A DNA stretch of 64,000 nt from Halichondria panicea (taxonomy: Eukaryota; Porifera; Demospongiae; Suberitida; Halichondriidae), in assembly GCF_963675165.1 (NCBI RefSeq), contig NC_087377.1, forward strand, positions 7,023,122 through 7,087,121. The letters are read 5' to 3'. Positions 1 to 64,000 of this stretch are shown one piece after another (the stretch's first letter is position 1; every line of letters starts with the position of its first letter). The translations under genes and the position numbers were made by a program. Under the pieces are notes generated by a model. It made no database searches. It saw only the letters and a program-made list of their open reading frames with translations, and was not told where the DNA came from.

Positions 1-1148
1 ACAATCATGTTTACCTTATAGTGTGATCTTTACCAATCCTATAGATCACATCAGTCTGAAGTTCAGAGGAAATGGAATAAGGAACAAAGCCACCTCTTTA
101 ATTCTGTAATGTTCTCTCCCAAGGTGCATGCACTAGCACTGTAGAGAAGTGCACTAGCACTGTAGAGAAGTGCACTCATTATATAAACATTCATGTTCAG
201 TTTAGACAACTATAGATAGTCAAGCTAAAAACATCACAACAGGTTTACCGTGACTTAAAAAGGAATTGATGACAGATTTTGAAAGTAGTCATAAAAAAAC
301 AGTCGATTTATGTGGTCATAACTATAAGCATTAACTCCTACACACTATTCGCAGTCGAAGCGTATGTAACTAGAGCCTCAAATCAATCGTCTTCATTGTA
401 TGAGGTCATTCCTGTGTATTGTATTGTGCATTGTGCTGACGTGGAAACAGCAGTCATTAACCAAGAATGTTAGCTTTTAGTACTCATATCCTTGTGTCAA
501 CAAAGTGCATTCATTTCCATTTGAGTACATGTATATTATTTTATATGAGAATATAAGCATGAACACAACTATTTGAGTACATGTACAGTCATCATTTTAT
601 ATGAGAATATAAGCATGAACACAACTTAAAAAGGACAACGTCATATAATTATACAATACAATGTTTAAGGCAGCACTCAGTAAAATAACACATTATTCAC
701 ATGCAGACATGCAAATGCACTAAAGTAGTGAAGTGCTGGAGTGTGGTTGCGTAAACGCAGTGTAGTACATGTAACATGATATGCATGATGAAAGTCTGTC
801 TTGCAGCCTCTTTGAACTATAATAGGTCTAGTACATTGACATGACTACCGGAGGGGTACCTTTGATAAAAAATAGTACTCCTATTATTAAGTAGTGTGTT
901 TCAGTTGTCCATTCTGTTGAAGTACGTACAATGCACAATATACATGTGGATCAAACCATACACATTTGATCATACATACAAGTTAAAGTTACTTCTAACT
1001 ACAGGGCCACAAGTAATTAATGATGATTTTCCAGTGACGCGCAAATAGAACAATTTTACATAATTATAGTTGGCGCTTATAATTATATAGCATTGGAATA
1101 GAAAATAGTAGCTGTTCCACAAGGCCACCTGATTAATTACGTGTGTAT

Positions 1149-1408
1149 AGCCAAAGGCGTATGAAGAGAAGAGGGCATGCAACTCACAAAGTATACTGTG
1201 TATGCGTCGTATCATTGATGAGTTAGCAGGATATGCTATATTTAGCCCAATTACCGCCCACTAGGGAATATAGAGTAAAAAAGGCTAGTCTAGAGTATAA
1301 AGTACACGTGCAATAAATAATTATTGTTTACTATTTTTAGACATAAACCCCCGCCTATTTGTAAATTGTAGTTGCATGCTCTCTTCTCTTTCATACGCCC
1401 TTGCTATA
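1149..1408. mobile_element. Palindromic MITE, GGCGTATGAAGAGAAG family
   Basis: Both ends carry the inverted words GGCGTATGAAGAGAAGAGGG and its complement, each followed by GCATGCAACT-like sequence. There is no coding capacity. The same ends flank the larger element at 20,806-21,695, and a relic lies in R2 intron 8 (about 37,880-38,111). Confidence 0.7.
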
Positions 1409-1891
1409 GCCTCGATTTCAAGCCAAGCTATAATTTCTTTCTAAGTGCCAGCAAAAAATAATTCCGCTTGGTGCTCAATTGGAGTGGAGCGCTGTGATTG
1501 AAAACGGTATTTACACTGGCCCAATATCTCCATTATAAACAACAAAGGTATCAATATGTTTTTCTAGCATTATAACAATAACTAATAATTATTTCCTAGA
1601 CAGTGCATATCTATCTTCATACTATGTACCTTTCACAGTTATGGTGAATGTCCGAAGACAAAATAATGTCAAACTAGTGTATATAATCACCCATCAAAGT
1701 ACATGTGTGCCAAGCTATGTAGAACAAAGTTAGTAACAACTAACAATGCACTCACCTATAAATCAGAGGCGACTTTAAATATAGGGACTGGTAAATATCA
1801 TACATAATCCACGACACACTAAGAATGCATGTAAATGTACATGTATATCAGTTTTGTACAAATTGAGAGAATCGTACATTGTACAATCGTA

Positions 1892-2108
1892 TACCGTACA
1901 GCGGGAAATTTCGTGAGGTGAGCTTTTCGAGGGCAAAAAGAAGACGCGAAAATGGGATAAACTCCCACGCACCGGTATTTCACATGCAAAGCTATTGGTG
2001 GGTGTGGTTTCCTGGCATTAAACATAATACTAGACAAACATTTCTGCTTAGAGCTCTGGAGCCAAATAGCGAAAATGTGCACCCGCGATAATTTCCCGCT
2101 ATACGGTA
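1892..2108. mobile_element. Palindromic MITE, TACCGTATAGCGGG family
   Basis: The terminal inverted repeats read TACCGTAnAGCGGGAAATTT on the left and its complement on the right. Close relatives lie at 21,213-21,457 and 59,378-59,651. A half copy in the duplicated block near 51,770-51,925 lacks the left arm. It is non-coding; open frames across it arise from the palindrome. Confidence 0.75.
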
Positions 2109-2198
2109 TATAATGTGTGGGGTAAAAATAAATGGGTAAATCTGTCAGTTAACGTTAACATAATTTGCACGACTTGCTTTTCCCTGAGGCAACACATC

Positions 2199-5100
2199 CT
2201 AATACACATGAACTGGCTCAATACTCTCATAATGTCCCTCTGTTGTTGCCGGGGCTTGTGAGTCATCGATCCTTTGTCCCCGTGGTTTCTTTGTCTGCTC
2301 ATAGGCAATGTTCCTCGTCAGTACTGAAGCATAAGCTTCGTTGGGCTGCTCAATTCCTGCAAATGTTGATAACCAATCCACTCTTCCATCTGACTCTGGA
2401 ACCTCAACTGCATGTCAATTGTTCAAGACAAGTTAACCATTGATTTAGGTATACCTGCATTTTGTCTCTGTTTTCTTAAAATCACAACGACAGTTCCAAC
2501 AGCGGTGACCACAAGCAATAGCAGAATCACCAAACCTAAAAATGTATAATTTTATGTTAGCCATTCTTTTAGAGTACGTACCTTAACCCAGTAATCGGTA
2601 AATATTCACAAACTGATGGTTTATCATAAATTATGCTATTCTATTCTATACAAACTATTCAGTGCTCTATAGGTGCATTGACTTACCAACTATAGCTGCT
2701 GCTGTGACAGTGAATGGAGAGAATCATTATGATACACTTTTACAGCGCTAGAAACCTACCAACAATAACTGATGTCAGCAGGGACTCCATACCAGGAGGT
2801 GGTGGGTCTGTTTGTGGATCAGACGTTGGAGATGTAGTGGGAGCAGCTGCAATAGAAATGAGGAGGTGGAATAAGTGATTGTCAGTTCTGATAATCTACA
2901 GAGGCACATACAGGTGGGTAGATCCAGTTGCATAATGAGCGATACCTTCCCTTCAAAGATGGACTGTGAACTATTCCAAGAGTACACCACCACATAGCCA
3001 TCACCAAAAGTGTCCTTTAAAGAGATGATAGTTGAGACTTCAGAAGAGTTGATGAACTGACAATCACTCTGTCCAAGATGGTGGATTGGAACAAGACTAG
3101 ACAATTCAGGGCAGAGTCACAGCAGGTCACTTCAACCTCTGCATTTGTTAACTTGGTAGCACTAATATTAACTCTCTCTGGGTGGTGAACTGGTAATGTC
3201 TATGGTGAAGTAAATGACAATTCTTATATAGTCTCTATAATTAGCAGACCAAAAACACACGGAGCACTCACCTTCACCAGTCGAGTTCACTGTCATCTTG
3301 TTTTGACTGAGTGCTACCATGGAGATGGGCATTCTTGGTAAATGGTTGCTCTCCAGATCAAAAGCAATCACTCGGTATTCTCCACTAGGAACAGGACTGG
3401 TGAAAATTTCACTTGAATTCCGAGGGATGGTGACAAGTTTTATGTCAAACACTCCATCAATGATACAAATTGCACAGACAAGAGCTCCGGAAGAGACAGT
3501 ATCTTCAACATACACAATGCTCACACAAATACCACCACCACTAGGACATTCAGACACTAGCAGGTCTTGAATATCAAATGTACCTGAGTGAATAATCATG
3601 ATGTCTGCTCAAACATATACTTAATAGACTCACTGACTGGAATGTTCTCAAACATGAGGTCTATTACATTCTCATCAGTCAGTGTGACACTGTATTCTGT
3701 CATCTTGTCAGTGGGGAGGAAGAAACTGAGTGAGCCATCAAACAGTAGAGGGTCCATGATTGGAAGGTTGATGGAGGGAGTCAATAGGTCAGAGTCTACA
3801 CGATACCGAGTGAACCTTGTACAATTTGGTATCTGTAAACAGTATAAGTATAGTGCATGTGTAAATCTCACCAACTATAAAATAACTCACAGTGGCTTTA
3901 AACCATACTGACTTATTCTTCCCACTTTCACGAATATGATGTGGTTCTTCAATACTACCTGCATAATGTAGAAGCGTAACAAGCAGCGTGTATAATATGT
4001 TAGAGTGCACCATACACACCTTCTGCCCTCGTAAAGAACCCAGTAACTGGTTCACTGGTTGTTCCTCTCATCTCTCCATCAGTAGGAGTCACAGTGAAGG
4101 AGAATCTGTCACACACACTGATGAGGTTGGAGTACGTGAAGATGTACTCGTTAACCAGTCCACACACAGAATTAAGAACAACTGTTTCAGTGGAGTCCAA
4201 AGTTGTCCTGGTGATCTCCACACAGCACTCAGTGAGGGGTAGAGCATTCCACATCACGGTGATGGTGTTTGGAGCAACAATAAGATGAGTGAGGACCGTT
4301 TCTAATGTAATAAAAGAATAAGGAAAGAAATTATGCTGAGACAATCAAGAAATTGACTCACCACGAACAATTAGAGATGCTGGGGATGAAATCTCAAATG
4401 TACGATCAGAGCCATTTCTGATATCAACCTCACAGAGTTCTTGTGCTGTGGAGTGGCCAAGATTGTCAGTGTGGTTGGTCCACCAGGAGATGAAGGTGGA
4501 CACATTCTAACAGTTTCAGTATTTGTAGTGACTACGGAATTGTTTATTGTCCAATCATAAGTAACAGTCAATCCCTCCCCTTGATACTGACAACTGAACA
4601 CTGCCTCCAGTCCCTCGGCTCTCTCCACTGATACTGGCTGTACTGTGAACTGAGCTGTGAGAAATTATTAGCACGCAGTTATCGTTTTGGGTTACTGTAC
4701 TTATAATCAAGAGTATATAAGTCAGGTTTACTACATTTAGATCCCATTTGAGTGTATTTAGCAGGGAACTATGAGCTATAGTACCGGTACTATAGATTGC
4801 TCTGGGCTACAAACTACATTGTATTGTGATTTACAAGAAGATACACATGTAATAACATAAAAATTATTGTAGCTAGATGCTTTGTCTAGTAATATAATAA
4901 CAGAACTAGAATGAAAGAGAGAAGCTCTAGTTTCTTTTTTTGGCTTTGTACAAGAGTAGTAGGAGACGCTCGTTTTTTGGGCGGCAGTGTGCTGTGCTTT
5001 TTTGCTGCAAGGCTGCATAGGGGAGGAGCTGGATGTATGAAAGTGCTGGGATTCTAGCTTTGGCTTCTTCCTAAAGTTCCTTTCGCTTTGTTCAAGAGTA

Positions 5101-6588
5101 GTATAGGAGCCGCTCGTTTGCTGGGCTTGTTTGCTGCAAATTATAGCTTAGGTGTCTTCCTTTCGCTTTGTGAGAGTAGTACAAGCCGCTTGTTTCTTGG
5201 GAAGTGTGCTGGGCTTCTTTGCTGCAAAACTGGGGGAGGAGCTAGATGTTTCCGTTTTGTGGGTGGAGCTAGGTCAAACTGATGTGGAAGAAGAACAGGG
5301 TTGATTTGAATAGAGACCACAGATTTAGTAGAGACACAGAGATGCTAACTTCAGATATTAGTTTTCAAAAGAATAATGATGCAGTTGCTAGGTTGGCTGT
5401 TTATATAGGTTGACTGTTGCTAAGCTAGTGCATTTCTAGTAGCCAATAGGTTTTGGGATCTAAATCAGTTAGAACATGTGCATTCGGTATCTATGGTTAT
5501 AGTGTCCCTCATCCCTCGGGCTAAAGCCCTCGAGCTTTGGGACACTATAACACATAGATACCTCATGCCCATGTTCTAACTATAACGTAGATATCACTGT
5601 CTAAATTAGCAACAGTCATGTAAATTGTGTTTCAGCAGTTTATCTACAATGCACACCAGTAATTTGGTAGCACACAATCTATTATGTACCGATCTACATG
5701 GTCACATTTTCTGAGGTCAAAATTCTGGAGAGATAATAATTCAGTATAGGCTCACACACACAAACTGACAAAAACTGTAAACCGACCCAAGCTGTACCCT
5801 AGCTGTAAATGGATCCAAAGGTGTGCTAATAGCGGTGGTACTCATGTAGAGAAGCATCACGTGCTGGACTATGTGAGTCACATCTCTGGCTGCATATATA
5901 GTTATCGTATATCTTCTAATTTATCGGACACTTCTAATTACCCCGGACACTCTTTTGGGCAATTTTCGTTGTTCTAATACAACGGACACTCCAGTACTTT
6001 AATATTACATTTGTTCTAAATATCCGGACAATACCTTGAAAAGTTGAGTTATCATTCATAGGCGGCAAGTAAGGCTTAGAGTGCTGCAGTTAGATAGCTA
6101 TATAGTGCAACTATTCAGTCGTACCCTGTTCTATTAAACTTAGCTAGCTCGCATGCAGCTGCTTGCTTGTTCTAATTATTCCGGACACTTCGCGCATGCT
6201 CTATAAAAGTCTGTTTCAATTATACCCGGACAATTTCCAAAATAATTATTTTTTGCTGTCCGATAAATTAGAAGATATACGGTATGTATAATATAGCGGT
6301 TGCAAAGGAAAGAGTGATCTGACTTGCAAGGAGCATACAATTAGCATGCTTCACGTGCAATACACAATGGTATCCAGGCTTATACAATGTCGTTCCCAAT
6401 TGACTAATTAGGCACTCGAAACTCGGTATACGATCTACATGTACAATAGTATTCTTGTGGCAACATTATTTTGTATGCAGCAGTATTAATTCTTACTGCC
6501 AATGTAACATAATAGCCTTACCTTTTACAGCTATGATGAATGACCCTGCCATAAAAAGAAAAGTGAAAGATGTCAAACTCTTGTCCAT
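2199..6588 (-). CDS. R1: Ig/FN3-type membrane receptor, short tyrosine tail, two frameshifts
   Basis: Eleven exons follow R2 phases: 6588-6522 (signal peptide, starts MDKSLTSFTF), 4654-4362 (Ig), 4301-4020 (FN3), 3958-3891, 3832-3634, 3583-3272, 3189-2912 (conserved beta-rich modules), 2846-2760 (stalk), 2711-2697 (15-nt microexon), 2535-2455 (transmembrane helix, then RKQRQ stop-transfer) and 2407-2199 (tail, TAG stop). All junctions have GT/AG. The tail carries YASV, six residues later YEQT, then YESI: a degenerate ITAM-like layout. It likely acts at the cell surface; the ligand is unknown. Two exons (Ig and 3189-2912) are each one base short of frame against paralogs, so as sequenced the protein is broken after the Ig W region. 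The paralog R4 continues past the R1 stop with YEDV. With both bases present it would have about 630 residues. Pseudogene, null allele or assembly error cannot be separated here. Confidence 0.72.
4733..5585. repeat. Dispersed ~0.85-kb repeat in R1 intron 1
   Basis: This sequence, from an acatttagatcccatttgag start to a catgttctaactataac end, recurs at about 12,449-13,641. It holds three degenerate tandem units built around cgctttgt...gagagtagta...gccgctcgttt...gctgcaaa, and ends in an imperfect palindrome around 5,485-5,575 (ggtatctat...atagataccc type arms). It lies inside R1 intron 1. The 12-kb copy lies within the tail duplicate and is absent from the matching place in R2, so it behaves as a mobile sequence. 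Confidence 0.7.
5901..6284. mobile_element. Palindromic MITE, ATCTTCTAATTTATCGGACA ends
   Basis: The ends are inverted copies of TATATCTTCTAATTTATCGG, and the interior repeats a ttctaat...cggacac word at intervals. It lies in R1 intron 1 and has no open frame of note. Confidence 0.7.
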
Positions 6589-6837
6589 CAGAGCATGAAG
6601 CTGTGTGGAAATTTAATACCAGATAGATCTTAGTTCTACATGCTAGATCTATAATTATAGCTAGATCTACTAGATAATCTAGCCATATATATCTATGCAT
6701 GGCAACAGCTACAACACAATCTACACCCATACCCCCTTTAGATCACTCACCTTTACTGTACGACACTCACAGTAGATATATCTAGTACTTTTATATTAAA
6801 GCCATGCAGCCAACAGAATTACCAATACTACATGTAC

Positions 6838-6862
6838 TAGCCTCGGCCTGGGATCGAGGCTA
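6838..6862. mobile_element. 25-bp minimal TAGCCTCG...CGAGGCTA element with 9-bp TSD
   Basis: Only the two terminal segments of the TAGCCTCG family remain, joined directly, and they are flanked by direct repeats TACATGTAC at 6,829-6,837 and 6,863-6,871. The 9-bp duplication matches the other family members at 23,687, 53,292 and 55,457. Confidence 0.75.
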
Positions 6863-6882
6863 TACATGTACAAGAGTTATAG

Positions 6883-7625
6883 GATTGGTAAAGATCACAC
6901 TAGTGACTAGATCCAGAGGAGGGAGGACACGATTAACCTTAGCTCTAATTAGCTAATTATCGCGACCTTTTAATTACATTCTTTGAACGATTCATCTTTT
7001 CTTTCTTTATAACCTCTACATATTGGACACAAGAGCTAGAGCCTTTTCTCCTACTGGAGGTACCCCTATGGCCAAGTTGTCAGGACCTGAAGGTAATAGG
7101 ACCTATAAGAAGCACCTCAAGTACTCCTATCTCTAAGATCCCTGTGAGAAGCATCCCAGGCACTCTGATCTTGTCTCTGTGAGAAGCACTCTTGATCCTG
7201 GAGACAGGATCCCTATGAGGAGCACCCCAGGCACTCCTGTCTCCAATTAAGATCCCTGTGAGAAGCACCCCAGGCACTCCTGTCTCTGTGATAAAGCTGC
7301 AACATGGAATTGTTTAGTTCAGAGTGTCTCCAACATGAAGAACATCAATGACACTAACAGTCTCAGCTTCTAGCACCCCTTTATTTGTATGGTTTGCTCT
7401 GTGCCTGCAAGAATTGCCTGTCACTCATACTACAGTACTGTTCTGTGTACGTACGTGTGTACGTGTCCCAATATGTAGAGGTTATAAAGAAAGAAAAGAT
7501 GAATCGTTCAAAGAATGTAATTAAAAGGTCGCGATAATAATTAGCTAATTAGAGCTAAGGTTAATGGTGTCCTCCCTCCTCTGGACTAGATCTAATAGCT
7601 CTATCTAGTGTGATCTTTACCAATT
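6883..7625. mobile_element. Foldback element with ~130-bp inverted arms and internal minisatellite
   Basis: The left arm (about 6,883-7,030) and right arm (about 7,470-7,625) are near-perfect inverted copies, including attggtaaagatcacac ends and a long stretch around the rRNA-unrelated word gaacgattcatcttttcttt. The middle (about 7,120-7,290) is a degenerate array of a roughly 36-bp unit, ccctgtgagaagcacccc-like. It has no coding capacity. Confidence 0.75.
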
Positions 7626-8131
7626 GTAGTCTATATCTACATGCAGAACAAAGAAGCTTCAGAGGAAATTAAAGGAACAAGGCCACCTCTTCACCTGTTA
7701 ATGTTATTAAGTATTACCCTCCATCATATCCCAGGTACACTGTACAATTCAAGACTGAGTACGTATGTGTACATGTGCACGCCGATCTACCCGGCCCGGC
7801 GGGGTACCCTATCCCAGACTAGTCTCATGCATCAGCCGCCTTGGGATAGACTCTCCCAAGGCAGGCTGATTCATGAGACTAGACCTGACATTAATTTTCT
7901 GGCTCTTGTAAAAAAGCGTGTTTGTGATTCCAAGGCAGTCGTCTTTAATTGTATGCACATGCATTGTTTTGATGCATAGTTATGCCATCTTTTTAAGCCC
8001 ACAATGTATATTGCTACATTTTGTGACTCTGCGTTCTTGGATTGATCAATGTGTTTGTTCATATTTATTTCAGCCTCTGCCACTCCAATACATGTAATAT
8101 TTACTATTTATTGGTGGTTGGAATTACAATA
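7626..8131. other. Non-coding spacer with a 60-bp hairpin
   Basis: No gene is supported. At about 7,822-7,882 an interrupted palindrome pairs agtctcatgcatcagcc with ggctgattcatgagact around a short loop. A degenerate half appears at about 30,825-30,840. The rest shows no recognised structure. Confidence 0.5.
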
Positions 8132-8441
8132 CAGTAGAACCTCGATTATCCGTCCCTCCATTATCCGGAACCTCGATTATCCGGCTTGGCAGTTTTTCTT
8201 GTTATCACTGATAACGAGATCAGAAAATGGGCGTGTCCCTCAAATGCGCATGCGCATTGCAGCTGTTACCATGGAGACATGCCTGCTTATCTTCTGCGCA
8301 TGCGCAGACAACCATGTGGCACTGCTGTTTATCAATAAAGTGGGTGGATCAAGGCGTGGTTTATCTATTCAATTATCCGGCATATTCACTTATCCGGCCT
8401 GCTTCTGGAACCAAGGTGTCCGGATAATCGAGGTTCTACTG
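8132..8441. mobile_element. Pogo/Tigger-like MITE (CAGTAGAACCTCGATTATCC)
   Basis: The terminal inverted repeats start CAG and end CTG and are flanked by TA on both sides, as in the Tc1/mariner-pogo superfamily. The interior contains two gcgcatgcgc palindromes. An open frame spanning it is incidental. Related copies: 37,094-37,393, 39,622-40,126 and 59,692-60,174. Confidence 0.85.
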
Positions 8442-8819
8442 TAACTACATCGGAACCATGCATATGCTGTCTAGTAAATTTCCCATAGGAACCATAATTA
8501 ATTATAGTGTGTCACTATAAAGACTCACTATATGATTTGACAGTTTGGGTGGGAGGTGGGAACCTTCACCAAAAGGTCAACTTTCTGTATGCCATAATTA
8601 TACAGAACTGGCCACAGTGCAATATGCCATATACCTTTCATCTCAGAGGTCAAAAGGCAACAAAACTATATGCCTGGAGAAAAGGAGGATTGAATCAAAG
8701 AATTATGTCACTATTAATTATTTCCCAGCATGATAAAAGACATGTGTTTTGAGTGAATTCGATAAGTAAATTTTTAGGTTTTCTTCCCACAACTAGTGCA
8801 TTAGGTAGTAGCCTATAAA

Positions 8820-10467
8820 ACCATAGATAGAACAGGAAAGGGATTGGAAATGACCAGGCCGCCCTGTGTCAACGGGTGAAACACTCCGCGTTATGATTTC
8901 GCGCTCGCGAATGTTTTTACCGTACTCAGGTTGTATTTCAACTGTTTCTATAGCTCTCCTATCCACTAGCGATCACTCGGGGGCTGGGAGGTACTCTAGA
9001 GAAATAAGTTTACACCACTGACAAGCTCTAAGTCCATTGTCTTTACACTTTTTTTTTGAGTTTTGCTTGAATTACTCCATGTCAACTTTTCTCTTTCCCT
9101 GCTGTGAAGCCGAAACAGCAAAGGACATTGCTTGACTTGGTTATTATGTATTATCTAAGTGCTATATATATAGGATGGTTTCATGCTATGGATAAGCTGT
9201 ACTGTTCATAAACGTTTGCAGTATAGTCCTTCAAACTGCTTTAGTATACTTTTAAAGACACCATGGGCCTTGACCTCCCACGACTTCATAGTAAGAATAT
9301 TCCTTCTTGTATATAGCATTAGCCTCGATTCCAGGCCGCTCTCAATTTTCGAGGGGCTTAATTTTCGCTGATTTTGTGGGTTAGCAATCCTACACGAAAA
9401 TTAAGTCCACAAAAATTGTTCTTTAATTAAAAGTATCTGCTAGATCAAAGATTTAAAGGCGTGGCTTCTGGTAAGTAGTCATTCCGCGAATATTGTGCAA
9501 CGAAATGCTTTTAGAGGCCATTCCACGAAATATAAGTGCCTCAAAAATTTTGCGCTATACAGTAATGCCAGTGCAGTGCAATATATGGTTGCTTGGTAGT
9601 GATGTAACATGACATAAAATTATACAGATCGAGCACTGGATTGCTTTACACTCACTCACTGGGCAACAAATATATAGTCTCATCCATCTCTTTAAAAGTA
9701 TCATTAAAAAATTGTAAGCTGACCTGGCCATATGTACTGGTCGAGATGCTGGTACACAAAACTACAACCGTGAACTAGTGCACTCAATATTGACATTAAT
9801 TATTATTTTTAGCAGTCTTTTTAGTATGATGAGGTCATGCATTCCTGCATGATAAGTAGCAGACATGATAATTATACATGTGCTGTGGGACTTAGTACTT
9901 CATGTTAAAAATCTAGTTTGGGGCGCCAGTCAATTTTTAGGTACTTTTCCTATAGTAATGAAAGCACCGCGGGTGCTGATGCCTCGGTGGAGGTGCCAAA
10001 GCTACATACATGTAACATAAAGCTACTAATAGCGTTTACACACACACATTATATCATGAATTTGATGAACAATCTTGCAGAATCCAGGGAAACTCAAGAA
10101 GTAGGTAATAATTGACCATGATTGTTATTAAAAACGATCGATGCCAAAAGTTCAAGCTAAGATTAATGGCTGCATCAGTAGAGCCTTGCAGCTCTCTTCT
10201 CACTGTTGCAGCTACATACCAATAGCTATAGCGTTTTAGTGCAGAGCTACATGTAACTACTAAGTAGCACTCCATAGACGAGTTTCGCTACGCACTCTTC
10301 TTAAAAGGCTGCAATGGCATTCCAAGTAAGCAAAACTAGGTATAACTCGAGAACGAAGCATTATTTGCAAATCCACGAATTAAAATCCAAGTAAACATGA
10401 CTAAAAGCCTATAGAAACTCTTACTTGCACTTGATTCATCCTTGAGCAGCTGTAGCAGTCTACACAG

Positions 10468-10502
<35 letters not shown>

Positions 10503-10860
10503 ACCGTATACCTCGCTTGCGCATGCGCACCGAGGCATAATAAAATCAGCAAATCCAACTGCATGAAAAAATAGTACATCCAGTAATTCAAAGAGATTGT
10601 AAACTATAGAGCACAGAAGTGCTAACCCTCGGCTGTTGACATGAATAAATAGATCTATAAAAACCGAAGGAATGTTCTAATAAAGAAGCAACAAACTAAT
10701 AACTTTTAATAGAGATCGGTAAAGGATCACTTCAGCTGGAAATATGTAGATTTACCTCAAATAATGGTCGCGTGTATAGAGCTAGCCAACGTGCAAGTTA
10801 GCTTTTGCTCGCTTATATATACGACAACAAAGTTTTAACATCGAAATCTGTTAAAACTAT
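8820..10860. repeat. Mosaic of truncated repeats, no gene
   Basis: The left end (8,822 on) is the GATTGGAAA terminus of the family intact at 47,227-48,004, and the block runs parallel to that copy up to about 9,310. A TAGCCTCG-type end begins at about 9,320. The part at 9,930-10,290 matches 57,210-57,420 in inverse orientation. The part at 10,290-10,545, with a (CA)n tract at about 10,468-10,493 and a gcttgcgcatgcgcaccgagg end, recurs at 20,400, 46,930-47,190, 54,945-55,330 and 59,200-59,375. No exon-like signal was found. Confidence 0.6.
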
Positions 10861-12448
10861 TGTATGAAGGCTACCCATGCTGTAAACGCAGAGCTATGGC
10901 ATCCAGGTGAGCAGGCTCATAAATTACAAACAGACAGACAAACAAACAAACCAACGGACTACTATACCCGCTGGTCGCGGCACGGCCTCGGTTAATAATT
11001 ATATAACTTGAATCGATTTAGAGCATGCATGCATGCATAGACCATCCAGTTTCTACCGATATTCGATACAACCCATGAAGAGTCAGAAGAAATTTAAAGC
11101 AGCAATAACAGCATTGTCATCTACATGCCACAAGCAGCAGTGCAATGTACGTGTTAGTAAATTACATTTAATATAAAGAGGTGCATGTGCCTAATCTGCC
11201 GAGTAAGTTATTTGAAGTTATTATGTTCTCACACAGTTATTAAGGACGTCTGGTGGATGGGTAGTGGGGGTGGATGGCGTTGTCGTGGTGCAAGGGCTGG
11301 AGGGAGATATTGGTTGAGAATAATAAACAGATGTATAGTACATATAGTACGCTTCGCTTCCAAAGGACATATTGACATATTTGCATTTTACCCCATGAAA
11401 ATTACCCGCTATATGGTATTGCAGCATGTAAGTACTAACCACACACCTAGTGTCTTCTCTGTGTGCAGCTCCTCAGTATTAGTGACAGGGCGTCGTGGTG
11501 GAAGGGCTGGAGAGGAGACAGTGAAAGTTGTTTCATGGACTACAATTACTGGTCATACTACAACTGAACAGTGAATCTAAAAAGGACCAAATGAGGGAAA
11601 AATGTCCTCTAAGAAAACACAAGAATACAATTAGCAGTAAACATCCACCGAATAAGAGAAACATTTCCTCTAATATTGCATAGGAAACCTAATTATATAA
11701 ATGTATGTTTCTTAGAGTCACAAGTAATGTTTTCAATATTACACTTGTACACACAATCATAAATCATAAATGATACATCTGCTCTATTCATGAACTCTTG
11801 GGAATTAGTGTAATGTGGAACCAATCACAACATTGTATTAACTACCACTTGACGAACGACAGTGCCAACATTTAATTTCCCACAGTTTAAAGTGACTTAC
11901 ATTGTACAATACATTAGAAAACAAGACAATAATTTATGTGGTGTCCACTCTAAAAACTACTTCGTGTAAGTACCATAATTATAGCGGGTAATTTTCAGGG
12001 GGTAAAATACTTCATTCGTGGGTAAAATATTCGTGGTCATGCAGACCTTCAACCACGAAAACCACGAATATTTTCCCCATGAAAATTACCCGCTATAAGT
12101 ATACTAACCACCCACCTAGTGTCTTCTCTGTGTGCAGCTCCTCAGTAGTGACAGGGCGTCGTGGTGGAAGAGCTGGAGAGGGGACACAATGAAAGTTGTT
12201 TCATGGACTACAACTGAACAACAGTGAATCTATAAAGCACCAAATAAGGGAAAAATGTCCTCTAAGAAAACATGCACGAATACAATTACAATGTATAAGA
12301 GTAAACATCCAATCACGTACCGAATAAGAGAAATATTTCCTTTAATATTGTATCTATAGGAAACCTTATTTATATACATGTATATGTGGAGGTAAATTTT
12401 CACCCCTGAAAGGATGACACTTGAATGCGGTAGGGAATATTGATATAA

Positions 12449-13641
12449 TAACATTAGATCCCATTTGAGTGTATTTAGCAGGGAACTATGAGCTATAGTA
12501 CGGTACTATAGATTGCTCTGGGCTATACAAACTACAACATTGTACATAATTATTGTATTGTGATTTACAAGAAGATACACATGACTGTAATAACATAAAA
12601 ATTATTGTAGCTAGATTGTTTGTCTAGTAATAATAATAATAACAGAACTAGAATGAAAGAGAGAAGCTCTAGTTTCTTTTTTTGGCTTTGTTCGAGAGTA
12701 GTAGGAGACGCTCGTTTTTTGGGCAGTGTGCTGTGCTTTTTTTGCTGCAAGGCTGCATGGGGGAGGAGCTAGATGTATGGAAGTGCTGGGATTCTAGTTT
12801 TGGCTTCTTCCTAAAGTTCCTTTCGCTTTGTTCAAGAGTAGTATAGGAGCTGCTCGTTTGCTGGGCTTGTTTGCTGCAAATTATAGCTTAGGTGTCTTCC
12901 TTTTGCTTTGTGAGAGTAGTACGAGCCGCTCGTTTCTTGGGAAGTGTGCTGGGCTTGTTTGCTGCAAAACTGGGGGAGGAGCTGGATGTTTCCGTTTTGT
13001 GGGTGGAGCTAGGACTATCATTTTGTCCATGAAGCTGAGATGAAGGAACAGGGTAGACTGGCGGCGACAGCCGCCCGAGCGTGTAGCGCGAGCGACTGGC
13101 AAACTGCCTATCAGTCACTCGTCTCAGCGGAAGTTTAATAGATCGTATGACACTACTAAACATGAATATCGTTATAGATAATGTGGTTAAATTTTGCTAT
13201 GAGATTCAGCTACTATGGAATGCACTGAATCCCCTGAAGTGTAAGTGCGGTTACAATTACAGGGCTAATATGACGTTGAGCAATCTGATAGGCTGCAATG
13301 CTCGTTGCAGCTGAGACGAGTGACTGATAGACAGTTTGCCAGTCCCTCGCGGTACACGAGGGGCTGTCGCCGCCAGTCTAGGAACAGGGTTGACTTGAAT
13401 AGAGACACAGAGATGCCAACTTCAGATATTAGTTTAAAAGAATAATGATGCAGTTGCTAGGTTGGCTGTTTATATAGGTAGACTGTTGCTAAGCTAGTGC
13501 ATTTATAGTAGCCAATAGGTTTTGGGATCTAAATCAGTTAGAACATGTGCATTCGGTATCTATGGTTATAGTGTCCCTCATCCCTTGAGCTTTGGGACAC
13601 TATAACACATAGATACCTCATGCCCATGTTCTAACTATAAC
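12449..13641. repeat. Second copy of the 4.7-kb dispersed repeat, with a nested MITE
   Basis: It matches 4,733-5,585 over its length, including the degenerate tandem units and terminal palindrome, but carries the 327-bp insertion at 13,054-13,380. The R2 region near 32,395 lacks it, giving an empty site between gatata and ttataaacaccc. Confidence 0.75.
13054..13380. mobile_element. TAGACTGGCGGCGACAG MITE with 9-bp TSD
   Basis: The ends are TAGACTGGCGGCGACAG and its inverse, with a second inverted block (actggcaaactg...atcagtcactcgtctcagc) inside. Direct repeats GGAACAGGG flank it at 13,045-13,053 and 13,381-13,389. The homologous repeat at about 5,293 has a single copy of this word and no element, which is an empty donor site. 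Confidence 0.9.
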
Positions 13642-16600
13642 TTATAAACACCCAAAACAGCACTAGAGGCGATAAACTTGACTGGCTTTTGAGATTCATT
13701 TTCCGTTTAGTCGGCAGGTAAGGGAATGAGTAATGTGATAAAGACGCTCTAAAAAACAACAAACACTTCCAAAGATGGCTTTTGAGATTCATTTTCCGTT
13801 TAGTCGGCAGGTAAGGGAATGAGTATTGTGATAAAGACGCTCTAAAAACAACAAACACTTCCAAAGAATAAGTAGGTAGGTAGGAATTAGGTCAGAAGGT
13901 ATATTCAGAGTGGATAAGAGTGACCTACCTGGTGGGTCGTTCAGGTCGACTGGTTTCAGTTTGTCCTTGTCCACCTGGACATAGACGACCTTGGTGGAGT
14001 CCATCACCTTGGCATCACTGCTGGCTGGCCTGGTCTCCACCGGAATGTACTGCCCTTGTGCTTTGGCAACTACAGGACAGGGCATAACACATGTACAAGT
14101 TATTGAGATATCTGGCCTCTCATGATGAAAGTAGTCCAACTAGTTTCGAAAACTACAAGCACAAAGTTTTGTAGTTACACTACATGTACACACATGAAAC
14201 AGCCAACGGTCTCCACTTGGGGAATTAGCTGACACGTATATGTACTGTAGTAGTAAGCACTATCCCCAAAATTTATTCTCTCACTATAAATGTATACTAC
14301 TTGATACCTTTGCCAAAAATAATGTCTGCCTGAAACAATATTAATCGAACAGGTTATAATAGGTTATCATTCAGGGGCTCCACTGTATACTGAACAAGTA
14401 CCTGGTGGTGGGACGACTGGTACGAGTTTGTCCTTGTCCACCTCAGAGTAGATGACGGTGGATGAGTTCTTCACCTTGGCATCACCGCTGGCTGGTTTGG
14501 GAACCACCAGCGTGTACTGGTGCTGCGTGGGAGTGGGTGAGGTGCTAATAATTACTGTAAAGTCAATTTGCCAAAAATAATTAATTTTAGTAAACAATAC
14601 TTCCTGTCTACTATAATTACGCTGGCACACAATGCCTGTAACGTACGTACATGAATCCAGTCCTGAGGACATTGTGACACAGACTGAGACTAGTAATATG
14701 TACTTTCCCACTGATATTATTACTATTACTATAAAAGATGTCATTATATTCAAGCACGGAGGCTTCTGACATGCAGAGCTTCCTTCCCTGGAATCACTGT
14801 ACAACTGCCAGACACTTGCTGATACATGTAATTAAGGCTTACACATTATGCACACACAGCTGTACAATTTCTCACGTACACATATTAAAGACATAAAGTA
14901 CCCACAAAAAGGGACAAAGAGAGACTCCAAAAGCAGCTATTAAATTTAGGGTATAATACGTACCACATCACAGACAGCATTACTTGGTCTACACACTACA
15001 GGTATATACATATAGCCCTCACTTGTGCAGTAATCATTGCCTCAAGTCCATCGTCACCTCCATCCTCTGTACGCTCGTTCTTTGCTTGTGAAGTGCTAGT
15101 GGTCTCCTCTGTAAGCACCACATCGTTGTCCAAACCTCGTATCATGGGAGGGGGAAGGTTCTCACTAGTGGTGAATGTAGGTTCGCCTGCCTTAGCTAAT
15201 GGTATAGTTTCGTATTCAGGACTTTGCATGTTTTCTTTACATATGACGTCATAACCTGGTGGAGGTGTATCGTCTGTGTTGCAGTCCAGAGACATGTGCT
15301 CAGGGCAGGCGACATCGTAGAGTGCTACTGGAGATATTATTGCGGCACCCACGTCCTGTAGACAATACACAGTATAGTAACATCTTTATTGACCCCCGAA
15401 AACCATATACAGTATAGATAGAAAAATGGTATTGGTGGTAATGGTAAAAAAGTAGCATTGTACGTGCATGAAGCAACGGAGCTACAGTGTACGGTAGGCC
15501 GGGACAGAACTATACTTGGCATTAAGTAACAATGAGCGCTTTGTGTCCATTTGAGCTTATTTGGACACACTTAAATAATGTACCACAGGTGCTTTTCCTT
15601 ACACACTTAAGGATCACCAGGTGCTGCGTGTTGACACACAACACACATAAAAACACACATGACCAACATGGGTATTATACTACATGCAGCTGTATCCTGC
15701 TCAATGGGCTGTAACCATGCATGCACATATTGATGCACGGTTTCATTTAGCAAATGTTTGCATGAAATACTGATTTTACTGAATTATTGTAGTGTGCATG
15801 TACACGTATACAAATGCGCCACACAAAACCACAATCTTGTAAAAGGGACAAAGGAGAAAGTGTCACAGAAAACCTCTACTTGTACTATAAAGCACTCACC
15901 TGCGCAGCGATCATTGCCTCTTGTCCACCATGGTCATTGTTACCAGCTCCACCCTCTGCACCTTGTACTGTGTCTACACAGTTGACATCTGGTTGAGCTT
16001 CAGAGCTACCAATGGCCTCTTCTGTAGTACCATCATGTTCTGTGTCGCTGACTGATAGATCTATCTTCAATGACTCATCAACTTCCTCATCTACTGACTG
16101 ATTCTCCACACCCTGGCTGATAGAGCTCTCCACTGACATAACAACAACACTCTCGTTATCCACAGCAGGATTGTAGGGGGGTGGTAGATCAGGTACCTCA
16201 CTGTCTCCTCGTATCATGGGAGGGGGAAGGGGTGGAGGGTTCTCACTGGTGGTGGGTGTACGTTTGCCTGTCAGAGCTAATGGTATAGTTTCGTATTCAA
16301 CTTGCGTGTTCTCTTTACGCACGACATCATAACCTGGTGGAAGTTCAGTTGACTGTGTTGACTCTTAAAGACATGTTCTCAGGGCGGGCGACATCGTAAA
16401 ATGCTACTTGCGATGTTATTGAAGCACCCACATCCTGTAGACAACACACATTATTTACTTATTCAAGCAACACCCACACAAATCAGTCTCTGTTGAAACA
16501 AGGCTAGACAAGTCTAGCCTTGTCCCCCCAGGGATCTGATAGTGGAAATAACAACCTGTGAAAACACACATCCATTCTATCAAGAGTAGGTACTCTTATG

Positions 16601-16975
16601 ATTCTATGCATGTACATGTAGCAGTACCTAAATATACCTTCAAATGACTAATAAAAATCAGTATCTACATGTCGGTAATTATAGTTGTCACTGATCATGA
16701 GGGGGATATTGAAACATGAACACAGGACGTTGCTAATACGAAACCATAGCATCAGCTCATGAGTGAACACAAACGTGCTTCCTAGTTTAGGTGAACAAGG
16801 AAGCTACATGTAGTACTTGTACAAACATAATTATGAACTGAAAGATTCTTACGTGAGGGGGCTATCAAAACACATTGTCAGCGCATTATCAGCACAAACA
16901 CACAATGTAGAGAGTTTATCATTGCAACATAAAGTGTAATACTCACCACACTGCCGCCTTCAGAGTTACTGTGAA

Positions 16976-17662
16976 TTAAGAGAATTATTATTTTAACATT
17001 AAGAAATGTAAACATAAGATTCTTACTAAACGGATATTGTTGTGAAATAGCCTTACTTCAGTTTCAATCACACTAATGTTACTATATGCACCCGCGTAAT
17101 AATCTGCTAGCTAGCTAGCTAGAGACAGAGCTGTGTACGTGTAGGTTTGTTGTACCAGCTATTTTCTTCTGCAGCTGTATATATAGACCTATTGCAGTGA
17201 CGTAATTAATAATGATGTCATTGGAATGTCAGCCATTTTGAGGTACCAGTAACAGACTTTTACATACAATGAACACGATTTGGCTAGTATTTAGCACCAA
17301 AAAGATACCCTTTGTAGAAGGTTACTTATCTTTAAAACAAGACCAAGGTGGCAAGAAGAAGTACCTGAACAAGCTAGATATCATTATTGGGCTAGATCCT
17401 TCAAAATGCGGCTGAAAACAAAAAGTGAAAAGAGATGGCTCTGTACTAGTGGAAATGTGCACATTGCAATGACATAGAGTTATTTTCAAGTTTATAATTA
17501 TGTGTTAGCTACATACTGTATATGATTTGTGACATGTGTGTGCAAGTATGAACTGAATTGAACATTCCATGAAAAAGTTACAGGAACAGCAAAACTGCAG
17601 AAAATACACAAGCCATTCTCCATGTCTCGGGCTGCTCAGCTCTAATTCTTTGTCTCTTTGAC
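16976..17662. other. Non-coding stretch after the tail duplicate
   Basis: Homology to R2 stops just past 16,975. There is a tagctagctagctag tract near 17,107. No exon, transmembrane segment or signal peptide could be found on the minus strand. Confidence 0.5.
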
Positions 17663-18570
17663 CATAGATAGTAGAGGAAGGGGATTGGAAACACAGGCAA
17701 TTAGCACTATTTCACACGGACCGTCCTAGATCCTTGCTACAAGCCGCGACCATGGATGCAACTTGAAGTGCTGAGCTTGCAATAAACTTTTTGTGCACTA
17801 ATGGCAGTTTATGCTAAACTAAAAGCTTAAAGCAAGCTTATGATCATGCATAGACAACAATGAACAATCAATATAAGGTATAAGCATGGTCTAAACATAA
17901 TTATACATGAATTATCAATGTTCTTCCAGTGATTTCTCAGTCCAAGTTCTTGCCACACATCGACACTGCGGTGACAAAATCAGAGCATGAATAGAAAATC
18001 TAATGGATTGGAAGCAATAATATGGACATGATCTTTAATATTGCCGAGTCTCGAATATAATCTCAGCTTAGTTACGGAGATGCTACCCCGCAAAGATGGC
18101 TAGTGGAAATCAACAAATCGGTCAATAACTCAAGAAGTATGATATCCCCACTTCCAATATATAGCTGAAGCAATAAAATAACATCATGTACTACTACTGT
18201 AACCATTCATTTACAATAGATCCAATTCATATGTCAGTTCTTACCCCACAAATAAAAAGAAGAAGCTAAGTGTTGTAAAATCTTCAAATTTTGTGTGCTA
18301 CCAAGAGTGAACATAACTTCTAGCTAGTAATAATGTTTCATTTTGTACCTAGCCATGCCTCAAGACAAATTTTAAGGCTATTCATACATTTACTTACCTA
18401 GTATCCTCTCATTTGCTTCTTTTCAAAAGCTTCTCTTGACCTCAAAACCAGTAAAATCACACCTCAAGGTGTCTATAGGTTGCAACGCGCACGGTCCCAG
18501 ATGCCTTACGTTGTAAGCATAAGCTCACGTGATCCCGTTTCCAATCCCCTTCCTCTACTATATATCTATG
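17663..18570. mobile_element. MITE-like element, TAGAGGAAGGGGATTGGAAAC ends
   Basis: Inverted ends catagata-tagaggaaggggattggaaac and the complement bound about 0.9 kb of non-coding DNA. Related ends bound 47,227-48,004 and 55,333-57,204. One end each lies at about 8,822 and 46,080. Confidence 0.7.
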
Positions 18571-18671
18571 CTTTGACTTGGGATGACACTTGGGAGTCAG
18601 TAGAAGTTCTTGTCTTTATCCCTACTACTAGGATTTCCACAATATATAAGTACTATTTTTACCTATAAACT

Positions 18672-20190
18672 TAGCCTCGATTCCAGGCCGCTCTCAATTG
18701 AGAAAGACGGCCTGGTATACACTGTCTGCGCATGCGTCAATTGCCCCAAGATTCTTGGGGATCGAGATATCTTAGTAAATTAGTCAGTATATTATATATT
18801 TTACAATGATGTCATTGCAGTAGTTTTAATAAAATAACACAGCTACTTACAACATTTATGACCTAGACTAGTGACTAGTTTTGTTGTGATGGCTTGTACT
18901 TCTGTTCTGCTCTTGCTCAAGCTCTCTCCAGTGTTGAAAAGTCAGGTTTTGTCTTCTTTTGTACTGTGGTAGAGTAGTGGGAGTTTTTCTGTCAGTACCT
19001 ACCGGCTCTGGCAAGTCTACTTGCTTCCAGACGCTTGTTTGATGCCATCTCAGTAAGATCAGTGCTCCTTGTATGAGCCTAGAGTTGTGATGGCGATTTC
19101 TCTCTCTTGACACTAATAGTTTAATCAACCACGTGGGTGACCATAGTACAAAAGGTTAATTGATAAATTACAAAGAGTTTTACTAACAAATTTACTATTG
19201 AATCCACCCACGCGCAAACGGTGGTTACCAGGCCCTCTAGTGAGAGGGGCTGGGATAGAGGCTACTATAAACTGTACAAGTCTGTTTGATGTGGTACCCC
19301 AAAATGGCGGCTATCATTGAAATATCAAAGCGTGGCGTCATAACCACACCCACTGCAATGGGTCTATAGTAGACTTTCAGAGGAGGAACGCCAGGGTCAA
19401 TAGGGTCACGTTTAATGAAGAATTAAACATTCTTGTTCTGGGTTCTTGACCTTTGCTGCATATAGCAGCTTAGCGCTTCTGTTCTTTATTTGCCTGCTTA
19501 GAAAGCTTACTATACCTAGTCTATCCAGTGCAGCAAGCCAGTACATCAACATTTATACCCTAGCCACGGAAGGCTAATTTCCATATCGTGTGGTTTTGAA
19601 GAATGCAATAAAAGGTCAAAGTTTGCAATTAAATCCTGGATCTCCTCTCTCAAGCTGCTTCCTCTGGGGCGCGATAGCTCAACCGATTTCTGTTGTGATT
19701 ATAAAGAGGATCAAGCTATTGATGGTGTATAAACTCAGGGGCGCGAGGGTAAACTCAGTTTTAGATGTAAACATAGGCCACGTGGTGTTTTAATTAGTGA
19801 CCTTTTGACACTGGCATTCCTCCTCTGGTAGACTTTCACCAAAGTTAGTGTTAAATGGGCGTGGCCTGTCCATATAGGCTCTTGTCAGTTTTCACCCCGT
19901 TCAGACGATCGTCATCCACACTGTTGCAGGCTGTGAGTCTTTTGTTAACATAGCAGGCTAAGGGTAGCTATCAGAGAATGCTATCCAATGGGCTAGAAAC
20001 CTTCAATCGAACTTTCTATCTACTTCCTTCAATCCACTTCCGTTCGTTGTGATGTCATAGTTTTACTGAGCATTATACGATGTTATCCAAAGCCCCCAGA
20101 TACCGGGGGGATATTAGCGCATGCGCAAGCAGTCGATACCAGGCCCACTTCCCTAAGTGAAGTGGGAAGTGCGGCCTGGGATCGAGGCTA
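18672..20190. mobile_element. Candidate long TAGCCTCG...CGAGGCTA element
   Basis: The left end (tagcctcgattccaggccg) and right end (cggcctgggatcgaggcta), both with nearby gcgcatgcg, face each other across 1.5 kb. I could not find the 9-bp duplication seen at other family members, so two truncated copies are an alternative. About 19,918-20,100 repeats at 42,285-42,470. A short minus-strand frame (19,128-18,868) resembles nothing I know. Confidence 0.45.
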
Positions 20191-23100
20191 CTCTCAATGG
20201 TGCAGCTAGCAAGTGAAACTGAGCTAGACCACGCCTACAAATTCGCTATTGAAATTCGCTTTTGCAATTCACTTTTGCAGTTGACTTTTGCAGTTGCTCA
20301 ATCACGTGACATCACATGTGCTTTCTATTCATCAATATGATTTTACAGCATTAAGGGCATAATAAATGAAGAAGTACTGTAAGCACAGACCTGATGGCAA
20401 GCCTGTAGAAACAGGTTACCATAATTATGCCTCGAGGCGTAGCCGCATGAGGTATATGGGTAAAGCTGTCTGTGTTTCTGTGTGTCTGTGTGTGTGTCTG
20501 TTCCAACTGTAACTGCTCAACGGTTGCAATGCGACGAAAACTAACAGCTTCTATAGGCTTCTAGCCACGTTCTCTTGGATTTTCATTCGTGGATTAGCAA
20601 ACTAAAGCTTCTTTCTCGAGTTATTGCTAGTTTGACTCACATTGAAGGCTGTTGCAGTCTCTTCAGAATCTTTCATAGCATCATCTGTTCGCACAAACTT
20701 TCTATTCAACACATGAGTTAGCCTTGCACTAAAGCGCTAGCTCTTTGTTAGCTACAAGAGTCAGAAAAGATCTGTTAAAACAGCTAGCTAGCTATATAGT
20801 ATAGTCAAGGGCGTATGAAGAGAAGAGGGCATGCAACTACTATCTATCAGAAAACAAATGTGCGGGGTTTTATATCTAAAAATAGTAAAGAATGCATTGC
20901 ACGTGCACCGTTTTTGTGCGTGCACGGTGAAGATATACGGAAACTTACAGAGAAAGTAGCTATTTTAGCTAAGCTAGCTAGCTAACATACTGCAGAAGAT
21001 TGTAGCTCTCTATACTAGTAGTAAATGATGCTAACAATGCTCAGTGACACTAGAAAGTGAGTAGCATAGTCGTACTAGAAGCAACAAGCCAGAAACCACA
21101 AACTTTGAGTTGTTGCCTCAAATCCTTGGTTTCTTTGACTCCTGTCTTGATGTAGCAGGTATAGCAATCATAGTGTTAAACTACTACGACTTATAAACTA
21201 ACAGGATATGTTATACCGTATAGCGGGAAATTTTCGTGGGGTGCAAATTTTCGCGTTTTTCGAGGGCAGAGTAGTCAACGCGAAAATTAAAACTGGGATA
21301 AACTCCCACGCACCGGTATACGCAGGTGCAAAACCTATTGGTGGGTGTGGTTTATTGGCATTGACACGAAAATTAAATCCGCGAAAATTTCTGCTGAGGG
21401 CTCTGGGAGCCAAATAGCGAAAATTTGCACCCGCGAAAATTTCCCGCTATACGGTACAAGAGAGATAAACAAGCTAATGGAAGAAAGTAGATAAAATGTG
21501 CCGACTCAGCAGCTTGGATGAGTTTGGAGTTTTTACATAGAAACATAAGCTCACGTGAATCTTAATTAATCGTGACCAACCTCCTCTAGTGGGCGGTTGG
21601 CTAAATATAGCATATCCTGCTGACTCATCAGTTTTTTGACGCATACGCAGTTTAGATTGTGAGTTGCATGCCCTCTTCTCTTCATACGCCCTTGGTAGTC
21701 TGGGGGCCAGACCTTTTTCTCAGAGGGGGGAGGGGGAAGAGAGAAAGAAGGTCTGGAGACTCTTGCAGCACTTCCGTGTGCTCTTGGAATGTCAATAGGG
21801 AGGAGACTGTGATATTGGAGGTTATAAAGAAGGAGTAGATGTAGCAATACTCTCATTTCATTGGCTGTATCTAAATTCCATTGGCTGTAATCCAAATTCC
21901 ACAAAGGCAATACTCGCATTTCATTGGGTTAAAAAATCACATGACATAGGATATGCATTTCATTGGCTCTGGCCACATTCCGCTAGAGCACACGGAAATG
22001 CTGCAAGAGCCTCCAGACCTAATCCTAGCTCTCTTGATTTTGCCCCCGAGCTATTAGGTCTGGCCCCCAGACTAACGCCCTTGGTATAGCCATTGTGAAC
22101 TTAATCTCTTTGGACACACCCTTTAATTATTCCTGTGGATGCAATGCGCATGTGCGCTCCTCCCCACATGTTGGAGAATCCAGTGGCAGAATCAACTTAC
22201 TTCTTCATGTTCTTTTTCTTGAGGTCCTGGTATATATAGCGGTAAGCCACAAAACAAATAATACCATATAGACTAGATAACAATAGATTCATGTACACAA
22301 GTCTGGTAACAATAGATACATGTACACAAGTCTTTTCTTCTCAGTATTAATATAGATAGATACACACTTTCTGCCGGCTTCTTTATGTACTATACTGTGC
22401 TATACTACTGTCTGTGCTTAAATTCTCTCTTACTCTGTGCCTTTGACAAACTCACAGTATACACTATTAACTGTGGACACCCCTTTCTTGTGAAACAATC
22501 AAAGCACATTGCAAATTATTTACCTCTTCTATAACACTCTAATACTTTTGAGCGAAAGCAAAAACATGGCGAGAGGCATTAGCAAGCGCACGCTTGCAAT
22601 ACTCGTTATATAATAAACACCTAGATATGTATGTTGCAACAACATATTTCTTATAAGAAACAGGCAAGAGAATAATTATGCTGGCTAGCTAGCTGTGTCT
22701 AATATCTGCTGTGTCTGTCTGTGTTTGAACGATTATTTATAAGGTCTCCACTAGTAAAAGTATTTCGATTATCAACAGATTATGTTGAAATGGGGTATTC
22801 AATGTCTGCATACATGTACATCCTGTTATATTACCATATCGTTGAGTTGTTGCGTAGAGAAATGTGCCATGATAAACACAGACAGACACAGCTTAGACAC
22901 AGCTAGCTAGCCAGCATAATTATTTTCTTGCCTGTTTCTTACATTTGATGTCACGTGATTATTGTGTGATTGAGCAACTGCAAAAGTCAATTGCAGAAGC
23001 GAACTGCAAAAGCGAACTGCAAAAGCGAGCTGCAAAAGCGCAGTTGAACTGCAAAATGAACCGCAAACGCAAAATGGAGTAGGTGTATACCTCAGGGCCA

Positions 23101-23688
23101 CTGTATCTAAGCACTCATAATAGGCACTGAGAAATTTAAATTTAATGATATTCCAGTAGGCTAAGCTCAGAACACACCCATATTTCACACGGCAGTTTGT
23201 ATTACTCCTCTGCCTATACGCCACAATTAACTGCACGTGGAAGCTTTTTTAAGCGCTCGCGGTTGCACATTAAACAAAGAACTACCAACACTTTTTTAGG
23301 TCAGTCTGGAGTAGCTCTAGGACCAAATCCAACTCTCTGCAAAAAACCAATCGTCCCTTGCTGTCACACTGCCTCGATCCACCAGGTATAGGGAGCAATC
23401 CTTTCGCCCATTCACTTCTAGATGAGGACCATAATTATTTCAGCCACGATTGAGTGTCTCTAAATTACTGCCCATGCGCATGCATACTATTAAAGGCCGC
23501 AGAATAAAGTTTAACCCTAAACATCGAGGGATGAATACCAGTTTGAATGACTGCTGGATGTATATAGAGTTGCATCCCGGATAAATATGTAACCATGCAT
23601 TGCTGGATAAATTAGGGTTACAATTGCTCGATAAAATACCGCCTGCGGTTATAATTTTGCAAACGGCTAATCATGGTGGTGCTTCTTA
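20191..23688. repeat. Nested repeats, no gene
   Basis: Cttttgcagttgctcaatcacgtga-type sequence at about 20,240-20,315 faces its inverse at about 22,945-23,065, where a 14-bp unit gcgaactgcaaaa is tandemly repeated. Between them lie a GGCGTATGAAGAGAAG element (20,806-21,695), a TACCGTATAGCGGG element (21,213-21,457) nested in it, and the TAGTCTGGGGGCC element (21,696-22,074). No exon was recognised. Confidence 0.55.
21696..22074. mobile_element. TAGTCTGGGGGCCAGACC MITE with 10-bp TSD
   Basis: The ends are tagtctgggggccagacct and its inverse. Direct repeats ACGCCCTTGG lie at 21,686-21,695 and 22,075-22,084. It inserted into the right terminus of the surrounding GGCGTATGAAGAGAAG element. Confidence 0.8.
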
Positions 23689-24238
23689 GCCTCGGTCCCA
23701 GGCCAATTTTTTTTTAATAGAACAAAGTTTAAAAACACGGCGTGGTATTGATTGTATCTGGGGGTGACAGGAACTGGAAACCAAAGCAGAGATTCTTCAC
23801 ACTTTGTTTCCTGTCATATCTCTCCATATATAAGTTTAATACCGTAATTTAGCTCCGTGTATGCTCTGAAGTAACTAAAATCTAGCCATAGATTGTCTAG
23901 CTAGCTAGCTAGCTATGGCAAGTTTAAGTTGTTCAGATTAACATATACATTGTCTGCTTCACAAGAAGGTCCCACTCTCATTGCAGAACAGGCCCAGCTC
24001 TTGTCAGAAGGAAGAAACGTCTTTGCCATGGTTTTCAACATGGTATGACAAGTTTCTTGCTTTCACTCACTGCCCTTTGTGGATGGACTACAAACTAGTA
24101 GGTAGGACCAACACTGCTGGCCCTTGTCGACAGGTGTGTTGTTCTTGCAAATCTCTTGTTTTTTGGTTCCTAACCACGCCCAGATACAATCAACACCAGG
24201 CCTAGTTAGAAACAACTCGGCCTGGAATCGAGGCTATA
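23687..24238. mobile_element. TAGCCTCG MITE with 9-bp TSD
   Basis: The left end tagcctcggtcccaggcc and right end ggcctggaatcgaggctata are flanked by GGTGCTTCT at 23,678-23,686 and 24,239-24,247. It is non-coding. Confidence 0.85.
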
Positions 24239-24247
24239 GGTGCTTCT

Positions 24248-25536
24248 TTGTATGTGTATATATGTAGATTTAGTCTATGCAGCTAGTTATTCATCCAATT
24301 AAAAGCCTCTTGCAAGCAGAGCTGGCATCAATATGCTACTGCAAAATTGTAAGACCCTACTAATTTTCCATGGAAAAATTCCAGCCAGTAGAAATAGAAT
24401 AATGCCTAAAGAACAATTACAGTGGTGCTGATACTTCCAGTTCTGCTTGCAAGATGCTTTGATGAGTATATATATAGCTTAGAAAAGCTAGCTGCTGAGA
24501 CTAGATGTACATACACATAAAAATAATGGTTCGCTGGGGTACACTGTTTGTGCTGAAGGGGCGGGGCAGTGCATGTCTGATGATTATAGTGGCTAACGTA
24601 TGAAATCCGAGAATATCGGTAGTTACTCTACTATTGCTTAGCTCACAACATGATGGCAGTTAGTTGTTATTAATAAACTTGCAGCGTATAGACAAAGCCA
24701 AAACACTTTGGTAGGTAAAAAAAGGTTGTAGATGTCTTCACGAACGCTGGTACCTAAGTGATCAGTTATACGTGGTCGCCGATCTTTGGTATTTTACTCA
24801 ACTTTAACTATAATAGATAAGCCGGCTAGTTCATCCAGTATTCTGTCAAAGTACTGCTTAGCTTTTTTTGCTGTAAAACAATGTGCACGTTAAATGCATG
24901 CCATTTCGTGCATAGCGTTTTAATTAGACAGTATACAAACGTACTACCCACATACTGAACTGGTGGGCAGGGGGCTTACAGGAACTAAGAAGCCTCGGTC
25001 AGAATTAAACTGTAGATAAAGTAAGAATATGTACATACATATATATAGCTGCTGTAACAATTTTAATACCTTATCAGGTTAGCTAGTGTAGATTATAAAC
25101 ACGAGGTTTGTATACAGTGCATGATGTCAAGATATAGAATTCACACGTACAAACATTGATTGCCATGCACTGATTGTATGTTCAACTGTTTTCCCACGCA
25201 TGATGCATGCATGGGTATATAATAATTATTATAAGCATGCATGCAGACAGCAATTTGAACGGTTATATATTGGTGGGTTAGCGATCATACATGAACTCTA
25301 TACTATAATTATTAAGTAAACTTTATAATTATATAGAGTTATTATTATGTTAATTTTATGTACAATGTATGTAAACAAGTGATGTACATGAAAAACGCAT
25401 TGTACATCAATTATTACATTTTCCCTATCACAAGGATCTATATGACCCCCCCCCCCCATTATTCCTATGTGAAAACAGGGACTGTATCAACTGTTGTACA
25501 CCTTAGCAATCACGCAGAAATGGGCAAGACACATTA
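24248..25536. other. Intergenic stretch without recognised genes
   Basis: AT-rich DNA with many gcatgcatgc and aattattat words and a poly-C tract at about 25,447-25,458. No exon or repeat pair was found. Confidence 0.5.
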
Positions 25537-25964
25537 TTATGATACCTTTGTCAGTTGGTTGAAGACTTGAATGAAGTCGACTGCTCTCGCCCCAGGAGAC
25601 AGCCTCAACAGTCGACAAAATGCTGATTTATTCCATTCAAACTCCTTCCGGTTCAGGAGCACAGTAGTCTTGCATTTAAATGTGACCTGTATGACCAATA
25701 AAAACCAGGATTATATCTGTGGTGCTTATTACTAAAATTACAACATTGTTATACATTATAGCTTACCTCAATGGCTTGATCTAGGTATTCTTTAACCTTA
25801 TCACAAGTCTTTCTAGTAGAAGGAGTACCTATTGAATATACACTTTCCAAGACTGGGCGATTTGGGAGTTTGTAGCTCTTAATCCTTGCACCATTCTTGT
25901 ACACAGTGATACCACTGACTCCACCCACGAGAAACTCAAAGTGCCACCTCTTGGTTGCAGGCAT
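25537..25964 (-). CDS. 115-aa protein of unknown function, two exons
   Basis: Exon 25964-25767 (66 codons, ATG start MPATKRWHFEFLVG) joins 25686-25537 (49 codons plus TAA) across an 80-bp GT/AG intron in phase 0. I do not recognise the family. It is lysine/arginine-rich, has no signal peptide or membrane segment, and has scattered cysteines only in exon 2. It is transcribed away from the 923-aa gene with 181 bp between start codons, so the two probably share a promoter. A GTAT after the last lysine codon could be another donor, so the C-terminus is less certain. Confidence 0.6.
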
Positions 25965-26145
25965 TCTTCACCTATGCTGTAAACTAGGGAGCTACAGTAG
26001 CTAAGCACGTACTACTAAGTGCAGCGCAGTGCAGTGCAGTTTTAAATGCAGCTGAATAGTGCTAGTCCATCGGCGCATGCGCAATAAAGTAGCCATGCGT
26101 GAACCCGCAGGTGTGATAGTTCAGTGCGCATGATTTGTGGCTTGC
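25965..26145. promoter_or_regulatory. Bidirectional promoter region with NRF1-type palindrome
   Basis: 181 bp separate two divergent start codons. It contains gcgcatgcgc at 26,073-26,082, the NRF1 palindrome, and a short gcagt repeat near 26,021-26,040. There is no TATA box at a clear position. Confidence 0.5.
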
Positions 26146-29100
26146 ATGCATGCAATGATGAATGATTCATGTCCTCTCTATGATGGCAGTTATAGCCAAG
26201 ACTCTCTCCTTATTGTGTCACCAGGGACAAGCAGTAAGCAAGACTCACAAACTAGCATCAGGGGTGCATGCACTCCTGCTAGCATAGCTAACAACAAGCA
26301 AGACTCTCTCCTCATTGTGTCTCCAGAACTCGAAACAAGCATAGTGCAAGACTCTCTCCTCATTGTGTCTCCAGAACTAGAACTCGAAACAAGCATAGCG
26401 CAGGACTCTCTCCTTATTGTGTCTCCAGAGCTCGAAACAAGCATAGCGCAAGACTCTCTCCTCATTGTGTCTCCAGAACTCGAAACAAGCATAGCGCAAG
26501 ACTCCCGCCTCTTTGTGTCACCAGAACTCGAAACAAGCATAGCGCAAGACTCCCTTCTTATTGTGTCTCCAGAGACAAGCATGACTACCAACACGCAAAA
26601 CTCTCTGCTCTTATCTCCTGTTGTAGACAGCAGCCAAGAGTTGTTTGTGTCCTCCAGCTTCACTAACTGTGATGCTGACTCCGAACTACTCGAACTCATG
26701 GATTTTGATCCCCAATTTGAAGCTCCTTTGAATTCAACACCTGTCAAGAAGCGAAGGACAGAAGATCCTTTGGAATATGAGAGTGAATCTCCTGTAAGCT
26801 CTCATCGGTTTCAATGTTGTGGAAGGGTGTGTATTGCTGCATTTACTCAGCAGGAAGTACAGAAAGTTAGAGGTATCTTTAACAAAAAGAGAAGAGCTGA
26901 CCAGAAACAGTTTCTGTTTGATACCTCATTGATATTTATTCCCTCGTCAAGCAGACAATCATCGAGCTCAAGCAAGCTTACGATGATGCTCGAAGGAAAG
27001 CATGTATGCAAGAACGCCTTCTTGAATATTCTTGGAATTTCAAACAAGAGATTCAAAACAGTAACCGAACAATTCTCAAATGGCATTCACAAAGCCACTA
27101 GAAAACCCCACGTGAGAGCCGAGGCCTCAAAAACGTCTGAAGCCAAGACTTGGATGAGGCAATACTTTAATCTCATTGGAGATCAGATGCCTAACATCGA
27201 TCGTGTACACCTTCCTCATTTCCTCACTAAGTACGATGTGTACGTCAGGATGAAGAGGGAGCTCATGGCTGGAGGAATCCCAGAAGATGCTGTTGTGAAA
27301 GTTTCTACCTTTTACCGCTTTTGGAAAGAAGATTTTTCGAAGGTGCTCATTCCCAGTGTAAGTATTCTATTATACTATTATTATATAACCATAACCATAT
27401 AATTATCCAATTTACAGCAAAGCGCTTTCAGCAAGTGTGATATTTGCACTAAGTTTGACCAGGAAAGAATGAAGAGTGGATGGAGGTGTGGATTTAAGGA
27501 GGAGTATGATCAACATCTACAGATTGTTCAGTAAGTGACTCTGCAAGCCTTTACCTTGTATTCGAGTACACATTACATTTCCACGCAATTAATTCTTTGC
27601 CTTTAGTCAGACAGCAATAAAATGTACCTAAATTACTCGTCCCATGTGCATAATTATACATCCAAAACGTAATTATGCATGGGTGCATGGGACTCACAAT
27701 TATATGCATACGAATTTTATTCCATCTTGCTATTATTATTATGGTGACAGGCAAGAAAGGCGGAAGTATTATGGTCATCGGGAAAAATCTAGAACAAATC
27801 CACAACACAGTGTTACCATCATCATTGATGGCATGGATCAGCACAAGACCAATCTTCCTCGCCTCGCAAAGATCCCAAAGTCTGTGCAGGGATTGCTTCC
27901 TCTCAGAACACACGTCACTGGAGTGCTAGTACACACCCGGGCACCTCATGGAAAGTTAGCTCACGTCTACATTGACATGCTGCAATTCCCTCATGACTGC
28001 AACGTTACGATTCATGTGCTGCTCAAATCCTTGATTGCTCTAGATCATCTCCCACCAGTTCTCAACATCCAACTGGACAATACAGCAAAAGAAAACAAAA
28101 ACAAGTTCTTCCTGGGGTTTTGCGCATTGTTGGTAGAACGAAAGATATTCACTAAGGTATCATTATAGTAATTATTACATAGCAACTGCATGCACTGCCC
28201 TGCCCTAATGACTATAATTATAATCATTCATGCACACATTGTCAATGCATGGTTGCCCATGCATGCATATGACACTGTATACATTGTGCTATAATAGGTG
28301 CGGGTAAACTTCCTACCTGTTGGTCATACTCATGAGGACATTGACCAGCTTTTCTCAAGGATATCTAAGCAGCTCACTCTAAAAGGAGCTGAATCTTTAC
28401 CAGGTAATAATTATGCATTCATAATTATACATGTAGTATGTAGGTATTATGCATGGTGGTCAATTATAATTATAGCTATAATTATACTTCCTAAAATTTA
28501 TTAAGGTTGGTTTTGAATTGATTGTGACATTACATAATTATTGTTGCATGTAAAATTGTACAGATCTCCAAAAGCAGATTACACAGTCAAGCACACCTAC
28601 CCCAACGGTTGAGGTACTCAATACTATTTCTGATGTGAGGTCGTGGCTGGAACCTTGTATTGACGGACTAAATGGTCACTCTCTTCCACATTGCTTCAAA
28701 TTCTTTTTAGAAGATGGGAAAGCTGTGATGTATTTCCGGCATTGGAGCAGTGATGCTTGGTGCAATGCTGATGTAGCAGTGAAACTACTTCTGGCAAGTC
28801 CGCATGTAATAACGTTTTTTTTGTCAGTGATCATAATAAATACCGTACAAGCACATGCATACTACATTATGTATGGCAACACACTTTGTGTTAGGGTGTA
28901 TGCAGTTGTTATAATAATTAATAGCAGTTTTTTACAGACGCTGAAGTTCGAACCATAAGTATATTCTACAGCTCTCTAGGCCCTGATAATACACCCATTC
29001 GATTCTTGAATTCTTTAAAAAATTAATGTGCCTATTATGTTCATAAAAATTTGGATTTTGCACTATTATAGCGTAACATTTTTGAGGGTTAAATTTTTGC

Positions 29101-30298
29101 TGATTCGTGCATTTTACTGTAACAAAAATGGACAATGTATTTATCGACCTACACCTCTTAGGCTATAAATTAAGCTCATGCATTCGTATAGATCAAATTA
29201 CACGCTTTTAACTTTACATGCAAAATGTTTACTGTGCAGGAGATTCCATGTGGCATTCCAAATAGAGTTCACCTGTCTGACAACAAGATAGACCTGCCAC
29301 GTCTACACATAGATATTCCAAAGTTTTATTCTTGGATCTCTGATGATGCTCGTATTTGGTGGGAGCAATTTGATATGGACGCTGTCTACTCTGATGATGA
29401 ATTTGGAATTACCCCCTGGCCCTTGCTACATCTCCAAGAAGGTGAGCAAACTCTCATTTCAATCAGAATTATATACGTAACACCATAATATACTTTACAT
29501 TACGTATATCACTTATATTCTAATAATTATTACACAGTTCGTCAACTGGCCCAACTCCCAGCCTCAGGATCAGCAGATATGAGCTGTGATGCGCCTCAGA
29601 ATACCCAGCTTCAAGCTCTATTTGCTGCAGAGAATGAAGAGTGCAATGTAAGCAATAATTATACGACAGTTCAGCACACCTATTGCACTTTCCCTAAATT
29701 TATAATAACCTAAATTTAGGTCACTTTGCATAATTTTTCAACTTAGGTATATACGTAATGCATATAAGTATATACACACAATTCCCTAAATTTAGGTCAA
29801 TGTGTGCATGCACACACACAAATTATACCATCCCTAAATTTAGGTCACTGAGTAGGCTTCCTAAATTTAGGTTGCTTTGTTCACATGGTATCTACCTTCA
29901 AATTCAATGTCATACAGGTGTACACTGGCGCCTACCGAAAGCAATCACGGACAGACGTTAGGGAGGTGCAGGATTTAGCAGGTCTCAAGATTGATCAGTT
30001 GCTGGCAGTCAGAAGCTGTCCAAGCAGTAACATCGAGCCATGGATTGCTCAACTTCGATCGATCTCAGATTCAGAGGTAGGAGTTGTCTGGATGGAAGGG
30101 AAGTACAACAGCAAATGGAAAGTGGCAAGAAGACAGGATCCAGAAAACAAGAGGAAGCGAATTGAGTGGGAAGATTCAGTCACGAAATCCTCAATACTCT
30201 TGTACGATTTCCAGTTGACGTCCACCGGTCATCTACGTAAAAAGACAATAGAACATTTAAAGAGTGTATACCAAGAGCTAAAGCAAAGTAACACCTAA
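26146..30298 (+). CDS. 923-aa DUF7869-type protein (transposase-like core) with N-terminal 16-residue repeats
   Basis: Eight exons in consistent phase: 26146-27357, 27418-27530, 27751-28156, 28298-28403, 28564-28805, 29240-29441, 29538-29647 and 29918-30298 (TAA). The sum is 924 codons. Residues ~17-150 hold seven QDSLLIVSPELETSIA-like repeats encoded by a 48-bp minisatellite, then a C-rich segment (CCGRVC, later CKNAFL). The core has IIIDGMDQHKTNLP, IQLDNTAKENKN and LPVGHTHEDIDQLF, the acidic positions expected of an RNase-H-like fold and typical of metazoan DUF7869 proteins. The C-terminus (about 798-923) is basic with YNSKWK and LLYDFQLT. It is probably a domesticated or still mobile transposase-like nuclear protein; activity is not known. 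The first in-frame ATG is at 26,146, with another at 26,155. An aataaa at 30,382 could be the polyadenylation signal. Confidence 0.8.
26196..26590 (+). repeat. 48-bp coding minisatellite (16-residue repeat)
   Basis: Seven copies, plus one degenerate, of a 48-bp unit keep the frame and encode QDSLLIVSPELETSIA-like blocks. One copy reads RLFV. The LLIV core followed by acidic residues resembles a SUMO-interacting motif. Confidence 0.85.
29700..29880. repeat. Cctaaatttagg palindromes in an intron
   Basis: The 12-bp perfect palindrome cctaaatttagg occurs four times within about 170 bp of the last intron of the 923-aa gene, usually followed by tcac or ttgc. Confidence 0.8.
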
Positions 30299-30381
30299 TG
30301 TTGTGTATATTTCATTCTGTTTATCGTGATACAAAATATATCTCTGTTAGCTTCTCCAAATCTAGTATGCTAAACAGAGTC

Positions 30382-30387
30382 AATAAA
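30382..30387 (+). terminator. Candidate polyadenylation signal
   Basis: AATAAA lies 84 bp downstream of the TAA stop of the 923-aa gene. It is the first canonical signal after the stop. Confidence 0.5.
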
Positions 30388-30940
30388 AACAAGTTAACAC
30401 AACCATGGAATACAACAATAACATAACAATGCAGATAAGATTTACAAATAGACAAAAAATCAAACAATTTTTGTTTCACTTAACTAATAAAACAGTGAAT
30501 TCTATTCTGATCCTGCAAAAGAGAAAGGGAACTTTTAACAGTGAATGTGTTATGTATATAATTATACATTTTTTTTTACGATCACTTATCACTTAAAATT
30601 ATTTCTAGCCCCTGATAAATTATGCTTTTTTTTCACCCATTATTCTATTCTTTAATTCTTGAAAAATGTGCCTATTATACGATTATTCTCTGATTATATA
30701 TAAACACAACACACATGCAATTGATTAAGATATAATTAATGTATCATGATTCTGTATTTTCTCGCTGACTTGAAATATTCCGACACTCAAAATTAATTTT
30801 AATTAAATTAACTAAAAGAAGGGCGGCTGGTTCATGAGACACCTTCAGCCTTTTACCGTGAGAACATCCTTATGCAAAACTTAATGTAATGATCTTTACC
30901 AAAAATGGACATTGAATTGTATTGTATGACAATGCTGTAA
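30388..30940. other. AT-rich spacer
   Basis: No gene was recognised between the 923-aa gene and the start of segmental duplication copy B. Confidence 0.5.
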
Positions 30941-33900
30941 ACGCAGAGCTATGGCATCCAGGTGAGCAGGCTCATAAATTACAAACAGACAGACAAACAA
31001 ACAAACCAACTGACTACTATAGTATACCCGCTGATCGCGGCACGGCCTCGGTTAATAATTATACCATAATAACTTGAATCGATTTAGAGCATGCATGCAT
31101 GCATAGACCACCCAGTTTTTACTGATATTCGATACAACCCATGAAAAGTCAGAAGAAATGTAAAGCAGCTAACAGCATTATCATCTACATGCCACAGCAG
31201 CAGTGCAATGTACGTGTTAGTAATTAATATAAAGAGGTGCATGTGCCTAATCTGCCGAGTAAGTTATTATGTTCTCACACAGTTACAGTTATATCTTGTA
31301 GATGGGTGGTGGGGGGTGGATGGTGTTGTCTGGAGGGAGATATTGGTTGAGAATAATAAACAGATGTATAGTACACATAGTACGCTTCGCTTCCAAAGGA
31401 CATATTGACATATTTGCATTTTACCCCACGAAAATTACCCGCTATACGTATTGCAGCATGTAAGTACTAACCACACACCTAGTGTCTTCTCTGTGTGCAG
31501 CTCCTCAGTGTTAGTGTCAGGGCGTCGTGGTGGAAGGGCTGGAGAGGGAAACAATCAAAGTTGTTTCATGGACTACAATTACCGGTCATACTACAACTGA
31601 ACAGTGAATCGAAAAAGGACCAAATAAGGGAAAAATGTCATTCAAGAAAACACAAGAATACAATTAGCAGTAAACATCCACCGAATAAGAGAAACATTTC
31701 CTCTAATATTGCATAGGAAACATAAATGTATGTTTCTTAGAGTCACAAGTAATGTTTTCAATATTACACTTGTACACACAATCACAAATCATGCATAAAT
31801 GATACACCTGCATTGCATGAACTCTTGGGAATTAGTGTAATGTGGAACCAATCACGACATTGTATTAACTGACACGACGAACGACAGTGCCAACATTTAA
31901 TTTCCCACAGTTTAAAGTGACTTACATTGTACAATACATTAGAAAACAAGACAATAATAATTTATGGGGTGTCCACTCTTAAAACTATTTCGTGTAAGTA
32001 CAATGTACCGTATAGCTGGTAATTTTCAGGGGGCAAACGCTTCATTCGTGGGTAAAAATTACCCGCTATAAGTATACTTACTAACCACACACCTAGTGTC
32101 TTCTCTGTGTGCAGCTCCTCAGTGTTGGTGACAGGGCGTCGTGGTGGAAGGGCTGGAGAGGGAGACAATGAAATGGACTACAGTTACCGGTCATACTACA
32201 ACTGAACAGTGAATCTAAAAAGGACCAAATAAGGGGAAAATGTCCTCTAAGAAAACATAAGAAGCAGCAAACATCCAACCAAGTACGGAATAAGAGAACA
32301 TTTCCTCTAATATTGCATAGGAAATCTAATTATATAAATGTATGTGGAGGCAAATTCTCACCCCTGAAAGGATTTGAATGCGGTAGGGAATAATTATTGA
32401 TATAGTTATAAACACCCAAAACAACAATTGTAATTGTTGCATGAGAGGCAATAAACTTATTGGCTTTGAGATTCATTTTCCGTTTAGTTATGTACGTACT
32501 ATAACAGATCGCCCTTTTAACAAAACACAGTTTTAACAATGTGGAGATAAAATCTCACCCCTTAAGGGAATAATTTTTATTTGAATGCGGTGGATACATG
32601 GGACACACAAAAAGCAAGTAATTGTAGCACGAGAGATGATAAACTTCATTGCTTTAAGATTCATATTCTGTTTAGTCGGCAGGTGGGATTCAGGGAATGA
32701 GTAATGTGATAAAGACGCTCTAAAAACAACAAACACTTCCAAAGAATAAGTAGGTAGGTAGGAATTGGGTCAAAAGGTATACTCAGAGTTGATAACAGTG
32801 GCGTACCTGGTGGTTCGTTCAGGTCGACTGGTTTCAGCTTGTCCTTGTCCACCTGGACATAGATGACCTTGGTGGAGTCCTTCACCTTGACAACACTGCT
32901 GGCTGGCTTGGTCTCTACCGGAATGTACTGCCCTTGTGCTTTGGCAACTACAGGACAGGGCATAACACATGTGCAAGTTATTGAGATATCTGGCCTCTCA
33001 TGATGAAATGGAAAGTAGTCCAACTAGTTACGAAAACCACCAGCAAAGTTTTGGTGCTACACTACATGTACACACACGAAGCTGTCAACCGTCTCCACTT
33101 AGGGAATTAACGAAACGTATATGTACATGCTAACACACTGTACATGTGTAGAAACAAACTACTAAGCACTATCCCTAAAATGTACTAGCTCTCCCATATA
33201 AATATAATAGTCATTGTATACACATGCAGTAAACGTATATACTAACTTGACACCTTCTGTCCCAATTAAGTTTGAAACTGGTGGTGGTTTGAGTTTGTCC
33301 TTGTCCACCTCAGAGTAGATGACCTTGGATGAGTCCTTCATGATCACCTTGTCAGAAGGTTTGTGTTCTACCAGCATGTACTGGTGCTGCGTGGGAGTGC
33401 ATGGGTGGTACATATACATACATACATGTATCTAAAGTCAATTTGCCAAACATCTTGCTGTTTTGATTATTTAATGGCCAGTGTAGAATTAGTAAAGGCT
33501 TCTGTTTATTGTACATGTATATATGCTTCCTGTCTACTACAATTACGCTGACACACAATTCCTTCAACATACACTACATGTATGTTAAAATTGACCCAAC
33601 ACCCAACAGTAAGTACAGTACAGTACAGAGGACATTGTGACATCGACTAGAGTATAATGACTTTCCCACTGATAATCATGCAATGTCATGAATTGTATTC
33701 AAACACAAAGGTTTCAGCTTCCTTCACTGGAATCATTGTACAACTGCCAGACACTTGCCACACATTAATTTGTGTGACCACGCTCACACAGCCGTACAAT
33801 TCCTCACATCTACATAATTATAATTATTAAAAGACATAAAGTACCCACAAAAGGGGAAAAGGGGAGACTACATAACAGCAAGCAGACAGGCAGCTGTTAA

Positions 33901-36725
33901 TTTAGGGTATAATATACCACACATGAACATATCACAAACAGCATTACATGTATACACACTACATGTATATAAAATTATAGCCCTCACTTGTGCAGCAATC
34001 TTTGTCTCAAGTCCACCGTCACCTCCATCCTCTGTAGGCTCTTCCTTTGCTTGTGCAGTAATGTCAGTGGTCTCCTCTGTAAGCACCCCATCGTTGTCCA
34101 AACCCTCATCTCCTTTTATCATGGGATGGGGGAGGGGTGGAGGGTTCTCACTGGTGATGGGTGTAGGTTTGCCTGCCTTAGCCGATGCTATTGTTTCATA
34201 TTCAGGACTTGGCATGTTTTCTTTACGCACAACGTCATAACCTGGTGGAGGTATATCGTCAGTGTCAGCTGTGATGCATTCCAGAGACATGTGCTCAGGG
34301 CGGGCGAGATCATAAAATGCTACTTGAGATGTTATTGAGGCAGCCACGTCCTGTAGACAATACACAGTAGTAACATCTTTATTATACTCATTGATACCCC
34401 CAACATGGAAAACCATAATAGAAAGACTAATACAGTATATACAATGTTTTGCGAATGAGTGAAATGAGCAGAACATTTGACAATTTGCAATCTGACTTTT
34501 GCGATCGTGATGTGGTCACACAATTATCTGTATGGCGATTTTAGGTCATTAAACTCGCACAGTTGAATTATGTTTGATGCTCACAAAATATGCAGTAATA
34601 CGGTACATTACTTGCCTAACAAATGTAAGGCTACAATTTTGTAACCACAGTGCTAAATGTTTGCTCACATTGAACGCCATTGCGCAGTCTCTTCAGAATC
34701 AGGCCAAGAAAAATGTGCTTAAGAAAGTTGTTGGTACATGTACATATAAATACATAGAGCACTATAGCTATCTAGTAGAGCTCTTGCAAGAGTGAGAAAA
34801 AGCTAATGCTGATTATGTTTGTAATATTTGTACCCCAAGGAAATTATTGGTCTTGCGGAAATTCTTGAAGCACATGTACGCATCGCAGGGCGAATAGAGA
34901 GCTTGGGTAAACTAGTACAGCCATGCATACATACATAACAACACAATCATACAAGTAGCATTGTACGTGCATGAAGCAACGAACTACAGTGTACAGTAGG
35001 GACAGAACCACCTGGCATTAGTAACTACGAGTGCCATTGTGCCAGTCAGAATGTTTCCCTAATTTGAACACACTACAACCAACACTATACATGTACATGT
35101 ATGTACTCAAGCACCCATACAATACAATGAAAGGGTGTTTTCTACATGTATACACTTCCTTCACCAGGTGCTCTATGTAGACACACAACACACATAAACA
35201 CGCATTGCCAACAAGGCTATAATACTGCATTCCTGGCTCAATGGGCTGTAACTGCACACAATTCTCACGCAGAGTTTTATTTAGGGGGGGGGGGGGAGGC
35301 AAATGTCTGGATGAAATGCCGCTACGCGTATACCATAGTTAACCGCCGAATCGCCCACCTGTTTTGATGGCTGCTAAACAAGGGGTGGGCGGATATTTGA
35401 TTATAGAACATTGTATATGTCTATAATATATAGCTAGTCCTAGTAACTTTTAAAGTCTTGTTTTGTGCACGTTTATGCATGAGCTAGCTAAGCTATTTAA
35501 CATAGTTGCATCATGTTGACCTTTGACCCAATTATACGCATGTGCAATAGTGGGCGTTTCTACGATTGCAATTAGGCCTCTACAGGGCTTTCAGGCAAAA
35601 GTAGGGGATGGGCGGTTCGACGGTTAACTACGGTACGAATGTGTCACAAAACCACAGTAGCGTAAAAAGAAAAAGCGCCTTTACTTGTACTATATAAAGC
35701 TCTCACCTGCGCAGCGATCATCGCCTTTTTTTCACCATAGTCAGCACTGTTACTAGATCCATCCTCACTTCCTTGTACTGACTCGTACACACCCTGAGCT
35801 TCAGTGCTACCAATGGCCTCCTCCGTACGATGATCTTTCACGTAGCTGATTGATAGATCTTTCTTCCAAGACTCATCAACTTTCCCATCTACTGACTGAT
35901 TCTCCACACCCTGGCTGATAGAGCTCTCTACTGACATAACACCAGCACTTTCGTTATCCACGGCAGGATTGTAGGCAGGTGGTAGATCAGGTGCCTCACT
36001 GTCTCTTCGTATCATGGGAGGGGGAAGGGGTGGAGGGTTCCCACTAGTGAATGTAGGTTTGCCTGCCAAAACTACAGGACTTGGCATGTTCTCACGGCGG
36101 GCGACATCGTAGAGTGCTATAACTTCTTTTTGAGATGTTATTGAGGCACCCATGACCTGTAGACAACACACATTATCAACATGATTATGCATGCTATGAC
36201 TGTATATATATTTGAATGCTCTTTGTCAAAACTCAGAATACCAAACTAATGAGGGAGGATATGCACTTATGTAAGTACCTTAGAGCGTAAACAACTTAAA
36301 AAAACCTGATTTATAATTGTGTGAAAGTGACCCACTTTAGAGTTTCTTGATACACGCCCCAAACTAAAAGTCCTACTTTCCTCAAACAAGTGGTGAGATA
36401 ACTGTGAATAACCAGCAGGAAACGGTCACCACACCATAATGGCAAAAGTGATTGAATTAAACAGGTGACCCATGCACATACAGGATGTGTATATAGTTAG
36501 AACACAGGGTTCTTAATTGGGCAAATACCTAAGGATAGAAAGCCAAACAAACACAGTAGCTACTATTACAAATGTAGCTTAAAAAACACCTAGAACTGTC
36601 AAACACAGAGTATGTGTTGCAACTCGACAAAGCACATTCAGGGAGAACCCAAACATACAGTTGATGCAATCACTCACCAATTCTTGGGAAGCTGTGTTTG
36701 TTGATATTCCCTGAGAATCACTGTA
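30941..36725. repeat. Segmental duplication copy B (3' half of R2)
   Basis: Collinear counterpart of 10,878-16,975. It holds R2 exons 10-17, lacks the 1.2-kb repeat present in copy A, and has a shortened TACCGTATAGCGGG relic at about 32,005-32,070 where copy A has a full palindrome (about 11,968-12,098). Confidence 0.85.
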
Positions 36726-39700
36726 TAAAGAGAACCATGATCCTTGATTTCAATATAAACGGTAAGACTCTTGCTAACAGGATAATACAAGCTACAACCT
36801 ACCACCTCTCTAAAACGCACTACGGGAGTTACATTTGTGAATTCATGGTAATTAATGCTCCGTTATAAACATGTGCATGTAGGTCACCTAAAGAACACAC
36901 AAAATAGCAAGAATTATATAGTCAGCAGGTAAGAGAGTTCAAGTGATACATGTATATACTGTATACCGTATACCGTATTACTGGAATGTTTTGTGAGCAT
37001 CAAACATTGCGAACTTTGCAAGGATTGATCAATAAAATCGCAAAACCTAAATTAGTACTCGTAAATACACACGATCCTTGCCAAAATGCAATACAGTAGA
37101 ACCTCGATTATCCGGACACCTTGGTTCCAGAAGCAGGCCGGATAAGTGAATATGCCGGATAATCGAATAGATAAACCACGCCTTGATCCACCCACTTTAT
37201 TGATAAACAGCAGTGCCACATGGTTGTCTGCGCATGCGCAGAAGATAAGCAGACATGTATCCATGGTAATAGCTGCAACGCGCATGCACATTTGAGGGAC
37301 ACGCCCATTTTCTAATCTGATTAAAAAGAAAACTGCCAAGCCGGATAATCAAGGTTCCGGATAATGGAGGGCCGGATAATGGAGGTTCTACTGTAGTTAG
37401 ATAGCAAAGGATTAATTTATCTGCTGATTTGGCTCATTTGCGTTTTCACCAGTGATTAAGGTTCCGTGAAATCGAAGGGCTTAATTTTCGCTGTTTTCAT
37501 GGAACTAACAATTCTCCCCACAAAAATTAGGTCCACGAAATGCTTAGCTAACAGAAGACACAACATCACGCGATATTTATTCAACGAAACGCTAAGGAGT
37601 GCCTCAAAAATTACGCGCTATTGTTAAAAAACCAGTAGGCTTTAACTAGGATTGGCATCACTTTTGTACGTTTTTAGCACTTTTCATCATAGCTGATTGT
37701 AAGCCATTACTACGTGGTGAACATAATCGAATCATGGGAGCAGCACATTCCATACATCACCTTTCATCGTCCTTGCTGGCTCGTTTGCCTTTCTTCACCA
37801 GAACGAAAAGAATTATCGCAATGAATACGAAAACGACCAGAGTAACAACAATGGCTACAGAGAGAGAGAGAGAGAGTATCATAATTTATAAAAGAAGAGA
37901 GGGTATGCAACTCCACTATCAATACACGTAGCTAGCAGAGTTCAAATGTGGGCGGATGAATGTGTGAATTTGCATGAGTGCTAAAATTAGAAGTTCTATT
38001 TTTAGAATTTCTACGTGTATTTCTATGCACAATCATGCACATTCTATCCGCCCACGTTTGAACTCTGCTCTTTTATTTTTGCATGCCCTTTCTTCTTTAT
38101 AAGCCCTTGATATTGCTAGCTATGTAAAATGGCAATGGAACTCAATCATATACTACATATAATTATGACACGTACTTGCTTACCTATTGTTAGTATGGGC
38201 AATGGAGCTGGAGATTCAGTAGTAGTAGTATCAGGAGGTGATTGTGTAGAGGGAGGACCTGCAAGAGGAAGAATAGAGCACATGAAACTGAAACTAACTC
38301 TTGGCTTACTGGTTGGTAGCTCCAATTGACTGATGAAGGATACCTTCCCATCAAAGATGGTCTCACCAGAATCACTGTTCCAAGTGTACACTACCACATA
38401 AACAGTGGAAGTCGTATTAAGAGTGACAACAGTTCTGTCATTAGGTGGTTCAATAAAACCAATCATCACCATTGGATCAAGAGAGGTTGGAGAGGTTTTA
38501 GATGGAAACAACGCCAGACAACTCTGGCCAGTGGTAGTGCAGGTCACTTCAGCACTTCCGTTTGATAGTCTATTGACAGTGATGCCCTCAGATTTAGGTG
38601 GAGAATTTGGTTCACTGGAAGATTCTGAGGAAATGGTAACCCAAAAACAATTAAATTACTACAAAAGAAGGTACGTGTACAAGATTGACACACTGGTCGA
38701 CTCACCATTACTCAAAAACATAGTTTCATTGTCAGCCGCCACAGACATGGGAATTCTTGGTACACTCATATTGTTGTTCTCAAGGTCAAATGCAACCACA
38801 CTGTAATTTCCACTAACAGCCACCGGGATGGTAAAATGGTCACTTATATTCCGTCGAATTGGCAGTAGTCTTATGCTTTCTAAGTCCAATGAGTTGTCAG
38901 ACAATACACCTATCACACAGACAAGAGCTCCGGGAGAGATGGTACCTTCAACATACTCAATGCTCGCACAGTTTCCTTCAGGGCAAACGTCCACAATTAA
39001 ATCTTGAACATCAGTTGTTCCTATGGAAAACGTTGTAAATATTAAATACCGTAGAAACTGGATTATTAGCGCATGCGCTTTTAGGGTCAATAGCAGAGCT
39101 CTATACGCTTATATTCGAGAATGCGCCTATAATGCAGTCATTTCGAGCCCCACCCAGCAACCGGATGTCTCTGTGATGAGAGCTGACTCGCAAGCTGGCT
39201 AGAAAGCGAGCAAGCAAGGCAAGCAGGCAACCCAAACTGGATATATAATGTTACAGTTCATTTTACAGTTCATTTATATACATCATTTAAATTCATATTC
39301 ATTCATATTGACCAGGAACATGGAATAAAAGGACCTCATCCATGTCTCACATTCTCTCAGCATGATCAGACAAGGTAACAGCATGCCCAGAGTCCTTACA
39401 GATGGATATCACCAGCTATATAGCTATATCATGCACTGTACAAGCTAACTAGCTCATAGATAAACAAAATTAGCTGAATCAATTCTAAAATTTCACTAAT
39501 AACCTTCGCATAATTGGAAAAGCGCTTCAATTCAAGTATAAAAAGCCTGCAGTTGAGCATGCGCTTAAAATAAAGATACGCTTATAATCGAGTAAGCGCT
39601 AATAATCCAGTTTCTACGGTACAGTAGAACTTCAATTATCCGGACACTTTGGTTCCAGAGGCAGACCGGATAACTTAATATGCCAGATAATCTAATGGAT

Positions 39701-41334
39701 AAACCACCATGTCTTGATCACCCACTTCATTGATAAACAGCAGTGTCTGTGGCGCAAACAGGGTTTCATCTAGGATTAAAAGTTTTTGGGGGGAAGGTTT
39801 ACGCACGCCGCAAAATGTTTGGCTACTCTCACATGTGTTGATCACATCCTTATTACATACTAGTGCATCACAGTAGATCTATAGTTACATATTGCACATC
39901 AGACAGTACTAATGTGATGATGGCATTATTATACACACATTTTGGGGGAGAAGATGAGCATTTTGGGGGGGGAGGTTCACCCTAGCCCCCCCCCCCAATA
40001 GATGAAACCCTGGCAAAAAATAAACATGCCTGTGTCCACGGTAACAGCAGGTAATTGCACATGCGGATTAAGGAACACGCCCATTTTCAGAGAAAATTGC
40101 CAAGCCGGATAATCGAGGTTCTACTGTAACTACTACTCGAATAATACGACTTACTGATTAGCATGTCCTTGAATATGAGGCGCACGCCCATGATCGAAGT
40201 AAGTGTCACAGATATGTTGATTATTCGGTCAGTGGGAAGAGAGACATTTATCATTTGGGGGTCTTCGATGGTCATACTGATGGGTGCCAATATGTCAGAG
40301 GTCACTTGGTAGGAGGTGAAGTTGGTACAGTTTGGTACCTAAGAGGTGAGCTGAATAAGTGTGTCTTACAGTTAATACGTCTCTTACCATACCACCAAGA
40401 TGTACTATTTTCCTCGATACATTTCCTCCCTGACTGATGAGGGGAGCAACATTGTTATTATCTGTGGTAATTACCAACTTTAAAACACGTTTAATAAAAT
40501 TCACAGTACCTGTTACTTGTGTAAAGAGCCCAGTGACTGGTTCACTGGACCTTCCTTCCATTCCTGACTCACTAGTAATTGGAGTTACAGTGAAAGTGAA
40601 TATATCACAGACAGTGTGGTTCTTAAGTTGTTGATAATTAAACTGCACTTGATTTTGAATCCCATTTAGAGGAGGAAGTGCAACCATCTCATTGGTGACA
40701 AGAGGCACCAGGGAGATGTCCACACGATAGGCGAGGTTATTCATAGCGAAATTATTCATTATGGAGACGGTAATTTTGGTTTCACCATTCAACACCTCAA
40801 GCATTACACGCTCTGAGAAAATAAGCACAGTAACTCAAGGTATACTTTCTACAATACACGCTCTGAGAAAAAAGGCCTCATTGAAAGCAACTGTGTCAAG
40901 ATGTACGCTCTACAAATAATTGTACTACTCACCAACTATCAACGTTGCATTCCTTGACAAAGTTACACTACTCAGTGAAACTGCTACACACTGAATGACA
41001 CTGTAGTTGAACTGTGAGCTAGCTGGGATGGTCAGCACTGAGGGACGACCTGAAGTGCCTCCAGCTACTCTGATTTCAGGTGAAAAGGCAGGGTCTCTAG
41101 ACTCAACACCATTCATAAGCCAAGCATGAGCTAATGCTGCAGGAGACAGGCACTCAAACTCTGCCAATAATCCCTCGGCTTGTACCACTGACTCGGGCTC
41201 AATTGTAAACTGCTGGGCTGTGCATTGCATGTAAATATAGTGACAACAATACAGCTATATACCATACCTTCAATAACTGTGGTTGTAAGAAGCATCCCAA
41301 CTACAATGCACAAGATAGTTGTCTGATAGGCCAT
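31289..41334 (-). CDS. R2: 1000-aa Ig/FN3 receptor with ITIM-bearing cytoplasmic tail
   Basis: Seventeen exons: 41334-41268, 41217-40933, 40812-40510, 40461-40388, 40338-40155, 39020-38706, 38624-38310, 38258-38184, 37854-37761, 36720-36678, 36156-35707, 34350-33988, 33386-33254, 32947-32807, 32152-32093, 31538-31479 and 31329-31289 (TAA). They total 3003 nt, in frame throughout. Signal peptide at residues 1-22; Ig domain ~23-117 with cysteines in FECLSP and IQCVAV and W in AHAWLM; FN3-like ~118-218; three further beta-rich modules ~219-514 rich in N-glycosylation sites; PT-rich stalk to 539; transmembrane ~540-559 then KKGKR. The tail has 13 tyrosines, including VIYSEV (~878-883) and VIYVQV (~928-933), both fitting the ITIM pattern, PPAY (~644-647) and several YDV/YETI sites, plus ALPPRRPV modules. 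It is likely a plasma-membrane receptor recruiting SH2, WW and SH3 proteins. The ligand is unknown. Confidence 0.85.
37094..37393. mobile_element. Pogo/Tigger-like MITE in R2 intron 9
   Basis: Same ends and TA target duplication as 8,132-8,441, in inverse orientation, and of nearly the same length. It carries gcgcatgcgc near 37,231. Confidence 0.85.
37880..38111. mobile_element. Relic GGCGTATGAAGAGAAG-type MITE in R2 intron 8
   Basis: Degenerate inverted ends (aaaagaagagagggtatgcaac and ttgcatgccctttcttcttt) surround a shared inner palindrome of tttgaactctgc / gcagagttcaaa type. A (GA)n tract lies beside it. Confidence 0.6.
39047..39621. mobile_element. MITE with TACCGTAGAAACTGGATTAT ends in R2 intron 5
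   Basis: The terminal inverted repeats extend from taccgtagaaactggattat into tagcgcatgcgct on both sides. They bound 575 bp of non-coding DNA. Its right TA is the target of the adjoining pogo-like element. Confidence 0.8.
39622..40126. mobile_element. Pogo-like MITE with a nested CAGGGTTTCATCTA element
   Basis: The outer part matches the 300-bp pogo-like MITE with TA on both sides. At 39,759-40,012 a second element with cagggtttcatcta / tagatgaaaccctg ends and poly-G/poly-C inner arms is inserted. The same composite lies beside the R5 fragment (59,692-60,174). Confidence 0.85.
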
Positions 41335-42640
41335 AGTTGGCACTGACTCAATCCACGAGAGCTACAATAATAATAATCAATGATTCATGAATAGTACGTG
41401 TTGTAGGGTACCGTAAAAAGTCTAGTTAAAGGCGCCACAAAACTAGAACAGAGATAATTAATTATGCAAGCTTAGACGGCACTTCATTTAGAAGGGAGGC
41501 CACATTTAAATTACAAGATAAAATTATTTAGCTTGAAAGTTTAATAGGTGCACAATTAGAGGCAAAAAATTTAGACTGTTCAGTTCGGCACTGGAGTAGA
41601 CTACCGAATGTCAATAATCGTCAGCTAAAATTGCGTATAATGGACGAATAAAACGAGATTGATTCTAACTAACTGCACACACCAATAGGTGGCTATGGGA
41701 CTACTAACCAGCGAAAATTTGGGTGGGCCAAGCCAATTTCAGTCGGAGCTGTGATTACTAGAAAAAAACTGAAATTGACTTGGCCCACCCAAAGCTTCAC
41801 TCGCCGAACATCGAATGTTCGGCGAGCGTAATTTATTTCCGCTTTTGCCAGAACTATGCAGTTAGTTAGAATTTTGTTCGTGCATTATACGCACTTTTAG
41901 CTGACGACTATTGACATCTAACGAAATTCGGTAGTCTACTCTATAATCTCTATAATTAGACTTCACCCACAAATGAAGCTACCATGCCTACCTTACCTGC
42001 AGTGCAAAGCAACCACGAAAATATTATCCACGAAATGACTAAATATTGGCTCAACCACGAATGTACTGTAGTAGCACAGTATTGTAAAAATTGATGGTTA
42101 CCCTATTACTCGTATAGCGGGTAATTTTCGGGGGGGAAAACATTAATGAGACAATGTTTCTGTACGGTTTCTGTCGCCGAATCTGTTTAATAGTTGTGAA
42201 ACTAGTTGTGTTTGGTGTCTGTGATGGTTACTGGACCTAACCCTATCAGCACATAATAGCCATACAAGCTAGATCCAGACTTTCTCTGCTGTTGCAGGCT
42301 GTGAGTCTTTTGTTAACATAGCAGGCTAAGGGTAGCTGTCAGAATGCTATCAGATAGACTAGAAACCTTCAATCAAACTTCCTATCTATATACTTCCTTC
42401 AATCCACTTCCGTTCGTTGTTATGTCATTGTTTTACTGAGCATATACGATGTTATCCAAAGCCCCCAGACATAGCTCAGAGTCAGAGTCACTATACTTCC
42501 TATACTTAATTGATTATGTCTTCACTAGGGCCCACAGAGGAGGCTGCAACCATACCACCAGCAACACAGATCTCTACACTTCCTGTCTATTTCCGGCCAT
42601 TCCGTTGCCCGGAAGGAGGTCGGGAATCAAGCCTATCCAA
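41335..42640. other. Upstream region of R2
   Basis: No exon lies upstream of the R2 start. It contains the 346-bp palindromic element at 41,595-41,940 and a dispersed repeat (42,285-42,470) also present at 19,918-20,100. The R2 promoter must lie in the first few hundred bases but shows no clear TATA box. Confidence 0.5.
41595..41940. mobile_element. Palindromic MITE, AGTAGACTACCGAAT ends
   Basis: The inverted ends agtagactaccgaat and attcggtagtctact, each followed by a cgtcagctaaaa-type block, and a central tgggtgggccaagccaatttcag palindrome make a nested hairpin. Confidence 0.75.
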
Positions 42641-44738
42641 TTAACAGTCAGGAGGCCAAGGTCCAATTTCTACCTGATATAATTAAATATGCATTTATCA
42701 TTACATCATTAATAAATCGGTGCCAAAATGAGCGATTTAATAGCTGTCTGTTTAACCGTCTTTTCTGGATGACAGCGCCAAGAACTACAACTTTAAACAG
42801 TTTGAAGGATCGTATGGAAGTGTAATGCAATCGTTTCCAGCCAGTCAAGGTAAGAAGGCATGAAAATATGCCAACCTGAGTAGCACCCACTAAAATCAGT
42901 GTTGCCGTAGTATATGTTTTCTTACCGTGCAAAAAGTTGGTTCCCATTAATTTTATACCTTGGATTTAGATAGAGTAAGAGTAGGTCGATATATTCTGTA
43001 GCCTGTGATAGGATGCACAAAAAAAGTTATGATGAAACGAGTTTTTATGTCTGAACGGTCTGTCTCCATGTTCATATTTTATTTTATTTTCTTCTGCAAG
43101 TCTCTATCAGTGTCTCTGCTACAGAATTAAGGGCACACCATCATGAGAGAATGCACTGTATACTGCAACTCTCCTCTCTGTCTTCAGCCCCGCCCCCTTT
43201 TTTGTTTGTAAACAAAAAATATGTTAGCTCTGAACTGGCTTATTTATGACCTATTATTATTATTATAACATATTTAAAGGTTGCTTATTACAGTGTATTC
43301 CTTAATTGTTTCTTTTGCAGATTTCTTTAAAAACCAGACGGCTAGATCTATGAGGGTTTTGGCATGCTCTAGCTTCATAAATTTCTCAAAATTTGATGGG
43401 CTGCAAACGATGGGAATCAACTTTTTGCACGGCATGTTTAAAACCTCTAATTTTGTTATGAAACGGGGCTAGACGCAAAAATCCAGGAGAAACAGTTTGT
43501 TGACTAGTATCAATCTACTCTAGAAAGATCAGACAAGAGTTTAGGACAGGTTAGAACTTCTGAGCATTAGCAGTAAAGAAGATACATTTGTTCAAAGTGA
43601 GGATAGAAAAACGGAAGCAAAAACCGCAAGAGCAAGGCAGTGTCCGGAATTGCTTCTGCATGGTTTTTAATTAAAACGGTCCTTGGCCCCCCCTGACTGT
43701 TAAGCATAATGACCTAACCTATTATGCACCAAATTATGCCAGTAATTTGCCAGGGCCTACCGCAGGGGGGTAGGCAGGGGAGGTGCTTTGGGTGCTTGAG
43801 CACCCCCCCTACCTGACTCTACTTAAAGCTTACTTGAAGATACAGTTGAGCTCAGCACTCCAGATTTAGCTTTGTTAGCTGCATACTGAACTAGCTATTC
43901 TAGCTATTCACCTAAGAGAGTTAGTAGCTGGACTCTGCCGTTAGGAAAGATATAAACTTATTATTGATTTGCATGCTGGTTTTGCAAACTGCATGGAAGG
44001 TCACAGAGGGTTCAGCTATTCACTTCCTGCATGCATGGGTGGAGCTCAATATAATAATTAACGTTCAGCTAACTTCTGAGAGCTAGCTAGCTGCCTTGTA
44101 CATGCAGTGCATAGAGGACTGTACTCATCATCAGACACATCCAAGTGCCTCGAGAGACTTGCCAATACTGACCTCCAGATGTATATGCCCCTTCAGGCTT
44201 GCACAGTTGTACAGTTGTACAGTTGCAGCCCCTTGTTTCTTTGTTTCTTTTATGCATATTATAATGTCATCCTGTGCATGAGTCTGTGCCTGTAAGGCTC
44301 CCGATTGAGATGGACAAAGGAGCCTGCAAAGGAGGCTTTGCTAAGTATTTTATTTGTATGTAGGCTTCTCTATGCATTGGGCCACGCCCAACTATGCAGA
44401 TGACGTCACTAATAAGAGGTGTGGTTTCCGGTCAACCAAATTTCGGAAAGCACCCCCTTCTCCAAAATCCTGGCTAAGCCCTAGCTGGGCGTAGCCCGGC
44501 ACCCGTTCCTAACGGGTGGCCGGGGGACATCATCCATGTCCAACGGGGACATGCTTATATAGGATGTGTACTGCTGCACTGAGGAGTGCAGCCCAATCAG
44601 ATTGCAGTATTTCTAAGATAACGATATTCATAACCGGACGTGCAGTTTATAATTTTATTCATAAACAAACAGAGCAGCATTCTGCGGTTTATAATTTTAT
44701 TCATGATGCGTACAGAGCAGTATTGCATAACACAGCAG
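42641..44738. other. Gene-poor region with scattered short repeats
   Basis: An inverted word pair, ccgtgcaaaaagttggttcccat at about 42,927 and its near-complement at about 43,411, and GC-rich words near 43,740-43,830 and 44,490-44,530 are the only structures seen. No convincing exon. Confidence 0.45.
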
Positions 44739-46893
44739 TACAAGTTCTACATAAGCGTGTCCCCGGCCACCCGTTACGCCCCTGCTACCTTTACCTGCAG
44801 TGCAAGCTCCAACCACGAAAATATTACCCACGAAATGTCTCAATATTGTTGAACCACGAATAATTATTTTATCCCCCAAAAATTACCCGCTATACGCTAT
44901 ACGGTATGCTTCAACCAATAAAACCGCGAATATTTCATGTATTTTGCCCCACAAAGATTACCCGACCAGCTATACGGCGTACAGCCGCATAATAGCCGGC
45001 CGATCAGAGTATTTAAGCATAGATAAAAGAGACAAATGGATAGGAAACACTTAGCGCATCGAAAAGTATCCGCGTTTCCCCCAGGATTCATTCGAGGCCG
45101 CCTACTGTACATGGAAAAAAAATGGCCAAAAACACAAAAAAGAGACAAATGATTGTCTTACTGTCAGTGTGAGAACCCTGCTGCTGAACTTTTACTTCTG
45201 TTTAATACTTGAGGCTATATGACACACAGTACACTACTTATATAGATTGTTCTAGCTGTATTATAGGTGTTATTGGTACAAGAAACATCCTAAGTAGTGA
45301 AAGCAATGTTTCTGTACCTCTAGCTACTTCTTAGCAATCCCAAAAAAGTTTCTGTTATTTCCAAATGATACCTAGTATAAAGGGACATTAAATTGAAGTG
45401 GTAGGGAGACTTGGAAAGGTCTAAATTTTTCAAAACAGCCATAGAAGTAGTTTTCCTGGGGGTTTCAGCGAAACACGGCTGTATAGTATAGTACTACCTT
45501 AATACAGCTCACCTCTGTTATGAATTCTTTTTTTCTTGAGGCTTTCAGACAAGGGGAGTAAGTATCTTGGCTAGCATAGCTAATGTGTACGTGTAAATAG
45601 AGTCTTCATACACCCGTCCTGATATGTAGTTTAATTAAGGACCAGAGGAGGTACGACATAGGTTGACCTTTTTGCTAATGAGTTACTCCCGTATTGCATT
45701 CCTGCAGCATGACAGGATGTCACGCCCACATTTACCTAGAGAAGGGTGTGGCGATGTGTCATAATTTATCACCAAGTTTCACGGAGGAATTTGAGTGTAC
45801 GGAGAAAGAAGAGAGTATACGGAAGCACAACACCAAAACTTGCTCTCCTAGCTAGCTAAAAGACTACCAACGATCATAGTACTCTACAGTAGTTATAAAT
45901 AATAAAAAAAAGTGATCAATTTCACCATTTCTATGTACAGCACATTGTATGGCAGCCAAGACAGGTAATGAGCATGCTGACTATAAAATAATCCCTTTGT
46001 AGTTTTAGCCACGCCCTATAACGCGGAGTGTTTCACGCAAACATTTTCGTTTCCAATCCCCTTCCTTTTCAATCTATGTTTAAACGCCCATGGTAAACTC
46101 TGTCTTAGAATTCATAACAGAGGTGAGCTGTATTAAGGTAGTACTATACTATACAGCCGTGTTTCGCTGAAACCCCCAGGAAAACTACTTCTATGGCTGT
46201 TTTGAAAAATTTAGACCTTTCCAAGTCTCCCTACCATTTCAATTTAATGTCCCTTTATACTAGGTATCATTTGGAAATAACAGAAACTTTTTTGGGATTG
46301 CTAAGAAGTAGCTAGAGGTACAGAAACATTGCTTTCACTACTTAGGATGTTTCTTGTACCAATAACACCTATAATACAGCTAGAACAATCTATATAAGTA
46401 GTGTACTGTGTGTCATATAGCCTCAAGTATTAAACAGAAGTAAAAGTTCAGCAGCAGGGTTCTCACACTGACAGTAAGAATCATTTGTCTCTTTTTTGTG
46501 TTTTTGGCCATTTTTTTCCATGTACAGTAGGCGGCCTCGAATGAATCCTGGGGGAAACGCGGATACTTTTCGATGCGCTAAGTGTTTCCTATCCATTTGT
46601 CTCTTTTATCTATGCTTAAATACTCTGATCGGCCGGCTATTATGCGGCTGTACGCCGTATAGCTGGTCGGGTAATCTTTGTGGGGCAAAATACATGAAAT
46701 ATTCGCGGTTTTATTGGTTGAAGCATACCGTATAGCGTATAGCGGGTAATTTTTGGGGGATAAAATAATTATTCGTGGTTCAACAATATTGAGACATTTC
46801 GTGGGTAATATTTTCGTGGTTGGAGCTTGTACTGCAGGTAAAGGTAGCAGGGGCGTAACGGGTGGCCGGGGACACGCTTATGTAGAACTTGTA
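44739..46893. repeat. Large near-perfect inverted repeat, arms ~788 bp
   Basis: The left arm (44,739-45,527) and right arm (46,107-46,893) are inverted copies differing by a few substitutions and short indels, for example gattgtctt against gattctt and one substitution near the outer end. The 580-bp spacer contains a truncated GATTGGAAAC-family end (about 45,930-46,085). The arms contain TACCGTATAGCGGG-type relics. A 79-aa frame appears in both arms with no family signal. Confidence 0.9.
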
Positions 46894-47226
46894 TAGTGCA
46901 TGCAGAGCTAACTACTATAAGTAGCAACACTCAGTCACCATGGGCAAGTTTTTCTATGCACTCTTCTCAAAAGGCTGCGATGCATGTCATTGCAAGTAAG
47001 CAACACTTAGCATAACTCGAGAACGAATTGCAAATACACTAATTAAATCCAAGAAAACATGACTAGAAGGCCTATAGAAACCCTTACTTGCACTTCATTG
47101 ATCCTTGAGCAGCTGTAGCGGCTATAGTCTACACATAAACACACTACCGTATACCCGTAATACCTCGCTTGAATGCGCATGCGCACCAAGACATAATTAT
47201 TATATGCGATTGCATTTATTATATGC

Positions 47227-48004
47227 ATAGATTGAAAAGGAAGGGGATTGGAAACGACCATGCAGGCCTCCCTGTGTAAATGGTTGAAACACTCCGCGTT
47301 ATGATTTCGTGCTCGCGATTATTTTTGTTTTGACCGTACTCTGGTTGTATTTCAACTGTTTCTAGCTCTCCTATCCACTAGCGATCACTCAGAGGCTGGG
47401 AGGTTACTCTAGAGAAGTAAGTTTACACCACTGACACGCTCTAATTTGTCTAAGTCAGCTGTCTTTACTCTGTTTTTAGTTTTTGTTGAGTATAGCTTGA
47501 ATTACTCCATGTTAACTTTTTTGTTTCCCTGCTGCATGCGAAGCCTAAACAGCAAAAGACATTGCTTAACTTGGTTATTGTGTATCTAAGTACTATATAG
47601 AATGGTTTCATGCCATGGATAAGCTTTACTGTTCATAACCGTTTGCAGTATAGTCCTTCAAACTGCTTTAGTATACTTTTAGACACACCACGGGCCTTGA
47701 CCTATCACGACTTCATAGTAAGGGCTATTCCTTCTTTTATAGCATTTATTTGTTTAGTGATAGTGGTTGCGTTGCTTAGTCGACCTTTTAGAGCTATATT
47801 CTCTTTACTTTTTAGAATATTCAACACTAAAAGTGATCAATTTCACCATTTCTATGTACAACACATTGTATGGCAGCCAAGACAGGTATATATAATGAGC
47901 ATGCTGACTATAAAATAATCCCTTTGTAGTTTTAGCCACGTCCTATAACGCGGAGTGTTTCACACAAAAATTTTCGTTTCCAATCCCCTTCCTTTTCAAT
48001 CTAT
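47227..48004. mobile_element. Intact ~778-bp GATTGGAAAC-family MITE
   Basis: The ends are atagattgaaaaggaaggggattggaaac and its complement, both followed by ataacgcggagtgtttca-like subterminal blocks in inverse orientation. It has no transposase frame. It is the empty-site reference for the nested insertion at 55,457-56,543. Confidence 0.8.
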
Positions 48005-48007
48005 ATG

Positions 48008-48545
48008 TTATATGCGACTGCTGCATATAATTATTATAATTATGGGACTGCTGCATTTATTATATGACGCTGCTGCATTTATTATATGAGGCTGCTGCAT
48101 ATATTATATGAGGCTGCTGCATTTATTATATGCGACTGCTGCATATATTACATGAGGCTGCTACATTTATTATATGCGACTGCTGCATTTATTATATGCG
48201 ACTGCTACATAAATTATATGGGACTGCTGCATTTATTATATGAGGCTGCTGCAATTATGACGCTGCTGCATTTATTATACGCGACTGCTAAATATATTAT
48301 ATGGGACTGCTGCATTTATTATATGAGGCTGCTGCATTTATTATATGACGCTGCTGCATTTATTATATGCGACTGCTACATAATATATTATATGGGACTG
48401 CTGCATTTATTATATGCAACTGCTGCATATATTATATGGGACTGCTGCATTTATTATTATGACGCTGCTGCATTTATTATATGACGCTGCTGCATTTATT
48501 ATATGCAACTGCTTGCATATATTATATACGACTGCTGCATTTATA
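48008..48545. repeat. Minisatellite, ~20-21 bp unit
   Basis: About 25 tandem copies of a ctgctgcatttattatatg unit, with the variants cgactgctgc, aggctgctgc, gacgctgctgc and gggactgctgc. It abuts a foldback-element terminus at about 48,648-48,669. The frame through it is a repeat artefact. Confidence 0.9.
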
Positions 48546-49174
48546 TATATCAGGTACATATACAAATTTGTACTATGGTTGCACCAAAGATCAAAGGCTT
48601 CAGTTGTAGTTTATACTACTTATACAACCTGTCTGACCGTATTAATTTTGACACAAATGGCACCCCATAATAGCTGGCCGATCAGACGACAATTTATATA
48701 GTATAACATGAATTTAAGGCATAGTTAGAGTACTGCCGCTCACCTCCGTTATAAATTCTGTTTTTCTTGAGGCGCTTGCAGACAGTATCTTAGTATAATA
48801 TTATGACTGAAAGATCTTGCTAGTATCGAATTCCTAAGCTTTGTGCCCACGGCATCTATTTTTTGCACACGGCACTATCTTACGTACATAATTATGGAAT
48901 ATAGCGCCATACTCAGTGCTACATGTACAAGTTGCCTCATGAATATAATTACTAGGGATACACTGGAGTGCAACCTCCCTACGCACTATTAGCCTCGAAT
49001 CCAAGGCCTATTTAATTGTCTTGGGATCGAGGCTAATTCATAGGTAAGGCTTTGAGTAATAATTGTTGAAACAGCACATGGGATAAAGGAAGAGACACTT
49101 GTAGCTACATGGTATTGATTGTATGTAATATCGAACGGTTTAGCTTTCAGGAGGGAAGTAGTAGTTTGCTGATC

Positions 49175-49498
49175 TTATTCGACAATGGCTTTGATTAAAT
49201 CGTTGTAAACAACAACCGTAACAAACGTGGTATCTGGCCCTTCCAAGTCCAGTTTAGCCATCTGATTAAAAGGGCAACGAGACAGTAGGAATGTTGCACC
49301 ACATTTTGAGCATTCGACGATGTCATCTTCAACGACTTTAACTTTACCTTTACAGTAAGTGCAAGCATTGAACTTTTCGAACTTCTTGACAGCAATGACG
49401 GTAGCACCCATGAGTGAAAGTTCATTAGATTCGGTTAGACATTCGTCAACATCGTCAATGTTGTCAAGTTTAGTTACGGACGAACCATTTGCTGGCAT
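49175..49498 (-). CDS. 107-aa OB-fold/zinc-ribbon protein resembling RPA large-subunit C-terminus
   Basis: A single-exon frame starts at ATG 49,498 (MPANGSSVTKLDNIDD) and ends at TAA 49,175. The middle has CTYC, then CSKC 13 residues on, followed by LSRC and a beta-rich end with KLDLEG and FVTVVVYNDL. This is the zinc-ribbon-in-OB-fold arrangement of replication protein A domain C and its relatives. It is much shorter than RPA70, so it could be a stand-alone nucleic-acid-binding protein, one exon of a larger gene, or a leftover of an element that carried an RPA-like gene, as some Helitrons do. No partner gene was recognised nearby. Confidence 0.6.
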   Translation of the reverse strand: MPANGSSVTKLDNIDDVDECLTESNELSLMGATVIAVKKFEKFNACTYCKGKVKVVEDDIVECSKCGATFLLSRCPFNQMAKLDLEGPDTTFVTVVVYNDLIKAIVE

Positions 49499-50931
49499 GG
49501 AAACAGAATACTCGCCACGAAATACACAGATTTTTCACACTAAACAGAAATCGGTCTGAGGTATAATGGGAACCATGGAAGGTACCAAGCACAATTTTAT
49601 ATTATATAGAGAGCAATCTACTGCAAGCACTTTTGACTTGTCTATATTTATTGTGCGTGGTATATATAAATTGTGCGATTTGTACAATTTTTAATCTACT
49701 GGAGAGGCACTTTACTATGTTGTACTGTACGTGGTATATAACAGACTTACTAAGAAAAGTAATCTCAGCACAAGCACTGATATTTGGTTTCATGTTCAGA
49801 TTGCAGAAAAGAATAGATCTAGGTAATGATCGAAATGTCACGAATCGTCAATTTAAGAAGCATTGTCTAGCTTATGAGCAGAACGCTTGAAAAAAGGCCT
49901 TCTGAGCTGTAGAATGGAGCTGAAGTGTCCTCAGTACAGTGGCTAACGCGTCCTCCAACTTTGAAGTCAAACCGTTACGGTCTGCAGCAACCAGAGCCAC
50001 TAGTTCCATTGAGTCCTACGTTGTCCTTTTTTTTTTTCTTTTTCTTCGCCAAAATCTCAACGTGACCCGATTATAGCCTCGCTTCGCTCGGAATTAACAT
50101 CACAGGTGACCTGTCACTGAAAAAATGGTCCGGGGACTGAAATTTTCAGAAAAAATTGGTCCCCCCCTGAAATAATCATCGGCTAGACAAAAAGACGTCT
50201 CTGGACCAGGAGCGTATGTAGGGCAACCTAGGGTCCGACATACAGATACGCACATACCCATGTACAGGGATGCGTAACAATCGCAAGATATCTCGAAATT
50301 CTAATAAGAGCGCACCTTGTGTTTGCAGCATCTGTGTGGAGAGCCTTTAAATTATTACACATCCCAGAGGACCTTCACAAAGCATAGACGGATTTCATTT
50401 GTAAGCTCCAGGGCTTACAGATGAAATCCCTATGCGCTCTTAGTAGAATAGCGTGGGTGTGCTCTTATTAGAGACACATACCTTTACCAAACACTTTTGG
50501 ACCTCGCCGTGGGCGGTAAAGGAAGGCGGTCACTTGTTTACCGCTCGCGGCTAAATGGAGCGGTGACCCTTTACCGCGGGCGGTAAATGGTTTACCGCTC
50601 GCGGTATTAGTTGGTGGCAAGCGGAGGCGGGTGACCCCTATATCGGCCACCGTAGTTTTCAACTGTTTCAAAAGAAAGATCTATTAACGATTGACAGTTT
50701 TACAGCTTGACAAAATAATGTTACTACTACTACTACATATAATGTCCGGGAATAGATACAGACGGTACGGGTGCATGGTTTATAGTTTATGGATGGTTAA
50801 CAGTTACGTCTTAGTTCAAGACTGGTTTAGCACTGCACTGCATACAGTGCCAAACAGCTGATTTTTTGAGAAAAGCGGCAGGAACGTTCACACGCCGACA
50901 AGTTTACTGGAACGCTACCATGACAACCCCA
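49499..50931. other. Spacer with GC-rich palindromic block
   Basis: No gene was recognised. At about 50,495-50,650 a locally GC-rich block repeats ggcggtaaa and accgctcgcgg words in both orientations, able to form hairpins, in otherwise AT-rich DNA. A poly-T tract lies near 50,029-50,043. Confidence 0.5.
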
Positions 50932-52238
50932 AAGTGCATTCATTATATAAACATTCATGTTCAGTTTGGACAACTATAGAATAGTCAAACTAAAAACATC
51001 ACAACAGCTTTATTAAACTGTGACTAAAAAAGGAATCATGACAGATTTTGAAAGTGGCTAAATGGAAAAAACAAGCCATACATTTATGTGATCATATTTA
51101 TAACTACATGTATAATTATGCATTAACTCCTACACACTATTAGATGGGATGCAGTCGAAGGGTATGTAACTAGAGCCTCAAATCAATCGTTCACAACCTT
51201 TTGTATGAGGTCATTCCTGTATCACACTTGTATTGCATTGTGCATTGTGCTGACGTGGAAACAAAACCATTAACTAAAAATGTTAGCTTTTAGTACTCAT
51301 CCTTGTGTCAACAAAGTGCATGCATTCCCATTTGAGTACATGTATCATTTTTATATGAGAAAATAAGCATGGACACCTCTTAAAAGGACTACCTCCTTTT
51401 AAGGCAGCACTCGATCAGTAAAGTAACACATTATTCACATGCAGGTATATGCAAATGCACCAAAGTAGTGAAATGCTGGAGTGAGGTTGCACAGTGCATA
51501 TATGCATGATGAATTAAATGAAATTCTGTCTTGTAGCCTCTTCAAACTGTATAATAGGCCTAGTACACATTATTATTGACATCACTACCGGAGGGGTATA
51601 CCTTTGATAGCAAATAATTATAGTATACTCTTCTATTATTAAGATGAAAATTGTGTATGTGTTTCAGTTGTCCATTCTGGTGAAGTACATACAATGCACA
51701 ATACATGCATGTAGATCAACCATGCACATTTGATCATACACGTTACTAATTACAGGGCCAATTAACAATTAATGGTATTTCACATGCAAAGCTATTGGTG
51801 GGTGTGATTTCCTGGCATATTGAAACGCAAATACTAAAAGTTAAACCCATGAAAATTTCTGCTGAGGGCTCTGTAGCCATGCAAATAGTGAAAGTGTGCA
51901 CCCGCGGAAAATTTCCTGCTATACAAATGTGTGGGATAAAAATAAATGGGTAAATCTGTCAGTTAATGTTAACATAATTTGCACGACTTGCTTTTCCCTG
52001 AGGAAACACATCCTCGTACTCACGAACTGGCTCAATGCTCTCATATATACTCTCCCTCTGTTGTTGCTGGGGCTTGTGAGTCATCGATCGTTTGTCCCCG
52101 TAGTTTCTTTGTCTGCTCATAAGCAATGTTCCTCCTCAGTACTGAAGCATAAGCTTCGTTAGGCTGCTCAATTCCTGCAAATGTTGATGACCAATCCACT
52201 CTTCTATCTGACTCCGGAACCTCAACTGTGTTGAGAAG
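50932..52238. repeat. Segmental duplication copy of 170-2,407
   Basis: A direct, shorter copy of the R1 downstream flank, ending in an R1-like tail exon. Several blocks of the first copy are missing, including most of the region of the MITEs at 1,149-1,960. Confidence 0.85.
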
Positions 52239-52599
52239 AAGTGACATGAAAAAATTTAACTAATCGATATCACCTCTTTGTTTTCTCTTCACAATAACCA
52301 CGGCTACAACAATAGCTACGGTGACTACCAGGAGAAGCAGTACCACGACCACGGTTATGATACCTTTATATATAGCAGACAAAATACACATGCAGCCAGC
52401 CATAAATTGCCATTATTCACCTGCTATCAGTACTATGGGCGATGGAGCTGGAGACTCCGTAGTATCAGGAGGTGATTGTGTAGGGGGAGGACCTGCAACA
52501 GAGTGGCATACAATTCTGAAACTGAAACTAACTCTGGGCTTACTAGTTGGTAGCTCCAATTGACTAATGAAACCTTCCCATCAAAGATGGTTTCACCAG

Positions 52600-53578
52600 T
52601 ATGGGGTGTTATCTGTGTCAAAATGACTATGACAATGTACACACACGCGTGCATCCATATATGCACATTACAATATGCATGTCAACATGCATATGAACAT
52701 TTACAGTATTATGCTGCATGGGATGTCAATAATTATGACCTCTGGCAGCATAATTATACACTTATACACCCAATAATATGCATATACATGTCCATGATTG
52801 GTATAGACTGGTTGGCACACACAACATTAATTGTGGATGACTCCTCCACAAGACTCCAATTTTCGCTGGAAAAGACGCCGCAATAATTAGTTTGTTAGTA
52901 GGTGTGACATCTTGCTTGTGCATGCGCGGTAAAAATATATGCCCACTCCACATGTACCGACACGTGGAGAGTGGGCTTCTAAATATAATCTGCCCTTGTT
53001 GGCTGCTCTCCAAATCTGGAGGCGAGAAAAATAAGGAAGAAGAAGTACCGACAGTGTAGCAGACTCTAGCTAGCTAGTTAGCTGTGATATAAATGGCTGA
53101 CAAGATTACTCGCGTCAATGATAAATTTATTGTGCTAGTCCTATTATATAATTTTTAATGAGCACTTGCACCTTGACCCAATGACCACATAATCAATCTA
53201 GACTCCATCCTTTCCGCCTACAAAATTACAGTGTAATTACTCTCAATATCCGGATACATGCATAGTGTAAGTATACATGCATGCACATACCTAGCCTCCT
53301 TTACAAGGATGTGCTAGCCTCGATTCCAGGCCTCTCTTCGAGGAAGAGCGGCCTGGAATCGAGGCTAGCACATACCATATAATTATTATTGACTTGATAA
53401 TTGTGTAACGTGTATATGCATGTTATAATGTGTATATATTATGTTGACATGCATGTTGCATGCATGCATACTTATTGTAACGTGCATATGCATGTTGACA
53501 TGCATATTGTAATGTGCACATGGATGCACGCGTGTGTATACATTGTCATAGTCATTTTGACATAGATAACACCTCATA
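52600..53578. mobile_element. Foldback element inserted in an R3 exon, 6-bp TSD
   Basis: The ends are TATGGGGTGTTATCTGTGTC and a near-identical inverse, extending about 60 bp into cgcgtgcatcca. Direct repeats CACCAG lie at 52,594-52,599 and 53,579-53,584; R2 has a single caccag at the matching place. The ends resemble those of 57,842-58,973. A TAGCCTCG element is nested at 53,292-53,367. Confidence 0.9.
53292..53367. mobile_element. 76-bp TAGCCTCG hairpin element, 9-bp TSD
   Basis: Direct repeats GCACATACC at 53,283-53,291 and 53,368-53,376 flank it. The right 53 bp form an almost perfect hairpin of the two family ends around tcttcgagga, preceded by an extra tagcctcctttac segment. Confidence 0.8.
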
Positions 53579-53745
53579 CACCAGAATCACTATTCCAAGT
53601 GTACACTACCACATAAACATCAGAAGTGGTACTAAGAATGACAACAGTTCTGTCATTAGGTGGTTCAATAAAACCAATCATCACCATCGGATCAAGAGAG
53701 GTTGGAGAGGTTTTAGATTGAAACAACGCTAGACAACTCTGGCCA

Positions 53746-54999
53746 CCGGTCTCAGGGGACTGTCCAAATTAAAATGACATGGAATTTTGTTATAATCATG
53801 TGCGTGACGCCATTGCTTTGGAATGTTTATCACGTGCGTGGGTGGCAAACGTCTGCAATTACTAGTGAGGGCGGAGCTTGGGTCACATGACACTCTACTA
53901 AAGCATAAGAAGGGATAGTCTGGCCCCAGACCACTCCCTTGCACGTGATCTGACATGTGCCAGGGAGAGGGTATAATAACATAATTATGTACATGTACGT
54001 ACACAGAAGACAAGTATACAGATCTATCTAGCCAGCCTTTTGATATTATAGATCCTTGTACCAGTGTCTGTTGTGCCACAACTTGTGGATTTAATAATAA
54101 TAATAGCATGGAACAGCTGATGAACGTAGAAATCTTGGCAGTCCTTCTTTGAGCCGAGGGGTGGCAGCGATTTAAGACAGCTTGTACAAGTCTGACTACT
54201 CTCAATTCAAATGCTGCCCTCTGCCATTATCTGTCCTGTATTGTACAGGTTATTAAAAGCTTTAGGCAACCAATAAATCTAACACACTGACTTTCGGCTG
54301 CCAGTTCTCATCACGTAAAACTGAAACACAGCTAATCTCTGCTGGTGTCTCACATGACTATATCCTAGCTGAATGCCTGATGTCGTTATTACTCCATCAT
54401 CTTCTCTTTTCTAGCACTAGCAGCCATTCTCAAACTGTAGCTAAGAAAGCCCGCGATCACTTTTGCAGGCTACGCAATTCTACTTAATTAACCTCATGCA
54501 ATTTTTGGATCACGTGGAAAAATCAATGAATAATCTCTACCCAAATTCTGGTGAGACAGAAGCTGTAGCCCAGAGTCACCAGTCCCTTTTCTCCCGCCCC
54601 CGTCCAATCAGATAAAAGGGAGTGGCTTGCGAGTCTACTTCTGTGTAATGCCAAAAGGTTGATCCGCGTTTCGGCTCTAGACACCTCGCCAACCCAGCGG
54701 GAAATGTTATTACTATCATTCACAGCTCCCCACTGGGACTCTTAGTACTGTGCTGAGCATCCACACCTACTGTGCATCATATAGAAGCGTTGTGTATCTC
54801 ACCAAGAGCTTGAAAACTTTCAAAGGCAGTTTTTTGAGTGTTGTATTATCGTTTCGGCTCTATCTAGTCGCTTTGTGTACCTTCTACAAGGAGAGGCTGT
54901 GACTACAGCCCAAAATATTAATGATTCCCTCTTTCTTAATTATGCCTCGGTGCGCATGCGCAAGCGAGGTATACGGTAGTGTGTTTGTGTGTCTGTGTG

Positions 55000-55034
<35 letters not shown>

Positions 55035-55332
55035 GTAGACTGCTACAGCTGCTCAAGGATGAATCAAGTGCAAGTAAGAGTTTCTATAGGCTTCTAGTCA
55101 TGTTTACTTGGGTTTTAATTCGTGGATTTGCAAAATAATGCTTCATTGTCGAGTTATGCCTAGTTTTTTGCTTACTTGGAATGCCATTGCAGCCTTTTCA
55201 GCTGTCAGAAGAGCACATAGCCAAACTTGTTTACCGAGTGTTGCTACTCTACTTAGTAGTTAGCTCTGCACTAGAACGCTAGCTATTGGTAGCTGCAAGA
55301 GTGAGGAAGAGAGCTGCAAGGCTCTGTTGATG
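53746..55332. other. Non-coding stretch with a simple repeat
   Basis: A 158-codon minus-strand frame across 53,729-54,205 lacks any domain or splice support. From about 54,945 lies a copy of the gcctcggtgcgcatgcgcaagcgagg repeat with a (CTGT)n tract at about 55,000-55,033. Confidence 0.5.
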
Positions 55333-57204
55333 CAGAGATACAAAAGAAAGGGGATTGGAAACGAAATTTTTACGAAATTTTTGCGTGAAGCATTCTGCGT
55401 TATAGGGCGTGGCTAAAACTACAAAGGATTATATTTATAGTCAGCATGCTCATTACTAGCCTCGATCCCAGGCCGAGTTTTCGCTTTTATAACGGTTAGG
55501 CGAACAACTGGGCCTGGTACTAGTTGTCTGCGCATGCGTCAAATTTTCATTGTATATTTGTGGTCGGCAAAAATATTTAATAAATCAATAATAGAAATTT
55601 GTACACAGAAAATGCACAGAGTGAGTACACAAAAGATGCACATAGGGAGCTGCTTCACAAAGGCCTGGGGAGTTGCCAGTTGTGCTGCAGCACAATTACA
55701 GTGACCCAGGGCAACTTCAGGATGATTGAATGCCTTCAAATTACGTTTCAAAAAGATTTAGCAGGCTGCTGGACTTCTCTGATTCTAGGCCCCAACTCGT
55801 AACTCATTGCTTGAGAAAACGTAGATTCTCTTGATGTCTCTGAGCTACCCAGCAACGCTCGAATGAGCAGGTCATACTCCAGTCCTGTGTCTGTGAGTAT
55901 AGGACAATATTAAAAGAAACCAAAGACGGTTAAACCCTTACCTCAAACTGTCCAGTCTCGTCCGTTAGTATAGCCAAGAGGAGCACTGTTGGGATAGCTG
56001 GATATTAGCCATTGCTCCTGTACAGAGAAGTAGACATTTTAAATACGTGTAGATCTATACATATTAAATTTCTCGGTTATAGTGTCATTGTCGACGAGCT
56101 GATGATGGCAGCACCAAGTTCTCTAGCTCACACTCTTCACTTGATCCACCATATTAATGATGAAACTATAGTCTACCTACATTCTTGCCAAACATGAACA
56201 AGACTTGATAGCATAGCCGGCCATAGGGCCCACACAAAAATATCTGACCTTAACAAGCTTGACAAAGCTTTATACCTCTTCCCTTGTTGTTCAGTCTTCA
56301 AAATAAGCTTCAGAGAAGAGAGAAGCTTCAGCTAAGAGCCATTCCAATCGATTCCAATAATGATAAAACGGGAACTGACTTCTAGTACACGATAGTACAC
56401 GAATATAAATGTCACGAAAGTGAACGAGAATATCCATTCGTCAGAATCTGACGAACGATTGACCATGCGCAGACAACTAGTACCAGGCCCAGTTGTTCGC
56501 CTAACCGTTATAAAAGCGAAAACTCGGCCTGGGATCGAGGCTAGCTCATTACCTGTCTTGACTGCTCTACAATGTGCTGTACATAGAAACAGTGAAATTG
56601 ATCATTTTTAATGTTGATTTTTCTAAAAAGTAAAGAGAATTTAGCTCTAAAAAGTCGACTAAGCAACGCAGCCACTATTACTAGACAAATAAATGCTATG
56701 CAAGAAGAAATAGCCTTTACTATGAAGTCGTAGGAGGGACAGGCCCGTGGTGTGTCTAAAAGTATACTAAAGCAGTTTGAAGGACTATACTGCAAACGTT
56801 TATGAACAGTACAGCTTATTTATAGCATGAAGCCATTCTATGTAGCACTTAGATACATAATAACCAAGTCAAGCAATGTCCTTTGCTGTTTTGACTTCAC
56901 AGGAGGGACAGAGAAAAGTTGACATAGAGTAATTCAAGCTAAACTCAAAAAAATTGGAAACAGAGTAAAGACAACGGACTTAGAGCTTGTCAGTGGTATA
57001 AGCTTACTTCTCTCAAGTATCTCCCAGGCCCTGAGTGATCTCTAGTGGATAGGAGAGCTAGAAACCAGGGATACAAAACCGTAGCACAGTCCTCCATGTA
57101 ATTATTTGCGAGCGCAATAATTACACGGAGTGCTTCACCGGATGTCAGTCCTTTTACATAGGGCGTGGGCGGTCGTTTCCAATCCCCTTTCTTTTGTATC
57201 TCTG
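55333..57204. mobile_element. GATTGGAAAC-family MITE interrupted by a second element
   Basis: The outer ends cagagatacaaaagaaagg / ctttcttttgtatctctg belong to the 47,227-48,004 family. Subtracting the insertion at 55,457-56,543 plus its duplicated target leaves about 776 bp, matching the intact copy. Confidence 0.85.
55457..56543. mobile_element. 1,087-bp TAGCCTCG element with 9-bp TSD
   Basis: Perfect-looking inverted ends of about 85 bp start tagcctcgatcccaggccga. Direct repeats GCTCATTAC lie at 55,448-55,456 and 56,544-56,552. The intact host element shows one catgctcatta at the equivalent site. No transposase frame. Confidence 0.9.
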
Positions 57205-57841
57205 GTTGATGGCAGCCATTAATTTTAGACTTGAACTTTTGGCATCGATCGTTTTTAACAACAATCATGGTCGATCATTACCCACTCTTTGAGTCTGCAT
57301 GCAGCAAAATAATTATTGCAAAAATGTTAATCAGTATAAAAGCTATTAGTAGCTTCATGTTATGTAGCTTTGGCATCTCCACCGAGGCATCAGTACCTGC
57401 GGTGCTTTCATTAATTAAGTAGCTGGGCATTGTATGCAAGTAAAATCAAAGCCACTTGGCTTTAGGTTGGTAACTAAGTAATGTTCATGTTTGTCTTAGT
57501 AAGCTGGTTTTTAAAAGCAGACTTTTTGTGTACCCATTTAGAAAGTTACATCAATGATTGAATGTAGGTAAATTCCTCTTTGTATATTCATTGATATTTG
57601 GTTCATCGTATCGGCACAGTAATTTACGACAGAAATTTGCTACATTTCCATAATTCTCTATCATGTCTGTGACTGTACTGGAATGAATACTCAACGGTAC
57701 AGACAGAGCTCCTCTCAAGAATTTGCTGTCCAAGCTGCTTTTTACTGCTTGGAGGGTCTCACTAACTATTGCTGCTACCTTGTTGTGACTGTTCCACTAG
57801 CCATTGCTAATACATGGAGCTCAGTAGCTAGTTTATAGCCC

Positions 57842-58973
57842 TATGGGGTGCCGTTTGTGTCAAAATATTGATGACAAAAACACAAGGTTTTGGTGGTATT
57901 TACTAAACATTTGAGGGTATTTGGTAAACAACTGAGGGTATTTAGCAAAGGACTGAGGGTATTTAGCAAAGGACTAAGGGTATTTACTAAACAACTGAGG
58001 GTATTTAGCAAAGGACTGAGGGTATTTAGCAAAGGACTAAGGGTATTTACTAAACAACTGAGGGTATTTATAGCAAAGGACTGCATGAGGGTATTTAAGT
58101 AAACAACTGAGGGTATTTAGTAAATGTCTGTGGGTATTTACTAAACAACTGAGGGGATTTAGCAAACAACTGAGGGGATTTAGCAAACAACTGAGGAGAT
58201 TTAGCAAACAACTGAGGACATTTAGCAAACGACTGAGAGTACTTTAGCAAATGGCTGAGGGGATTTAGCAAATAACTGAAGGCATTTAGTAAATGGCTGA
58301 GGGGATTTAGTAAACGTATTCTCTTCAGCGAGTCAAGGTCAACACTACTATATAGTAGGCGTTTGTCTACTCTTCTTAACAGAGTGTGAATTCATCTGGG
58401 CACAGCAGAGAATTTTAGAAGAAGTCTTGCACACTGTGCATGCGCACAACCTTGTGCCCTGCACATCTCCCTAATACCAGGAGCAGATTACAGATTAGTC
58501 AATTATTTACTTAAATACTCTCTGTCATTTGCTAAATACCCTCAGTTTTTTTTACTAAACATGATCATGATACCCCCCCAATCCTTTGCTAAATACCCTC
58601 AGTCCTTTGCTAAATACCCTCAGTTGTTTAGTAAATACCCTCAGTTGTTTACTAAATACCCTTAGTCCTTTGCTAAATACCCTCAGTTGTTTACTAAATA
58701 TACCCTCAGTCCTTTGCTAAATACCCTCAGACATTTACTAAATACCCTCAGTTGTTTAGTAAATACCCTCAGTTGTTTAGTAAATACCCTCAGTCCTTTG
58801 CTAAATACCCTCAGTCCTTTGCTAAATATACCCTCAGTTGTTTAGTAAATACCCTCAGTCCTTTGCTAAATACCCTCAGTTGTTTACCAAAATAATACCC
58901 TCAAATGTTTAGTAAATACCACCAAAACCTTATGTTTTTGTCATCAATATTTTGACACAAACGGCACCCCATA
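57842..58973. mobile_element. Foldback element with opposing minisatellite arrays
   Basis: The ends tatggggtgccgtttgtgtc and its inverse bound an array of a ~22-bp unit (gggtatttagcaaaggactga and variants with aacaactga) at 57,899-58,320 and the same array in inverse orientation at about 58,500-58,912, with a unique centre of about 180 bp. Short leucine-rich frames through it are repeat artefacts. Confidence 0.9.
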
Positions 58974-59377
58974 TAGTACTAGCTAAAAGCATGGGTTGGA
59001 GGAAATAAAGAAGAAAACATTGACCGAAACGCGGATGGTCAATGCTATTTACGTAGCGTTTCCCATCCCTCTCCCTTCTTATATCTATGATTAAAGTTGA
59101 CCGTAGCTAGTTGATCGAGTAAAACCCTGAATAAAATAAGCGTTAATTTTGTTCCAGTTTAGTTAGATCCTATCTTTTGTTTTGCTACGGACTCTTCTGA
59201 AAAGGCAGCAATCAAGTAAGCACTGAAAACTAGGCATAACTCGAGAACGAAGCTTTATTTTGCAAATCCACAAATACCAAGCCAAAAGCCTATAGAAACT
59301 CTTACTTGCACTTCATTGATCCTTGAGCAGCTGAAACAGTCTACACACACACAGACACACAAACACACTACCGTATA

Positions 59378-59651
59378 TACCGTATAGCGGGTATATTTCG
59401 AGGGTGTAAATTTTCGCGGATGGACCATTACAATGGATTTTGCGGATTTTATTTTCGTGGTCTGAGTTCCAGCCTTTTGGCGCATGCGCACATCAACATG
59501 CAGCTGTACCTCCACACCGTTAGCCTCGAATCCAGAATACTGAACACGCCTACTATTCATAAATTTTCGTGGGTATAAATTTTCGCGGTACAGGCGAAAA
59601 CCGCGAAAACCGCGAACATTTATACCCTCGAAATATACCCGCTATACGGTA
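59378..59651. mobile_element. TACCGTATAGCGGG-family MITE
   Basis: Ends taccgtatagcgggtatatt and inverse; inner words ttttcgcgg occur in both orientations. Related to 1,892-2,108 and 21,213-21,457. Confidence 0.8.
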
Positions 59652-59691
59652 CCTTGCTTGCGCATGCGCACCGAGGCATAAATATTAAATA

Positions 59692-60174
59692 CAGTAGAAC
59701 CTCAATTATCCGGACACTTGGTTCCAGAGGCAGACCGGATAACTTAATATGCCAGATATAATCGAATGGATAAACTATCATGCCTTGATCACCCACTTCA
59801 TTGATAAACAGCAGTGTCTGTGGCGCAAACAGTTTCATCTAGGATTAAAAGTTTGGGGGGGGGGAGGTTTACGCACGCCGCAAAATGTTTGGACACTCCC
59901 ACATGTGTTGATCACACCCCTTATTACATACTAGTGCATCACAGTAGATATAGTTACATATTGCACATCGTATACATGTGTACAGTACTAAATATGTGAT
60001 GATGTTATTATTATACACACATTTTGGGGGAACCCCCCCCCCCCACTAGATGAAACCCTGGCAAAAAATAAACATGCTTGTGTCCACGGTAACAGCAGGT
60101 AATTGCACATTCGCATTAAGGAACACGCCCATTTTCAGAGAAAATTGCCAAGCCGGATAATTGAGGTTCTACTG
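59692..60174. mobile_element. Composite pogo-like MITE beside R5
   Basis: Same composite structure as 39,622-40,126, with the nested element at about 59,829-60,060. Its right flank matches R2 intron 5, so the insertion predates the duplication that made R5. Confidence 0.85.
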
Positions 60175-60201
60175 TAACTACTACTGAATAACACGACATA
60201 C

Positions 60202-60686
60202 TGATTAGCATGTCCTTGAATATGAGGCGCACACCTGTGATCGAATTAAGCGTCACAGAGATGTTGATTATTCGGTCAGTGGGAAGAGAGACATTTATTA
60301 TTTGGGGATCTTTGATGGTCTCATTGATGGGTGCCAATACGCCAGAGGTCACTTGGTAGGAGGTGAAGTTGGTACAGTTGGGTACCTGAGAGGTGCACTG
60401 AATAAAGGTGTCTTACAGTCAATACGTCTCTTACCATACCACCGAGATGTACTATTTTCCTCAACACATTTCCTCCCTGACTGATGAAGGGAGCTACATT
60501 GGTATTATCTGTGGTAATTGTTAAGCAAAACACACATTATAATATTTTTAATTCACAGTACCTGTTACTCGTGTGAAGAACCCAGTGACTGGTTCACTAG
60601 ATCTTCCTTCCATTCCTGACTCACTAATTGGAGTCACAGTAAAGGAGAATATATCACAGACAGTGTGGTTCTTAAGTTGATAATTA
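60202..60686 (-). pseudogene. R5: three-exon fragment of an R2-like ectodomain
   Basis: Exons 60385-60202 and 60508-60435, and the 3' part of an exon from about 60,686 to 60,562, match R2 exons 5, 4 and 3 with identical phases and no frameshift. The fragment starts abruptly at a hairpin (60,687-60,720) and ends at the intron carrying the composite MITE. No downstream receptor exons follow. It has no start codon or transmembrane segment of its own. Confidence 0.85.
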
Positions 60687-60720
60687 AATTTGTGTAGTCT
60701 GAAAAAAGACTACACAAATT
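60687..60720. repeat. Perfect 14-bp-stem hairpin at the R5/R4 junction
   Basis: Aatttgtgtagtct and its complement flank a gaaaaa loop, exactly where R5 homology to R2 exon 3 ends. Confidence 0.85.
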
Positions 60721-60818
60721 ATGTGACCTATATATTAGAGGCTCTGCTGGCACCCAATTGAAACAGTTTATACAATGTTGAGCTACTATTATAAAAGTGT
60801 AAAGTTTACAATGTTGAG

Positions 60819-63164
60819 CTATAAATTAGTTTTCGGGAGCACATCTTCGTACTCATGAACTGGGTCAATGCTCTCGTACTCTCCCTTTGTTGTTGCCAGA
60901 GCTTGTGTTTCATTGATCTGTGGTTTCTTTGTTTGCTCATAGGCAATGTTCCTCTTGATCTTGAGTACTGGAGCATAAGCTTCGTTAGGCTGCTCAATTC
61001 CTGGAAACGTTGAGCACCAATCAACTCTTCCATCTGCATAAAATTATTATCAAAGTAACATAGATAGCAAGCAAGACGAAAGTTTCATTATTTACCTTCA
61101 TTTTGCACCTTTTGTCTTTTTTTTAGACCAACTACAATGCCTGCTCCAACAATAATGACTACAAGCATTAGCAGAATGACCACCACAGTTATCCCTATTA
61201 TAATTATATATAGGTGCATGTAATTTTAGCTAAACACTATTCGCTTTACCAGCTATTACTCCTGTGGCCAATGGAAATTGAGACCCAGTAACAGGTACAG
61301 GGGGGTCGGTAGGAGACAAGGGAGACAAGGTAGAAGGTGCACCTGCATGTACACAACACAGTAAACTGTAACGAAAATGGGCTACCAAATACACTTACTT
61401 GTTGGTGGATTGAGTTGCCTAATGAGTGATACCTTCCCGTCGAAGATGGATTGTGAGCTATTCCAAGAGTAGACTATCACATGGCCATTAGCAAAGGTGT
61501 CACTGACAGAGAAGGTCGTTGAACTTGCAAATGAGTCAATGAGAGCAACTAAAATTCTGTCAAGATTGATGGTAGACTGAAACAAAACAAGACAAACGAC
61601 ATCAGGGTCAGCACAAGTCACTTGTGCATCTCCATTTGGCAACTTTGTGACAGAAACGCCTTCACAACTGGGAGGTTGTCCTATATAATTATACAAAATG
61701 AATAGGAGAAGTGACACTATATATACACATGATCACCATCTCCTGAGGGCACCATAACAGATATATGTCCCTGCTGTCAGCTGCTATTGAGATGGGCATT
61801 CTCGGCAGAAAATTGCGTTCAAGATCGAACGTAATCACTCTGTAGTTTCCACTGGGAACAGCTAATATTGTGAAATTGTCACTCCTGCTACCAGGTATGG
61901 TAATCACTTTTATGCTACCAAAATCCAACTCTCCATCAGTGATATGTATCACACAGACGAGAGCTCCGGGAGAGAGGGTACCTTCAACATACTCAATGCT
62001 CACACTAATACAGTTTCCTTCAGGGCAAATGTCTACCGTCAAATTTTGAACATCAGTTGTTCCTACAAGGATAAAACATGTATATACACAATTAGATTAT
62101 AATTATTGATATACAATAATTATTATGGCGTACGTATTGCTATATTTTGGATAATCAGTTCAACACCCCCCAGTGCAGTAAGTGTGACAGTGATGTTGGT
62201 TATTATGTCAGAGGGAAGAGGGAAACTCAGCACAGTCAGCGGGTATTGTATGATCTCAGTGATGGGACCTGGCAAAGCATCTGAGTCTATTCGGTAATGA
62301 GTAAAGTTGCGGCAGTTAGGCACCTGCAAAATGGAGCACTAAACATAATAATGCTAATGGTAAAGTTTCAGTTACCACATCAATGAGAGTCACTATTTTC
62401 ACCAACACATCTCCATTCTGACTGATGAGTGGGGCAATGCTATCACCTGCACGTGGAAGAAGAGCTGAGTGAAAATATCAATATACAAAATGTACTGCAT
62501 GTGCAGTATACCTGTTACTCGTGTGAAAAACCCAGGGACTGCAGGTTCACAGGATCTTCCTTCCATTCCTGACTCACTAATTGGAGTCACAGTGAAGGTG
62601 AGTATATCACAGACAGTGTGGTTAGGGTATCCGTAATTAAACTGTGCCCATTTATAGGAGGGAGTGCAACCATCTCATTGGTGCCCAGAGCAGTAAGCGA
62701 GATGTCCACACGATAGGTATCATTATTCAGAGTGAAGTTATTCGTCACAGAGACAACAAGGTGGGTTTTACTATTCACCACTTCAATAGATACACGCTCT
62801 GAGAAAAAAGGCCTTATTAAATCAAGGCAACCGTGTCTATAGGTGTACTCTCTATAATATCTATATACAACTCACCAACTATCAATGTTGCATTCCTTGA
62901 GAATACTTCACTAGTCACTGAAGCTGCAAGACACTGAATGACACTGTGTTGTTGAACTGTAAGCTGGCTGGGATGGTCAGCACTGAGGGATGACCAGAAG
63001 TGCCTCCAGCTACTCTGATTTCAAATGAACTGTTAGGGCTTGTGGTCTGGATGCCACTCACAAACCAAGGGTGAGCTATAGTGCTCCAGGAGACAGGCAC
63101 TTGAACTCTGCCAATAATCCCTCGGCTCGTACCACTGACTCAGGCTCAATTGTAAACTGTTGGG
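60819..63164 (-). pseudogene. R4: R1-type receptor copy with several frameshifts
   Basis: Exons 63164-62876 (Ig), 62798-62512 (FN3-like), 62446-62376, 62323-62134, 62062-61737, 61680-61399, 61342-61250 (stalk), 61194-61096 (transmembrane then KKRQK) and 61033-60819 (tail, TAG). Splice sites are intact. Against R2 the Ig exon has two 2-bp insertions (about 63,075-63,081 and 62,941-62,956), the FN3 exon a net loss shifting frame at about 62,641-62,652, and exon 62062-61737 an extra TA at 61,761-61,766. The tail itself is open and shows the family's fullest short-tail layout: YAPV, YEQT, then YESI and YEDV five residues apart. No signal-peptide exon was found up to the window end; R1 has a 1.9-kb first intron, so it could lie beyond. 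Confidence 0.8.
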
Positions 63165-64000
63165 CTGTGTATACATACACGATAGACTATAATTATACAC
63201 TATAGACTATAAGGTATTAGGCAGACAGAAAGTGTACCATGATCACTACCTTAGATTGGGGTAAATATAGTCTTCTATTAAGTGTACAGTACAGTGCAAC
63301 AACCAAAGAGAGTAGATTTTTTTTTATTTTTTTTATTTTTCACATTTTGTGGCATATCTTCTGAAGTAAAAGTGATATGATCTATTTGAGTGCAGGTACT
63401 GAAAGTTCAACTATTGGCGCTTCCATTGGACCACCACCTGTTACATCATATGACATCATATCTATGAAATGGCTGTCTGAAGATGTGTACCTCCAAAAAT
63501 ATGTTAGGAATAGAAGTAGCTTATTTGTTTGAGTTAAGATCTGAAATTTGTTGTGTATGTACCTGAGTATATTGCTCATCTTTTGAGCTTCAACTGAAGT
63601 CTGGGCTACTAGTAAGTTCTGAGAAATACTGCATTTTGTTGTTTTTTGGTGGCAAATATGTTAGGAATACAACTTTCGATTTTATGCTAGTTAAGGTCTG
63701 ATTTTTGAGAAGGATGTACTACAATAGTGTAAAATTCATTTGCACTAACTTACAGGAGCTAAACAAGTATCTTCTTTGCTAGAGCGGCCCTTGTCAAAAA
63801 CGGTGATTTTGCTCCGTTTTGCTACTTTTGCTGGCGTATGCAATGATATTCATTGATTTGTGACATCACAAATCATCTTGTTGTTATTTGCTACATCCAA
63901 AGGTCATGCGATGTCTACCTGCAAATACACAGTTGGTGCTGGTCATTCCGTGTCACAGGGGCGTGGCAATTGAGCTTACTACGTAGCCAAATCGCCCCAA
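63165..64000. other. Non-coding end of window
   Basis: No exon was recognised. A T-rich tract lies at about 63,318-63,344. The R4 first exon, if it exists, is not here. Confidence 0.5.

Follow-up and report, generated by a model that had tools for sequence, protein, structure and literature searches.

A candidate paired-receptor-like gene cluster with shared ectodomain cassettes and two tail classes in the demosponge Halichondria panicea

Described receptor systems and the sponge cluster

In paired receptors, as defined in the passages of PMC3533184 that we follow, the genes are clustered on one chromosome and encode highly similar ectodomains, inhibitory members carry an ITIM, activating members combine a short tail with a positively charged transmembrane (TM) residue for an ITAM adaptor, and the members signal in opposition on immune cells with overlapping expression. 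The cited parts of PMC5112662 describe the CEACAM genes (CEACAM1/CEACAM3 and the Xenopus clusters) as clustered members of the immunoglobulin superfamily (IgSF) whose binding exons are very much alike, whose own tails carry either ITIM or ITAM-like motifs, and in which conversion is confined to the ectodomain exon. In the sponge, by contrast, it is the entire ectodomain cassette that is shared, leaders and TM segments differ between the classes, and the short tail has no strict ITAM; the likeness is one of architecture. The inhibitory and activating ectodomains of Siglec-11 and Siglec-16 are kept alike by repeated gene conversion, according to the cited portion of PMC5701461; that system is a single primate pair, whereas the sponge has a pool of dozens of copies. 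Salmonid NILT genes, as covered in the part of PMC3022915 used here, form a tight IgSF cluster with an ITAM or ITIM in the tail, pseudogenes and transposable elements but, unlike the sponge genes, they are vertebrate, have one or two Ig domains and are far fewer.

Outside the vertebrates, the relevant sections of PMC12065747 describe the Botryllus FcoR genes as a large clustered IgSF family of 53 loci with ITIM, hemITAM and core YxxI/L/V motifs and with HECT E3 genes nearby. FcoR differs from the sponge family in having sushi and C2 Ig domains and fester partners, and those sections do not describe ectodomain sharing across tail classes. The Hydractinia Alr complex, for which they cite candidate genes with ITIM/ITAM motifs, has members of low identity, whereas the sponge ectodomains are interchangeable across two tail classes; this comparison is by description. 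In sponges, aggregation factors and the Geodia Ig-like adhesion molecules and receptor tyrosine kinase (RTK) have been proposed as recognition molecules, the Geodia ones being Ig-like. The aggregation factors are, however, extracellular proteoglycan complexes and the Geodia RTK is a kinase receptor, and two tail classes are not described in the passages cited (PMC11999971, PMC12018476). Sponge graft specificity indicates a polymorphic genetic system (PMC5450542, in the part cited). The nature of sponge self/non-self molecules is a long-standing question, for which the cluster described here is a concrete and testable candidate. A sponge report of such a receptor family was not found among the matches listed from the open-licence PMC literature.

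The window analysed here is a stretch of 64,000 nucleotides of the Halichondria panicea genome, and a preliminary description of it had proposed a receptor family with one shared ectodomain and two signalling tails. Most of that observation is borne out, and the system extends beyond the window: the receptor genes are clustered on one chromosome over ~0.85 Mb (C1:6.91-7.75 Mb). Genome searches placed at least 130 of 136 ectodomain-exon matches in C1:6.91-7.70 Mb (the best 87 of 265 candidates scored), at least 50 of 72 short-tail matches in C1:6.91-7.75 Mb and at least 44 of 46 long-tail matches in C1:6.96-7.70 Mb; the counts are lower bounds because the best candidates alone were scored where many existed. 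A silicatein-like gene encoded in the same genome points to a demosponge as the most likely host. The receptor genes fall into two classes, class L with its own leader, TM and ITIM-type tail, and class S with another leader and TM and a short multi-tyrosine tail. We put at roughly 0.55 the probability that the window is part of a sponge paired-receptor-like cluster, with ectodomain cassettes shared between inhibitory receptors (class L) and activating ones (class S). The resemblance to CEACAM and Siglec-11/16 would be one of working, by analogy, and we do not claim homology. The proposal of a shared ectodomain with two tails holds at the level of the family, more strongly than the window itself shows, but is supported in part, because the short-tail genes of the window are broken and strict ITAMs are absent; opposite functions of the tails and a role in self recognition would be predictions.

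The long-tail gene of the window

R2 (41334-32661, minus strand; all R2 exons are given in this direction) reads as a single 15-exon gene for a type I receptor of 966 aa plus stop, without an internal stop, and its exon borders are AG/GT with matching phases from the leader (41334-41268) through the terminal exon with the stop (32719-32661). The leader, of class L type La, has an ATG, a hydrophobic run, phase 0-1 and a GT donor; its 3' end has five genomic matches, including itself, at three mismatches or fewer. The ectodomain is encoded by an Ig exon (41217-40933) and an exon labelled FN3 (40812-40510), both of phase 1-1, followed by m1a (40461-40388), m1b (40338-40155), m2 (39020-38706), m3 (38624-38310; no shared Pfam family) and a hinge exon (38258-38184) within which DNA similarity to class S genes stops. 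Beyond these lie a TM exon of class L type (37854-37761, phase 1-2), a bridging exon (36720-36678, phase 2-0), and the tail exons A1 (36156-35707) and A2 (34350-33988), with PPxY and YxxV/YxxI sites, A3 (33386-33254) and A4 (32947-32807). The exon order and phases said to be common to R1, R2 and R4 were borne out where exons are readable.

Among the modules named in the preliminary description, the Ig assignment is supported, though weakly. The Pfam family Ig_3 matches 9 of 13 Ig copies (best E 7.4e-6; R2 E 0.019), with R2 and R1 at 15.9 and 24.5 bits, below the Pfam cut-off of 30, and C22, W32 and C76 are invariant in 13 of 13 copies; profile and C-W-C pattern together place the family in the immunoglobulin superfamily. 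The FN3 assignment did not hold up: no copy of the exon (0 of 14) matched Pfam fn3 at E up to 1, a profile run against PDB sequences with the same limit gave no fibronectin match either, and the structure model is poor and of no use (pLDDT 40.5). The structure model of m2, a beta-sandwich, is of low confidence (pLDDT 57.6), and its best PDB matches are weak (E >= 0.009), several of them being FN3. When profiles were compared, m2 showed no similarity to m3 or to the FN3 exon, nor did the FN3 exon to the R2 Ig, and no relatives of m2 were found in viral and prokaryote contigs.

Two ITIM-pattern sites had been read in the R2 tail, and both are there, as strict VIYSEV (A3) and VIYVQV (A4) in the open 15-exon frame. 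The usual donor of A3 is missing and another was assumed; because R2 is without the donor used after A3 elsewhere, the second site depends on this other donor. In number the sites are within chance (2 in 361 tail residues, 0.61 expected, P = 0.13). Their support comes not from the count but from conservation: the pattern recurs in all 10 A3-type exons and all 10 A4 exons that are readable, motifs having been counted in readable exons alone. As a sequence pattern, class L would have the ITIM of inhibitory paired receptors. L022, a class L gene with a beta ectodomain, is, like R2, open from end to end (953 aa); the tails of the two comprise ~380-400 residues, with two ITIM-pattern sites and PPxY sites, and every long tail that can be read (9 of 9) has PPxY in its A1 exon.

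One could envision that the long tail is part of another gene lying downstream of R2, which the preliminary description named as a refutation, given that long-tail introns in R2 reach about 1.4 kb and that the reading rests on genomic DNA rather than a transcript. We consider this highly improbable, since several loci have bridging exons of fitting phase and repeat one exon order (TM, bridging, A, terminal), and R2 and L022 each splice into a single open frame. The R2 bridging exon has relatives in L001, L023 and L025, and a shorter form, SNSEGGSV, is found in L004, L005, L021, L022 and the relic long tail of the window, block B (16968-13788, minus). Block B consists of a bridging exon (16968-16947), a frameshifted A1/A2-like stretch, A2, A3, A4 and a terminal exon, and no ectodomain was found in the 7 kb modelled. 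L021 could not be fully assembled, its m1a and A2 exons not being found.

Short-tail genes and possible tail signalling

Class S tails are ~70-90 residues long and contain a YEQT site along with three or four YxxPhi sites (YAPV/YASV, YESI, YEDV and often YVNV). The closely spaced tyrosine sites reported for R1, R3 and R4 exist, but all three of these genes, the short-tail copies of the window, are broken. R1 (minus strand, beta ectodomain) has the signal-peptide exon that had been reported, of class S type S1 (6588-6520), and extends from Ig through the short tail at 4655-2199. It has a frameshift in Ig, a disrupted m3 exon and a stop after VHVY in the tail, so that its fourth tyrosine site is lost. 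R3 (53750-52041, minus) is a remnant with an interrupted m3 piece, the hinge, a class S TM and a frameshifted short tail. R4 (63163-60819, minus, gamma ectodomain) is frameshifted in Ig and FN3 and open from m1a through the tail; no leader was found in the 837 window bases ahead of its Ig exon or in the next 3 kb. Just after R4 lies part of an alpha ectodomain, comprising the end of FN3, m1a and m1b (60691-60202, minus), and class S leader-like DNA of S2 type (1717-1595, minus) lies ahead of the next copy beyond the window.

No leader occurs within a few hundred bases of most short-tail Ig exons, hence an initial idea that these copies are leaderless cassettes using a shared leader. It was rejected once a class S leader family was found 0.8-3.3 kb upstream. 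All 10 class S copies for which upstream DNA was fetched, a sample partly chosen for open appearance, have a class S leader; eight of them are open from leader to stop (L013, L014, L016, L017, L029, L031, L033 and L034; 620-659 aa), and L028 and L032 are broken, as is a good part of the class S copies outside the window. Leader class matches tail class wherever both are seen, except in L012, where what is left of a class L leader accompanies a class S tail; in L026 the leader is of class L, its TM and tail not being resolved. L036 and L037 were assigned to class L by leader and TM, with no adjoining long-tail match listed, and L002 was given the tail L003, ~11 kb distant, by an assumed link. 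The idea that a single gene is spliced alternatively to either tail was rejected, as the two classes occupy separate loci and differ in leader, TM and tail.

The label "activating" for class S rests on analogy, since a strict ITAM (YxxI/L-x6-12-YxxI/L) was found in 0 of 28 short tails and a strict ITIM in 2 of 28; a relaxed ITAM with V allowed occurs in 13 of 28. Comparison of the TM segments by eye revealed no charged residue within the class S membrane stretch. Class S thus departs from activating paired receptors with a positive TM residue for an ITAM adaptor; its tails bear their own tyrosine sites. The genome encodes an SH2-SH2-PTP locus, whose best match is SHP-2, and an SH2-Ank-SH2-kinase locus. 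We propose that ligand binding would lead to tail phosphorylation, upon which the tandem ITIM-pattern sites of class L may recruit an SHP-type phosphatase and dampen the response, and class S may recruit a tandem-SH2 kinase or adaptor SH2 proteins and promote it. The balance of L and S would then set tolerance or fusion versus rejection or attack on meeting another individual or a microbe. If the cluster works as proposed, the paired-receptor principle, maintained by exchange of ectodomains, also evolved outside the vertebrates, in one of the oldest animal branches, and made use of effectors already present there (SHP and a tandem-SH2 kinase).

YxxPhi is also an endocytic signal, and PPxY is a WW-domain site. 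Alternatively, then, the proteins might be adhesion or uptake receptors whose tails differ in trafficking and not in the sign of signalling, YxxPhi serving AP-2 sorting and PPxY engaging NEDD4-type ubiquitin ligases. The PPxY sites in all nine readable A1 exons and the lack of strict ITAMs agree with this, but the ITIM pattern, present in each of the 20 A3-type and A4 exons that can be read, and the matching SH2 effectors encoded in the genome do not favour it, and we think it unlikely. Observations counted against the paired-receptor-like reading include a mean Ig-exon dN/dS below 1, the possibly endocytic role of YxxPhi, and the changed donor of R2 A3.

Probable ectodomain exchange, and selection

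Alignment of seven pairs of a class L and a class S gene, introns included, yields between one and three pieces per pair, at 81-95% DNA identity. The first piece begins within ~10 bases of the Ig acceptor in six pairs, L012 being the exception. The last piece stops inside the hinge exon in five pairs, 7 bases beyond it in one, and in the hinge region of L002 (not resolved) in one. In two class L-class L pairs, by contrast, alignment continues into the leader and TM. The R2 m2 exon is 98.4% identical to that of class S L018, versus 86.1% to that of class L L036. The ectodomains are thus highly similar across the tail classes, as in paired receptors, and the shared cassette is bounded by phase-1 introns. 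Furthermore, the cluster has full-length open genes with either tail for the alpha (R2-like) as well as the beta (R1-like) ectodomain.

The phylogeny of ectodomain against tail suggested in the preliminary description points the same way. A single class L clade was rejected by the AU test in the ectodomain tree (p = 1.4e-7; 7 long versus 21 short rows), which included the 31 of 45 modelled stretches with at least three of four readable modules and placed L036, L037 and L026 outside the long and short groups. It was rejected again within alpha (p = 2e-75, 5 versus 8) in a DNA tree of 13 hand-chosen alpha copies. Together with the alignment borders, these tests indicate CEACAM-type exchange of ectodomains between tail classes, conversion and crossing-over not being separated. 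Our interpretation is that both classes draw on one pool of cassettes (Ig, the FN3 exon, m1, m2, m3 and hinge), which may be exchanged or homogenised between them by gene conversion or unequal crossing-over, and that this exchange would keep both classes matched to the same ligands.

What those ligands might be can be seen in two ways. The cluster may be a demosponge histocompatibility complex of dozens of genes, L inhibitory and S activating, with one cassette pool re-exchanged between the classes; we hold this only tentatively and regard it as doubtful. If true, balanced paired recognition by ITIM and YxxPhi with ectodomain swapping arose in one of the earliest-branching animal lineages, independently of vertebrate paired receptors. 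Another reading, at somewhat less than even odds, is that the same architecture serves to bind microbial or symbiont surfaces, class S being decoys that conversion keeps in step with class L, a model put forward for CEACAMs. Conversion of the Xenopus CEACAM binding exon, with ITIM versus ITAM-like genes, is read as pathogen-driven in the cited part of PMC5112662. The sponge data fit this reading and allorecognition alike.

The family might also be a decaying, largely neutral tandem array, in which unequal crossing-over and transposon activity made tail switching a by-product. The broken state of R1, R3, R4 and block B fits such decay, and near-identical blocks suggest recent segmental copying. 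We find this quite improbable, however, given the fully open state of eight of the ten class S copies examined upstream (a sample chosen in part for its open appearance), the tracking of tail class by leader class, L012 excepted, and a dN/dS below 1 in every exon set tested but the beta hinge (1.06). The Ig exon has dN/dS values of 0.74 and 0.73, versus 0.35 and 0.46 for the short tail, and the long-tail exons A4 and A3 have 0.43 and 0.50; L015 and L019 were omitted as near-copies of L017, and readable exons of broken copies were included. Under the paired-receptor-like reading that we prefer, exchange would not be constant, since class S short tails largely track ectodomain type in a short-tail tree built without L009, L030 and R3.

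The R2 gene and the receptor family

The receptor copies found in the window (R1-R4) lie on the minus strand, and R2, as modelled from the sequence, is a coherent gene. Its 15 exons, which have AG/GT borders and join in compatible phases, encode 966 amino acids and a stop, in the order leader, Ig, FN3-labelled module, m1a, m1b, m2, m3, hinge, transmembrane segment (TM), bridging exon, long-tail exons A1-A4 and terminal exon. The bridging exon (43 bases) converts phase 2 to phase 0; when TM is joined straight to A1 without it, a stop is soon met in frame. Related bridging exons occur in three copies modelled elsewhere in the genome (L001, L023 and L025); L004, L005, L021, L022 and block B, a relic long tail (window 17.0-13.8 kb), have a shorter version, SNSEGGSV. 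The terminal-exon acceptor was found again 3′ of A4 in nine of ten copies, the exception being L023; L021 is cut there. In other copies A3 ends at CCAG/GTACT, a donor that R2 lacks, and our model splices A3 of R2 at a GT further downstream. The preliminary description gave R2 a long tail with two ITIM-pattern sites: the 15-exon open frame bears out the tail, and the second site hinges on the assumed A3 donor. If that GT is unused, R2 would retain the first site only. Between R2 and block B, on the plus strand (window 26134-30298), an ORF of 422 aa in which the unit QDSLLIVSPE recurs is followed by more long ORFs, and could belong to a transposon.

Exon searches of the genome (131 Mb, 39 contigs; the window is C1:7023122-7087121) showed that the proposed family with a shared ectodomain and two tails is real, larger and more orderly than claimed. 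With 87 of 265 candidates scored, there were at least 136 ectodomain matches (130 at C1:6.91-7.70 Mb, 6 on contig C2). Long-tail matches numbered 46 (44 on C1:6.96-7.70 Mb) and short-tail matches 72, of which 50 fell on C1:6.91-7.75 Mb, 19 at C1:3.44-3.70 Mb, 2 on C2 and 1 at C1:8.72 Mb; one gene may account for several exon matches. The group at C1:3.44-3.70 Mb is more divergent than the main cluster, and two of its members, L039 and L040, carry another leader (MDLRWLFLS...) and a divergent ectodomain. We modelled 40 stretches from the genome and 5 of the window. Main-cluster ectodomains fall into three types, alpha (R2-like), beta (R1-like) and gamma (R4-like), and L006 and L027 are mosaics of beta and gamma modules. 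Equal or near-equal match scores recur at C1:7363-7367 kb and 7686-7690 kb, and also at 7356, 7494 and 7679 kb; these blocks are either recent segmental duplications or haplotypes retained in the assembly.

The Ig domain is weakly supported by sequence. Profile searches of Pfam and PDB sequences gave no support for the FN3 label. For m2 and m3, no Pfam family was common to more than one copy; a beta-sandwich fold for m2 is a low-confidence prediction.

Two classes and probable exchange of the ectodomain

The copies form two classes, each with its own leader and TM: class L, with the long tail, and class S, with a short multi-tyrosine tail. The class S leader family (MDKSLTSFTF... or MDDYTSLTF...) lies 0.8-3.3 kb upstream of Ig in R1 and in all ten class S copies whose upstream DNA was examined. 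Class L has leader La (R2, L002, L036 and L026; L037 matches partially) or Lb (L021, L022). Leader queries (E up to 0.5) gave no cross-class match in either direction; the Lb query had one weak match elsewhere (E 0.15). Eight of the ten class S copies, a set partly chosen for looking open, encode open proteins: alpha L013, L016 and L017 (no recognised hinge exon), gamma L014, and beta L029, L031, L033 and L034; L028 and L032 are broken. Since R2 (alpha) and L022 (beta) are open end to end in class L, alpha and beta each occur on both tails in full-length open genes. Apart from m1a/m1b (phase 0), every border from leader/Ig through hinge/TM has phase 1, so that the cassette could be exchanged without breaking the frame. 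Taken together, a two-class architecture with a shared cassette is well supported.

In seven class L-class S pairs of genomic DNA (R2-L013, R2-L018, R2-L012, L036-L011, L022-L029, L021-L034 and L002-L016), similarity extended across introns and fell into one to three pieces at 81-95%, with scattered extra pieces matching elsewhere in introns. It began no more than about 10 bases from the Ig acceptor in six pairs, the class S copies covering just ~230-510 bases upstream of Ig, and ended in the hinge exon in five; in L021-L034 it ended 7 bases beyond that exon, and in L002-L016 in the L002 hinge region, where exon borders are unclear. In R2-L012 it began within the leader exon; L012 pairs the remnant of a class L leader with a class S tail, has a broken m3, and is probably a natural recombinant between the classes. 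In the class L-class L pairs L021-L022 and R2-L036, similarity continued into leader and TM. The R2 m2 exon is 98.4% identical to that of class S L018 and 86.1% to that of class L L036.

The comparison of ectodomain phylogeny with tail that had been proposed was run on 31 ectodomains, and class L did not form one clade: well-supported branches require at least three tail-label changes, and holding the seven long-tail rows as one group was rejected (p = 1.4e-7). Within alpha, a single clade of five class L rows was likewise rejected (p = 2e-75), with L036 and L037 assigned to class L from leader and TM alone. Short tails cluster mostly by ectodomain type, which suggests that exchange was recurrent rather than constant. 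It would have proceeded by either gene conversion or unequal crossing-over.

Tail motifs and possible signalling

R2 taken alone, its two ITIM-pattern sites are within chance (P = 0.13). Across copies, block B counted, the strict pattern [SIVL]xYxx[IVL] is present in 10/10 readable A3-type and 10/10 readable A4 exons. Among 28 short tails, some of them from broken copies and two from the C1:3.44-3.70 Mb group, strict ITIM occurs in 2 and strict ITAM in none; ITAM-like spacing with V allowed is found in 13, and 24 retain YESI or YASI. On visual inspection, no charged residue was seen in the membrane stretch of the TMs of either class. Pairwise dN/dS was 0.74 (alpha) and 0.73 (beta) for the Ig exon, 0.37-0.63 for other ectodomain modules, 0.65 (alpha) and 1.06 (beta) for the hinge, 0.58 and 0.45 for class S TM, 0.91 for class L TM (beta), 0.35 and 0.46 for the short tail, 0.50 for A3 and 0.43 for A4. 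By these values the tails are constrained, and among the large modules Ig is constrained least.

Alongside the two-class architecture, intact members of both classes and shared cassettes, all evident at the sequence level, the genome holds candidate effector genes. One encodes SH2-SH2-tyrosine phosphatase in that order (C3:8404573-8406287), its second SH2 region best matching human SHP-2 (E 2e-55). Another (C9 near 5.257 Mb) encodes SH2-ankyrin repeats-SH2-tyrosine kinase, the order of Shark/HTK16; in Drosophila, Draper, a receptor with an ITAM, is served by Shark. On C4 (0.3-2.6 Mb), a run of dozens of matches to tyrosine phosphatase domains marks another large expansion.

We infer opposite signalling and a recognition function. 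Phosphorylated class L tails would dampen the response by recruiting SHP, class S tails would promote it through a kinase or adaptor that they recruit, and cassette exchange would keep both classes matched to the same ligands, perhaps for recognising microbes or other sponges. Functionally, the chief alternative is trafficking, with YxxPhi and PPxY as sorting signals; PPxY is present in A1 of all nine readable long tails, beside the ITIM pattern that every readable A3-type and A4 exon keeps.

The opposed-signalling reading most resembles the CEACAM and Siglec-11/16 pairs, for which conversion limited to the binding region is described as keeping inhibitory and activating partners alike (PMC5112662; PMC5701461). 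The classical paired-receptor definition gives the activating member a charged TM residue (PMC3533184). Because class S lacks both that residue and a strict ITAM, we do not file the cluster as a paired-receptor member. The nearest invertebrate systems, Hydractinia Alr and Botryllus FcoR, are likened by published description rather than by sequence.

Broken copies and other features

The short-tail copies in the window, R1, R3 and R4, are all broken. R1 has an apparently intact leader, an Ig exon that loses the frame seen in other beta copies, a disrupted m3 and a tail stopped after VHVY. R3 retains a split m3 piece, with other DNA in between, followed by hinge, TM and a tail carrying a frameshift. 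R4 has frameshifts in Ig and FN3, and a search of the 837 bases before its Ig exon and of a further 3 kb found no leader.

An element ~92% identical between its copies lies in the R1 leader-Ig interval (window 4733-5586) and beside block B (12451-13641). An inverted duplication of 99.4% identity occupies 44739-45528 and 46107-46893, and short-repeat arrays lie at 48.0-48.55 kb and at 57.84-58.97 kb, the latter containing copies in both orientations. Silicatein is a marker of siliceous sponges. A silicatein search located a silicatein-type active-site stretch, GDCGASYAFSAMGALEG, at C2:658900-660400, with Ser at the site that reads QCGSCW or QCGGCW in two cathepsin-like genes of this genome; the host is thus most likely a demosponge.
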